Shown here in pieces: positions 1 through 64,000 of a stretch of DNA of 64,000 bases (position 1 is its first letter; every line of letters begins with the position of its first letter). Made by a program: the position numbers and the translations under genes. Under the pieces are notes generated by a model that was given only the letters and a program-made list of their open reading frames with translations, made no database searches and was not told the origin of the DNA. Origin of the DNA: Patiria pectinifera (lineage: Eukaryota > Echinodermata > Asteroidea > Valvatida > Asterinidae); NCBI GenBank assembly GCA_029964075.1, contig CM057142.1:6339770-6403769 (forward strand). The letters run 5' to 3'.

Positions 1-354
1 CGGCAGTGCGCGCGCATCCCGTATAGCTGCAATCGGCTCAGTGAGAACGTGTCTCGGACGCTGAATTCAGGCCCAATTCAAAACATGATTCAGCAAACTT
101 TTGATTTGAAATTGAGATCCTAGAATGCTGTTTTTTCTTGGAATATACAGCTGAAGCTGAGCTGAAACTTCATCAGGTTAGTTGTTCAGTATCCTTCATT
201 ACATTTTGAACACTTTTGTTGCTTCAAACGAACAAAATGCACAAATTACAAATGATGGACTACATCTTTAAGTACTCACAATTTTGTGCTGAATTTGTGC
301 AACCGATTGTCAGGTTTAGTAATTTTTTCCCAGACAATTCAATAAATGTTACTT

Positions 355-730
355 TGTGATCCAAGTCCTCACAAGTCACATCACAAGTCCAGTCTCGAGT
401 GACAAGCTATTTAAATCGGTACTGGAGGTCTCGAGACCGGTCTTGAGACCACTTTTTCTCTGTTTCTGTCTCAAACCTTGAGGTCTCGGTCAAGGACTCT
501 GTGGTCCGGAATCCACCACTGCCTACGATTGATGAATTTCAATGATGGAGGTCTCGAGACCAGTCTCATGATCAGTCTTGGTCTCGGTGATCTCGACTCC
601 ATCACTGATTCAAATGAGCAGTGACAAAGCCAATTCGTTGTCATTGATCATTGTGACAAACAAACTTGTGACTGACATGTGACAAGCTTGTGACTGACTT
701 GTGATAAACCTGTGACCGACTTGTGATTGA
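355..730. repeat. GAGACC/GTGAC-rich repeat cluster, hAT-like end fragments
   Basis: Palindromic words such as GGTCTCGAGACC recur, followed by tandem-like GTGACTGACTTGTGA words (about 655-735). The segment ending CTCGACTCCATCACTG at about 609 resembles a hAT-type terminus. No intact element or target duplication is evident. The bases before it (1-354) show nothing recognisable. Confidence 0.5.
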
Positions 731-847
731 CGGACATCTGTTCCTTGGTAAACGTGTGTCCAAAATGCACAACAGTTGGAGGATGTGGTCACATTTTCCA
801 TCATAAAAGATGTTTTTGGCATGTTCACGAAGTTCTGTACATACAGT

Positions 848-1042
848 GTACCCAAGTTATTAATCATACACTATATTGTCAATTTTTTGGTAAATTTGTA
901 CCCAAGTTATTAATAATACACTATATTGTCAATTTTTTGGTAAATTTGTACCCAAGTTATTAATAATACACTATATTGTCAATTTTTTGGTAAATTTGTA
1001 CCCAAGTTATTAATTATACACTATACTGTCAATTTTTTGGTT
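848..1042. repeat. 50-bp tandem repeat, about 3.9 copies
   Basis: A unit beginning GTACCCAAGTTATTAAT repeats at 848, 898, 948 and 998 with an exact 50-bp period and only a few substitutions. The last copy is slightly short. Downstream to about 1780 I see no gene or clear element. Confidence 0.93.
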
Positions 1043-1784
1043 AACAAATTAATAAAGCCTTTCCATGATAATTTCCTACGTCCACTTGAAGACTTCTCTG
1101 TTCAGAATTAAAAATTAAGAAAAGTCAGGATTTGACAAAACCCCCTCCCCAAGTCTCAAGTCACATTTGAGCTATGAGAAAATTTTAAAATAAAAACACT
1201 TATTGGTAGCTTTGTATATTATATACAAACGCCCACATTATTGACACACAGATGTACATTACTACGCATGAAAAAAGGCAGATTTTACATGTGTAATGTC
1301 CAGTGCTATGCATTCACGGGTTGAACGGGATTCAGGTACCCTATTGAAGTAAAGCACAAGTACATAGTACCTGTAATAGAAACCCAACCCCAAAATTCAA
1401 ATCCAGGAAGTTGTCTGAAGGGCTTTATGGCTTGACGGTGTAAACTGCATAATTTTACAGTCAGCATTTGGTTGAGGTGCAGACAACTGATGGAAATCCC
1501 ATTAGATATCTAATACAGTAGCAATATCAATTTTAACAATGATTGTTGTGTTATGGTACGCAATACCCCATAATTACAGACATACAAACTGTAATAAGTA
1601 CTGGACAATTTACACAGTGACAATATGGAATATATCCATCATCTCCCTATGGGCCTATTTACACAGAAAGGCATCAGTGGAAAGCGGGAACAAAAACAGC
1701 ATATCATGTGGTAGTAAATATTAACAGGCGGGTGGAAAACTACATATTGTGTGAATTTATGGAAATTATTCAGATAATTGTTAA

Positions 1785-2260
1785 GTTGAACGATGAAATT
1801 GACTGGAGCAGGGTTTAAACCTACGACCTCCAGATTGCCATTCCAGTGCTCTACCCTATGTCCGTGGTCCCCCATTTTTTCAACGTTTTTTTTGTTGTTG
1901 AAGGGGTGCTAGTCAAAAGCAGTATCCTCTCTGAGTGATTCCAGTGTGCTATTTCCCAGGTTTGCAGTGACCTTGGGCGTGATCCCTGGCTACATGGCAT
2001 ATAGGTTAATGACTTGGGTCTTGAACAAAGACATCAACAAAATGGTGGACCACCAACATAGGGCTGGATAGCTCAGTTGGTAGAGCACCAGACTGACAAT
2101 CCGCAGGATGCAGGTTCATTCTCCAGTCCAGTCTATTTCTTTGTAGTCAGTTTCCCTTTGTGGTTATTTACCAACTTGTTTTTATCAACGTTTTTATCAA
2201 CTTGTTCAATGTGAAAAAGGCCAACGGAATTTCCCGTTAGGGATGATAAAGTCATTTTGA
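1785..2260. repeat. tRNA-derived SINE copies in opposite orientations
   Basis: At 1798-1862 a minus-strand tRNA-like head is followed by tail sequence. At 2063-2130 a plus-strand head (GGCTGGATAGCTCAGTTGG) is followed by a TTTATCAACTTGTT tail. Stems are mismatched, so these are SINE heads rather than working tRNAs. Confidence 0.7.
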
Positions 2261-2272
2261 ATTTGAATTTGG

Positions 2273-2278
2273 TTTATT
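2273..2278 (-). promoter_or_regulatory. candidate polyadenylation signal for TIMM50
   Basis: TTTATT on the plus strand reads AATAAA on the minus strand, about 286 bp after the TIMM50 stop. It lies near the tail of a tRNA-like SINE, so it may be fortuitous. Confidence 0.3.
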
Positions 2279-2563
2279 TGCAAATCATCCAAATAGATTA
2301 ACAGGGCTAGGTCATGGCCAGCTCAATGACATCATAACCACCAATGCGCTGATTGGCAGAATGATTCATTGCCTTGTATTGGAAAATCGCTCAGGTTTTT
2401 TCATGCTCGGCATGTTTAGCGCTCTACTGTGCAGAATGCATACGCCCAGTGTAACCTGTCCAATTGAACCAGCACATCCTTTTTTCCTACGTGGAATCCT
2501 ATAACCACTTGCTGTAAAAAAAGGGCCCTAAAATACACCAATTACCAAATCCCTCTGGAGTTT

Positions 2564-2659
2564 CTACCTTCCCCTCAGCCTCTGTGTCCAGCTGCCTGCC
2601 AAACTGCCCGCTTTGGCCGACCCTTCCGTTGCCTGCTGCACTGCCCTCTCTTGTTCAGC
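2564..2659 (-). CDS. TIMM50: TIMM50 terminal coding exon 9, after a 7.3-kb intron
   Basis: Encodes residues 374-404 and TAG. It begins [10 protein letters not shown] and ends SWTQRLRGR, mirroring the vertebrate tail (LEQEEQQRLAEL...SRLWPRS). The acceptor is TTGGTACAG|GCTGAAC. The previous exon ends in phase 0 and this reading starts in phase 0. It was found by scanning the minus strand for the expected Glu/Gln-rich tail; the short length keeps confidence slightly lower. Confidence 0.85.
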   Translation of the reverse strand, partial: AEQERAVQQATEGSAKAGSLAGSWTQRLRGR

Positions 2660-5600
2660 CTGTACCAATAAGAATGTGTAAAAGTAGGACCATTACATTA
2701 TGTCAACTCCATTGACAAACCAAAAACTGGCAACACATGCCTATCTCTGTTTTAAAGTTGTAACCACCCATGAAACGACTGCCCCAATTTGTGTGACTCG
2801 TGTCCGTCCTAAGTCACAATTTCGGTGACTCAGACTTGACTCAAGTCGTATTGACACAAGACTGAGACTCGACTTTCATGACTCGAACTTGACACTGAGA
2901 ACTCGTGACTCAAAATCATGAATTCTTTACCAGGAGTACTTTGAAATAAAATTTTAAAAATGTCTTATTTTTGGGGCCATGGTAAGGATTTAACGCTCAT
3001 CATGCGTATACGTACTTGTACTCCTCTACTACGATGGTGTAAAGAATGAATTATTGTGCAGATTTGTATGCATGTATCCCTTTGATACATACACATTTCC
3101 CATGACTCGGACTTGAACTCAAATCAAGTGACTCGAGAGTTAGGCTCAGTCTTGGACTCGACTGACTTGAGACTTGAACTTGAAGAAAGTGACTTGATCT
3201 TAACTCTTGTGATTGCCTGTTTGCCTGAATTAAAGAAAACTTGGCTTGGGAGAAGTTTGCAGAAATACCATGTGAAGTGAGGAACAATAAAAGAGCAATG
3301 GTTCTGAAAAGTTCTACGGAAATTAACCCCATGTGTTGCTGGGTACGTATGATACTAACACTGACTTTAACAACTGTTTTTTTTTTCCAAAACTGTTTGT
3401 CTTTTAGCGATAGTCACATCACAGCTCCAAGTCGAAACTCACAACCGTTCAATAACTCAAAATCAGATTTACTAGAAATTTGAATTCAGGTCCATAATAA
3501 TCCTGTCTATATCTGACACAAAGTAACTGAGAACAATAACAGCCATTTTACAAACTCATCACAGAAATTCAAGATGTGTCACAAGTGACATAGTCTCAGC
3601 ATAGTGGGTCACAAATAACACCTTCAGCAGCTGTGGTAACTGGTTAGTAAAAACCCATCTGGGAGACAGAGCTGAAAGGGAAATCAATTAATCTTGAGCA
3701 GCTTGCTTAAGCATTTAACAACTCTTAAAATAAACTGGGGGGGGGGGGTAGGGGAAACTAAAACATGCTTTGAAAATGCATTGAAAATGCAAGTTCTGGT
3801 GAGGACTATGGTTAACCATAGTTCGATTAACTTCGCTCGAATGAAGGATGGTTGGACTACTCTAGTTGACTATTAGGAGCCGGAGCATGAGGCAGGGTTG
3901 CATCGCTGATTACCAATAGTCGCGTGCATCATAAAGCACAACGGGGAGCCAGGACCAAGAAGTTTTGTGATGGCGTTTTGACCATTGTTTGGCTAGAGGC
4001 GTTGGCATAAGTGCGTATTTAATAGTGCATAGGCGTAAGTTGGTTCACAAATCAACCACTTGTCCACTAATGGTCCTCATTCAAATGTCCTTGCTCAGTG
4101 GTGTAGGTTGAAAAGTTCATCGTGATTGGGGGGGGGGAGGGGAGGGAAGGGACACGGGAGTCACAATTCTGAAAAAGGGGGGGGGGGGGCGGCGGGAACA
4201 GATACATCAATAAGACTTGTTGGTGTAGTGTTAAAATTGGACTATGAAATACTCATTAATTGTATTGTGCATACTTTGACAAACATAGCTGGGACAGCAC
4301 TTGACTGGTCACATGTTCGGATCAGAGTCCTTATAAGGTAAACGAGAACAGGAGTCTAAATTTCACATGACACGGGGCCAAGTTTTATCCATTCACTGAC
4401 CCCATAGCAGACAGGAAAAATGATATACAATACAACAATTGAGCCATCCAGACAAACCATAACTATTGGGGGGGGGGGGGCAGGCATCCCATACGACAGA
4501 TGCAACAATTATCAGCTGGTCGGCAGTAGTGATTTATGCCGCATCCTGAGAGCTGAATTACTGGGCTATAAGCCGTCTCCCTCGCTGACGTCAGCCTACT
4601 GATACTCAACTGCAGACATACATCAAGCCGTGGCGTTATAGTCATCTGCTCATCAGCTGTAGCCGGAGTAAGGCATTTTATGAGGAGGACGGTTCAACTT
4701 GTTAAAGAGGCTCTGTCTTCTCTGGTTAAGTTGTCGAGCTGCAAATCTGAACAGTTTGACACATTTAAACTCCGGCAAAATTCCTTACCTTACAAAAATT
4801 TCATGACATCAAATTTGCTAATTCGCATTCCTGTGAATTACAAACCAGCCTTTATGAAGGGGTAACTTTTTTCTTGGGAGTTCAGATTGTAATAATAATT
4901 TTTGCTCAGAGTCACAACCTTTTCAAATCCAGCAACATCCTCCACTATGTAGGATCCCACAACAAAAGAGTTACCAGCGGCATTTCAATGACTTTGCAAC
5001 GGCTTGCTACTACACAGGCGCCTATGGAAGTGGCTACAGCCACTTGCCATAGACGTGTGTGTTACTGGCAGCCGTAGCCAAAATAATTTGGACCTGAGCC
5101 ACTGGAGTGTAAACTGTTAATTCACTTCTCGTATAGAGTCAGTCACTTCTCCAAAGCTGTGCACACCGCCATGCAAAGCACCACATCACATCGTTCAAGC
5201 GTCCGGCAACTATTAAAGATATCCTGAACTTGATCATTAAATGAGGACTCCCGTTTCCCATCAGCTTCCCAACGCAGGACTTGAAATAGTTTGGGATGGA
5301 TTGCTAAACACATTAACATCAATGTTGTGGATGGCTTCACCATGTGGTACATCTGGCAAATGCAAGGCTGGACGTTGCAGGGAGGATGTCAAGATCACTG
5401 ACGTCAAAAACTGTCTCTTGAAGTGCAAATGAAAATGGATCATTCCCCCCCCCAAGGCCAACTATCAAGATGCCTCAAGATTATCTCAAGGTCAGGTGAC
5501 TCAGGGATAATACAAAGAGTGCATACATGAAGGTCCAACACCCGTTTAAATCTGGTGTTCCAAAGAGCAAATCCAGTCGACCCAAATACAATTTAGTTTC

Positions 5601-8600
5601 AGACAGGCAAACTTTTTGTACTAATTTTCCATTGACTGGACTCTGGGGTTGTTGTTTCAGATGACTATAAGAGTTGTTTTAATTTGGCATGTAGCCACTC
5701 CTAGTTGTTTCAAATTTAATTCTAACCTTTGGAATAATTTAGTTTGACCTTTCTCTGGAACACCAGTACGGGTGTAAGGATGGACAACAGAGAAGAGATT
5801 GGTGCTTTCAACTTCAAACGGAGAAATGTTTTAATAAGTTTTAAAACAATTTGTACGAACTTGATGAAGTTTTATACTGCTGTTGAACAAAGAAATTGAC
5901 TGGAGCGGGGCTTGAACCTGCCACCTCCAGGGTACCGTTCCGGTGCTCTACCAACTGAGCTATCCAGCCCTATGTTGGTGGTTCCCCAATTCGTCAATAT
6001 CTTTGTTCAAGGGGCGCTGGTCAGAAGCCATAAACCCGTATATGCCACGCAGTCAATTTCCCTTTGCGGTTCATTTGAAAATAGTGCAAAAATATTGAAA
6101 AGGTTTAAAGCATCGATATGAACGGCAAAACAATTAATTAAATTTACGAAAGATTAGACAAATGTTGCTCTTAAATAACTTTAGGTTCACCAATTTTTTT
6201 TTTTAAATTTTGTTCGTTTGAAACAAAACTTGAAGGAATGAAGAATTACAGATGTTACTTTAACAGCCTGCGTATATCATTTCAAGGCTGACGTGACATC
6301 TTTATTAAACATTACATGCCGGCCGGACTATCAACATTGACACATGGGCACGTCCTGCGATGGAATGTCTTCTCCGTATATCAAACGGGGAAAGCTTTCA
6401 TAACGGCGGATATAAAAAAATCCCATTCCGCATTAATCGTTAGAGCCATCTGGCTGCTGCGTCATCGCGGCGTTATACGAGACGGAAATAATTGCGTGAT
6501 TCATCGCGTAGCGAGCCGTCCAATGACCTCAAAACGAATAGCTTGAAATCGTTGACATGATGGAATGAAAACTTGGGGGGGGGGGGATGGAGCAGACATT
6601 TCCTTGTAAATGTGTGATGAAAACACAGTGAATATTCCTGGAAAATCGTCTCAACGATTTTGAAAGGAAACAAACATTTCATTAGCTACGAGTATGATTT
6701 ACAATTCATGAGCAAATCCAACTTGGAAAGAATGTAGTATTCAGACGCCACTTCAGCGGTTGTGTACAAAGTCTATGGAGAGTCTATGGAAAATTTTTCT
6801 AAGCATTTCCTAACAAAATTGGAAATGTTTCTCAGTCCCAGATTCATGTTTTTTCAACATTTTTGCAATGACTGACCTTCATTGTGATGATATATGAAGA
6901 AAAAAGTGGCGTCAGGTTGCATCATTCTTTCCTCTAACTATGGTTTTTTTTGGCATATGTTTTTGTGTGTAGCTTTAATAGGCCAACACATCTATCGACT
7001 ATGACGAGGTTTAACACAATTACAAATGCTGCAGTACTGCAGTTCATCGGATGTTGTGCAAGGAGCATACGGTATGCAAATGTATTCATGGACCCCCATG
7101 GCCTCATAAAACAAAAGAGCAATACAGTTGTACGTGCCCACAATGCATGTTGCTGATGCAACTAAGTCATTGTGCCCCCCCCCTTAATTCTGGATAGACT
7201 GGAGGGGGAGGGGGAGGGGGTAATGACAAATGAGTGAAACACCTCTGAAATACTGCACTTAATCACGAAAAAGTCATGATTAAGCCATAAAAAAGTTATT
7301 ATTTCTGATGACTAACAATTAGATTTTTCCGGGGGGGGGGGGGGAATAGAAATACAAATAATGTCAGGTGTGGTATCTTTTAAATATTTTTAATTTTTTT
7401 TTATCTTTCCCCCACAAAATCAGTGAAATTTTGCAGTATTTTAAAAAACTTCAATAGATGTACATTGTACATGTATCCATGGTAACTTTGCTTTGGGCGT
7501 CACTTAATCGACTGCAACAATGTTTCATTTATTGCTTTTCAAGTTGAAATTTGTGACACAGTTTTGAGCACATAATCCACTCTATGCGTGTGACTCTTGA
7601 TGCCCAAGCACAGCGTGTACACCTGACACAAACAGGCTTCCTACTTTGATGGCACACTCAAATGGTAAGAAAAGACCAAAATTATTCATGTCTATTTCAT
7701 AATTCTGTGTCACATGCATCCATCATCCGGCCACACAAGGCGGACTGGGTAATTTACGGCGCCCAAATGATAATTCCGACGGGTAAGGAATGTAATGGAG
7801 GCATGCGTCAGGGCGGAGTGAGGCTGACTTTATACAACTCCCTCTGTGCGATGGGTGGGGGGAGGGTGGTTCTTGGTATGTACCACAGATTTCCAACAAT
7901 CTCAGATGTTTCAATTACTTCCCGTACCAATAAGATCGTGTAGATTTCGTCAGTGCACTCCAAGTAACTGAAATGGAAATAGCGCCCTCTATGGATTGAC
8001 AAAATCAGACAATAACCCAAACAGGCTCATTAACCCTAAGGCAAAAAAAAAAAAGTCTCCGGTTTCTGGTCTGCACGCGCGTTGCTGTAGCCATGCGTGT
8101 CGGCAAAATGAAAAAGGTTTTTTTCATTGCTGCACAATTTTAACGTGTTTTTAGATGGGGTTACTATTGAGTATTTATAAGCTTTATGGTTGAAGACCAG
8201 TAAATAAACTTCCATAGACCCCAATGGTAAATGCTCACTTACACATCAAATTTAAGCTTATTTCATCATCTTTCATTTCTTTTTCAATTTTCGGGTGTTA
8301 ACTGATGACTTTTAGGAGAAATTTCCATCCGAAGATGATCACATGTTGAAAACGATGCCTACACTCCATTGCAAAATAGAGCGCTTAAGGGGCTAATTTC
8401 ATCCAAATGACATGCAAATCGTGTGATGCTGGCGTAGGCAATTTCGGACTGATTTACTGGTCTGCAACCTATAGTGGCCTCGCTGGGCTCCTATATATTT
8501 TGCACTAAATTGGTCAGGCACCATTTGCAGTCATCAGACGAAATTTGAAGGAAAAAAAAGTAAAAAAAGGGCCCTAACCCCCAAGAGTGATTTACTAGGA

Positions 8601-11600
8601 ACCTTCCCCACTCTTGAAAATTCCAACACCATAGGGTAAACTCTACACCCAAACTGTTGGGCTCTTGATTATGGTGGTATGCCTGACCCCATGTAAAGCA
8701 TAATCAGTTAACTACATGTAGTGCTCACTCCAACAGAATCAAACAAAATATTAAGTTGGATTTTGAGGGGTTGGGAGCGGTTAGGGTTAAATTAATGAAG
8801 GAATGATGTACAGACTTGGGAAGTATGTGTATTGGGAACAAAGAGAAACAATAGGGACAATGGGATCCTGCAAGTTGGTCTATACAAATCCCGGTACCCT
8901 GCAAGTGAAACGCTACGGTGTTTGAGATTTTAATAGAAACAAAGGAGAAACTAATAGGGAAATAAAGGTTGACAATAGCGACACCCCCATAATTACCCAT
9001 ATGTACAGATCTGTTTGCCCAGTCAGACCAACACCTCTAAAGGGGTCTCTAAAAGACTTGTTTTTATCTAAAAACTGATGAGTGAAATGTACTATATTCA
9101 GGGTAAATTGAGTAGAATTTTTTTTTTCGGGGATTCAGAAGTTATTCAGAAAAGAGGAAAACTGCATTAGGAAAAAAAACAAACATTTTTTTTATGTGTC
9201 TGAAATGCCAAACTCCTGACATAAATATGCATTTTCTCGACCAAATGTCAAATAAATTAAAAAACCCTAGTACTTGTATCAGAAAATCTACCCAGACCAG
9301 TGATCTGTGACATTTTGCCGTACACATATCCCCAGCTAAAGCAATTAGAATTGTAACGTTGAGTACAGTAGTTTGCTTTTGCTTAGCAAAACCTCAAAAT
9401 GCGACATTCTAAACAATGGCTATTCAAGCAAATAACTAATTACAACCATGGAACACCTCTGCTTTTGTCATAAACAACGTAGCAGTTTTAAATTTGAATA
9501 ACGGCTGCCACAATGCTGCAGCCATAAATGAGGTGTCCAACAAACGTACATTGACCTGTAAGTTTCTCACTGCTTTGGCTCAACCTTAACTCCCTAGGCA
9601 TTTCTTGAATGTGGTCCTTGGAGGGGTGACCACTGCCTCAATCCTGCAAAATCCTCCAGCAATCACTGTCAATATGTTGAGGCAGAGCCAGTGACATCCT
9701 GGAGCAGTGCAGAAGATTTCAAGTATAATCTAGGCCTAAATTTACGCACAGCTGAGCATAAATAACACAAGGTCTGGCCCAAGACCTTGACACAGTGCAT
9801 CTTCCAAAATCAGCCACACATTTTGGCCATATAGCCTCAATCCTAGAAATTTCCTCCATTTTGCAAAGTGGATTTTGGAGGATTTGGGAAGGTTAGGGTT
9901 AAGGGAACAGACGTTATTCCTACCTGTAGTCTGGCTTGGTTTGTCTTGAACGTCCCCAAGGGATCATCAAATTGCTTGTAGTGATCCAGCACTGGTCGCA
10001 CGTCTTCCACACCGCTAACGGCTATCGCTGTGAAGACCAACAAATAACGCATACAGAGGACAGTCAATATAAATGGAGAAGGTAAAAAACTTCTGGGGGC
10101 TAATTCTCCTTACTCGCAGCAGACGCTGAATTGCAAAGGACGCAGCTACAACGTGGTTGAGCAGCAGGCATGTAAAGGCACCTATGGCTGCCGGCCACAT
10201 CGACCCATATATGACCACAGCCAGAGATCAAAAGTGCTGATTTTTGCGGAGGGGAGAGCCCGGAGCAAAACCCTTAGGAGCACAAGAGAGAATCAACAAA
10301 CAACTCTTCTCACATATGACCCGAGCCGGGAATCGAACCCAGTCACAGCGGTGAGAGGCAAGTGCCATACGCAATGCGCCACACGTTCCACTCCCTTTTC
10401 TGAATGGCATTTCAGAGTTGCATCGAAGAGCGCCACAGGTTGACCCAACAACATGTTGGTTTCAGACAGGTAAACTTTATGTGTATATTTTCCATTGGCT
10501 AGACTCTCAAGTTGTTTAGAAAGGTTGCAACAGCTGAACTTTCATGTGAAGTCGCTGATAATGGTATCAAACATCAAACTTAATTCTTATTTTGGAATAA
10601 TGATTATTCAGCGTAAATCTGAAAATGCCAGTCTGAAACGGGTACAAGACAATAATAGCCCAGGTTATGCGACAAAAGACCCATACACTTTGCAGAAAAC
10701 AGAACAAGTCTGTTTTCTAAAATTTTTAGTTTCTGCAACAGAATTTTAGTATTTCAAACTGATCAAAAAGATTAATGTTCTTTGAAACAAAATCTGCAAG
10801 GTATGAAACTTTGTAACGGACTAGAAACCCTGCCAAATGCAACAACATCCAACACTTGTCCAAGCCTGCATAATGTAACAAAGTTCCAACAGGTGAAATC
10901 CCAAGGCCAAACTACAAACCGAGTCTGTCGTCGCCAACTGCAACAGGATAATACTAGTGGTATACTAGTGCGTTGATGGCCCAATGCAACAAGGTCCGAC
11001 AGACTGTATTACACGTGTTGTACTGTGCTGCATCTGGGAGGGTTAGTGATTTTTTAAATGAAAGGCCAAAACCCAATTACAAACGTTACTTCTCCCGAAA
11101 GCAAAGATTCTAGTTCCAAAACAATGGTGACACCAAGCCAAATGGATTTCTTACTTCTGAGGAAATCAGCCAAGTCCACCAGTACCCTGTCGTCATCACT
11201 TCCTTCCCACTTCTTCAGGCCAAACGCGTTCTGCGGCTGCAGGGAGAATGATTTGGTGTTCCAGTCCACAAAGATGACCTTGCTCATGTCTCTGTTGAGA
11301 CACGAAAGATCCTGAAAAGCACAGACAACAAGGTTTACAATCTTTAACAAGTCTTAATTTGGAAAAAAAAAGAAACACAAACAAGATGTCAACATCTCCT
11401 ACAAAATACAAACTCTGTTCAGGAATTTCAGATTAAATAATGGATACTTATTTAGCACTTTTAACTAAGATCAAAACGTTTTACATTATTTTTACCCTGA
11501 TCATTGGGCCAATGAAACATTCCAAAGACAATCTCAGCTCCCTGGGGAGTATACAGCTTGATGCTGCAATTTTGGCACATAGCAGCTTAAGTCAATCGCA

Positions 11601-14600
11601 ATAACCATCTCTGCCCTCACAGGTACCCATTTTCTCCTGGGTGGAGAGAAGCAATGAGTGACAAAGTACCTTGCCCAGGGGCACACGCACCATAACCCCA
11701 GGTGGGACTCAACCCACAACCTGCAGAATTACCCGCAGACCACAAATTCAATGTCCCAGACCACGAGGCCACGGCACTCCACATAATGATTGCATGGAAA
11801 GCTCATAACTTATCTTAAATCTAGCATTTCATTTTGTGGGGTAAGTTTATTTTCAGGTTACCACACCAAAAAGCATGAATGTTGCAACTTAGTGGTAAAT
11901 TAGGCCCTCTTGTGGAACATCCCCTGAATGTTTAGGCTTTAATTGTTAGCGAGAATGGGTTGCAATTGGGCCATCAGCCTCTAAGTTATTTTGTTTTTCA
12001 ATTCAAGACTTACCTTGACGTGGTGGCCATTCATGTATTTAGTGGCGTCCCGAAATAGTCTGTACATGATGTAGCCATTGGGATCTAGGTTATCTATCAG
12101 TGGATACCCAGTCTGTAATGAAAGGCAAAACAAAATAAAACGGAGGTCTGTTGAATATTTTTCAAAGTAGTAAACAGATTACACAAAAAGACATAAACAT
12201 TTGATCTTTCAATTTTGTTATTTTTCTGTAGGACGAATAGTAGCAAACACAAATAACAATACAGACTTTGTGAGAAATGGCAGCTTTGTCTATAGGGCTA
12301 CTGACAAATTTTTGAAAATGGCATTTTGACAAGTGAAGTTCAATCTGGCAATATCTTCACGAACTACAGCAAGTACTGGAACACAACCACAGCGTAAACG
12401 TTCTCATCAACAAATCGAAATCAAGAAACCAGCTGACAATAATCTGTAACATAACTTGTATTTAAAAAATTGTATTCAAAAATTCATAAGCTTCATTTTG
12501 GTATTATCCCTAACTCCCTAGGCCTTTTTGCTAGGATGTAGCCTCAATCCTGCAAAATCATCCAATTGGCCTCATGGAAAAAAAACATGAAGCCTCTATC
12601 TTGAATATGGTCTGTGGAGGGGTGACCACTGCCTGAATCCTGCAAAATCCTGCGGCAGTGACTGTCAATATGTTGAGGCTTGGCCAGTGACATCCTGGAG
12701 CAGTGCGGAGGATTTCAAGCATAATCCAGGCCTATATTTATGCACGGCTGAGCAAAAACAACACAAGGTCCGGCCCAAGACCTTGACAAAGTGCATCCTA
12801 CGAAATCAGTAACGCGCTTTTGCCATGTAACCTCAATCCTCCAAATTCCTCCAGTTTGGCAAAGAGGATTCTGAAGGATTCAGGGCAGTAATATGTGACA
12901 TGCTATACAATAGAGAATACAATTATTTTGAAGATCTCAAGGTTTTTGGGTCATCACTGGAAATAAATTTTGTTTTCTTAAAAACGTTAATCCTGAAAAA
13001 TCCTCCAATTGCTTCCATGTAAAAATTAGCGTACGGCCTCAATCCTCCAAATCATCCGTTATTTCTTGAATGTGGTCCTTGGAGGGGTGACCACTTCCTC
13101 AATCCTGCAAAATCCTCCAGCAATCACTGTCAATATGTTGAGGCAGAGCCAGTGACATCCTGGAGAAGTGCGGAGGATTTCAAGTATAATCTAGGCCTAC
13201 ATGTAAATTTATGTACTGCTGAGCATAAACAACACAAGGTTTGGCCCAAGACCTTGACACAGTTCATCCTCCAAAATCAGCCACAAATTATTTGCCATAT
13301 AGCCTCAATCCTGCAAAATCCTCCATTTTGCAACCAGCATTTCAGAGGATTTTAGAAGGTTAGGGTTTTTAAGGAAAATAATTCCACTACAAATGAGTTA
13401 GGATCACTATAAGATGGAATTTGTGCGCCGGGGTGATACAAATCAAATTAGGTTTTGCCCTTCACCGACGTTTAAAACACTGTATACTCAGTGTGTTACG
13501 TCGGTGAAGGGCAAAACCCAAAACTTAAATGTCGGTGAAGGGCAAAACCTATTGAGTTAGGATCACGCTGTAAGATTTCTGAAATTTTAAGCAAAAGTTC
13601 TACAAACCTCTTTACCGCTTACCAATGAGTAATACACACCACTTTTACTACCGAAATAAGTTCTTGCATCTTCATGTATTTTGTTTACTTACAAATCCCT
13701 GCTCGGACGTGTAGATGACAATTTCAAACAGCGGCGGTCCAACCTGCTGAAGAAAGTAGTCAACACCTGGACGTTTCTTGAATCGCCAGCCGTTGGAATA
13801 CTGAGAAGAAAAGATTCAATATTAAAAAAAACCTTAAAATGTACAAATCAAAATCACGGCATTCACTATTTTAGTAAGTATCAGTGCATTCAAGAAGGCT
13901 GTACCATGGTATCACAGTTGTGAACAAAGTAATAAACCATTATGTTCTGGAGGCAAACATGCAAGTTTGTTGGGCATATTGATGCAACCATTATCTCAAA
14001 GGTAAGTTTGGATTAAGTGCAAGTGACTTTTCATTCAACGTCAAATTGATAATGCAAAATAATTTTAAGGTTAAACAGAGAAAATGACTGGGACTTTTGA
14101 ACCTGCAACCTCATATTTCAAATTGGATATTAGTATATTTGCTGAGTTATATTTGCACTGAGTAATTATACAAATATCCCCTAACTCCACAGAATACATA
14201 GGTAGGCGTTATAAAACAAAACTCGACCACTTTAACTTGTGCTACAGTATAAAAACTAGTCTCCTTCGGCAATCCATGGATACCTCAGCTCAGGGCCCAA
14301 TTTCATGGCGCTGCTTAACAGTAAGAAGAAAAGTTGTGCTTACTACATGTATTGCAGAAAGTTGTGCTAATCTTTACCAGTTCGCGCCAGGATTATTTTG
14401 ACATTGACCAGACCCAGGATTGTTTTCACAAACTCGATGCCAGACGGGTTCAGGCCGTCATCTGCATATTTCCGGCCTAGCTCGCTGTGAGCGGGTCGCA
14501 GACAGATATTTCCGGCCTCGCTTGTTGCGTGTTTATCTGTCATCCGTTCCGAATACCGCAAAACCTTTGCGCGTATACATGTCATCCGACGTGAACTGGT

Positions 14601-17600
14601 TAAGCACTATTTCATGGCGTGGATGCGCTAACGGTTGCGTGCGCATGGAGATTTCTATTGTTATATCGATGATTTAAGCAACTTGTTCCTCTGGGGTTAA
14701 GCATGGTTTTGTTGTGCTTACTGCTAACGGTCTCCATGAAATACAGACGGAGGCTTAGTTAGCAGCGCCATGAAAGTGGGCCCAGGAGGCTATGTTTTAC
14801 AATAACGCTAGAAGCAGTCAATATTTGTATAATATACCCCAAACATTTATCAGCACATGATTGGATCAAACTGGTATTTTATAAGTCAAACTAGACAAGT
14901 GTAAGCTTGTTTTTACCGTCCATTCCGGATGTACCAGTACATTGGTCATCTCTAAGACCAATGTGTAAGGAGGCTGGTAGTAGGGTTCCGTCAGGGGATC
15001 TGGGAGTAGCTTCTCAGCTGATGGCTCCACTATCATCTGGAAAATAATAACACAAACAATATTCATAAGGATTGCATATCTCCGGTTTGCTTTAAACAAA
15101 AACAATCACTGATACTACTCCTTCGCAAACATACACTCTGTGCAAAGTTGTCCTTTCCACTGAAATCAGTCAAGTGACTGTTCCTAACAGTTAAAAAGCT
15201 CCCAGCCTACATTAAGCAAGATAGACTGGCTGTGACTGTTTATGTGACTTGATACAGCTATGCTTTGACTGTAGGTGATTGATAAGCCAGCTGTGCCTAC
15301 CACTTGCCTGCTTTTGTCGGTTGACTGAATTTGACTAGTCACAGTGCTTGCTTAAAATATGATCTGACTGTTGGTGACTATGTGTAAAAGGCATGGCAGG
15401 GGAAGAGGATTGATTTTTTGACTGTCTGTGACTTTTCAGACAGCAGGAGGGTTAATCTAGTACTAATGATTAAAAACTTACTGTTCTGTACTCCTTGACC
15501 TCCTTGTAGGCCCTCTGTACATAAGCGGTTAGGATGAACTGATCGGAAAACTCGTCTGGAATCTGAAGTTAAATGATTGTTGATAAAAGAAACGATTGAT
15601 AGGAAATCTAAATTAAAAGATGGATGACAGAAAGACAAATGCACAGAAAAATGGAGATACAAGTATTTAAAATTTGGAGGTCATGCTAATCAGTCAAAAG
15701 TTTGTTAACCAATACAAGCCAAATTACAAAAGATTTCAGTTCTGGGGGTTTCTCTTATACTACGCCAATCATCACACCAAATATGGCCTCGGGGTGGGTG
15801 AAAAGTCGTGTTGAATTGACAGGTAATGACCCTATTATTTTATGAGCTTTCAATTACAAATTCGGCCGAATTATAGACTTACTTGTTTTCCATGTTCGTC
15901 TAGTTTTGGTTGACCTGTAAATGTAAACAAATGCATTTATTTAAGTCAAGTGGACGTTATACAAGAATTCAAGTACTTACATCCGTTTGGAATTTGCCCT
16001 TGTTTTTTTTATTAATTTAAAAAACTTTTGAAATGCTTGATTATTGCACACACACAAAAAAGGGGGAGGCATATAGATGCCACTTTGTTACTTGCATTTC
16101 ACTTCCATTATGCGCCCATCAATTGTTATTCCAAAAAAGGATATTCTTCTTTTATCATTTTAAATTGACTCCAACATTTAATCACAGAGTATTACATTTC
16201 CTTGTTCTGCTTCACGGCTCTGGAGGAATTTTTTCTAAGGGAAATAATATTAATTCCAAAACTGATGTCTGATTCCCTTCTAAAGTTCTAGTGAATACAA
16301 AGAAGTCACGACGACAAAGTTGGCCTGGAACCAGACTAAGATTTGTCATGGTAAACATTTCGAAGTCCCAAACAAAACCAGTCGCTCACTGCGCATCCGG
16401 CAAAATGTTGTTTATTTAAAGCCTGACCAGAGCCGGCTAAATATATACACTCTGCCAAACTACTACTAACTTAGCTGGAGTTACCCAGCTCTGAGTTTTA
16501 TCATTGGGTTGTCATCTAGAGCTGGAGCTCATTTTTCTCGAAAACGATAGTATAGGCAAAAAAAATTTGGAAAATGTTGAATTTTGTCCCCGTTACACAC
16601 TAATTGCAACTGCACCCCACACTTGCCTGTAATTAGCATTAGACAGGTCCTTGAAGTAACGATCCACGATGAAGATTCAGCCTACAATTGCAGTGAAAAC
16701 AGGAGGAATAACCGCTAACCTGACAACCTTGCGAGCATGTCAATGGTTTGTGCACACAAAAAATTTGTGTACGATGAAATGGCGTCGCCGATTACCCCCA
16801 TACGCTGGTACTCGGCATTTTTTGCGATCGGTGCATGGCGAGCGTCATGCATACGAATAAGAGGTTCATGCATCAATAAGCGGTTCACTCGCATCACAGT
16901 GCGCGCGGTACTGGAGCGCGCTGAAACGCCACCGTCGATTGGCCGGCTATCGTGCATTCATAGTGCAGTGTTATTTACGTTCATTGAAAGACAGGGACAG
17001 TAACTAGTTAGTTCCATAAAAGGGAAGGGAAACAGAGGAGTGATAAATGATACACGAGATTCCAGAATACACGTACGCGTCCAACAGGGCCATAGGCGTC
17101 GCAAGGATTTTTTCTAGAGGGGGGGGGGGGCAAAAACATTTTTGGCCCAAAAATGCTTGTATTTCTCAACACATTCTCGATTTATCAGTTTTAGAGGGGG
17201 GCAGGGACATTTTGCCCCCCCCAACTCATTAAATTTACACCACTTTGTCTTCCCGCCTCTTTGTTTTTTTTATTCCATTTTTTTTGGTGGCTTTTATGCA
17301 TGAACCTCTTATTAATATGCATGACGCTTCCGCGTCACGCGTGCACGTCATGCACCGACCGCAAAAATGCCGAGTACCAGCGTGCATGGTAATCGGCGAC
17401 CGCCATTCAATCGTACACAATTTTTTTGTGTGCACAAACCATTGGCGTTCGTGGACATGCTCGCAAGGTTGTCAGGTTAGCGGTTATTCCTCCTGTTTTC
17501 ACTGCAATTGTAGGCTGAATCTTCATCGTGGATCGTTTTTTACTTCAAGGACCTGTGTAATGGTTATTCCAGGCAAGTTTGGGGTGAGTTGCAGTTGCAA

Positions 17601-18192
17601 TTAGTGTGTAACGGGGACAAAATTCAACATTTTCCAAATTTTTTTTGCCTATACTATCGTTTTTGAGAAAAATGAGCTCCAGCTCTAGATGACAACCCAA
17701 TGATAAAACGGAAATTGATAAAACTCAGAGCTGGGTAACTCCAGCTACTACTAACTAGTAAAATGTTGACTCACCAAGTTCATAGAATGTTAAAAGAGAT
17801 GCCCCACCCAGCATAGCACCAGTGATGCCCATTGCCCATTTCTGATAGCGGGCGAATTTCTCCTTGCGTTCTTTCTTCCGCTGTTCGTCGTCTTCTTGCT
17901 TCTCCTTCACCTTTTCCTCCGCCTGCTTCAACAGCACACTCAACGGCAGGGTACTCGCGGACGAAGACGTTGCATCACCGCTTACACCGGACGCTGAATT
18001 CGAGGTCGGTTTTTGCTCCGCAAGTGAAATATGACAGGTTGATAATCGCGAAACTTGACATTTTCTGTGATGCAGTATATTTCTCTGGGGAGTGGTGGTC
18101 CATTTGTTGTTCAACAAATCGCGATTGGGGGATTTTGAGACCAAAATCCGCAGCGCGTTTCGGAGCGCACATGTATGACTGAGCGCTGCCAT
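2564..18192 (-). CDS. TIMM50: TIMM50, mitochondrial import receptor of the TIM23 complex (whole gene, 9 coding exons)
   Basis: Joined minus-strand exons are 18192-17775, 15914-15883, 15562-15482, 15036-14917, 13800-13693, 12112-12014, 11311-11155, 10027-9924 and 2659-2564; all introns are GT-AG and the phases add to 1215 nt (404 residues plus TAG). The product matches Tim50, which is anchored in the inner mitochondrial membrane, binds presequences in the intermembrane space and passes preproteins to the TIM23 channel. Visible parts are a basic, Ser/Thr-rich presequence-like N terminus, a charged Lys/Glu stretch (about 87-117), one membrane segment (about 119-136), the family signature [20 protein letters not shown] (about 187-206) and an FCP1/NIF-type fold to about residue 338. 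The start at 18192 is preferred over an in-frame ATG at 18234 because a YY1-like CAATATGGCAG context overlaps it and an Ala/Arg-rich presequence follows. Human TIMM50 is about 353 residues; the extra length is N-terminal. Confidence 0.96.
2780..3620. repeat. GACTCG/GACTTG-rich interspersed repeat
   Basis: Two dense blocks of GACTCGA, GACTTGA and CAAGTGACT words (2785-2915 and 3095-3225), plus further GTCACA words to 3620, flank less repetitive sequence. The style matches the internally repetitive hAT-like elements elsewhere in the window. It lies in TIMM50 intron 8. Confidence 0.55.
3621..5885. other. TIMM50 intron 8, left part: G tracts and no gene
   Basis: Contains homopolymer G runs near 3740, 4130, 4180 and 4470 and a C run near 5447. 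Otherwise it is unremarkable intronic sequence with no exon-like signal. Confidence 0.5.
5886..6085 (-). repeat. tRNA-derived SINE
   Basis: On the minus strand, GGCTGGATAGCTCAGTTGG starts a tRNA-like head with a complete 7-bp acceptor stem (GGCTGGA with TCCAGTC) and a B-box-like GGTTCAAGCC at 5909-5918. The T stem has a mismatch and the anticodon stem is poor, so it is a SINE head. Confidence 0.8.
6700..6936 (-). repeat. interspersed repeat related to 18596-18900
   Basis: The minus strand begins GGAAAGAATGATGCAACCTG followed by ACGCCACTTTTTTC. It matches the plus-strand repeat at 18596-18900 over about 250 bp, including the AGACATGAATCTGGGACT-like stretch. Confidence 0.7.
8040..8560 (+). repeat. 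diverged interspersed repeat related to 53575-53830
   Basis: Both copies carry AAAAAGTCTCCGGTTT, a GAGTATAAGCTTT-like stretch and GGGCTCCTATATATTTTGC followed by ACTAAATT. The copies differ in length and are degraded. Sequence between here and 9580 shows no gene. Confidence 0.65.
9583..9903 (+). repeat. CCTCC-rich MITE, copy R1
   Basis: Starts ACCTTAACTCCCTAGG and ends GGGAAGGTTAGGGTT, with hallmark internal text (CCTCAATCCTGCAAAATCCTCC and TGTCAATATGTTGAGGC). The ends form a short imperfect inverted repeat (CCCTAACYYCC). It stops about 20 bp from the donor side of TIMM50 exon 8. Confidence 0.85.
9924..10027 (-). CDS. TIMM50: TIMM50 coding exon 8
   Basis: Encodes residues 339-373, beginning [20 protein letters not shown] and including DDPLGTFK. 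This is equivalent to the human NGVEDVRTVLEHY...DDPL block. The acceptor is CTTCACAG|CG and the donor CTACAG|GTAGGA. A copy of an interspersed CCTCC-rich repeat ends at about 9903, roughly 20 bp from this exon edge. Confidence 0.95.
10225..10440 (-). repeat. tRNA-derived SINE
   Basis: On the minus strand a tRNA-like head with B box GGGTTCGATTCCC (10328-10340) is followed by a body with TTCTCTCTTGTGCTCC and GGGTTTTGCTCCGGG. A related element is at 61735-61990. Confidence 0.75.
11155..11311 (-). CDS. TIMM50: TIMM50 coding exon 7
   Basis: Encodes residues 287-338 and one base of codon 339. It begins [18 protein letters not shown] and contains [15 protein letters not shown], the last well-conserved block of the FCP1-like fold. 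The acceptor is GCTTTTCAG|GATC and the donor AGAA|GTAAGA (phase 1). Confidence 0.96.
11490..11785 (-). repeat. tRNA-derived SINE, same family as 45123-45480
   Basis: Reads on the minus strand as TGGAGTGCCGTGGCCT..., a B-box-like region at 11704-11715, then TGCCCAGG...GGGTACCTGTGAGGGCAG and TCGAGCTGTA...CTCCCCAGGGAGCTGAGATT. It is collinear with the plus-strand copy at 45123. Located in TIMM50 intron 6. Confidence 0.85.
12014..12112 (-). CDS. TIMM50: TIMM50 coding exon 6
   Basis: Encodes residues 254-286, [20 protein letters not shown] through NGHHVK. It matches the [16 protein letters not shown] core of the family almost residue for residue. The acceptor is CATTACAG|ACTGGG and the donor AAG|GTAAGT. 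Confidence 0.96.
12509..12890 (+). repeat. CCTCC-rich MITE, copy R2
   Basis: Begins CCCTAACTCCCTAGGC and carries the full internal landmarks of R1, plus a 5' extension shared with the copy at 58160-58572. The right end is degraded. Located in TIMM50 intron 5. Confidence 0.83.
12975..13360 (+). repeat. CCTCC-rich MITE, copy R3
   Basis: The third TIMM50 copy, only about 90 bp from R2 and in the same orientation. It ends GAAGGTTAGGGTTTTT. Divergence from R2 argues for separate insertions rather than a recent tandem duplication. Confidence 0.82.
13421..13555. repeat. hairpin-forming repeat with GTCGGTGAAGGGCAAAACC words
   Basis: GGTTTTGCCCTTCACCGACGT is followed about 20 bp later by its inverse ACGTCGGTGAAGGGCAAAACC. 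The spacer itself contains ACACTG...CAGTGT. A third copy of GTCGGTGAAGGGCAAAACC follows at about 13531. The same text forms the tail of the SINE at 57958. Confidence 0.85.
13693..13800 (-). CDS. TIMM50: TIMM50 coding exon 5
   Basis: Encodes residues 218-253, including GWRFKKRPG and [12 protein letters not shown]. Both are diagnostic for the Tim50 FCP1-like domain; the first belongs to the basic surface of the receptor. The acceptor is CTTCTCAG|TATTCC and the donor TTT|GTAAGT; phase 0 at both ends. Confidence 0.96.
14293..14783. repeat. MITE with GGGCCC...CATGGCGCTG inverted ends, carrying a nested repeat
   Basis: The left end GGGCCCAATTTCATGGCGCT and the right end AGCGCCATGAAAGTGGGCCC are inverted copies over about 25 bp. 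The interior (14430-14600) contains a second repeat whose inverse occurs at 31440-31660 (CGGGTTCAGGCC, ATATTTCCGGCCT, GTGAACTGGTTAA). Located in TIMM50 intron 4. Confidence 0.85.
14917..15036 (-). CDS. TIMM50: TIMM50 coding exon 4: start of the FCP1-like domain
   Basis: Encodes residues 178-217, [10 protein letters not shown] through VLVHPEWT. It contains the family hallmark [18 protein letters not shown] and the strand where active FCP1 phosphatases have DxDxT. Here the sequence is LEMTNV, without either aspartate, as in the non-catalytic vertebrate Tim50. The acceptor is TTTTCCAG|ATG and the donor ACG|GTAAAA. Confidence 0.95.
15482..15562 (-). CDS. TIMM50: TIMM50 coding exon 3
   Basis: Encodes residues 151-177, starting IPDEFSDQF and ending KEVKEYRT. 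This matches the IPDEF...KDYRQ segment of vertebrate Tim50 that links the membrane span to the intermembrane-space domain. The acceptor is ACTTCAG|ATTCC and the donor ACA|GTAAGT; both ends are phase 0. Confidence 0.93.
15883..15914 (-). CDS. TIMM50: TIMM50 coding exon 2 (32 nt)
   Basis: This very short exon completes Gly140 and encodes [10 protein letters not shown]. The acceptor is TTTACAG|GTCAA and the donor CAA|GTAAGT. It corresponds to the human segment just after the membrane span (GNNPVDENGAK). It is placed by exact phase closure: exon 1 ends in phase 1 and exon 3 starts in phase 0. Confidence 0.88.
16472..17747. mobile_element. 1.28-kb fold-back element in TIMM50 intron 1
   Basis: Two long inverted arms (about 16472-16874 and 17296-17747) surround a 420-bp middle with a G tract. 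Both outer ends read TAGCTGGAGTTACCCAGC. The 9-bp word CTACTAACT lies immediately outside each end (16463-16471 and 17748-17756), a clear target duplication. The near edge is 27 bp from the exon 1 splice donor. No transposase frame is seen. Short frames in the arms are mirror images and not genes. Confidence 0.93.
17775..18192 (-). CDS. TIMM50: TIMM50 coding exon 1: presequence, charged linker, membrane segment
   Basis: Encodes residues 1-139 and one base of codon 140. It begins [12 protein letters not shown], with Arg/Lys and no acidic residue in the first 20 positions, as expected of a matrix-targeting signal. A Ser/Thr-rich spacer follows, then a strongly charged Lys/Glu stretch, then [19 protein letters not shown] as the single membrane span. 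The donor reads CTTG|GTGAGT (intron from 17774 downward). An upstream in-frame ATG at 18234 would add 14 residues. Confidence 0.92.
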
Positions 18193-18595
18193 ATTGGAAT
18201 CGTCCAATATGAAAAAGGTAACATTCAAAAGCAAAAATTAAAGTCAAGTACAAATATATTGTATGTTAATAGTTACCTCCCACCGAGTGATCGCAAATCA
18301 CCTTATTTATTGAAATTTAAACAAAACGGGAATTTTTTTCAAACGTATAAATGGGTTTGTATTCTCGAAATAGACGTCGTATATTTTTTCGTGCCCCTCA
18401 CTATCTCTTAAGTTACCTATTAACTAATGAGACGTAGCTACACATACAAGTCTGCAGAATGGACTGGATCATTTGTTTTCGGTCATTTCCGACTGCAGAT
18501 TTTTACATGATAATTTGATATTAATAAACTAGACACTTAGAGGTACAGAATTTGTTTTTTTGCTGCTTGATAACCAGGTAAGTAGCTTCCATATC

Positions 18596-18900
18596 AAGTG
18601 GAAAACAGTCTGGAAAGAATGTTCCATCCTGACGCCACTTTTTTCATCTTAATATTAATTATTAATACATGTAATCATCCCAATAAAATTGAACATGTTG
18701 AACGAGTTGAACTTGAAGGTCAGCTAGTCAATTGTTGCCAGTATGTTGAAACCATGGTTGAAACAGACATGAATCTGGGACTAAGAAACATTTCCAATTT
18801 TGTTAGAAAAGACTTCGAAAATATATGCTTAACTCTCTATAGACTTTGTGCACAACCATATTGTGATGCATATTTTCAACAGTCTATGATGATAAAATTT
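18596..18900 (+). repeat. interspersed repeat related to 6700-6936
   Basis: Shares GGAAAGAATG, CTGACGCCACTTTTTTC and CATTTCCAATTTTGTTAG with the minus-strand copy at 6700-6936. An open frame through it is a by-product. Confidence 0.68.
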
Positions 18901-18907
18901 AGGGCTG

Positions 18908-18969
18908 CCCAGCCCTAAATTTTATCATTGGGTTGTCATGGCAACCCAATGATAAAATTTAGGGCTGGG
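18908..18969. repeat. perfect hairpin, 28-bp arms and 6-base loop, in the divergent promoter
   Basis: Starting at CCCAGCCCTAAATTTTATC, every one of 28 positions pairs with the right arm around loop TCATGG. The right arm continues into GCTGGGTAACTCCAGCTA, the terminus of the fold-back element at 16472-17747. The same arm word (GATAAAATTTAGGGCTG) also precedes it at 18891. Confidence 0.93.
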
Positions 18970-19369
18970 TAACTCCAGCTACAGTCTACTATAGATTTCA
19001 AATTCAGAGAACACAACTTTTCACCTTTTTTCACGTTTTTAATTGCAAGAATTGAATTGCTGTGTGGTTCATTTCAGACACAAGGTATGGCCTGGGGCTA
19101 CTTCTAGAATTAGAAAGGCACACGAATGCCTTCTAATTCTAGAAATATTATGGGGCTAGCCATTCAATGATAATCTATTTTCACAGATATCTTGATCTTG
19201 ATCTAGTACACGGCAACAGATCATGTAGGATCCATGAAGAGTCACAGGAGACGTCGTAATAAGATAAATTTGGAATCAAATGGTTCCTGTGTCTTTATAT
19301 AGCATAGGTTTCTGCATATTTAACTTTTAGTGGGCTTTTTTATTTGCCAATAGGCCTATCGTAGTTTAA

Positions 19370-19876
19370 AGGGAATGTACATTATTTGCTTTTGCTGCAA
19401 TTTTTAGAAATGGATGGATTTGGGGGGTTAGTATGTTAGTATGTTATATTTTATTATTTTTTATTTTTTTTTTTTATGTGTCTGTCCGTGGGAAAAAAAA
19501 GAAAGAAAACATGTTTGTGTAGTCTCTGACTCCCCGCACTTAAAAATGAAAAAGAGCAATTTGTAGATGTGGGTGGGAATTGTAAGGTCAGAGAATCAGT
19601 TGTACCCCTTTAAAGATGTGTAATCAATTGCTGAGACAATGAATAATATAAATAAAAAAAAAAAAAATATAAAAGAAGAAAAAGTTTTTCCATCCAGATC
19701 TGATCGGCGCTGTTAATTTGTAGAACAAATACCACTTTATAACTGAAAATGCTGAGCACAGCAGCCATTGGGTTTTTGTTGGATGCTTCAGACTGCCACC
19801 CCCGCAGTCAGTCAGTAAAGATAATGTGAATTTTTATCATTATTTTTTTGATGTTTGCAAATGTTGTACATTCCCT
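19370..19876 (+). mobile_element. TTAA-flanked MITE, copy A
   Basis: TTAA lies on both sides. Ends are AGGGAATGTAC and GTACATTCCCT, with TTGCTTTTGCTGCAA near the left and TGTTTGCAAATGTT near the right. The internal palindrome seen in other copies is degraded here. It sits 120 bp upstream of the ERMARD 5' UTR acceptor. Confidence 0.83.
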
Positions 19877-19994
19877 TTAAGTGTCTTGTGTTTTATAAAC
19901 AGAAATTTAATTTGGACCTGTTTTAAACAAAAGGTACTACAGTCATGGACAGACCCTCTTTCATTTTTCTGTTTTATCTGTTTCTTTAATTCAG

Positions 19995-20041
19995 AGGATG
20001 GAGGAATTGCCTCTCACCACATTTACCTTTGATCTCTGACG
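19995..20041 (+). other. ERMARD: ERMARD 5' UTR segment with acceptor and a 13-codon upstream ORF
   Basis: A strong polypyrimidine tract ending TTTAATTCAG at 19994 suggests a spliced 5' UTR, so a noncoding first exon should lie upstream. An ATG at 19998 opens a 13-codon frame that stops at 20037-20039, two bases before the ERMARD ATG. The main frame is closed upstream by TGA at 20030-20032, which fixes the start at 20042. Confidence 0.55.
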
Positions 20042-20207
20042 ATGACAACCTGTCTGTCACCCAAGAAACACCGTCTCGTCTGTGAGGTGGGAGCTCTGGT
20101 CAGCCCAGTGGTGCAGCAGGAGGATGGAAGGATACCTCACTTTGACAAAGACACGGGCCTGTTGCTATGGAGCTGTGTTGCCATGGATGAGGTCAAAGTT
20201 CGTAATG
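20042..20207 (+). CDS. ERMARD: ERMARD coding exon 1
   Basis: Encodes residues 1-55 and one base. It starts [17 protein letters not shown], aligning with human ...ITTCLSPSVYDIICNLG, and includes [12 protein letters not shown]. The chosen donor AATG|GTACAT gives phase 1, which fits exon 2; an earlier GATGAG|GTCAAA would break the frame. The last few residues are therefore inferred. Confidence 0.85.
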
Positions 20208-23200
20208 GTACATACCATTTCCATGAGGACTTTTTGAAACAGACTTCAGGAGATTTTAGGTTCCGACTTGCCTCGTGACAAGTTAGAAGCCTCAATTAAA
20301 TTTTTAAAGGAGACTTTTCTTCAACATTTTGCACCTGAGAGTGAAGCCAAGCAATTGCATTTTGAAGCCTAAGACTAGACTGGTACATATCCAACTGTTT
20401 GAAAAGATTGACCCTCCAGTAGTCCGGTGGCATGACTTTGGAGAGATGTGTAGAAATCGAGACTGGGTACCAGATCTCTCTTTGGACACAGTTAATTGAT
20501 GCAGTACTAAAGGGCTGTGCCAGTCTATTTTCTAGTGCTGCATGTTTTCAGTATCTTGGGAGTTGGGTCTCTCATACACAGTATTGGGAGTCCCATATTT
20601 CTGGACCAGGTGCCTGGCATGTTCTGCTTCAGGACCATCAAATCCTATAATATGAGGCTGAGGTTTGGGGTGTTAAAAGCTTCTTAATGATTCTGAAGCC
20701 AGAATAGCCCCATAAATATGTCTGAAATACCACACTTCCTCCATACTGAGAGACAAACAGCGATGCTTGCTAAATTTCTTGAAATATTGTGTTTCCTGAA
20801 TTTCAAATCTGGACTTTTTTTTTAAAACTTGATATTCACTTACCTGGTTAATAACCACGGAAAATCAAAATGTCAAAGGTGCGTGAGCCATAACCTTAAG
20901 TAAAACTTTCTCCAAATTTCTCTTGAAAATTACATAACTAGAGAACTTTCTAGAAGTACAGAATTCAATTTTCATGGTTATTTACAAGGTTATTAGCTTC
21001 CATAGTGAATATCAAGTGGAAAAAAACCCACAGTCTAGATTTAAAATTCAGTTCTAAGACGAACCTGCCTAAACTCAGTGGTTCTGTCTCCGGTCCAGTG
21101 GGCAAGTTTTAGAACTCATTCTCGATAAAACGCTTATTTTTCACATAAATTTGTATCCCGGGTTTTGTTTAAGGATTGATAACTGCAGAAGCTGTGTATG
21201 AAGATCTCGTTGTCAGCCTGGCTCCTTACTGTCACGCTGTTCACCAGTGGGTTCTTTGTCTCCAGGATGCAGACATCCAAGACAGATACAAGAAGCATCT
21301 AGAGTGGACGGGTAACACAGAGGTATGACCTGCACAGAAATTTGCTAAGCACAAAAAATATCTGCTTTGCAAAAGCAGGTTACCGACCAAAGTGTCATGC
21401 AATGTGTATTGCTTGTGACTGGTCCTCTGCAGGTTTCTGCTAAGGGTATTAATGAGCTCAGCAACATTTTCTGCTAAAGCCTCTCCCTGAAATTTCATTC
21501 CAAGTGGAGAGAGAGGCAAAGGCAGATTTTTTTTGGTGGGGGATGGTGGGGTGGTGGTAGTCTGAGTATCACCCATCGTCCAATAGAGTCCTCTGTCTCC
21601 GGTCCAACCTCTGATATATCTAAGCATGCAAATTTATGGGCCCCACACGCCAGCCAATCGGAGTTGACTGTGACGTCATTTCATTCCGAAATCTCGACTA
21701 AGCTGTTGATTGGTCAATTGGATGCTATGTTTTTGTAATACAACTGGCATAGCAATCTAATAAAACCCAGACACGACATTGGCTTTCAAAACTGTTAACA
21801 AAATGGTGCACGTATAGAATATGCGAGCCCTCATCATGGGCACGACGTGAACACGCAAGAGGGCATTCACATTAGGCATGTTTTTAAAATTTTATGGGAT
21901 GATCAATTGAAGCCACAGGATGTTCGCGCATCACGTAATATATCTTTACAGGCCGCGTGACGCAGCCTATTTTTGCAAACACAATTCACAACGTAAAAGC
22001 ATGTATAGGTTTTATTAGATGTCTACGACAATGGGTTTCCGAAGACCTGATAAAGAAGATGCCCGCTGAATGGTCAGAATCTCGAGGTCAAGACGCATTC
22101 CTTTCATCCCAAGAGTTCTCCATCATTTTCAAATGAAATTGATTTTACATCACCAACAAAGACACACCATGTAACTCTTTTCATTCCTTGCAGCTTTTCT
22201 TGGACTGTTTCAGGAAGGCGAGATCAAATCAACCAGTTGAAGCCAGCTTGAGCATATTGCTATCAACGGCAGCCTTGGAAAGAGCTCTCGGCGACGTAAG
22301 TATGGCGGACGCCTTGTCCTGCAACAAGCAAGTTTTATTTTACGACAGACTTAATTTTAAAGATGAACAGAGAAATTGACTGAAGCGGGGTTTGAACCTG
22401 CAACCTCCGGATGACCTTACCGGTGCCCTTGAACAAAGAGATTGACTAAAAGGGGAACCACCAACATAGGGCTGGATAGCTCAGTTGGTAGAGCGCTGGA
22501 ACGGCAATCCGGAGAAATTCGTTGTAAGTGCAGTGCCAGTCAGTTTCCATAGAGTTACTGTCCCAGAACTAACAGGATTGATGATTACATAAATATCAAA
22601 CTTTGTTTTCGTACCTTGCAAGGTTTTTCTGATGAAGAGTAAGGACCCCTGCCCGGCAATGCTCAAGAATCTCTTGGCCACTCGGGAGCTTCTGGATACC
22701 TTGGGAGAAAACGCAGTAAGTTGTTGGAGACTTGGAGTAATACATTCCAATTGCCAATTGTCAACACCGGGTGTGGTTCCAAAAACAGGAAACGTATTTG
22801 GCCAATTTGAAATTCTCGTAATGACGAAAGACAGCCAGTGTTTCCAAGTTGTTTTTTTAAACACTAACATAATAAGTTTTTTAAGTCCAGTCCCACAGTT
22901 CAGGATAAGCAATCAACTGAGTGGCACATTCTTAGGTCTAGAACTTTGGCAATTGTGTAGTACACAGGCCCTGTTCCTGTAAGAGATCAAAAGTCCAGTT
23001 TTAGGTTATTGGACTTGCCAAACTGGTCAGGAGTGCTGTGGATAGAGGGCAGGGTTTTAAAATTATGAGGGAAATGTGGTGTGAAATGACAATTGCTGAC
23101 GACAAAACGCAACTTGAAAATAAAAGATGGTGAACACTGCAATGCTCCACAAATGCGCAAAATCATCTTGATTCACATTGAATCAACTGTAAGAAAATCG

Positions 23201-26200
23201 TATTTCTCTTGAAAGATATACTGTTCAAATTACAAAAATAGCGTCATAAGAATTAAGAGGAGTCTGTTTGAGTTGCAGAAGTCATTTTGAAATGGTAAAA
23301 ACACTCCAGACTCTAAATTTACCAAAAATAAAAAGGGGCCTGTAACTGCACAATTGCCGAAACTTTAGGGGGGGGGGCATATGTGGCTGGGCTTTCCTCA
23401 ATCCTCCAAAATCCTCCAAACCCCCGCTTGTGGGTTTTGAAGGAGCATGGAGGGTATATTAAATCTAATGAACAGTGTCTGATATGTTTATCTGGTCTCT
23501 CATTGGTCGGTTTACTTTAGATTACTCTTCTACGCATTCTCATTGGTCCACCAGTCAGTCTCAACCTGCGCAACATATTGTGGCATGGCTTCGCCGCTCC
23601 GGAGGAAATTCCACAAAGGTTTGTTGAATGCTTAATGTTGATTCTCAATTTGGCAAGACAGACTTGTCACTTACTGACTGGCTCCCCGAGTCACCGACTG
23701 ACTGAGTCACTGACTGACTCCCCGAGTCATCGACTTACAGAGTCACTGACTGAGTCACCTTACGTTCACCACTGCAGTCATAGATGACTGAACACCAGTG
23801 ATTTTGAGACCGACTGTAAAAACCTTCTTCACCAAGTTGATGCTGATTGAGTGGTGGGTGGCATGAGCGGGCAAACCAGTGGCTTCCCTGTGGAATGTGT
23901 GGAGTCCCCTTTCAACGCACAGTACACAGTGACGGTGTTGGGACATCACATTTTATAGCTCAGTTGTTTGGAAATCACATTTTATAGCTCAGAATCAGCC
24001 CAACTGATTGAGATTGCGAATCACTGTAAACGAACCATGGGCCTTATTCACGAGTCGGCCAAATTGAATTGAAAGTTAGGTAAAATCTAAATTTTTTGAA
24101 CTTGAGAAATGAAAGCAATTTGATTTATAATCAATTCCAGTTTGCTAATATAATAATTTAAATAAATAATTAATTAAATATTTTAAGCCATATTAAAAAA
24201 AAAAAAATAAAAATAAGGCTGCATTGTGCCTACATAAATAGTCTGGTGCCATCCAATTCAACAGTTAACAATTTATGAAATACAGTCAGGGAACTCAACA
24301 AAAATGGCCAACTCGTGAATAAGGCCCATACCTGTGAGCAAATTAGGCGATGTTACATTTTCCGGATATTTCCGGACACAAAAACTAAAAAAAAATCCTG
24401 TATATGGAAGCAGTTGAGCAGTGTAAATACTAATGTAATTTTTGAGTTGTAGTAAAATGTAAAATAATGCTAATTGTCTTTGCTTCACGCCTGTTGTATA
24501 CCCCGAAGATGGCATCCTTTACACAGTGTCCTCGTATGATCAAGCATAACGCCTATTTTCACTGTGTTTTTTCCCCAGGTACAGCACTTTCCTCCTGATA
24601 GTTGTTGCAAGTTTAGGTGCTTGGCTTGCACAGCGTGGCATCACTCCCAGCTGTATACCACACAGAGAGCCACTCAGGATACCACAGACGGACACTGATG
24701 TCTTCAGGCAAACATTCCCAGGTCGGTAAGGTTGCAACCCAAATTCGGAACATTTCCTAATCAAGGGTGTACATTTGTGTTGATGACTGGGGGTGGGGGG
24801 TGGGGAGTCTAATCACTGAAAAATCTGTAAATTATCCGGAAGTTGGAACTTTCAGGAATGAGAGGGTGCTGGGAGGGGTTGGACTACAGTCATCAAATAA
24901 TTTGACACTATGTGGCGCCGTTTATGATAGAAACTTGTATAGGCGTGTCCAGGTACATGATCACTGTACACACACAAGGGGCCCCTTCAATGGTGAAACC
25001 GCTGTGCATGTTGTTGTGCAAAGCTACTTACCCGTGACAGATTATGTGAACTATTGCTAGCACAATGCTTTCGCCATTGAAGGGGGCCTTCGTGGATTCG
25101 TCTATGGGCTTCGTGCGCCAACCAGCCCCGTGGACAAGACACACCGTGTGTGCGTACTGGTTCAAGCGTGTATAGCGCTCGAATGTACACAAAGGCTTGT
25201 GATTTGGCTTGTGATTTGGCTTGTGATTTGACCGATTTGACTTGGGATTTGATTTGTGATTTGGCTTGTGATTTGGTTTGTGATTTGGCTGGTGATTTGG
25301 CTTGTGATTTGACTTGAGATTTAGCTTACAATTTGGCTGGTGATTTGGCTTGTGATTTGGCTGGTGATTTGGCTTGTGATTTAGCGTGTGATTTGGCTTG
25401 CAATTGACTTGTGATGGACTACAACTCTGCAAAAGGAGTGATATTAGTAGAATCATTCAAAGTTAAAATGCACCTTTTTTATTTGTTAGCTGTATATTTT
25501 CCAATTTAATTCATCAACAACTTACCTATGTCTACCTATACATCGAAAAATTGTTACGCTCTATTTGATTTTACGCATCATTTATTTTTGACTTTAGAAA
25601 TCTGCAATGATGACGTAGGTCATTTATGGGAGCTGTATTCAACCAGTGAGTTCTTCCACAAGCCAATGCTGCCTTACTGTCAATCTGCCTTGGACTACTT
25701 CAGGGAGGAAAAGTAAATGATGCAATCGTAAAAAATACAAAGTATTTTTTGGTCTGTGATATTCTTTAATGTTGATTGGCTCATTGTGTGCCATTTTGTT
25801 AATTTTCTGCAATCCTATCCCTATGAAATGTGAATTATTAAAATTATCAGTCTGCAACAGATTGATCAGAAAACGATTGATAGCTGATTTCACTAAACAT
25901 AAGCCTAAATCGCACATTACACATCTGCGTAATGTACGATTGTTTTTACCAAACTTTGCGCACCTGCAAGATATTGTAATTGTTTGAAATAACTTGGACA
26001 AGAACGATTCAAGCTTTTAAGATAGCCTTTCGTGTATGACTTTACAGTGATCAGCAAGCAGTTGTCAAATTAGCTCCACTCATCATTTTAAAAATATTTC
26101 TCTTCAGAACTAGATGACAACATTAGAAATTCCTCTAAAGGAAAAGAAGCAAGCTTATTAAGTAACTATTATTTACTGATTATAATTTTCATCAGTGTTG

Positions 26201-29200
26201 AAATGAATTTGTGTTTTTAGATATGGGATGACATGCGTGTTACTGCTACCTCAGCTGGAGAATGGTGTAAGACGTTTATTTGCGACAGCCAATAATTGCC
26301 CAGACAGAATATTGACAGCTGAAGTGAGTTACCAAACTTTAAATAATTAAAAACAAAAGAGTGACAGTGATAATCGTTTCAGAAAAACAAAATACTTAGG
26401 AAAAGGCTAATTAAATTTCTGTTTTGTAGTCTTGAAAGTGAAGGATTCCAATTGTTTTTCCTTAAAACACTTTTATTCTGCGATTTGTATTCTATTTATT
26501 TATTTTAGTATACAGGGTGAGTCAAAAAAAGCGAAACCATGATTTTGGGACCATTGTTTTTGTGAAGTTCTGCATGTAGCCCTTTCAAAATCTAGGATAT
26601 GAAAGCCCAATTCATAAGCTTTCTTTTAGTACAAGAATCATTCAAATCACTCATGTACCTTTCAAGTTACTGAATATTAACACAAACACCGTTTTTAAGT
26701 TCTGTCCACGGATCACGAAAGGGTAAGTGTTCTTTCTGCAAACAAAAACAATTCACAAACGGATGTGTGTGAATTGTTTTCATTTTGCTGAAAGAATGCA
26801 CACCGATTTTGCAATCCTTGGACAGAACTTTAAAACGGTGGTTGTGTTTAAAATTCAGTAACTTGAAAATTACTTGAGTGATTTCAATCATTTTTGTACT
26901 AAAAGAAAGCTTATGAATAGGGCTTTCATATCCTAGATTTTGAAAGTGCTATATACAGAATTTCTATAAAACAATAGTCCCGACATTTGGGTTTCGCTTT
27001 TTTTTACTCACCCTGTAGTAGTCATATCAAAGATTTCAAAGACCAATAAATGTGAAAGTGGGGAAAAAACAACGCATGTGGTTTTTTGCATTTTTTCTTC
27101 ACTACGGCCTGTGCCCATTTCCGTCCGATTTTTGCCAGAATGCCTGAACCTAAAAGGATGTTTCCTTAAGGCACATGTGGAGTATGGCAGTGTTTTATGC
27201 ACCAGCATTCTACTGTGTCTATAAAATGTACTAGTTTTTTTAGACACACACGTTCTTGATTTGTTCCCTGTAAATATTCTCTTACTAATTCTCATCATGC
27301 ATATCAACTGAATGGCGTATATTTGGCTGTACACAATTTATACTTCCTCTATCTTTGTCACAAAAAATCACTGAAATATTTTCTTCCTTTTGTTTTTTCT
27401 TACAGTCAGAATATTTCACGACGTTTGATGAGGTAAAATTTGTTTCTAATAATTAGATAATAATTTCAAACCTAGTGTAGTCAAATCACGTAATTTTTGT
27501 TCTTAAAGAAACATTCATAGGTATTAGTCCCTGTATTGCCCAAAACCACCTGGCCTATTTCTCCCTGTACCACCCAAAACTGCCTGAGCATGAAAGGGGC
27601 TAAGGAGTAATTCCATATAAAGTCAATCAGAGGTCCCATGGCGACCGACTCAGATTTGGCTTCAATAAAGTCTAGATGTTGTATTATGAATGCATGCAAA
27701 ATTTTAGGCTTCAAGTCCTAAGGGTTTCCGAGATTTGGCCCTTCAAAGATATGATGCCACGCCCACTTTTTGCAGAGTAAAAAAGAGATTTATTTGCAAG
27801 GTATTGGCCTCCACTAAAAGCTATAGTGCAATTCGGCATGCCAAGCCCGCTAGCACTCCACAAGCATTGTTATAGCTGAGGCGCGCACTCATTTTGGTAA
27901 CCCTATTAGTCGAAAGAGCATGGAGCGCGTGCGTACTACCTGAGTGCGACTCCCACAAGCCTGGTGCCACCGCAGTGCCACCAGATTTTTTGACCGAAAA
28001 GGTTTTATGAATGGGAGTAAATATGTGCTGGGTTGGTATTAAACACTATGTTTAAGATCTGTTGGAGTCTAAATACTGATAATTACCTTCGCCTTTGGCT
28101 CGGCTAATTATCAGCATCCAGACTCCAACTGGACTTAAACAGAGTGTGTAACACCTCCAAAGCACACATTTATTTCTTTATTAATCTCTTTCTTGATTTC
28201 TTAGATGCTGTGTCCATACTTGTCAGATGAGACTGTCAACAATGCATTGATCCCAGCGATCGGAGAGACTTACATGGTAAGGCGTATGATTTTATTGCAA
28301 ATTCCAATCAATTTCAGAGCTTTGCTAACCACAGAAATCCAGCAAGTTCTTTAGTGAAACCACCCGCGGCATAACACCCTGGCATGAAATAGAACATATG
28401 ATTCTCTGATTAGACCACATTGTATTCGTCAATGGTAGAGGTACTGGTAAAGCACCAAGATTCTCGTCAGTCACTACATTTTCACGCAAGATTGATGATA
28501 AACTCATTGCCCTAGAATCTTGGGCTAATGACTGTGTCTGGAGTTTTCTAACACTTCTACTCTGGAGTCACCAAGTTCTTGTCATGTCCTCACAACTCAA
28601 CTCCTCTAACCAACTTTTTCGCACACCCCAATGCTGAGAAAGATGTCACAAGCTGCCCGGCTCCAAATACGGGGGTAATTTTTAGACCGACCCCAAATAA
28701 CATACTACCAAGAGGCTGTTTATAGCAGCCATTTCTTGAATCGTCGGATCTATAATCAAGGCTGAAAATGCCACCCCTGCATTATGGTCGCCATTTTGTA
28801 CATGCTACACAAATGAAGATGCTCCCCGCATGCTATGTATGGGTGTTGGCAATCCCTCTATCGAGTAAGATGTCTTCTTGGTCACTGTTCATAGTATATG
28901 AGTTCATTCATATACAATGTTCATTTCACATGAGTTCGTTGATGACTGTGGAGCCCGATTCTCGAAAGGCAAGTACGGAGACAGACTGGGCATCTGAGCT
29001 CTGAGGAGGTTGGAGCTGTGCCGACAGCCTGTGTGTCTCGCTTTTCTTGCTGACCGGAGTCTCTCACTGTGCTCCTTCTCCTGTGGCTCTCTATACTCTG
29101 CACCAGTATGGATGGCATGTCTCCAGCCAGGTTTGTTGCTGGCCCGTTCCTCCCAGTCCTTTGCATTAACAGCACATTGTTTGAGGTTGTAGCATTTTCG

Positions 29201-32200
29201 TTGACCACCTTGGTTTCATTTTCCATTGGTCAGTTCAACGTACAAGATCTTCTTGGGTAGCCTGAACATGGGCATACGCACAATGTGACCAGCCCAACGC
29301 AGTTGGTTGTTTACGATGATGGTCTCAATGCTTGTGACATTGGCCTCTTCCAAAACACTGCTGTTGGTTCGTCTGTCCTGCCATTTGATGTTGAGTATAC
29401 GGCAAAGGCATTGCTGAAGATGCTTCTCAAGGTTTTTGAGGTGGCGGCTGTAGGTGGTTCCAAGCTTCTAAGCGTTCAGATTATGCAAACAACACTGCAT
29501 CATGTCCGTCAGGTTCTGACCATTCAGGGGATGCCTTCTATCGTGTCTTTGGTAACCAATCAACAGCTTTGACCGAATTCCTGCTCCAAACGATGTCACC
29601 ACTGCTAAAGGCGGCTCTGATTGGCTGGCTTGCGGCACCGCAAAATACATGTACGGATTTATCAGACGTTATGGCTGTTGTGGCTCTGAACGTTGTGGCT
29701 CTGAACACCTAATGCCTGATCCTCAGACTACTTTAAAAGTGTTATCCCAGAATGTTTTTTTTCCTAACAATACAAAGTATTCGAGAATAAAAGTATTTGA
29801 GAATGAGACATGAAGGAAAATCTGACCATGTTTACTTATGGAATGATTTCTTTACATATTTCAAATTTTTTTTTACGGCATTTGTGTGTTTATGAGGCCC
29901 AAAAGTAACCCAAAAGCAAAAGTAAGACGTCCAAAAAAGAAAACGATTGTAAAACATACCGAATGAAAATTTGTAAGGAGAAAAAAAAGAAGCCTTTTTC
30001 AAACACCGGGGAGAGCAACTTTAGTAAATAGTCGTCCATGAAATTGACTGTGTGTTGTGGTTTTTCAGGAGATGCTTCTAGATATCTTAGTCCATCCAGA
30101 AGGCCCCAGGCTACGAGATCACATCAGTCATGGGGAGCTGGACCTACAGACAATGACTAGAGCCACCGCTGGGCATGTCATGTCTATCTGTGCAGCGTTC
30201 TGCTTGAGGGACTGCCCAAATCAGTCACTGATTCAGGTGAGATGGAGTTTTAGCCTTAATAGGGCTGGGAAGGGACACATTTTTCCGATATCTTCACCTC
30301 ACAATTAGGTTTTTGTACCAAGAGTCTATGAGTTTTTAGACGGGTGTCTTGCAGACATTTTTGACGTAAATGTTACATAAAAGGGACTCAAATTTTTGAT
30401 GCAGGGTATCACAATCTTGTGCTTTATGTTGACCGTTTATCTCTTACAAGTGTAGAAGTTTGGTATATCGATTTACCATAATTTAATTACACTTCAGTGG
30501 CATAGCATTGAGGGTGGGGGGGGGGGGGGGAAATGGTGTGTAGAGGTTGGACGTTGAACCCCCACCCCCCAAATGCGCTCTTGAAATAAAAAAAACTTTT
30601 CTGACCTACTGACCCAACTTTTGAAAGGCACCTTTGCCTAATCGGAGGTATGAAACTTACATCTATCCATTCTTTCCAGGTCAGGAAGTTTTAATGTTTT
30701 TGAAAATATTGATTCTTTTTATAATAATTTTTTTTTTTTTATAAATTTTCGATTCATTTTAAGAAAAGATCTACCTTTAAAGACCCCCTACATTTGCTCT
30801 AAAATGCACCAGAGAGCTTCTAAAGTTACAATTTTCAGACTTTTTGGTGATTTTGTGTTCTCTTGCCTGACTATGAAAATCCCCCCTAATGTAAGTCCCA
30901 ATTAAGTCCTTGCTGAAATCACATAGAACATGACCCAACAATGTAACTGGTAATTTTTGCTTGAACCAAGGAAAGTTCAATTGAGCCAGGATTCATAACG
31001 AACCTCTGGACCTGCCTGATTTGCAAAGATTTCTGTTATAAAACTGAGTCTGTTGTGTGTCTTCTTAGATACCCCTGTTCAGTAGGATAAGATTGACAGC
31101 AGAAGACTACACCCCGCTGTTCCACCCAGTATCACTCCTCAAGAGAGAGCTTCTCACCTTCCTGGAATCTCTGTCGCAATGGGTTGGAATAAGCAGGCCA
31201 GACGAATCGGGGGATATCGGGTACCAGACCTGGTCAAGCACAGAAACTGGTAGCGACCAATCGGCACGCGATGCAGCAGGTAGTTTACTCGCATTGCATG
31301 ATGGGATGCCCGGAGCAACTGAAGACCTTTTACAGAGGTAAGAATTAATCAGACTTCAAAATGCAAAATGTTTGCTTCTTGGTATTTTAAGCAGTTCGTG
31401 CAGGAGGCTGTGTATACACGCAATAGTTTTGCGGTATTCAGAATGTATGGTGGTATTCGGAATATGCATGTAGATAAACACGCAGGGAGCGAGGCCAGAA
31501 ATATCTGTCAGCGACCCGCTCGCAGCGAGTGAGGCCGGAAATATGAGTGTGCTGCCCGAGGGTGATGGCTTCAACCCGCCTGGCTTGAGGTCGAGTGAAA
31601 AGTAATCCCGCGCCTCGTTCCATTCTTGTCAAATAATCCCGGCGTGAACTGGTTAACAATGTTCTCTAAATCTCATTTTTTTTGGGGGGGGGGGGAAATT
31701 TGAAATTGAAGAACGTGCTTCCCACACAGTTGTTGACAAATGAAGTAAGTGTGACAACAGCATTGAAATTACTGATGGAGAATGAATTAATTTTTGCATG
31801 TATTTATATAAAGAAATTTCAATCAAGAAATTTCAAGCAAAATTCTTTGCTATTTTCTGCCTCATAGTAAAGAATGTATGTTTTTGAACAGATGTAATTG
31901 ATTTCATTTGATTTTGATTTCAATTCCAGTGCAATGATGCCTTTCGCTGAACTCGAGCCGCTAGTCATCTGTGTTTCTGAATCAATTGGAAAAACTTTGT
32001 TCAGGTAATTTTAAAGGCTTTTTCATATTAAAGTACCCGACAGTTTTCACATTTATTTTTGTAAGCAGCCCTTAGGGTGTAGGAACATCATTGAAAGAGC
32101 AGTTAGGATTGTTTAAATATTACAAATGGTTCTCATTATTTTATAATGAATACATTGTAGAAAACAAAATCAGGCTGTACACGGTGAGTCAGAATGATCT

Positions 32201-35200
32201 GGAACCAAGTTCACCATTTTTTGTGTGGCAAATAAAGCATATTGAGAAAAAAAAGTGAGTGTTTCAAATGAATGGCTATTTATACCTGGTCTTCCACAGG
32301 AATTTGTGAATTTTTCAAATTAGTGGCTGTGGTGAGGAGTTATACCATTTTCATTGAAGTGGCTCATTTTCCAGTCTGCACACAGAATTGGTTTTGCCCT
32401 TTTTAAATGTGTCAATAACTTCAAGTGAGTCAGTCACCATGACTAGGTGTTTATTTGATTTCAATCAATTTGTTGAACCGTAGAACCATGGTCAGAGTGT
32501 TTTTTTTAGCCTGTGTTCTTTGCTAGTGCTTTTCTTCAAAATGGTACAATGGATATACGTGAAATTTCACCAAATATGTCAAAAATACCAGCCTATAACA
32601 TCTCTCATTTGCACTTGTTTTGATATTTGCTACATTTTTAACAATATTTTCTTTAATTTGGGTCCAGATCATTCTGACTCGTCCTGTAGTAAACTTTACT
32701 CACTCAAAAGCGAGTTTTTCATCATTCGTTTATTATTCGTCAGCTCAGGTCCCGAAGAGAGCTTGAAGTCGCATCCTTACTGCGACGAATCACGGCCCAG
32801 TGTCTGGCATCTTGCCGTAATGTGAAGAACATGGCCGAATTGCGGTACCAACAATACAAGGCCAAGGAGCTCAGGTCTCGACAGCGAGCCAACTACACAA
32901 GGCTGCTCAACTGGTGAGAAACGCTTGATTATTAGCATTTTAGGTAAATTGCATTTTTTGGGACAAAGGATATTGCATAAAGTGGGAGTTGAACCTGTGT
33001 CCTCTCAAAAACCACATCGGTGCTCTACCAAATGAGATATCTGACTATGGACTCTACGGGAATTCATCCCTCTGTGGTTACAAAGAGAGAGTTATGTAGG
33101 ACTCATGAACATATAGTGGAATCTGGTGACCAGAATTATGAAGCTTTGACTGCGGTGGTGTCACGCTCACGCGCATGCTACACGCGTTCTTAAAGACGAG
33201 GCGCATGTGTATTTTGGTATTCCTATATTGGTTGAAGGAGTTTAGTGTGTGTGTGTACTAAAGGGTGAGTAAAAAAAAAGCGGAACCCAAAACTCCAAAA
33301 ATACATTTCATATTTAAAAAAATATGTAGCACCAAACATAATAATGACTGGAAAGCCAATTCCATAAGCTACTTTTAGATGAAAAAACTTACTGAAATTT
33401 GTCAATCCGTTCAAAGAATATCACCATTTAAACGCAACTACCCTAAAACCTGTCTCGTCCAAAAAATACCCAATTTATTGTGTGTTTTGAATGATTGGAA
33501 CAACAAAGAAAATGACACAGAATACTTGTTTCAACAACTGTCAACAACTGTAGTACACAATAGCTTGATTAACAACCCTGGTTAGGCAAACAATATGATT
33601 TATAAAATCTCCTTTTTTTAAAAGACGGGCCTTCAAAAGGACTTTGTTGTATATGTTAACGTTTAAACTGAGATTTTATCGCTGGTGATGCTTGAAGACA
33701 ATTGCGACGACGATTCTTGAAATAGCATTTTTTGGACGAGACAGGTTTTAGGGTCATTGTGTTTAAATGGTGATATTCTTTGAACGGATTGAGCATTTAC
33801 AGTCATTTTTTTCATCTAAAAGTAGCTTATGAAATTAGCTTTCCAGTCATTATTATTGTTGGTGCTACATATTTTTTTAAATATGAAAATAATTTTTGGC
33901 GGTTGGGTTCCGCATTTTTTGACTCACCCTGTACCTGAGCGCCACTCGCGCGAGCCTTGCGCCACTGCAGAAGATGGCTGCTGCCAGATTTGTCCATAGC
34001 TGCTGTATGAAGACGACAGGAATTGTGCACATTTGAATAAATTGAGTTGTGTACACTTCCTGCTATACACATGCGAACCAACGGGCCTACACAATCCCCC
34101 ACATGGTCACATATCACCCTCTAGTGTTCATGCACAGAGTCTGTTAAACCTTTCATTGCCATGTCACAGCTTAACTTTTTTTGCCAATCCGTGGTTGGCC
34201 AACTATTGCAGGCTTGGTCCAAAACAAAACAATAAATCACAAAGTTTTCAAGGTACCGTGCCATGATTTGTATTAATTGTCAATTCTCTGCTCGACCAAA
34301 ATTCACTGCCAAACACGAAAACAAGTTTCCTCCTTCTTATGTACAGAGGTAGTGAATGTTTTTTGGACAAATACTGTTGCCAACCAGGGTGGGAATTTTG
34401 TGTATAAACTGAAGGCCGACCATACAAATAGTGCTAAATGTTTACAAACAAAAGAAAGATCTATATACAGTCTTACACTGTGTTCTTTTTTGTTGGGAGG
34501 GGGGGGGGGATAAAAATAAGCTATAAAAGTATAGAAGTTTAAAAAATCCCGGGAACGGCAATCAGTGACAGCTCACACAAAAAATATACAGTTTTTATAC
34601 TTTTGTATTATCCAGTAAATCCTGTTTTTTGGTTACGTCTCCAATGAAAAATTTCACCTTACACAAACAAAAACAAAACAGTTTTATTGGAAAATGTACA
34701 TTGTAGTGGGGTAAAATTGGTTTGTTTTGTTTTTGTGTGTGTGATAGGGGCACCACCTCCCCCCTCCATTTGTGGAAATCATCAGGTTTGATCTCTCCCC
34801 ACTTTTGGATCCATTTGAAAAAAAAAAAATTACAAAGTGTCCACCGGCGGATCCAGTAAAAAAAAAAAAATTAAACCAGAGAAGGAGCAGAGACAACTGT
34901 TATTACATTGTTTATTGTAGTCTAATCATCCTGTTTCCCTCAACCGATTAGTAAAAAACGGAGGAAAGAAAGTGCCACTAGCATCAAGTTAGGTCATGCC
35001 CCGTACTTTTTAAAAAAATTTACATTGGTCAGCCATCCGGTTGGTGCACCTTGAACCCCCCCCCCCACCTCCACCCCCAGAAAAAAAATGCTGGTCCACG
35101 GATGCATTAGTGTGAAAGAAGTTTGCATTGAGAGCATTTAAGATTTGCATGTTGAAGAGAGCAATAGGAGTAAGTTTACGGTCGGACCATGTAACGGAAC

Positions 35201-38200
35201 CTCACAGCCCTCCCCAAAAAGAGATTCGTTTCATGGCGCAACCGGAAACTTATTCTTATGGAGTGCATTGCTAATTCATGTAAAGTTGTGTCTCTACAAG
35301 TTAGTTCCGGGCAGAATTTCCATCCTGTCCTGTCCATGACTTCTGCTGAAGCGCTTATAACCCTTTTTACCCCCCCCCCCCCCCCAATAATGTTCCCTCT
35401 CATATTCCTTTCAAAAATTCAAAATATATACCATTCTAAACAAGGAGTGATCAGATATCAGGCAATCCTACTGCAGCAGGACCGTGGAGTGTGCCTCCTC
35501 GAGTTCAGAGAGTCAAGTTACTGACAAATCAATTTATGACTTGGCCAAGATAAGATTATACAGAAAGAATGGGGCTGTCTCAAATGACATGTCTGGGCAG
35601 TTCCTTTAGGAAGAAGAGTTAACGTGACCCTGGGGAATGATGAAGGAGTCGTCAAGGTTTTTTTGTGAATTTGATCTCGCTCCCCTGAAAGAATTTTAAT
35701 GGGGTGATTCACCATTTTACCTTGATGTTAATTACAGACCCACGTGCAGTAAAACGTGGGCTTATGGATAGGACCCTTGAGCATTTATGAAAATTTATTG
35801 GAATATTAACGTCTCCCGTCCATTGTCATAAAATTTCCCACTAGGGGCTCTTCAGAAGTTTTCAATTTTGCCCCCTCTCACTTTTTAATCCCTTCTGCAG
35901 AGACAGAAGTTGGTCCCCATTTCAGTTAAATAATCTTCTGTCGGTTCCTCTGTTGGTTCTTGTGTATTTTATTAGATTATAGACAATGATCCTTGGGGAA
36001 ATGGGAGGATTGAGTGGGGAGGGGGGGGGGGGGGAAATCCCCTATAATACTGGGAATGGGAGATGCAAAGGGCAATAAGATATTGCCTGTCTACCACCCT
36101 TTTCACTTAAAAGTGATATACAAATTTTACTTTTGCTGTTATTTTCAAAAATAGGTGGATTTGGGGGTTAGTATTTCGTAGCGAATATTGTTAGACTAAC
36201 ATGTTTAAAGTTTTGTGTTCATAGATGCTGGAAAACCCCCCCCCCCAAAAAAATGCGCTTCTTGTAGTCTGGTTCCTAGACCCTACTTTAGATGAAACAG
36301 AGCCATTTATAGATGTTTGGGAATTGTCAAGTCAGGGAACCAGACTAGCTGGCTTGCATCCATTTACAGATATCGGTTGCAAACAAATCATGTACTAACT
36401 TTGGTAAATTGGGGGCAGTATTTAAAAAAAGTCATTATTTTGCCCAACGATGGTCTGCCGACCATCATTGGAAATTGATGCACAAATTCCAGTTTTCTTT
36501 AAAAGGACAGCACACCAGGTGCCATGATTTCACAGAATGCTTGAAAATATTGTTCACTTACAGTCAAGTAAGGTATTTCATAATAACTTGGAATTTTTTG
36601 TTGTTGTTTGCAAAAAAAGTTTAAAAGCAACAGTGTGTTGGTAGAATAGGAGTAAAGAGTACTTGTAAACATGTACTGTACTCTACATAACCCCCGAGGA
36701 CAGACACACAAAGGGAGAACAACAGATCCTTTCAGTCCTCGGGAGTTGGGTCTTTTGTTCAAAACGGTCCTCTGTAGTAGGTTTGTGTGCTTAGTCTATG
36801 GGAAAGGATTATATTACAGGGACAAAGGGAAACACAAAGCATTGTCTTTTGGAGTATAGTAAAACAAGAGTGGGTGGGTATATTATAATGTGTGCGTAAC
36901 AAACAGGTTTGAACAGCGGCCCCAGACTAGAGTGATATGGTGATAACCCCACCCCCCCCCCCTCCAAACTACACAGCACAAGGTCATGGTCAGGGGAGTG
37001 CCAAGGTCAACTCACTGGTGCTGCGGAGTGCTCTGGTCCAGTGGTTATGGTGCTCGACTCACGTGCTGTGGTACGTGGGTTCGAACCCTGACGGGGAAAA
37101 TGGTGCTTGTGTTCTTGGGCAAGACGTTATACTACACTAGCCTCTCTCCACCCAGGAGTATAAATGGGTACCTGTGAAGGTAGAGACCAGAATACGCTGA
37201 TCTCAAGCTGCTGCAGAAACTGGTCTCATGGCCTGATGAACAGAGGTGATAATTGTGAACCACTTTGACACCTTTGGTATAAAGTGTTATATAAGCATCA
37301 CATTGTTACTTTTTATTAAAACATTTAGTTGTAGGTTGGGTTAAGCACTGACACAGTGACATTAATATAAATGTGTGTTCAGAAGTGCTGTACTATTTTT
37401 GGGATCAAATCCTCTACCTGTACAATGTACATGAACTGATAAACCGTACCCTCTGGAGACGTGTGTACAATGGGGAACAAAAGATTGTATCCGTCTCCAC
37501 AGGGCAATTTCTATAGATGAATACGTGTCCACAAGGTTTTCACGAAATAGATATATGGATTTTACTCAAAAACTAGGAATTTCCAAGGTGGGTTGATCTG
37601 TCGCAAATGAAAGAGTTTTAGAAAAGGGATATTAAGTCTGAATTTCTGCCAAGGAGAATAATTCTGGTTAAAATAAGAGCATTTTGAAACTGTACTTTCC
37701 AAACTTGAAAACTTTAGTACACGAGAACAAAGAAATGTCTCCACAAGGATACAAATTTCAGTACCGATGAACATCACTGTTCCTTCAGTTTTAGAGGAAA
37801 GTACAAACACATCGTTCTCATTCTAAAAAAAAATAAAATGAAAATTTAATTGAAATTATTCTGATTGATTATCTTTTTAGCAGTCTAAGTGTATTCCGTC
37901 CAAAAAACAGTGAAGTACGATTTCATTTATGCATGAAAGCTTTAATGGAACGTGCATACCAGGCAGTGTTAGGATTCCAAGAGTAAGAAGACAAAGTCAA
38001 TAAATGTGTTTTCAGGTTGGAGTGACGTCAATGCAACATAACAATCTACAGCCCGTAAATCTGCCAATTTTGTTCCTCAATTTCAGAGTGTAAGGACGCT
38101 TGAAGATATATATCTCCTTAAATTGCGAGAGAAATTATGTGCACATGGCCCCCAGGTCACTGTAACACTAAGTCGTTTACCTTTCAGAAAAAGAGAGATA

Positions 38201-41200
38201 AAAGTTTAAAGAAGCAAAACAATTTGCGTAACTCGCATTCTCTGACCGTTACATTGTTGCTTTCCCACTTCGATAGATATTTTGTGAGTAGAAATCACAT
38301 CTGAATTAATTCAAGAGGTATTAGTTTTGAGGGATAATTAAGGTATGTTTGATTTCCACTTGGTCAATAGAATAGGAGCTTTTTCATCAGATTTTGTTCT
38401 TGCGACTGTTTAATAATTGTTGTTTTAACTAAACGTAATATAATTAGTCTGAAATGGCCTTCAAAATATATATTTTTACAAAATTCAATGATTTCACCAA
38501 TTTCACAAATTTTTAATTCACTTGAATAATGGATGTCAAGCTAAGTGATTTACCTACATGTACATTTTAAAGGGAATCATTGGCTTTTGCTGTAATTTTC
38601 AAAATTGAACTATTTGAGGGGTTAGTATAATAGATCAAATATTGTCACACTGACATGTTTGAAGTTTTGTGTTTGAAAATGCTGGAAAAGCCAAGAAAAA
38701 CAAAAATGTTCAAGTCGTATGGTTCCCCTGACTCCACTAAAGATGAAATGGATCAATTTATAGATGCCGGAAAATTGTAAGGTAAGGGAACAGTCTAGCG
38801 GGCCTACACCCGTTCATGAACATGTAACCAATAGCAAACAAAATTTGACTGAAAAAAAATGGTAAATTTGGAGCAGTAGTTGAAAAATAGTTCGGTTTTT
38901 CCAACGGTGGTCGGCCGACCACCGTTGGAAATTTATACAAAAATACCATTTTCTTGAAAATGACTTCACACCAGGTGCCATAATTCTACAGGATGCTTTA
39001 GACTGTCATTAACCAACATCCTAGTGAGGTATTTCGTAAAAACTTGGTAGTTTTTTTTGTCGATGTTTGCAAATGTTGTGTATTCCCTTTAAATGAAAAG
39101 CTGAGTGTGCCCTTTCTCATGCATATGAAAAACTTAAAAAATCAAAAAAAGGCCTTGAATTAGTTGGTGGTATCTTTTCCTGGGGGTTCAACAACCCCTT
39201 CAAAAAACAACATCAAAAATTAAAGATCAAAAGTAGCTTGACCACACATCTGTGAATGAGTGAAGCAGGCCTGATCAGATTGGACCTTAATTGAACACTC
39301 GCTGAACGTCCCCGCATCACGTCACAATCATAATTGCAGGCCTCGCAGCGAAACCTGTACAATCCATAAAACCTATAAAGACCTATTTTCATTCTGCCAT
39401 ACATTTGAACATTTATAAAAGAATTAAAAATCCATTACACCCACTGTTAAAATGCCGAAATAACCACATTGTCAGTATACCTCTCTAAGCTTTTGTTGAC
39501 AAGTGTTTTATAGTTGGGCAGTCTGCATTATAAAATTGGTTTTAGGTAACTTGTTTATAATGGTGTGGAGAACATGACGTAAGCAATTCGCTGTTTTTCT
39601 GCAACCTCATGCTGAAAAATTGGCCGCTTTTGCATCCTAAAAACCTATAAATGCCTATATTGTGGCACTTAGAAAACTTTTATGAACGTATATATTTTGA
39701 TTTTCAAAACCTATTGAAAAGCCTTCCGTTGAAGAAGAGGGCCAGTGTGAGGCCTGTAATTGGTATATTATAGACTCCTCCATTAGGCTCCGCCTCTTGT
39801 GCACATGGGCATCAACACATGTGCCTCTCCAAAACCAACACCGCATGTTCCAATCACGCTCATCATAGGCACGTAAAAGAATGACAGGCTTATGTGCACA
39901 CATGTCGGACACTAATCAAGGTTGTGATTGGTCAAAATGCTGTGGGGTGGGGCTGAATGGATTGGCCAATCATTGAGGCTGATTCAAAAAACATATTTGT
40001 CCAGTGTCCTGTATCACTATGACCCCTGCACTATTTCCATCTCATCAGAATACAGAGTGTGCAAAAAAGTGTAACATTCAGGAAACAAGTAATTAAAACT
40101 GTTTAAGTTTTTTTTCCATGAAAGTTTAAAAGCCTGACTATTTCTCAATCTACTCCTTTTTACCCCATTTCATTTGGGTCCCTAGATCCAGAAATACAAT
40201 CAATTAAAGTGAAAGGGTGTAAATTTAACTTCGCCCACTCTCACCTGTGATGTCACCAACTTCAATACTTAACCCAGATTCAGCATGTCCAGGTGAGAAT
40301 GGACCAAGTAAAATTTACACCCTTTCACTTAAAGGGAATATACAACATTTGCTTTTGCTGCAATTTTCAGAAATAAATGGATTTGGAGGATTAATGTGCT
40401 TTAGAAAATATTGTTAAACTGACTTGCTTCACGTTTTGGGATCGGAGATGCTGGAATATCTAAGAAAACCAACCATGTTCTTGTAGTCTTGTTCCCTGAC
40501 CCCACTTAAGATGAGACGTTGTAATTTATAGACTTTGGGGATTATAAGGTAAGAGAGTCAGTCTAGCAGGCTTGTACCCCTTCACAGATGTGTCATCAAT
40601 TGCAAAAAAAATGCGGAATGACTAAATATGAATAATTAGGAGCAGTTTTTGAGGGAAAAAAAAAAAGTTTTCTCCAACAATGGTCGGCTGACCAACGTTG
40701 GAAAAATACAAGTTTTCTTGAAAGTTTTAGCACACCAGAAACCACGATTTTACAGGATGTTTTACATTGTCATTCACTAACAGTCCAGTAAGATATTTCG
40801 TTATAATTTTCGCTGTTTGATGTTTGCAAATGTTTAATCTTCCCTTTAATTGAATGTATTTCTGCATCCAGGGACCTTAATGGAATGGGGTACAAAAAGG
40901 AATGGATTGGGAAATAGTCAAAAGAAAAAAATATTAAACAGTTTCAATCATTTGTTTTCTGAATGTTGCACTTTTTGGGGCACAATTTGTACTTCCAATT
41001 ACCAGACACATCGACCTCCTACTGATCTTCTCCTCCTACTCCAGGCCTCTCATTTGGATGTCTTGGGTCTGTCTTTAACCAGCGATGTTTCACCCGCTCT
41101 TTGCAGCAATTTGATTATTCAGGGAGCCCAGGGACCTTAGGCCTTGTCCAAAGTACTTGGCTACGGCTGTCAATAACACACGTGTTAATGAGAAGTGGCT

Positions 41201-44200
41201 TTAGGTGCTTCCATTGGCTTAGGAAGCCGTAGCCTCTTCAGGCGTGGCCTTGCTGTGCTCTGAGTGGGACAAGTCAACCGTGCAGTCGAATGCAACAAAT
41301 CAATTAAATGTGTCATGTTGAAACTCCTGCACTGCAGGTTGTGTCCCCAGATAGAATCTAACCCCGAAATGCATTTGTATGCATCACTCATTTGGAAGGT
41401 TTTAGTCTCTTTGCACTCTTTTTCTGTGGAGTTTTTCATTTTTTTGAAGTTCCGTTCTTTAAAAGTATAAAGTGTACTGCCAAATCTTAATGTCAATATT
41501 GATGTGAACGATGCTGAGAACATGGACGAAGAGAACATAGACTAAAAACTTTATTTGTAGATCAAATAAATAAATCCGAGACTTTCATAATCAGATTTAT
41601 GTTAATTTTGAGCCTCTGACAAACTTACTTGAAAGGTACTCCGCCATTTTGAGAATGATTGTAGGTGGTGTACTTGTGTGTGTGTGTGTGTGTGTGTGTT
41701 GGGGGGGGGGGGGGGGTGATGTACCAACCCCAATTTTGTTAGTCCCCTAACCATTTTGCACAAAGCAATTTCACTTTTTTTGTGTGAATGACATTTTCCT
41801 ATGAACTTAACAAATTTATCCTTGCTTTTGAATGGACCCATTCCAGAGACCTGTACACCAAGCATTTTTGTTTTTTTATGATATCATAGCCTTTGTGAAC
41901 AATCTTGTCACCCCCCTGGCCAACCTCCTAGGGCCCATCTCAATTCATATCCGGACCGAGTTCTGAACAAGTTGAGGACATTTTATCAGTTATAGGCTGT
42001 AGGATTCTGAACAACTTCCCTGTAATCTCCTCACAATGAAGATATCAGTATTGGTGACAGTGTCAAGCAGTTGCTGATGAAAATATCCCGGGAACATGTC
42101 CAGGACAAATGCAGAGCTTCTTCTGGACAATGTGAATGATTCTGCCAGCAACTTGTCCAGAACTCGGCCCGGATATGAATTGAGACAAGCCCTTATTAAG
42201 GGCCTTTTCACACTGTGTGCATACATTCAGCATGGTAAAGCAAAAAAAAAAAATTGCTTGGCTTGGAAACCTGAGCAATTTGTTTTCATTAATGGGACAT
42301 GATGATACATTCTGGCCAATCAATGTATGGGTGCAGGAGTGAGATTTGTCGGGATTTTTTTTCTGATTTCAGGATTTTTTGGTCGGGTCTTTTCCTGATT
42401 TCAGGATTTGGAAAGAATCCCTTTTGAAATTTGGAATTCCTGAGGTTTTATTCAAAATGGAATAGAACTTCCATTGCATGGTTTCATTACTGCCGGTGGT
42501 GGCCCTGTAACACGAATCTGACACTGCTAACACCAAGAAGCGAATAAGATATGCTGCCAAGCGATTAGACAAATTTGAATATGGTAGTTCTGAACTTGTC
42601 GAGAACAGTTTTTAAAATACATAAATTGGATATAAAAGTTCTGAACTTGTCGAACAGTTTTGAATAAATTGGATATTGGAAGTGAACTACCAGTTAATTG
42701 CCATCTGAAAAATTAGAACATTGATGTAAGTACCAGTTTACAAGTCAACCAATCAGATTACAAGGATTTATTCAGGTGTTATATAAAAGAAATAATGAAT
42801 GTGTTAAATTCGTTTGATGGAAAGAATAATTTCATTCGGTGACAGATGGAATGTCGGAATGTTTGCTTCTCCTCATGGAATGGAACGGAACATTCATCTG
42901 TCACCTCATGAAATTATTCTTACCAAATGCACTCACAAACATTCATTATTTGTATAATGTTGTGATGTCTCTCCACGGCTGTTCATTTGACAGTCAAGTT
43001 GAAGTCATACTTTTTGAGTGTCTTGCCCAATTCTTGGCTTGATGATGTTATTGTCTGGTTAATTGCAGCGTACCCAGAGTATCCTGCGGCCTGAGGCTGG
43101 TCGCGCTGATACTACTCTGTCAACTCAGAAATCTTCACAGCATCTCGTGCTGTACTCCTAAGGAAGCTGAACTTCTTCTCAAGTAAGTTACGCTATCCTG
43201 ATTCTTCCCTTAATATTTTATTGATTTTCCTTAATTTTTTTTAATTTCTTGTTATAGCCCTCCCAGAATTGACATGAATAGGTACATTGTATTTCCACAT
43301 ACACCATAAAGTTTGTTACTAACACTTCGTGCTGATCAAGTTAGAAAACAAAAGAACTGCAGGCGATTTCACGAAAATTGACGCAATGGCATAAGTCCAC
43401 TTGCGCCACAATTTATTGCGCAATTTGCGCAACATTTCACGCTGCGCAACATTGCAGGTATGACAATTTCACAAAAGTTTCATACTACGTAAGTATGCGA
43501 CTTGCACAACATATCATGGTGTAACTTGCGCAATCATTTTATGTGGCGTATGTTGAGGAATAGCGACTGAAAATTACCTATTTTACCAGCACAACTTAGC
43601 AGCACAACTTAGCTGCACAACTTAGCAGCACAACTTATCAAGGTTGATACAAGACACTCACAGCTTTGTGCTTGAAGTATAAGACTTGCTATTTTAGAGT
43701 TGTTAGAGTTGTCGCACGGTTCCGAAGAAAGTTGCACAAAAATATTTTCAAAATGGTGGACGGAGGTGATTCAATGACTGTTTTTAACAAAATCATACAC
43801 AAACAGTCGTCGTGAATGCTGTTATTATCCTTGTCCAAAATGTTTAGATCATTTTAAACATTGCGCAGCAACGCCCAGTTTGTTAAATCGATCGTAAGTT
43901 TATTGCGCAGCTGCGCAATAAATTTGTTGCGTAAGTCCTGCGCATGACGTAAGTTACATGTACGCACTGTTTTGTGAAATTGGCTGCTGTTTCGGGCTGG
44001 CCATTATTGATACTACACAGGCTCGCACCTAATTCAGTCATGTATTTTTTTAAAGAAAGGAAATCTCCCTGCTATAAGTTAACTGCCTGTCTTTCTTTTA
44101 CGTACCATGAGCGTGAAGCTTCAAGTTATACATTTCTTTGTATTATTATTGATTTTTGCAGTTGTGTCTTGCGTAAACAGGATCCTTGTCAATAAGTGAA

Positions 44201-45651
44201 CTTAAGTGCTGCCCTAAAAAAGAATTAACAATCCTGAAAGGATTTTTGTGTGTGTGTGTGTCTGAGTGTTAACCTTTGCATGCCATCATTATCGATGTAG
44301 CAAATGACGTCAGACGGAGTGGTAGTCAAATGTAGCTTGATTAATCTAGGTGTAATTAATATGTGCATCAGGGAGTCACGCAAGAACTTATTTGTGTTGG
44401 GTGTGCTGGACATCACCATGGCATTACTGAGAATTATTAATTATTTTGGTACATACATGTACTTTGGCGTCACCATGTTGTTTCTCGGTCACAGGCATTA
44501 ATAGTACTAATTACTTAATGTATGTGTGTGTGGTGCTATGGCCTTAAGAAGAACAGAAATTTTGTTTCACTCAAAGAGATCCCATAATTAGGTATGGCAG
44601 TTTGGGGGTCTACCCGATGTTCCCCTATAGCTATGTTCCCCAATACCGATGTTCCCATCCTCCTTATTAGGAGTTAGGGTAGTTAGGGTTAGGGGGTAGG
44701 GTTTTCGGGAACATGTATATTGAACATCATCATAGGGAACATAGGTATGCACCAGGCAGTTTGTTTTGTTTTAAACAGCACGATCGCAAATTTGTAACCA
44801 AACAAATCTTTTAACTCTGGATTAGGATGTAAAAATCAATAATGGATGGTTTGGTTGTGAAAAAGCACCACTGTCCGATTTTGTTATTGAAAGTGCTAGC
44901 AACAGAATCCACTTACCAGACCTAAACAAAATCTGAAATTTTAAGCATTTAAGTTGTCTAGCAATGTTGTTGTTTCACACAACAAATATGCACAAAAAGC
45001 GAACATTCCTGTTTCCTTGTAAAGTAAAAAAAAAGCCACAAAGATTGCTGCTGATTGGAAAGGGTCTATACTATATTATTGATGTTCTCATTTTAGTCTC
45101 TTAACCAATTTCCTGCACGTTAGTGGAGTGCCGTGGCCTCATGGTCTGAAGTATATTTTATGGTCTGCAGGTAATTCTGCAGGTTGTGGGTTCGAATCCA
45201 GCCTGGGGTTATGGTGCGTGTGCCATTGGGCAAGGCACTTTGTCACTCATTGCTTCTCCCCACCTAGTAAATGGGTACCTGTGAGGGCAGAGATGGTTAT
45301 TGTGGTTGATTTTAGCTGCTTTGCGCCCAAATGGTAGCATCGAGCTGTATACTCCCCAGGGAGCTGAGATTGTCTTTGGAATGTTTCATTGGTCCAGTTA
45401 GCAGGGTAATAATGATGTAGCGCCTTCAGCACCAAAACTGGTGGAAACTTGGTCTTTATAAATACACATTATTATTATTACTATGTTCTCCCAGGTTTCT
45501 GAAAGCTGTTCTTCGATATGCTGAGAACCTCAACAGTCTGACCAGTCCGGAGAAGAACAAATGGGACGAATGCTGCGGCCTGACTGACTCACTGCTTCAA
45601 CAAGTCAATTCCCACTGCGCAAAGCTAAAAAAGGCACAACCAAGCACATAA
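20042..45651 (+). CDS. ERMARD: ERMARD, ER membrane-associated RNA degradation protein (C6orf70/DUF4209 family; whole gene, 16 coding exons)
   Basis: Joined exons are 20042-20207, 21189-21322, 22194-22295, 22623-22715, 23521-23618, 24579-24721, 25598-25712, 26221-26323, 27406-27432, 28205-28276, 30069-30236, 31069-31337, 31930-32004, 32749-32913, 43069-43182 and 45495-45651. All introns are GT-AG and the total is 2001 nt (666 residues plus TAA); the human protein is about 678 residues. Similarity runs end to end from MTTCLSP to the C-terminal NKW..... segment. Two R-x4-H motifs stand out, RNILWH (182-187) and RDHISH (367-372); this spacing is the HEPN ribonuclease signature and both are present in human ERMARD as I remember it. 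Hydrophobic stretches at about 200-215 and 585-597 fit ER membrane association. Human ERMARD is linked to cortical malformation (periventricular heterotopia). The molecular activity is not shown by sequence alone. Confidence 0.95.
21189..21322 (+). CDS. ERMARD: ERMARD coding exon 2
   Basis: Completes residue 56 and encodes through residue 100: [20 protein letters not shown] and onward to HLEWTGNTE. It aligns with the human LLGPVCEAVHSHFLSL block. The acceptor is AACTGCAG|AAGC and the donor GAG|GTATGA. Confidence 0.93.
22194..22295 (+). CDS. ERMARD: ERMARD coding exon 3
   Basis: Encodes residues 101-134, starting [11 protein letters not shown] and ending [10 protein letters not shown]. The ERALGD ending is shared with the human protein. 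The acceptor is CCTTGCAG|CTTTTC and the donor GAC|GTAAGT; phase 0 at both ends. Confidence 0.94.
22376..22545. repeat. rearranged tRNA-derived SINE fragments
   Basis: A minus-strand head (GGTTTGAACCTGC at 22388-22401) is truncated and followed by a plus-strand head GGGCTGGATAGCTCAGTTGG at 22471. Located in ERMARD intron 3. Confidence 0.72.
22623..22715 (+). CDS. ERMARD: ERMARD coding exon 4
   Basis: Encodes residues 135-165, [20 protein letters not shown] through LGENA, matching the human VFLL..K.CPFLLRDLL segment. The acceptor is CTTGCAAG|GTTTTT and the donor GCA|GTAAGT. Confidence 0.93.
23393..23460. repeat. fragment of the CCTCC-rich MITE family
   Basis: Contains CCTCAATCCTCCAAAATCCTCC and a partially inverted GGAGCATGGAGG. 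Only the end of the element is preserved. Confidence 0.5.
23521..23618 (+). CDS. ERMARD: ERMARD coding exon 5: first R-x4-H motif
   Basis: Encodes residues 166-197 and two bases. It contains [19 protein letters not shown], nearly identical to the human block and the most conserved part of DUF4209 proteins. R182 and H187 form the first HEPN-like R-x4-H pair. The acceptor is TTACTTTAG|ATTACT and the donor AAAG|GTTTGT (phase 2). Confidence 0.96.
23660..23775. repeat. GACTGAGTCACT short tandem repeat
   Basis: Irregular tandem repeats of GACTGACTGAGTCAC and CCCCGAGTCA words in ERMARD intron 5. The repeat begins about 40 bp after exon 5. Confidence 0.75.
24039..24327. mobile_element. MITE with GGGCCTTATTCACGAGT ends
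   Basis: The left end GGGCCTTATTCACGAGTCGG and right end CCAACTCGTGAATAAGGCCC are inverted copies over about 23 bp. The target duplication is at most AT. A degraded relative ends near 54120 (GCGTGAATAAGGTC). Confidence 0.83.
24579..24721 (+). CDS. ERMARD: ERMARD coding exon 6
   Basis: Encodes residues 198-245 plus one base, with a hydrophobic run [17 protein letters not shown] (about 199-215) that may contact the membrane. The acceptor is TTCCCCAG|GTACAG. The donor CCCAG|GTCGGT is chosen over the stronger-looking GTAAGG four bases later because only the first keeps frame and gives FPEICNDDV, aligning with human FPDVTYEV. Confidence 0.88.
24976..25095. repeat. short inverted-repeat element
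   Basis: GGCCCCTTCAATGGTGAAA on the left is the near-inverse of TTTCGCCATTGAAGGGGGCC on the right, with a 75-bp spacer. A MITE-like structure in ERMARD intron 6. Confidence 0.65.
25193..25410. repeat. 12-bp minisatellite (CTTGTGATTTGG)n
   Basis: About 18 copies of a 12-bp unit alternating CTTGTGATTTGG and CTGGTGATTTGG. The minus strand reads as an artificial Asn-His-Lys-Pro repeat. Located in ERMARD intron 6. Confidence 0.92.
25598..25712 (+). CDS. ERMARD: ERMARD coding exon 7
   Basis: Encodes residues 246-283 plus two bases: [20 protein letters not shown], then [17 protein letters not shown]. The MLPY block is shared with human ERMARD. The acceptor is TTGACTTTAG|AAATC and the donor AAAA|GTAAAT. 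Confidence 0.94.
26221..26323 (+). CDS. ERMARD: ERMARD coding exon 8
   Basis: Encodes residues 284-318, with [20 protein letters not shown] and [10 protein letters not shown]. It matches the human [28 protein letters not shown] region closely. The acceptor is TGTTTTTAG|ATATGG and the donor GAA|GTGAGT. Confidence 0.95.
26513..27015. mobile_element. mariner-like MITE M1 (TA-flanked, CAGGGTGAGTCA ends)
   Basis: TA at 26511-26512 and 27016-27017 flank an element starting CAGGGTGAGTCAAAAAAAGCG and ending with the inverse CGCTTTTTTTTACTCACCCTG. The arms extend about 230 bp, so the whole element folds on itself. No transposase frame. Located in ERMARD intron 8. Confidence 0.92.
27406..27432 (+). 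CDS. ERMARD: ERMARD coding exon 9, a 27-nt microexon
   Basis: Nine codons, SEYFTTFDE (319-327), corresponding to STALYTTFDQ in human. The acceptor is TTCTTACAG|TCAGAA and the donor GAG|GTAAAA. Phase 0 on both sides means skipping it would keep the frame. Confidence 0.88.
28018..28172. repeat. hairpin MITE
   Basis: AAATATGTGCT...TTGGAGTCT...CTGATAATTA is mirrored by TAATTATCAG...AGACTCCAA...AGCACACATTT, leaving a few bases between the arms. It ends 32 bp before ERMARD exon 10. Confidence 0.78.
28205..28276 (+). CDS. ERMARD: ERMARD coding exon 10
   Basis: Encodes residues 328-351, [20 protein letters not shown] followed by ETYM. It is less conserved in sequence than its neighbours but in phase on both sides. 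The acceptor is GATTTCTTAG|ATGCTG and the donor ATG|GTAAGG. Confidence 0.88.
28921..29570 (-). pseudogene. 3' end of a non-LTR retrotransposon (LINE), decayed
   Basis: The minus strand encodes fragments typical of the C terminus of an endonuclease-reverse transcriptase LINE. These include [34 protein letters not shown] (29228-29310), and a C-terminal CCHH-type finger [20 protein letters not shown] ending at 28921. At least one frame change separates the blocks, so it is 5'-truncated and inactive. It lies antisense within ERMARD intron 10. Confidence 0.85.
30069..30236 (+). CDS. ERMARD: ERMARD coding exon 11: second R-x4-H motif
   Basis: Encodes residues 352-407. It contains [16 protein letters not shown], matching human EGPRIRDHLSHGEINL. 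R367 and H372 form the second HEPN-like R-x4-H pair. The acceptor is GTTTTTCAG|GAGATG and the donor CAG|GTGAGA. Confidence 0.96.
31069..31337 (+). CDS. ERMARD: ERMARD coding exon 12 (largest)
   Basis: Encodes residues 408-496 plus two bases. The first part ([20 protein letters not shown]) aligns with human YSSRCHPVFQLKKQVLSCEE. The second half, rich in Ser, Gly, Asp and Thr, looks like a disordered linker. The acceptor is GTCTTCTTAG|ATACCC and the donor AGAG|GTAAGA. Confidence 0.93.
31440..31660 (-). repeat. repeat matching the nested element at 14430-14600
   Basis: Shares, in inverse orientation, GTGAACTGGTTAA, CGGGTTGAAGCC-like text and paired CGAGGCCGGAAATAT / CAGCGACCCGCTCGC words. Located in ERMARD intron 12. 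Confidence 0.72.
31930..32004 (+). CDS. ERMARD: ERMARD coding exon 13
   Basis: Encodes residues 497-521 plus two bases: [20 protein letters not shown] then GKTLF. The acceptor is TTCAATTCCAG|TGCAAT and the donor TTCAG|GTAATT. It is phase 2 at both ends and fits the neighbouring exons. Confidence 0.9.
32180..32686. mobile_element. mariner-like MITE M3 (TA-flanked)
   Basis: TA at 32178-32179 and 32687-32688. The ends CACGGTGAGTCAGAATGATC and GATCATTCTGACTCGTCCTG are inverted, continuing into TGGAACC / GGTCCA. The outer 10 bp resemble M1 but the interior is unrelated. It ends about 60 bp before ERMARD exon 14. Confidence 0.87.
32749..32913 (+). CDS. ERMARD: ERMARD coding exon 14
   Basis: Encodes residues 522-576 plus two bases, with [18 protein letters not shown] and the basic helix [19 protein letters not shown], equivalent to human LRHRQWVERTLRSRQRQNY. 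The acceptor is GTCAGCTCAG|GTCCC; the alternative AG six bases upstream opens a wrong frame. The donor is ACTG|GTGAGA. A 10.2-kb intron follows. Confidence 0.93.
32976..33090 (-). repeat. tRNA-derived SINE head
   Basis: The minus strand reads GATATCTCATTTGGTAGAGC ... GGTTCAACTCCCACT, a tRNA-like head with poor stems. It starts about 60 bp into ERMARD intron 14. Confidence 0.65.
33261..33931. mobile_element. mariner-like MITE M2 (TA-flanked)
   Basis: TA at 33259-33260 and 33932-33933. The left end is AAGGGTGAGTAAAAAAAAAG and the right end TTTTTTGACTCACCCTG, with roughly 210-bp inverted arms (CAAAGAATATCACCATTTAAA in one arm, TTTAAATGGTGATATTCTTTG in the other). No coding capacity. Confidence 0.9.
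36111..36620 (+). mobile_element. TTAA-flanked MITE, copy E
   Basis: TTAA at 36107-36110 and 36621-36624. It is the most diverged copy, with changed termini, but keeps the internal landmarks. The internal near-palindrome is at 36444-36471 (CCAACGATGGTCTGCCGACC then ATCATTGG). Confidence 0.78.
37016..37300 (+). repeat. tRNA-derived SINE, well preserved
   Basis: The head GTGGTTATGGTGCTCGACTC has a perfect B box GGTTCGAACCC (37078-37088). The body contains TGGGCAAGACG and AATGGGTACCTGTGAAGGTA, and the tail reaches TATAAAGTGTTATATAAGCA. Internal Pol III boxes look intact. Confidence 0.85.
38571..39088 (+). mobile_element. TTAA-flanked MITE, copy B with a perfect internal palindrome
   Basis: TTAA at 38567-38570 and 39089-39092. 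Ends are AGGGAATCAT... and ...GTATTCCCT. A perfect 32-bp palindrome at 38899-38930 has arm TTCCAACGGTGGTCGG. No coding frame. Located in ERMARD intron 14. Confidence 0.92.
40207..40330. repeat. inverted-repeat element abutting copy C
   Basis: AAGTGAAAGGGTGTAAATTT at 40207-40226 is matched by its perfect inverse at 40311-40330. The right arm ends at the TTAA of the next element. Confidence 0.85.
40333..40845 (+). mobile_element. TTAA-flanked MITE, copy C
   Basis: TTAA at 40329-40332 and 40846-40849. Ends are AGGGAATATACAACATTTGC and ...TCTTCCCT. The internal palindrome at 40674-40701 is imperfect (CCAACAATGGTCGGCTGACC then AACGTTGG). Confidence 0.9.
41678..41716. repeat. (TG)n microsatellite followed by a G tract
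   Basis: About eleven TG units run directly into roughly sixteen G residues. Confidence 0.95.
41937..42190. mobile_element. MITE with CTCAATTCATATCCGG ends
   Basis: The left end ATCTCAATTCATATCCGGAC and the right end CCGGATATGAATTGAGAC are inverted, continuing into GAGTTCTGAACAAGTTG and its inverse CAACTTGTCCAGAACTC. Located in ERMARD intron 14. Confidence 0.85.
42588..42682. repeat. 51-bp tandem duplication
   Basis: TTCTGAACTTGTCGA...AACAGTTTT...ATAAATTGGATAT occurs twice with a 51-bp offset; the second copy is slightly shortened. Confidence 0.8.
42822..42920. repeat. 98-bp hairpin element
   Basis: GAATAATTTCAT..GGTGACAGATG..ATGT is mirrored by ACAT..CATCTGTCACC..ATGAAATTATTC around a 35-bp loop. 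It lies about 150 bp before ERMARD exon 15. Confidence 0.8.
43069..43182 (+). CDS. ERMARD: ERMARD coding exon 15: C-terminal membrane segment
   Basis: Encodes residues 577-614 plus two bases. [18 protein letters not shown] matches the hydrophobic human segment LSLILLLIALELVNIHAV, a predicted C-terminal membrane helix. The acceptor is TTAATTGCAG|CGTACC and the donor TCAA|GTAAGT. Confidence 0.93.
43360..43985. repeat. GCGCAA-rich fold-back repeat
   Basis: The left end GGCGATTTCACGAAAATTGA... is roughly mirrored by CACTGTTTTGTGAAATTGGC at the right. The interior is rich in TTGCGCAA words on both strands and contains a short tandem array AGCAGCACAACTT at 43587-43640. Termini are approximate. Located in ERMARD intron 15. 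Confidence 0.65.
44605..44754 (+). mobile_element. telomere-core mini-element, subfamily 2, copy T1
   Basis: A 150-bp element with a TTAGGG-like core (about 44671-44702) between arms of repeated ATGTTCCCC words and their inverse GGGAACAT. It is flanked by the 9-bp duplication GGCAGTTTG (44596-44604 and 44755-44763). Its ends are GGGGTCTACC and GGTATGCACCA. No coding capacity. Located in ERMARD intron 15. Confidence 0.88.
45123..45480 (+). repeat. tRNA-derived SINE immediately upstream of ERMARD exon 16
   Basis: Head with B box GGTTCGAATCC (45189-45199); body with TTGGGCAAGGCACTTTG, AATGGGTACCTGTGAGGGCA and TCGAGCTGTATACTCCCCAG; (ATT)n tail. It ends only about 15 bp before the exon 16 acceptor, so its AT-rich tail forms part of the branch-point region. 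Confidence 0.88.
45495..45651 (+). CDS. ERMARD: ERMARD terminal coding exon 16
   Basis: Encodes residues 615-666 and TAA at 45649-45651. It contains [20 protein letters not shown] and NKWDE, aligning with human [25 protein letters not shown]. The acceptor is TTCTCCCAG|GTTTCTG. Five bases after the stop, AACAAG|GTAAGG looks like a good donor, so the 3' UTR may be spliced. Confidence 0.94.
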
Positions 45652-45656
45652 ACAAG

Positions 45657-47384
45657 GTAAGGAGTGGAACTTGAAGTTTAATATTGGGTTTATCATCCAG
45701 ACTTATTTTTTTAAATGAAGGAGGCAGCCCCCCCCACACCTATTTTTTTTCCCCAAGCTGGCAGATTTTCTAGGACATAGATGGATTCTTCTATTTTCTT
45801 GATTCTTTTGCTGATACAAAATTGTGTCCAAAAGAGCCGTCACCCTTTCTACATAGCTACAATTTTGTTGGAAACAAATCTAAAGACAATATGTTGACAA
45901 ATTTTGCAAAATAATTTGCAAGTGTATGATTTAGAGAAAAAAAAATCCAAATAAAAATCACTGAAATAAAGGAGGCGGGCAGGAAAAAGGAAATGGGCGG
46001 GGACGTTGCAGTTGACGTCAAATCTGAACGTTTTAACTATGAAGATTACTTCGCTTGAAAATTTCAAGTGAAGCAATCTTTTATCTTTTTTTTAAATAGC
46101 AGCCTTCAGATCTCATTTTGTTGCCAATATATACTATGGCGGACGTGTTGAATTGCTGAGTTTAGTCCTTTTTTGGGGAAATTATCCAATTTTAAAGTGA
46201 TGTATAACATTCTCAGTGATGAGAATGTATTTAATTTCATTTGATATATTGCAGAGGCCCAACCCAGATTTCAAACAGTGTTTGCCGCAGGCAATTATAC
46301 AATCAGACTTATGTACAATGAAGTTTGTGGCAACCGTTTTGGGGGCATGTTGTATCAAATGAAAATTAGAGCCAAGTTATTGCCCTGTGTTCTTGTTTTA
46401 AACAATGTAATCAATTAAAGATGTGTTCCCAATTCAATACAAAAGTTTTTCACTTTGGAATGAGACATCAATCAAAATAAGTTGGCCAATGTTAAGTTAT
46501 TGTATTATTACATACAAGTTCCAATAATTGGTTGCCGGACAATAATTCCATACTCGCAGGCTAGGCTGGTTCCCGCCCCACAATCAGTATCCATAATGTA
46601 CGAACTGGTACCTAGTCTGCTCGCAAAGCAGATCAGTTGTTTGTGCCAAAAAACCTCTTTCAGGGGGTTGCAGATGTCCAAAAAAGGAAAAAAGAGTTTT
46701 TTTGTTGATGGCATAAAACATGCCAGTGGAAAATGTACTGATAGAAAAAAAGCGAATGTAGGGAATGCAACTTTAAGTTCCATTAATTTTGAGCTAAAGC
46801 TTTATAGTTAGGCTATTAATAGTAACAAATAGCACTAAACTTTCCTTGTGCCTTGTGTATTTATAACTGCTTTTTTTCTGCTTGGATTTTGTGGTGTGTA
46901 TTACTCTTTTTTTCCCATGGAGGTTTTCTGCTGAAAAAATGTGGCCAACATCTTGGAACTCTCATACCTAAGGGGGTGTGTTTTGATTGTTTTTAAATCC
47001 TTGGCCTCATTTTGTATATTTTCATTGAGTGGATGAAAAGTGCCTCAGGTAGTACTTTGCAGTGAACGAGATGGTGCCAAGTTTTGTGTGTTTTTGTTTT
47101 CAAGAAATTGCCGGCAAATTCGGGCAAATTCAAGCATGAAATTTGATTAACTTTTGATGGACTACTGTTATAATTGATTACATCATAAGTCTGGTCACAA
47201 ACCCTGTCATAAGTCATGCAGTCCTCTAAAATCTCAGAGACAAAATACGCATTTGCAATCATTTTTTCGTCACTTAAGTTTATAGATCAATATTTGAATA
47301 CCACTAAATTAAAATTTAAAAAATATGCTCAACAAGTAGGTGGAAATTGCTGTCAAAAGTTGGTATCCTTCTTTTTGCACCACC
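45657..47384. other. region downstream of ERMARD, no gene seen
   Basis: Probably 3' UTR sequence or an intron within it, then AT-rich DNA. Frames of up to about 109 codons (for example 46482-46811) lack recognisable domains or splice support. A CACCCTGTA end of a mariner-like repeat lies at 47381-47389. Confidence 0.45.
45950..45970 (+). promoter_or_regulatory. candidate ERMARD polyadenylation signals
   Basis: AATAAA occurs at 45950 and again at 45965, about 300 bp after the stop. They would apply only if the candidate 3' UTR donor at 45656 is not used. Confidence 0.25.
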
Positions 47385-47390
47385 CTGTAC

Positions 47391-47544
47391 GGTGACTGCT
47401 CTATGTTCCGACACCCCTATGTTCCGACAACCTAGATATTGTGTTACTCCCGGTTAGGGTTAGGGTTAGGGTTAGGGTTAGGGTTAGGAATAGGAATATG
47501 TGCAGTCGGAACATAGGGGTGTCGGAACATAGAGGTGTAACCCC
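47391..47544 (+). mobile_element. telomere-core mini-element, subfamily 1, copy T2
   Basis: A 154-bp element. The left arm CTCTATGTTCCGACACCCCT... (47399-47428) and right arm (47505-47534) are a perfect 30-bp inverted repeat, each arm holding two direct CTATGTTCCGAC words. Between them lie six exact GGTTAG units (47452-47487). It is flanked by CTGTAC on both sides (47385-47390 and 47545-47550). Confidence 0.93.
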
Positions 47545-48369
47545 CTGTACACTGCAAGAATCAATGCGGTAGTTGAAATAATCAAGTTCACTTTTGGAAA
47601 AGGACCCTGCGACATTCTTCCTGGCTGTTACACCCCTTTACTGATGGTTGATGAAGACCCAGGTTCAAGATAAATACAGTGCAAAGGCCTGTCTATTCCT
47701 GTGAATTGTACAGGATAGTGACTCTGCTCTGGCTTCTGGGGATTTGGCTCGCTCCTGAGCCGTGATTCATCCAAGGAGCATCTCCTTCATTGCCTCATGC
47801 ATACAGGAGCATTGACATCAACCGGAGAGACTTGGTGAGCAAATCACAAGACAGAGTGATGCATGATCCTTGGATCTCAACCAGGCCGTTGACATTGCGT
47901 ATGCACGAGTGAAGGGGTGCCAAGAGTTCACGATGTAATGTACTCCCGAGACAGTCTGAAATATGAGCGACAATTTCTGTGTGCTTATTGGAACAATTCG
48001 GTCGATGCCCTGTTAATGTAGACTCAGGAGTGGGGTCGGAGAAAGCTATGGAGCCTGAAAAATTGATTTTATAAACCTACTTGTCTACGTTCTCCATGTT
48101 TGATGGTGACATTGTTACAGATATTGAACCCCAAAAATATGCAAGTTCATACTCCATGTGGATATGAATAGGAAGCAATTAGACTTCAATTTAAGCATTT
48201 GTGGTGAAATTCAGCAACGTTTGAACACGATAGAGTGTTGTAAATTCCCATATGAATTTGCTGTCCCATTAACACCACTTTAAGGAGGAATATTTTATGA
48301 CATACAGTCTGGCTATAAATAAACAAACCAAAACCAAAACACTTTTTTTTCTTCATACAAATCCTTTTT
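47545..48369. other. non-repetitive intergenic sequence
   Basis: No gene, SINE or MITE recognised. The stretch 47570-48060 has higher complexity and GC than its surroundings, with no convincing open frame; a conserved noncoding element is possible. Confidence 0.35.
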
Positions 48370-48373
48370 TTAA

Positions 48374-48898
48374 AGGAAATATACAACATTTGCAAACATC
48401 GAAAAATAAAACTACCACGTTTTTACGAAATACCTTACTAGGATGTTGGTAAATGACAGTCTAAAGCATCCTGTAAAATGATGGCACCTGGTGTAAGTCA
48501 TTTTCAAGAAAATGGTATTTTTGTATACATTTCCAACGGTGGTTGGCCGACCACCGTTGGAAAAACCGAACTATTTTTCAACTTCTGCTCCAACTTTACC
48601 CTTTTTTTAGTCCACATTTTGTTTGCTTTTGGTTACATGTTCATGAATGGGTGCAGGCCAGCTAGACTGGTTCCTAATTACCTTACAATCTTCAGGCATC
48701 TATAAATTGATTCATTTTATCTTTAGTGGAGTCTAGGAACCAGACGACTTGAACATTTTTGGTTTTTCTTGGTTTTTCCAGCATTTTCGAACACAAAACT
48801 TCAAACATGTCAGTGTAACAATATTTGATCTATTATACTTACCCCTCAAATAGTTCATTTCTGAAAAGTACAGCAAAAGCCAATGATGTACATTCCCT
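48374..48898 (-). mobile_element. TTAA-flanked MITE, copy D
   Basis: TTAA at 48370-48373 on the left; the right flank is degraded (GTAA). The inverse of copies B and C. The internal palindrome at 48531-48562 differs from perfect by one base (TTCCAACGGTGGTTGGCCGA...). Confidence 0.9.
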
Positions 48899-50022
48899 GT
48901 AACATTGCTGGTTTAAAATTGTTTACATTTACTGTCCTAATAACTGACGAAAATCCAAAATGGAAATCAATGAATCTGTTCAAAAGTATAAATCAGGTGT
49001 TTGTTTGCATTCCTTTGCCGGTGATACATGTAACTCTGCCTACAGAGCATAAATTCCCTAGAATTACAAGTATACCTTGACAATAAATATGCAGTTAGGT
49101 ATACCCTTACTGAACGTTAGTGAGAAGGCATGTCTGGATAGTTTACCAACAAGTTCGAAATTGCATCAAACCTGAAAGTGCTCATGGTTCAATGGCCTGA
49201 ATTGCCCTATTTTCGCTGTCTGTTTTGCTATTAATCACAATGCAGTTTGCATAGAATTGTCATTGTTAAGATAAACAAACTTTGCACCCCTTGGAATAAT
49301 TAACAGACTATTGTTTTTGTTTCTTTTGATTTATTTTTGGTTTTGGGTTTTGGTTGAGATTTGTCTGAGCCATTCCTCCTCTGCCGAAAGCCCAACACTC
49401 GCATGAAAACTTCATTGAGCACCCAGATAAAAATAATTTGACTCCGTCATTTCATCGCTGGATGTACATGTATATTGCTTGTGGCAGTTTTTGAGCTTAA
49501 CTGTGCTTATAGTGCATAAATTCAGCTCAGTGTTTTTTTTTTTTTTAGCTTAACACCCTGACAGTGGATGGCTCTATGTTATCCAGAGAGACTCCCCAGA
49601 AAAGTGAATTTCCTGTAGAGGCATTTGTTCTAGGTCAATATACACTGCAGTCTGTCACCGCAATAAGACCATGGTTGATTAAATTGACCCTGAATGTAAT
49701 ATCGATGTAAGCACTTAAAAAACCCCAGGACAGTCTACTAGCTGGTTCAGACAAGTAGAGAGTCCAGAATTTGTTTTACCCTGTCTTTGCTGTAATACAT
49801 GTGAATTTGCGCATCCGTAACTAAGAATTTTTTTTAACCGCGTAATCCCTTTCAAATTTTTTTGACATCTTTTAGTGGAGAATTTTTTTTTTTTCAGTTG
49901 AGGACAAAAGTTAAAAGTTTACTTTGATCTCACATAGGTTATTCATAACTGAATTGTCACAGGTCTTGTATTCTGAGTATGCAGTAAATCCTGCCAATTG
50001 AAAGCAAAGTAATCATAATTAG
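48899..50022. other. intergenic, no gene seen
   Basis: AT-rich sequence with a poly-T run near 49535 and a GC-moderate patch at 49550-49760. No splice-bounded exon or named repeat recognised. Confidence 0.35.
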
Positions 50023-50572
50023 GCCCTTTCACACGCTCCAAATATCTGTGTTGGACCCAGTTGAACCCAGAGATTTGGAGAACCCCGTTGATACTCCACC
50101 ATGGCTTTTACAGGGGTCCGGCGCTGTACATGGGTGCAATTCAACCCAGGGTCAAGAGGCTCTAACCAGGTAAAAAATCCAAAATCTACAGCCGAACGGT
50201 GTACATGTTTAAACCAGTGTAAGTCTGAATGGCATGCCTTGTCAACCCGTGTTTGATGGGACTAGATTCCGCTCACACTGGACCCGTGTTAATATCACCA
50301 GGGGTATCCACTCCGTTCACAAGTACCCCCTCACCGGCAAAGAAAGTACAGTTGGGGGTGACCGACCGACGCCATCTTGCCTGACTGCAATTTTGCCGCG
50401 ACGCGCCCCCGTACCACTGCGTGTACACAGTACAAATCCCCTGGTGTACGTGCGTCACACACAAGGAACGGTGCGCGTCAACCAGCTAAATGTCCCGCCC
50501 ATGCTAGGTAAAAGGGCGCCCTCCTTCATTGGCGCACTGAGCCCATAGGCAAGATGACAGTGTGAAATGGTG
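50023..50572. repeat. possible MITE with CCCTTTCACAC ends
   Basis: Begins GGCCCTTTCACACGC and ends ACAGTGTGAAATGG, a short inverted pair. The interior is rich in AACCCAG/AACCCGTG words, and similar words occur at 52050-52190. A frame at 50234-50548 has no domain and is taken as repeat-derived. Confidence 0.45.
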
Positions 50573-51076
50573 TATAGGTGGAGGTACAATGTACATCAAC
50601 TTGACTCTCTTAGATCACATACCACAAAGGGAGCAGCACATATGTGTGTTGGTGTAACCTTTTCATCAAAAGTCCACAGCCAAATCAGTTTTATCCCGAT
50701 GAGGTTGTTTTTACTTAAACGCAAACATATCCCAAGTCCCATGCATAAAACATGCATGAAATATGCATTTTGAGCAATCCCAAGCTTCTACACCTGTCAC
50801 TACAAAAATTGCAGTTCATCACGAGGTTAATGGCAAGCTGTAACCCCTGTGTTGGCCTGGGTTTACAAACTCATTCCCTTTCCCCCTCAAACTTGGGTTA
50901 AAAAAACCCAAACATTTGCCATCATCCAAGGTTTTTTTTGTTAACCCTTGCTTGTGAGCAGGGTTCAAGGCACATTTGGGATCATTTGCATTTATCCCAA
51001 AAGGCAAAAGGACCGTAACCTACCAAATTATTGTCAAAATCTTACTTGGATTAAAGATTGTACTGGTACTAAACAC

Positions 51077-51640
51077 CAGTGTTGTAGTCGAGTCCTCCTC
51101 ATCCGAGTCCGAGTCCGAGTCCTTGAGCAAAGGACTCGAGTCCGAGTCCGAGTCCTTGTCAATTTTTGATGTCCGAGTCCGAGTCCGAGTCCGAGTCCTT
51201 GAAAAAAGGACTCGAGTCCGAGTCCGAGTCCTTATGTATCAAATTCAAGTCGCGGTTCACCAATACTATATTAACGTTTTCAAAATGTCACTATCAAATG
51301 TCAGGTGATAGAGAAGGGGTAATGGTTTTGGCTGTATGCACTATGCAATGCATTCATCGGCAAGTTATTTTTGCGAGCGGCAGAACTGCGGAATTCGGTT
51401 CCACAGCAAAACCAAATCAAGGTGAAAGACATAAAATAATTGAAATAAAACACCTAAAAAAGACCCGATTTTGCCGGACTCGAGCCGGACTCGAAGCCGA
51501 GTCCTCGAGTCCTTGGGGTCCGAGTCCGAGTCCGAGTCCGAGTCCTTGAGCAAAGGACTCGAGTCCAAGTCCGAGTCCTTGAAAAAAGGACTCGAGTCCG
51601 GACTCGAGTCCGAGTCCCGAGTCCGAGTCCTCCAACACTG
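51077..51640. mobile_element. hAT-like non-autonomous element H1 filled with GAGTCC repeats
   Basis: Flanked by the 8-bp duplication CTAAACAC (51069-51076 and 51641-51648). Ends are CAGTGTTGTAGTCGAGTCC and GGACTC...TCCAACACTG. About half the element is tandem GAGTCC with GGACTC inversions, in two blocks (51100-51235 and 51475-51630) around a unique middle. Ser-Glu or Gly-Leu repeat frames in it are artefacts. Confidence 0.93.
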
Positions 51641-52314
51641 CTAAACACACCGTGAAATTATTCTGTCTGGCTTTTAGTGGCTTGCTATCATTTAGAAAAA
51701 AAATCAAAAACTGCAGGTGATTTCCAACGATCAGTCAATTGACTTATTTTTTGGAAACAAAGGGTTACATAGAAGAAATCGCAATTCGTGTTCAAAAGAG
51801 GTTGTGTGTGGTTTTTCACTGTTTTCTCAAAAAAGTGTAAGATCCACTGGGTTGAAACTTCCATGTATTAGGTTTTGAACATTCTTCTTTGGATTTTGAG
51901 TGGTGTTATTATTGGAAGCAACAACATGCATGAAAAGCAAAATGATGTATGCCTTGAAGTTTAACTCAAGGTGAGTGATAAAACCCAAGGAGTGATCATA
52001 CTACAGTCAGACGCTGAGTTGGGTGTCTTTCAGACCAGCCGGCTTGCCATCTCACATGCAGTGCTCTGACATTTCCTGGTGGATGGGAAATTCAACCGTG
52101 TAAACCCGGGGTAGGATTACTCCCATTTCAAAACAAGTGGGAAACCAACATAGGCACATCGAACCCCCGGCTAAACCCTGGGCAGGATATCTCTAGTTTA
52201 AATAGGTTGTAGTAGGAAAAGGGTTTTACATGACATCGAAATATTTGAAATAATTGTTCACCAGCAGCAGATCACGCTTCGCTTTCCACCAGAGCCAAGT
52301 CTCAAAGAGCTTCA

Positions 52315-52690
52315 CAGTTATTACCCCTGTTCATCAGGCCATGAGACCAATTTTCTGCAGCCGAGATCAGCGCAATCTGGTCTCTACCTTCATAGGTACC
52401 CATTTTTACTCCTGGGTGGAGAGAAACAATTGCAGTATAGTGTCTTGCCCAAGAACACAAGCACAATGTTCCCTGTCAGTGTTGAACCCATGTACTGTGG
52501 CAGGTGACTGCTCTATGTTCCGACACCCCTATGTTCCGACAACCTAGATTGTGTTACTCCCGGTTAGGGTTAGGGTTAGGGTTAGGGTTAGGAATAGGAA
52601 TATGTGCAGTCGGAACATAAGGATGTCGGAACATAGAGGTGTAACCCCGTGGCACATGGGTCAAACACTGTAACTGGACCACAGCGCTCC
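52315..52690 (-). repeat. tRNA-derived SINE split by a telomere-core element
   Basis: The minus-strand inverse of the SINE at 37016, with ATGAGACCAATTTTCTGCAG, GGTACCCATTTTTACTCCTG and TTGCCCAAGAACACAAGCAC. The tRNA head is interrupted at 52502 and resumes at 52655 (CATGGGTCAAACACTG). Confidence 0.85.
52503..52648 (+). mobile_element. telomere-core mini-element, subfamily 1, copy T3, nested in a SINE
   Basis: A 146-bp element nearly identical to T2 with four GGTTAG units. Starts GGTGACTGCTCTATG and ends GTGTAACCCC. Flanked by GTGGCA on both sides (52497-52502 and 52649-52654). Removing one flank copy rebuilds a continuous SINE head, so insertion is directly shown. Confidence 0.94.
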
Positions 52691-53574
52691 ATCATATACA
52701 TGTAGGTTTGCAAATGTACAATTTTGTGTATCGATTATTTAATGTTTCTTTTTTTTCAGTTATGGTTTTGATTATTCAAACGGCTCATTTGATTTTTGGT
52801 GTCAATTATATGGTCAATATAAATAATGGTAACTGTGGTAATTATAAATAATTCCGACAATGGAATTTACATAGCCACCTATTCACTCGCATATTTGGAA
52901 CATTTTGATAAGTTATGTAATTATAAATGTTATTTGCATCTTTGTAATCATCCCTCTTCCTTTTGAAAGAGTTTTGTGTGGAATTTTTTTTCTATAGGTC
53001 ATTTTTAGCTTTAGAATGTTAATTTTTTTTATTGGGGGTGGGGTGGGTGGTTGGAATGTGCTTTTGAATTTTAGCATTCTGACAGGAAGCCTTCATTTTT
53101 CCAAAGTGACCTTCAATTAATAATAGTTAATTGGCTTAATCAAATAACTGCATAAATTTTGGCAGCCTGTTAACATTTTAATCACCTAGGCACCTCCCTG
53201 TTTGGTCATTATTTTGGTTGCCGTCTCTGTAATGCCCTCCCCACCCCTCTCCCATCCCTGCTTGACCTATTATTAATTGTTACAGGAGATCTGTAAACCT
53301 TGAATAATGACAGGCGTAATTTAACAAGTGAACCAAGCCTAAATGAAGTAAGCCTAGATAAACCTGGTCTTGTATGAAATGATGCCCTGTTTCCTGACAG
53401 CTGGTGTGCTGAAATATAAGTGGGGGGTTACTGGCTAGGCAGAGTACCAGGCATCAGACATCACCAAGGTCAGACACAAGCACCAAACTCCACACCTTGC
53501 ATTTAAGAACGCATGCGACCTGCACTCTTAAAGCAGGTTTCATCTTGGTAATGGCTTCTGATTTTGTCTAAAAG
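52691..53574. other. intergenic, AT-rich, possibly regulatory
   Basis: No gene. The patch 53090-53400 has many homeodomain-like TAATTA / TTAATT words in relatively complex sequence. Function unknown. Confidence 0.3.
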
Positions 53575-54125
53575 GCCACACATAAAAAGTCTCCGGTTTG
53601 ATGTTAAGATGATGTCTAAAAACCGCCAAACTCACTGGTTTGATTGGAATCATGCTGTTTTTAACATGTTTTTAACGATTTTAATGTGTTTATGGATTTA
53701 TGATTGAGTATAAGCTTTGTGTGGCCTCTCTGGGCTCCCATATATTTTGCACTAAATTTAGTCGGGCACCATTTACAGATGGTGTTGTAATTTTGTGATG
53801 GTGCGTCTGGAAGCCAGACTGAGGGAGCGATGGTCGTGTATCTGAAACCTGTAAACGCTTTTTAATTAATAGCGCAATATGTAAAAAATAGCAAAATATC
53901 TTTTGTGTTTGAAGTGTTAAACTCACTGACTCCTGTTGATTTTAAACATTGTGATCGAACATCCCCTAATGTTTTAAGCCACTTTAAAAAAAAACTGAAG
54001 TGAGGCTTGGCACGTATTCCAATCATAAAATAGTGGCACCATCTTATTCAAGGTTTACAATTTATATAATGGATTCAGACAACACAATCGAAAATGGCTT
54101 TCGCGTGAATAAGGTCTATGGTAAT
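53575..54125 (+). repeat. diverged repeats: relative of 8040-8560, then a GTGAATAAGG end
   Basis: 53575-53830 shares AAAAAGTCTCCGGTTT and GGGCTCCCATATATTTTGC with 8040-8560. 53990-54120 ends GCGTGAATAAGGTC like the MITE at 24039-24327. Confidence 0.6.
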
Positions 54126-54449
54126 GAAAGTCATGAAGGTGATGAAATTGTGAAGAAAAAAAAAAGTTGAAGGGTATGGAGAGGGCAACTTACAAGTAGA
54201 CATAAGTGCATGATCCCTCATTTTTGTAATGACAAAGGCATTTCCTAGTCTACACGTATTATTTGTAGATTTTATTTAAGGTAGGCTTCTGACCAAACCT
54301 AATTTTCTCATCACGTCCACACATTCCACATAAATTACAGGCGTAGGCTCGTCTTTCCAACAACTTCTGTATTTATGGAGCGGCAGGCCTGTTGCCAGCC
54401 CTGCGCAATGGGGGGGGGCATAGTATCAACTAGGGGGGCCCACTGCCAT

Positions 54450-55048
54450 AAAAATACAGAAATACATATATGTATGGCTTTTGCCGTTAAGGGGGGGGGG
54501 GGGCAATTGCTCGTCAAGGGGGGCCCAGGCCCCCGCCCCCCTTGTCAACGGGCCTGTAGAGCGGACTTCTTTACGGCATTATTCACAGATGAGAAAAGAC
54601 TCAGTTTTGAAATTAAATTAAATGACAAAACTAAAGGAAGCTCAGATTAAAAAAAACCCATTCATTTGCTCGGTCAGTTGACAATATAAAGAATATCTGA
54701 AATTAAACTCTACAACATTATTGACTTGTAGAGTATGGGTTGTGTTATCAACAGAAATACATACATGTATGTATGGCTTTTGCCGGGGGGGGGGGACAAT
54801 TGCTCGGCAAGCGGGGCCCAGCCCCACCAGGTCCCCCCCTTGGCGACTTGCCTGCGGAGCGGCCTCCTTTACGCATCATTCACAGATGAGAAAAGAGTCA
54901 GTATTGAAATGAAATTAAATGACAAAACAAAAGGAAGCTCCGATTAAAATACATACGTTCATTTGCTGGGTCAGTTGCAAATATGAAGAACATCTGAAAT
55001 TAAACTCTACAACATGATTGACTTGTATAGTAGGGGTTGTGTTATCAA
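54450..55048. repeat. tandem duplication of a ~298-bp unit with G and C tracts
   Basis: Two copies, about 54450-54749 and 54750-55048, share ACAGAAATACAT...TATGGCTTTTGCC, a G run, CAATTGCTCG, a GGGCCC/C-rich block, CACAGATGAGAAAAGA and GTTGTGTTATCAAC. The offset is 297-299 bp. The copies differ mainly in the G/C tracts. Confidence 0.9.
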
Positions 55049-55122
55049 CATGTGTGTGATGAAACCACTCTGTTTTATCTAAATTTTTATTGCAGGAGTT
55101 TAACCAAAAGGTAGGGGATGAG

Positions 55123-55360
55123 CAGTGGCGCACCCAGGATTGGGTTGGGGGTGGGGGCCTCAATTTTTTTTTCACAAAATGTTGTCCTAAATTTTTGGCC
55201 GCAGAAAAAATTGGAGTTTTTTTCGGGGGCTATTTTGACGTTGGTGGCGCCACTTACACCCCTATTATACTACTCGAAAATAGGCCACATACATATCACC
55301 AAGGTCAAATCTCGGGACTAAAAAAAAAAGTAAAAAAAAAAGAAAAAAAGTGAGCCACTG
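55123..55360. mobile_element. hAT-like MITE H3 (CAGTGGCG ends)
   Basis: Flanked by the 8-bp duplication GGGATGAG (55115-55122 and 55361-55368). Ends are CAGTGGCGCACCCAGG and TGAGCCACTG. The interior is A/T and G rich, without coding capacity. Confidence 0.87.
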
Positions 55361-55720
55361 GGGATGAGTATTCATGCAGAAAACCGATATGGTTGATTTA
55401 TGTAATTGTGAAATCTTGGATTCTCTTTTTAGTGTTTATTTTTGTAAATCAATAAACACAACAAGAAAACCCCAAAACAGAAATTGGCTAGTAGCACTAT
55501 ATGTTCTGTTCCTGAATAGACAGAAATCTATATATATAGGGGATGGGTATGCCATAGAAAACCTGAATTGTTTATTTATGTACATGTGATCGTGAAAGCG
55601 TGTTTTTTAGATTTTCTTTTCATGGCTTATTTTGATTTAAAAAACCCAAAATGTCTGGTAAGCCCTATATATTCTGCTCTTGAACAGACATAAATCTAAT
55701 TTCATTAATGGCAAGTTTCA
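55361..55720. repeat. old tandem duplication, ~178-bp units
   Basis: Unit 1 (about 55361-55538) and unit 2 (about 55539-55720) share GGATG.GTAT, GAAAACC.....TTGATTTATG-like text, ATATTCTG.TC.TGAA.AGACA.AAATCTA and CCCAAAA. They are clearly diverged. Confidence 0.7.
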
Positions 55721-56459
55721 ATTTTTTTTAATGAACATGTACATGTATAGTTTGTCTTTGCACTGCCTGTTTAGACTTTCATACATGTGTGTCATTCGGA
55801 GATGTCTCAAAGAAAAAGGTGTTTGAATGAAGTTGAAACTAATGGAACTATATCTGCCTCTCGCATCATCTCAGAGATGCATGCATATTCTGGTCACGGC
55901 CTAGCACCATGGCTCTATTCCTGCACATGATCCAATGTTTGTCAAAGCCGAGCGGGCTCTGAAAAATCCTCCAGGGCCCTTCAACCTAGTTCTTGTAATT
56001 AAAACTGGAGGCTGCGTGATGAATAGCGAGGAACAGAAATATGTGCAAGGCCTCCCCATGCTGCCTGGAGAGGTTTTGGTTTTTCGGAAGGTTGAAGTCT
56101 AAGTTGAAGAATTTTACCATTTTGTGTTCATTGACTATTGTCTGCAAAATTTTTCATGCAGCTTTTCTTTGAAAACACTGTATAATTCTTATAAAGCTTG
56201 GAATTTGCTCTTTTTTGGTTAGACTTCCCATACCAGTTTCAAGCCTGGTTTATCCCCTCACATTGAATTTCATGTGATTTAGAGCATTGTGCCAATATTT
56301 CTTTTCTATAAAGTATAAAGTAAAAGTTCTGTTTGGCATTAAAACAAATCCCCAGCGAATAGTGATAATGTATTTCAGTTAAGAATTTAAGAGATTGGCT
56401 AATAGCATTGCACAAGGAAAATTTCCACGTTCCATAGAAAAGCCCAATAAACAAATAAC
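55721..56459. other. intergenic; a complex GC-moderate patch
   Basis: 55840-56090 is unusually complex and balanced in base composition relative to its flanks, with no open frame of note. It could be a conserved noncoding element. Nothing else recognised. Confidence 0.3.
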
Positions 56460-56860
56460 ATTTTTATGCCCCGCGGCGAAGGCGGAGGGGCATACTGTTT
56501 CCGCCTTGTCCTTCCGTGGGTGGGTGGGTGGGTGGCTGGGTGGGTGTGTGTGTCCGGATAAATCTTGTCAGCGCGATAACTTGAGAAATACTTTCCATGT
56601 GAACTTCAAATTTGGTTTGTGGATTGTTCTTGGTAATCCTAAGAAGCCTATTGCATTTGGGGCCAAAAGGTCAAGGGTCAAGGTCATAGTGGCTAAAACA
56701 AAAGAAATTTTGTCAGCGCGATAACTTGAGAAATTCTTCACATGTGAACTTCAAATTTGGTTTGTGGATTGTTCTTGGTAATCCAAATAGGCCTATCGCA
56801 TTGGGGGTCGAAAGGTCAAGGGTGAAGGTCACAGTGGCTTAAACAATAAAAATCTTGTAT
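56460..56860 (+). repeat. GCCCCGCGGCGAAGGCGG repeat with two 145-bp tandem units
   Basis: Starts with an inverted GCCCCGCGGCGAAGGCGGAG block and a GGGT microsatellite (56516-56548). Two 145-bp units follow (56566-56710 and 56711-56855), each with TGTCAGCGCGATAACTTGAG and GTGAACTTCAAATTTGGTTT. Repeats of this style are, from memory, abundant in several marine invertebrate genomes. Confidence 0.85.
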
Positions 56861-57957
56861 TTATTCTGAGATCATAGGGATTAGGGATTAATTCATATAA
56901 AACCTACAGAAGACACTAATGCTGTCAATGAACGTTCCATGTGACCAAGGTCTGGTACGTGTAAGTTGATGTTAAAAGAGTGGTGTTATGTCATGGGAAC
57001 AGTCACGGTTGCAGGGCATTTGTGTTTGTAAACACACCTGACTTGTTTTTAATAAAAAAGTAGACAGTCATATATATATTCTACAGTACTCCAGTCCACT
57101 ATTTTGTTTTCCCCGTGGTCTTTTTCTTATATTCCTTTCATTCTGTATACGGACATGTGATCAAACTCTCAACTAATGTCAGGTTTTTTTGTTTACCCTC
57201 ATAATACCCAATACAGTTGTAGAAATACATGTACATTTCCCCTTGTGCATTAAAGCAGTAAAAGAAAAGGTTTGAATCCAAAGAAAACATCCATTCATGT
57301 CTCCAAAATGCTTTCATACAAAAAAAAAACATGCACACAAGCACACTTTATTTTCCTAATGGAGTGGAAATGAATGAAACAAACGGAGTAGAAAGTGTCT
57401 TTGTTTTCCCATCCATTAGTGACGCATGAATAAAAGCATTGAATCGATTTTGAATCTTTTTGTAAAGCCTACCGTCTGGTCTCCCCAGTATATGTAATTA
57501 GTACAGCTCACTCCGGAGTATTGTCTACTTGAATAGAAAGCATTCATCTCCTTTTGTTCTCTTTATCATCAACATTTATTTCCAATTCCAACAGACAATG
57601 AGAGGTATAGACAAACAGAAATATAAAGAAGAATGTGAATTGGAGGCACTGCCAAAGGAACAAAGCTTGTGCATGTCAGGCATGCAAATTTTCCTCGGAT
57701 CAGCTGATTTCCTCGTTTTTCACTTCACACTTATGCCATTAAAAATTGAAAAACACTGCACAAAGTCTTGTAAAGATTGGAGTTTCCTCTTTTTTGGTTT
57801 CTTCCAAGTTGCATGCCTGGCATGTAGGAGTGCCCATACAATACAAACATCAAAATTGACAATACGCAAAAAGTACATATTAACCCTAAACAAAATCCTA
57901 TCTTGTGAATAGTTAATGTGGTACCCGCTGCTATGTTCATCAGATTCGAACTAGCCA
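56861..57957. other. intergenic, no gene seen
   Basis: Contains a short inverted pair GCATGTCAGGCATGCAAATT (about 57670) and TTGCATGCCTGGCATGTAGG (about 57809) and AT-rich text. The frame 57529-57912 shows no domain. Confidence 0.35.
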
Positions 57958-58159
57958 ACCGATCCCGTTAGCTCGGTGGTTGAGTGGTAAGACATCTGCA
58001 CTAGAAGCAGGAGGTCGTGGGTTCGAGTCCCACCCGAGTGATTTTTTCCAACTTTCGCTCGGGAGGCAACAACGGGAGTATACAGTGTTTATACGTCGGT
58101 GAAGGGCAAAACCTAATTTGATTTACATCACCCCGACGCAAAAATCCCATCTTGTGAAT
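57958..58159 (+). repeat. tRNA-derived SINE with a GTCGGTGAAGGGCAAAACC tail
   Basis: The tRNA-like head has an anticodon-like arm CTGCACTAGAAGCAG (a TAG position would read Leu), B box GGTTCGAGTCC (58020-58030) and a good T stem. The 5' acceptor strand does not pair with CCGAGTG, so it is not a working tRNA. The tail matches the hairpin repeat at 13421-13555. Confidence 0.78.
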
Positions 58160-58572
58160 AACCCTAACCTTCCCAAATCCTCCAAAATCTTTTTTGCAAA
58201 ATGGAGGATTTTGCAGGATTGAGGCTATATGGCAAAAGTGTTGCTGATTTCAGAGGATGCACTGTGTCAAGGTCTTGGGCCGCACCTTGTGTTGATTAAG
58301 TTCAGCCGTGCACAAATTTACGCCTATATTATACTTGAAATCCACTGCCCTGCTCCAGGATGTCACTGGCCCTGCCTTAACATATTGACAGTCATTTCCT
58401 GGAGGACTTTGCAGGATTGAGGCTGTGGTCACCCCTCCAAGGACCGCATTTGAGAAATAACGGAGGATTTTGCAGGATTGGGGTTGCTTGCTATTTTTTA
58501 CATGGAGGCAGTTGGAAGATTTTGCAGGATTAAGGTTACATCCTAGCAACAAATGCCTAGGGAGTAAGGGTT
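58160..58572 (-). repeat. CCTCC-rich MITE, copy R4 (longest)
   Basis: The inverse of R1-R3. Ends are AACCCTAACCTTCCC and CTAGGGAGTAAGGGTT. All internal landmarks are present. It directly abuts the SINE tail. Confidence 0.88.
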
Positions 58573-58858
58573 TTGAAGAAACAAAAAGTACACGCACAAT
58601 TCCAGTGGTTGATCCAACTGCTAAAATAACAGTAGTAAGGATGGATATAAAAGTAAAGAATAAATAAACCATTACAAAACCACTCACTGTTGAAGAAGGT
58701 AAAAGTTCAGATTACGTTGAAAACTGAATTAAGCGCTTGCTATTCCTTAAACATTGAGGTAATCCATTCCAGTGAAGAGACCCCGAGTGTCTAATGCTGT
58801 GCTTAAAGGCTGATGTCCTGAACTTGGAAATATGCACTAGGGAAGATGACCTAGTATT

Positions 58859-59475
58859 CAGTGTTGTAGTCGAGTACTTTTTTCCAAGTACCGAGTAGTG
58901 CCGAGTACTTAGGTTGCCGAGTACGAGTACGAGTACTTGTACCTCCGAGTACAAGAACGGGTCTCCGAGTACCAGTACTCGTACTTCCGAGTACGAGTAC
59001 GAGTACTTCCGAGTCCGAGTATGAGTACTCGCATTTCCGAATATGGCCACTACGGCTGGTGGTTCATTGTGTGTAATTGGCCCAGGCCCAGTCAGACCGT
59101 TATATACCGGTACAGACCCACTCACGGCTAGCTGTAATGTGTTTGTCCGGACTTGCACAGGAGAAAATCAGGTAATCTCGATTTCTCAACAACAAAAAAA
59201 TCAACCATTTCAAACTGAAAGTATCGATAAAATAAGGCCATGGTAAGTGAAGCTATAACATTTCCCCCCCCCCCCCCGAGTACTGCCATTCGAGTACGAG
59301 TACTGTAATGATCAAGTAGAATTTCGACATGTCGTGTACGAGTACTTTGCTGCCCGAGTACGAGTACCGTCATTTAGTACGAGTACTTTGACATTCGAGT
59401 ACGAGTACGAGTACTCCAAAAAAGTACTCGAGTAGTACTTGAGTACGAGTGCCGAGTACGAGTACTACAACACTG
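58859..59475. mobile_element. hAT-like non-autonomous element H2 filled with GAGTAC repeats
   Basis: Flanked by the 8-bp duplication CTAGTATT (58851-58858 and 59476-59483). Ends are CAGTGTTGTAGTCGAGTAC and GTACTACAACACTG. Tandem GAGTAC blocks lie at both ends around a unique middle that contains a C tract at about 59264. Its termini match H1, but the filler hexamer differs. Confidence 0.93.
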
Positions 59476-59483
59476 CTAGTATT

Positions 59484-61734
59484 ATAGCTGTGTACATTAA
59501 CTTTTTGTTGCAGTGTTGTTGTTTTTTTTACATTTGTGGCTCATTATTAGGTTGCTAAGAGAAAATTCTGGCCTACCTAAGCAGTTTTTGTTTTGCCTTG
59601 TCTGGCCTGATGGAAAACTGATTTCTTCTTTAGACATATTTTATGTTTTTTAGATTTTTTTTTTTTTATTCTGTTTGAATTGATTTTTAAGTATTTTGTA
59701 CTGTACTATGTTTTCCCCTTCATTCACTACATTGTAATACATTTTATTTATTTCCTGGCGAACCTATGTAGTGCCAGGGCGGTACATGTACATGTAGCTA
59801 CACGCAGGGTGATTTTAGGTGGTACAGGGAGTAATAGGTTTAAGAAAACCTTGAAAACCTTGAACTGAAATAAAACTGTCTATCTTGTTCTAAGTGTCTT
59901 GTTTTTTGTAACAAGGAAAAAAAATCCACTCTTGACCAAAAGGCTAATACTAAATTCAACATAGAATGCACTCAGTGGACATTTGGCAGGAGCATGCTTT
60001 ACAATTCTTCAAAAACTGCCATTTTCCACAACCCTTGAAGCAGAAGCACCCATTAGCGTAAAGTGTAGGCCTATTCTCCACATTTGGTAATCAGATTTTT
60101 ATCTCTCTGAAAATTAAAGTGTCTGCCTTGAAGTTCAGATTGCTGTGAAATTAATGATTACACCTAAAGCTTTTTTGTGCTTTGTGATTTCAGTGCACGG
60201 AAAAAAATCCTTGGAAATCCATTCTCTCTCTTGCAATATTCTGTAGTATTGATTGACGTGCAGATTGTTTTGATGGCTGGTTCAGGCACATTCTAGTCCC
60301 AAGTTCATTAGAGGCCCGGTGAGGGAGGGATGTCAATCAATTTTTCGAAGAAGGTGATTTGATCACTGATTTAAGGGAAAAAGGATGGGGAAATTCTTCA
60401 TTTCTGTTCACACAGATGAGTAGTTGGAACATTCAAAATCAAGTTGTAGTAATAAGGGTAAGTTTGCCTTTGCACCACGTGACAAATCTCTTTTGTGAGT
60501 TGGCTAGGTTCTGAAAAGAACCAGGGGAATCACTGATCTCCTGGTTTGAAAAGATCTGGAAAACCCCTTGGTCATACTGAGCAGTACAGAAATGTGAAGC
60601 TACGCACTGGTCAATGTGACCGTAAGGTCATGGCTAAATTCTGCTAAATGCAATTCAAAAATCTGTCAGATTCATCAAAAATCTGCCAAATTCACTTGAA
60701 GTACTTGAAATACACTATAAACACTTAAAATCGCATGCATATGTTGTGGTATTGCCTTAATTAAGGTGCAAAGTACATTATACATGTAAACAAAAAAGAT
60801 GTTATGAAATGTTAATGAAAAATTTCAGGCAAAACACGGTTGCGTCACCCAAGTCCGGTTCCCAGAGAACCTCAGCACCTGAAGACCAGCCACCCTATCA
60901 CATTAAGCAAGGGTTTGAAAAGTTAGAAGCTTTTTTAAAACATATTTACCATATTTTCCCCAAATATGCTGTTTTTTGGGGGGTCAAATATCCATTTTTC
61001 CGAATTCTGCCAGATATCTGCCAAAAAAATCCATTCTGTCAAATTTTCTGTCAAACTTGTTTTTAACATAAAAATCTGTCAAAGTTAGCCGAAAATCGGC
61101 TAAAACTGTTCAAAATAATTAAAACGTTCTAAATAATTAAAAAAGGGTCGCCCCTAACAGAAACTTTAATTAATTAAACATAAATTGTAATTAAAATATA
61201 TGTTGCTGCCATTTTAAGTTTGGTTCTTTAACCCCAAAATAATCATTTGTTGGGTAAATAGTGTCCCTGTGAATTAAATAAGATATCTTTCTTTACAAAT
61301 CTATTGTTCTTGGAGTGGTAATATGGCAGACGGTGACTTCACTTCTAGCAGCTAATGGGCCATCCAGATTTTTAAATCATTTGGGGGAACTCAAACCTTA
61401 GATTGAACCCTTTTTTGCTGCTAATGAGATATTGTGACACATGTGTGTGCCATTTTGTTTTCATCATCGAAATTACGATACAATTGTGCCCTACTTTTTA
61501 TTCCTCATCTGGAGAAACTAGCAGGCAGTGGTGGGAGGAGCAATGATTGATGCTGCGCTCTCATTGGTTGCTTGCATTATGCTGTTGCTGTACTGTGGCA
61601 AGCAGAGGCAAATCATCTCTTCAAGCCAGTCAAGCCAAACATTATGTTTCTCTGAATTTTTGAGAATTAGACAAATATTCCCAGAGAGCTTTTTTTAAAT
61701 TTTTTTTTATTATTATTAATAATTTCTGGTACTG
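59484..61734. other. intergenic, no gene seen
   Basis: AT-rich sequence. The patch 60230-60600 is more complex. 60660-61060 repeats ATCTGTCA/ATCTGCCAAA words. No exon-like frame recognised. Confidence 0.35.
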
Positions 61735-61990
61735 AAACCAAGGATTCCTCAAAAGCGCCTCTAGGCACTGTAGCTCGCAAGCCTGAAGAAACCTGTAGAG
61801 AGAAGACTAAGAGAAGAAGTTACAGTTTTAGAGGTGGGAGGAAAACCCCAGAATGATATTCTAGGAAAACCCCACAGAATCAGGTAGAGACTGAAAAGCC
61901 AATCCACATATTGGCCCAGGTGGAATTCAAACCCCGGGACACAGCGGTGGAAGGCGAGGAAAGTACCGCTACGTCAACCTGACTCCCCAC
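61735..61990 (-). repeat. tRNA-derived SINE
   Basis: On the minus strand GGGGAGTCAGGTTGACGTAG leads a tRNA-like head with a B-box-like GGGGTTTGAATTCC (61922-61938). The body resembles the SINE at 10225-10440. Confidence 0.72.
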
Positions 61991-62752
61991 TTCTGTTTGA
62001 AAACATATTAGCAATAATGAAGGTGATTAAACTTTATAAACAATGCAGAGACTACAATGTCAACATTTGCAGAGAAGAAGGCTACTCGGCTGATGATTTG
62101 CATATCTCCTTATTTTTTTTCTCAAGTTGTTGTTCTATTTGGCAGGGTTGGAGCTCAATGTACATGTATATAGCTTTTTCTTTTCCAGATGTTCCTTTTT
62201 TTTTTGCAATTGTAATGGACAAAGCCAGACATATGCTAGCCACTTGACCTCCATTGCCAGCTAGCTCACACTTGTGCACATTCATATAAAAATAGTCGAA
62301 ATTCATGCCATGCAGTCTGCACTCATTACGAACACATTGTCGTAAAGGTTAATATCTACACATTTCTATACAAAACCCCCTACCACGGGGGATCGTGTAC
62401 AAAATATCAGAGGCTTATTTATTACTCCCCCGATCATGCTCAATTCAATTCGGCAGCGACCGCAAGCCCATTCTAAAAAATTTGTTAAGACAAGATCAAG
62501 GTACCAACTTTTACGACAACGTGCTAGTAATGCTGTAACAAATTACAGAGGGCATAATAAATAGTTATATTCAAACTCGTATGATGGAAGAATAAACAGT
62601 CATAATCGATGGAAATAGAGCTTAAAGCTTGATTGAAATAGATTCTTTAACTGTGGAGCCATCCTGAATCATCCCATGCACATGCTCCAATAACAATGTA
62701 GGCCGACATGGCTGGCATAGAGAAAAGTTAACTTTTTCATCTGAGTTTGCAT
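61991..62752. other. intergenic, no gene seen
   Basis: Contains TACATGTA words and a relatively complex patch at 62390-62700 with several AT-rich transcription-factor-like words. No gene or clear repeat. Confidence 0.3.
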
Positions 62753-62893
62753 GGGTGCCATACCTATGTTTCCCAAAACCTATGTTCCCCAACCCTAAAC
62801 CCTAACCCTAACCATCTAACCTTAACCCTAACCCTAACCCTAACCCTAACCATTTTGGGGAACATAGGTATTGGGGAACATCTGGTAGACCCC
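62753..62893 (-). mobile_element. telomere-core mini-element, subfamily 2, copy T4
   Basis: A 141-bp element with CCCTAA repeats (about 62791-62850) between arms of CTATGTTCCCC words and the inverse GGGGAACATAGG. Its inverse starts GGGGTCTACC and ends GGTATGGCACC, matching T1. Flanked by GTTTGCAT (62745-62752 and 62894-62901). Confidence 0.92.
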
Positions 62894-62901
62894 GTTTGCA
62901 T

Positions 62902-64000
62902 TTGTCATAACATGTGTACATTAAACATATTCTAAGCATGCACTAGAGGTGCTTTACGAACAAGTTTTAGTTTCCGTGTGGCCAAAGCTGTTGGAGCATT
63001 TTTTTTTCGCAGACTGTGTGGAGGTAGCGGAGGGAGTGCATTGCGTGAGTCAGTAGGATGCAACAGCCTTGAGTGTATGTGACTGGGAGGGAGACTTGCT
63101 GATTATGCTATTGACAATGAACATTACTGACCATCCTGGCCTTAACGTCAACTACAAAAAAAGGAAGCACTTCTGTTCTGGTTAACTCATCGAAGGGCTA
63201 CCGTGACGGAACACAATCTGGAGGACGGGGCTGTCAGTCTTACGACTCATTGAGGATGAGATAAGAAAAGGAGTGACAAGTTTTTGGAGTAAAGCCCGGA
63301 TTAGGAGTTACGTAACTAATTAGCTTGTTGGAAGACAGATGATCCACTGGCCCAGAAGTGTTCCGTTGATTTGATGCTTCATGGTCACCCTTGTCAAGTT
63401 CTGAACCATTCGACAGAAGGAAGCGTGATGTAACTGCTCATTACTACCCAACTCTCCTCGATTTTATTTGACCAGGGGTCTGGTAATTCCCTGGACTTAA
63501 AAAAATGCGAGCGATGACGTTCTTTTCCAAGAGCTTGAGATGATGAGAGTCTTTCAGGTGAGGGTCCCACAAGGAAGATTTGTCAACTGAAGTTGACAAC
63601 CTGCAGAGTGGATGCACTTCAAGATTGCCTGGTTTCCTCGTGTTCAGCTGCGACTCGGCTAAAAGTGGAAATAGACGACCAAGGCATTTATTCAGCTCAT
63701 GAGCAGTTAACAGTTGTTTTGTTTGGTTGTGCAGCAATCGCATTTGCAATAGAAAGTGCTCTGGAAAACCAGTACATTTTGGTTTGCCACATTTCGTTTT
63801 GCGAAAAGCACTTTTTAAAAAAGTGCCAACGTTATGACTTTGATTTGAGTCTAGGCGTAAAAGAGGAACAAGTTTCTTCTTACAAGATTGTGGAAGGATT
63901 CCCACTTTTTTGGAGACAAATCCTGAGGTTGTCTGGAGTCTTCGAAAGCTGAGGAGTGGAGGTTGCAGACAGTAAAACCATACTGTGAGTTGATCTTTCT
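62902..64000. other. right edge: higher-GC sequence with overlapping frames of unknown meaning
   Basis: Two opposed frames overlap (minus 63444-63905, 153 codons; plus 63593-63952, 119 codons). Neither shows a domain or signal I recognise. The base composition is more balanced than elsewhere, so this could be near an exon or promoter of a neighbouring gene, but nothing proves it. Confidence 0.25.

What the first reader, a model, noticed from the sequence alone, without database searches (positions are those of the whole stretch)
44605..62893. A family of tiny elements with a telomere-repeat core between inverted CTATGTTCC arms
Four copies (44605-44754, 47391-47544, 52503-52648, 62753-62893) share one plan: short ends, arms made of two or three direct CTATGTTCC words, a (TTAGGG)n core, then the arms inverted. 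Each is bounded by a direct duplication (GGCAGTTTG, CTGTAC, GTGGCA, GTTTGCAT). Seen directly: a mobile cassette that scatters telomere-type DNA through a chromosome. Inferred: the core could be bound by telomere proteins or extended by telomerase. This is the strongest candidate here for something undescribed.
Basis: partly seen in the sequence, partly recalled or inferred. Interest (0 to 1): 0.78.

Follow-up and report, generated by a model that had tools for sequence, protein, structure and literature searches.

The report
Tiny transposons carrying telomere-like repeats
These are very short "jumping" DNA pieces that probably move with a borrowed enzyme, and each carries a few copies of the chromosome-end repeat TTAGGG in its middle; short transposons that carry simple repeats are known, but one that spreads the telomere repeat is an unusual case.

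Summary
The four copies are real. Copy 3 interrupts an older repeat whose uninterrupted relative lies in the same window. There are two related subfamilies. B (copies 2, 3, L002) is young: 0-2 substitutions outside the core, yet cores of exactly 5, 4 and 3 hexamers. A (copies 1, 4 and three more) is older. A blind 200-kb sample of one other contig held 2 more copies, so thousands genome-wide are plausible but not counted. The seven perfect (TTAGGG)≥2 tracts in the window and that sample all lie inside these elements. Best reading: a non-autonomous cut-and-paste transposon, perhaps Merlin (5'-GG ends, 8-bp duplication), with a hitchhiking TTAGGG microsatellite. MITEs carrying microsatellites are known; the telomere-type core is the unusual part. 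Genome-wide counting and the search for an autonomous partner could not be done: the genome search answered 1 of 49 requests.

The parts
44605..44755 (+). copy 1, subfamily A; end drawn for an 8-bp duplication (44754 if 9 bp)
44597..44604 (+). left target-site duplication of copy 1, GCAGTTTG (right copy at 44756-44763)
   Evidence: 8 of 8
44674..44701 (+). degenerate TTAGGG-type core of copy 1, approximate limits
47391..47542 (+). copy 2, subfamily B
47383..47390 (+). left target-site duplication of copy 2, CCCTGTAC (right copy at 47543-47550)
   Evidence: 8 of 8
47454..47483 (+). core of copy 2, five perfect TTAGGG units
52503..52646 (+). copy 3, subfamily B
52495..52502 (+). left target-site duplication of copy 3, CTGTGGCA (right copy CCGTGGCA at 52647-52654)
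   Evidence: 7 of 8
52564..52587 (+). core of copy 3, four perfect TTAGGG units
52363..52483 (+). left part of the older dispersed repeat that copy 3 interrupts
37084..37204 (-). relative of that older repeat without the insertion (88% over 121 bases); the alignment of the joined flanks runs on across the junction
62753..62893 (-). copy 4, subfamily A
62745..62752 (+). left target-site duplication of copy 4, GTTTGCAT (right copy at 62894-62901)
   Evidence: 8 of 8
62793..62851 (-). core of copy 4: perfect TTAGGG runs of two and four units among variants, approximate limits

Best explanation
The four elements are non-autonomous cut-and-paste DNA transposons (MITEs). A transposase made elsewhere recognises the 5'-GG ends and the ATGTTCC words (mostly 16 bp apart) of both arms, cuts the element out and inserts it at an 8-bp staggered cut, which leaves the 8-bp duplications. 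The (TTAGGG)n core is a passenger microsatellite: it was captured or grew between the arms and is copied along with the element, so each insertion seeds a short internal telomere-type tract, which then gains and loses whole hexamers. Shown: inverted arms, 8-bp duplications, an uninterrupted relative of one site, two related subfamilies, near-identical B copies with cores of 5, 4 and 3 units, and copies on other contigs. Inferred: mobilisation in trans, the words as transposase-binding sites, slippage as the cause of the unit steps, and the superfamily (Merlin, about 0.5, from 5'-GG ends plus 8-bp duplications; hAT or another 8-bp superfamily otherwise).
For: Structure and excess over chance. 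Inverted arms: in copies 2 and 3 the 38-bp ends match each other's complement at 87-92%, and as single strands copies 2, 3 and 4 fold far better than shuffles (z -9.6, -6.5, -4.5). 8-bp duplications in 8 of 8 copies examined, 4 exact and 4 with one mismatch, against 0.34% and 3.4% per random placement. Uninterrupted relative of the copy 3 site, aligned without a gap at the junction after one duplication copy is removed. Two further copies in a blind 200-kb sample of C21, plus L001 and L002 from C21 and C928, found by arm words alone and both carrying a core. A and B arms align with their words at matching distances from the end (0 of 2000 shuffles score as high). The core reads TTAGGG from the GGGGTCTACC-type end in 5 of 5 A copies and from the GGTGACTGC end in 3 of 3 B copies. 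B outside the core: 2 substitutions in 120 aligned bases (copies 2 and 3) and none between copy 2 and L002, with cores of exactly 5, 4 and 3 units. Merlin features, 5'-GG ends and 8- or 9-bp duplications, from passages of PMC8101967.
Against: No transposase or longer element with these ends is known here: the searches for it did not complete. Copy 1 folds only weakly better than shuffles (z -1.4, 20 of 200 as good). The A-B arm scores only just exceed the best of 2000 shuffles (11 against 10, 12 against 11). L012 reaches 7 of 8 only with one end shifted by two bases, and L006 sits in a C-rich stretch where a match is easier. The copy 3 site is compared with a paralogous relative, not an allele, and at the 8 duplicated bases that relative (CCACAGCA) matches CTGTGGCA at only 4 of 8. 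The genome-wide abundance rests on 2 copies in 200 kb of one contig.
Confidence: 0.88

Rival explanations
1. The core is functional for the element: telomere-repeat-binding proteins of the host, or a G-quadruplex formed by four or more TTAGGG units, help the element to move, to be replicated or to avoid silencing, so the core is kept by selection on the element.
For: A core is present in both subfamilies and in 8 of 8 copies, in one orientation relative to the ends. L001 and L002 were found by arm words alone and both have one. The two B copies in the window keep perfect arrays of 5 and 4 units.
Against: Several A cores are degenerate (copy 1, L001, L006, L012), and L002 has a TTAAAG unit. Inheritance plus slippage predicts the same. 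No binding or activity data.
Confidence: 0.08
2. Each tract arose separately when telomerase or a telomere fragment healed a chromosome break, and the flanking words are secondary.
For: Telomerase-linked break repair has been proposed in mammalian genome evolution (title of Nergadze 2007, seen in the reference list of PMC6410037).
Against: Shared arms on both sides, 8-bp duplications and an uninterrupted relative without deletion are not expected of independent repairs. Such a repair could still explain how the first element got its core.
Confidence: 0.02
3. A difference about origin only: the core did not come from a telomere but grew in place from a TTAGGA-like palindrome between the arms, and the resemblance to the telomere is coincidental.
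For: Two A copies (L006, L012) have ATCCTTAGGATTAG at the left edge of the core, a short palindrome that could seed TTAGG-type units.
Against: The hexamer is exactly the telomere unit of many animals (recalled), and copies 2 and 3 carry pure TTAGGG. The host's own telomere repeat was not determined.
Confidence: 0.3
4. Fold-back element or Helitron-type element rather than a MITE moved by a DDE transposase.
For: The arms contain direct repeats, as in fold-back elements (recalled). Satellite-like arrays carried by non-autonomous Helentrons are described in oyster (title and abstract start of PMC7492417).
Against: Helitrons leave no target duplication (recalled), while 8 bp recurs here. The arms are short and the ends fixed.
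Confidence: 0.06

Closest known systems
MITEs with hitchhiking (GTCY)n microsatellites in Lepidoptera (Coates 2011; seen only as cited in PMC9659126)
   Same: A short non-autonomous inverted-repeat element that carries a microsatellite to new sites.
   Different: There the unit is GTCY; here it is the telomere-type TTAGGG, set between arms of words mostly 16 bp apart. The original paper was not read.
Xmix/Xstir and miDNA4 MITEs of Xenopus (Hikosaka 2004, Scalvenzi 2014; seen only as cited in PMC9659126 and PMC6947457)
   Same: Tandem repeats riding on a MITE.
   Different: The review lists them as satellite sources and miDNA4 as Tc1-mariner; their repeat units and ends were not compared, as the original papers were not read.
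Merlin superfamily of DNA transposons (PMC8101967, passages)
   Same: 5'-GG termini, inverted repeats from 24 bp, 8- or 9-bp target duplications, imperfect terminal repeats known.
   Different: No transposase has been linked to these elements here.
Interstitial telomeric sequences (PMC6410037, passages)
   Same: TTAGGG tracts away from chromosome ends; transfer by mobile elements is named there as a possible origin of large heterochromatic tracts.
   Different: Here the tract is an internal part of a defined mobile element with target duplications.

Membership tests
MITE | short element without coding capacity | tested here: met
   131-218 bp in the eight copies
MITE | terminal inverted repeats | tested here: met
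MITE | target-site duplication of constant length | tested here: met
   8 bp: 4 exact and 4 with one mismatch of 8 copies
MITE | many dispersed copies | tested here: inconclusive
   4 in the window, 2 in 200 kb sampled from C21, 2 more found by pattern: dispersed, but no genome-wide count
MITE | shares its ends with an autonomous transposon | not tested
   searches unanswered
Merlin | terminal 5'-GG-3' | tested here: met
   15 of 16 ends in the registers (sequences); the exception is the 3' end of copy 1, whose limit is uncertain by a base or two
Merlin | 8-bp or 9-bp target duplication | tested here: met
   criterion from PMC8101967
Merlin | linked to a DDE_Tnp_IS1595 transposase | not tested
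   PF12762 search unanswered
hAT | 8-bp target duplication | tested here: met
   (criterion recalled)
hAT | ends beginning with a CA/TA-type motif | tested here: not met
   15 of 16 ends begin GG (criterion recalled)
Helitron | no target-site duplication | tested here: not met
   8-bp duplications present (criterion recalled)

The most novel reading that the evidence does not exclude
The TTAGGG core is not a passenger. The element gains from it, through host telomere-repeat-binding proteins, G-quadruplex formation or telomerase, and through it supplies essentially all internal telomere-type tracts of this genome, so a transposon family sets where telomere proteins can bind inside chromosomes.
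Probability: 0.08. Interest if true: 0.75.

Novelty: new variant of a known kind. Interest (0 to 1): 0.42.

Why it matters
Short internal telomere tracts are usually explained by chromosome fusion, slippage or break repair. Here a transposon with a clear insertion signature accounts for 7 of 7 perfect (TTAGGG)≥2 tracts seen in the window and in a blind 200-kb sample (5 of the 7 are in the window, which was chosen for them). If that holds genome-wide, internal telomere signals in this organism should not be read as fusion scars. It would also give a natural set of datable tracts in which growth and decay of telomere repeats away from chromosome ends can be measured.

Tried and rejected
Chance: rejected by the shuffle counts and the duplication control. 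Variable target duplications of 6 to 9 bases: replaced by a constant 8 bp after more copies were compared. Independent break-repair tracts: disfavoured by shared arms, duplications and the uninterrupted relative of the copy 3 site. Relatives in viral contigs: three exact patterns, 0 matches each; the tool says that records near this genome may be left out. A pattern with a fixed spacer matched nothing in the window, not even the copies, so it was badly written. Pfam scan of 4 of the 14 listed reading frames gave no match above a curated cut-off, so host identity stays open. Literature: ten searches, three of which listed only part of what they found (20 of 25, 15 of 103, 12 of 17), and passages of ten papers. 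I saw no description of a MITE with a TTAGGG core in these listings and passages, but no paper was read whole, most subscription papers are not held, and Luchetti 2015 (termite MITEs; seen only in reference lists) and Satovic 2013 (clam MITEs, not held) were not read, so this is no proof of absence.

Full report
What was checked. The window is 64 kb of G000, an unnamed assembly of 613,548,705 bases in 1020 contigs (contig C14). The four reported copies were read directly. CTATGTTCC occurs 11 times against 0.47 expected, and TTAGGGTTAGGG with up to one mismatch 17 times against 0.31 expected. Of these, 11 of 11 words and 16 of 17 telomere-type matches lie in the four copies; the match at 9893 does not.

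Two subfamilies. Copies 2 and 3 (B) are 93.5% identical over their length, gaps included. Copies 1 and 4 (A, copy 4 inverted) match each other mainly in the arms. The single answered genome search, for two abutting words, gave one more A copy (L001, contig C21) and one more B copy (L002, contig C928). That search favours copies with joined words, so these two are no random sample; but it did not ask for a core, and both have one. A blind sample of 20 evenly spaced 10-kb stretches of C21 (200 kb), of which parts of L012 and L015 read N, held 2 A copies (L006, L012). Profiles of A and B run over the window and the 22 loci found no further copy below E = 0.05; the best other hit, at window 8768-8850, has E = 0.053. 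Two in 200 kb would mean about 6000 in the genome, but with so few the 95% Poisson range, worked out by hand, is roughly 700 to 22,000, and one contig may not represent the rest.

Anatomy. A: GGGGTCTACC, then ATGTTCC-type words mostly 16 bp apart, a TTAGGG-type core, inverted words, and a right end GGTATGCACCC or close to it. B: GGTGACTGC, two words 16 bp apart, CTCCCGG, the core, TTAGGAATAGG, inverted words, GGTGTAACC. A and B left arms align over 41 bases without a gap, with words at equal distances from the end; the score is reached by 0 of 2000 shuffles but only just exceeds the best of them (11 against 10), and the right arms behave alike (12 against 11). Within each subfamily the two ends are clear inverted repeats (27 for A and 32 for B against a shuffle maximum of 9). 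As single-stranded DNA, copies 2, 3 and 4 fold far better than shuffles (z -9.6, -6.5, -4.5; the other strand of copy 3, -7.4), while copy 1 does not clearly do so (z -1.4). The core reads TTAGGG from the GGGGTCTACC-type end in 5 of 5 A copies and from the GGTGACTGC end in 3 of 3 B copies.

Insertion signature. For each of the eight copies the best duplication within four bases of the drawn ends was sought at lengths 6 to 10. At 8 bp four are exact (copies 1, 2, 4, L002) and four match at 7 of 8 (copy 3, L001, L006, L012); at 9 bp only copy 1 is exact. In 20,000 random placements in the window with the same freedom, 0.34% gave 8 of 8 and 3.4% gave 7 of 8. L006 and L012 are the weakest: the first is C-rich, and the second needs one end shifted by two bases. 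Copy 3 lies inside an older dispersed repeat whose relative at 37084-37204 (minus strand; 88% over 121 bases) lacks the element. Joining the flanks without the right-hand duplication gives an alignment with no gap at the junction (score 307); keeping six of its eight bases needs gaps and scores 301. This is a paralogous empty site, not an allele, and at the eight duplicated bases the relative (CCACAGCA) matches CTGTGGCA at 4 of 8.

Age and core. Outside the core, copies 2 and 3 differ by 2 substitutions in 120 aligned bases plus a 2-base indel. Copy 2 and L002 have no substitution but a 2-base and a 7-base indel. Their cores are exactly 5, 4 and 3 hexamers, one hexamer of L002 being TTAAAG. 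So B moved recently, and the core length changes by whole units while the rest hardly changes. Pairs of A copies are 71-79% identical over the longer alignments (92-157 bases), and most have degenerate cores. Of the perfect (TTAGGG)≥2 tracts, 5 of 5 in the window and 2 of 2 in the 200-kb sample lie in a copy. The eighth tract in that listing is in L001, which was fetched for its arm words.

Interpretation. Constant short duplications, inverted ends, an uninterrupted relative of one site and near-identical copies define a cut-and-paste non-autonomous element. The regularly spaced words are likely transposase-binding sites (inference). The superfamily is open. Merlin elements have 5'-GG ends and 8- or 9-bp duplications (PMC8101967, passages), which fits: 15 of 16 ends begin GG in the registers. 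hAT shares the 8 bp, but its usual CA/TA-type ends (recalled) are absent. The core is most simply a hitchhiking microsatellite. Whether it came from a telomere or grew from a TTAGGA-like palindrome, as the left core edges of L006 and L012 hint, cannot be decided with eight copies.

Known kinds. Microsatellites and satellites riding on MITEs are described: (GTCY)n MITEs of Lepidoptera, Xmix/Xstir and miDNA4 of Xenopus (all as cited in PMC9659126, passages). A review of internal telomeric sequences names transposition by mobile elements as a possible origin of large heterochromatic tracts (PMC6410037, passages). I saw no MITE with a TTAGGG core in the listings and passages of ten searches, but no paper was read whole and much of the literature is not in that library.

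Limits. There is no genome-wide count, no autonomous partner, no host name and no population data. The genome search answered 1 of 49 requests, and further stretches of the genome could not be fetched.

Noticed in passing
window 2020-2144, 5882-6013, 22362-22542, 57970-58041: tRNA-like stretches (Rfam tRNA at 2062-2129, 5897-5969, 22470-22542, 57970-58041); the first three lie in a dispersed repeat family, probably a tRNA-derived SINE.
   Followed up: no
window 51090-51630 and 58904-59436: clusters of GAGTCC-type and GAGTAC-type repeats.
   Followed up: no
window 16495-17709, 26511-27017, 33274-33920: long inverted-repeat pairs (arms of 126, 188 and 194 nt, 98, 84 and 88% complementary), possibly other MITE or fold-back families.
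   Followed up: no
window 847-1041: tandem array of a 50-bp unit, 3.9 copies, 97% matches.
   Followed up: no
L012:3547-3604: this A copy contains an extra self-complementary insert of about 55 bases in its right arm, perhaps a nested insertion.
   Followed up: no
L002:1501-1520 and L001:1485-1532: arm words vary in number or spacing between copies: L002 lacks 7 bases between its right-arm words, and L001 has four right-arm words.
   Followed up: partly
window 17755-18237 (-): open reading frame of 160 aa that by eye resembles the start of a mitochondrial membrane protein; Pfam gave only sub-threshold matches to unrelated families.
   Followed up: partly
L004:1457-4154 (-) and L020:4703-9706 (+): reading frames that by eye resemble a Polinton-type DNA polymerase (L004) and a LINE reverse transcriptase (L020); not searched.
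   Followed up: no
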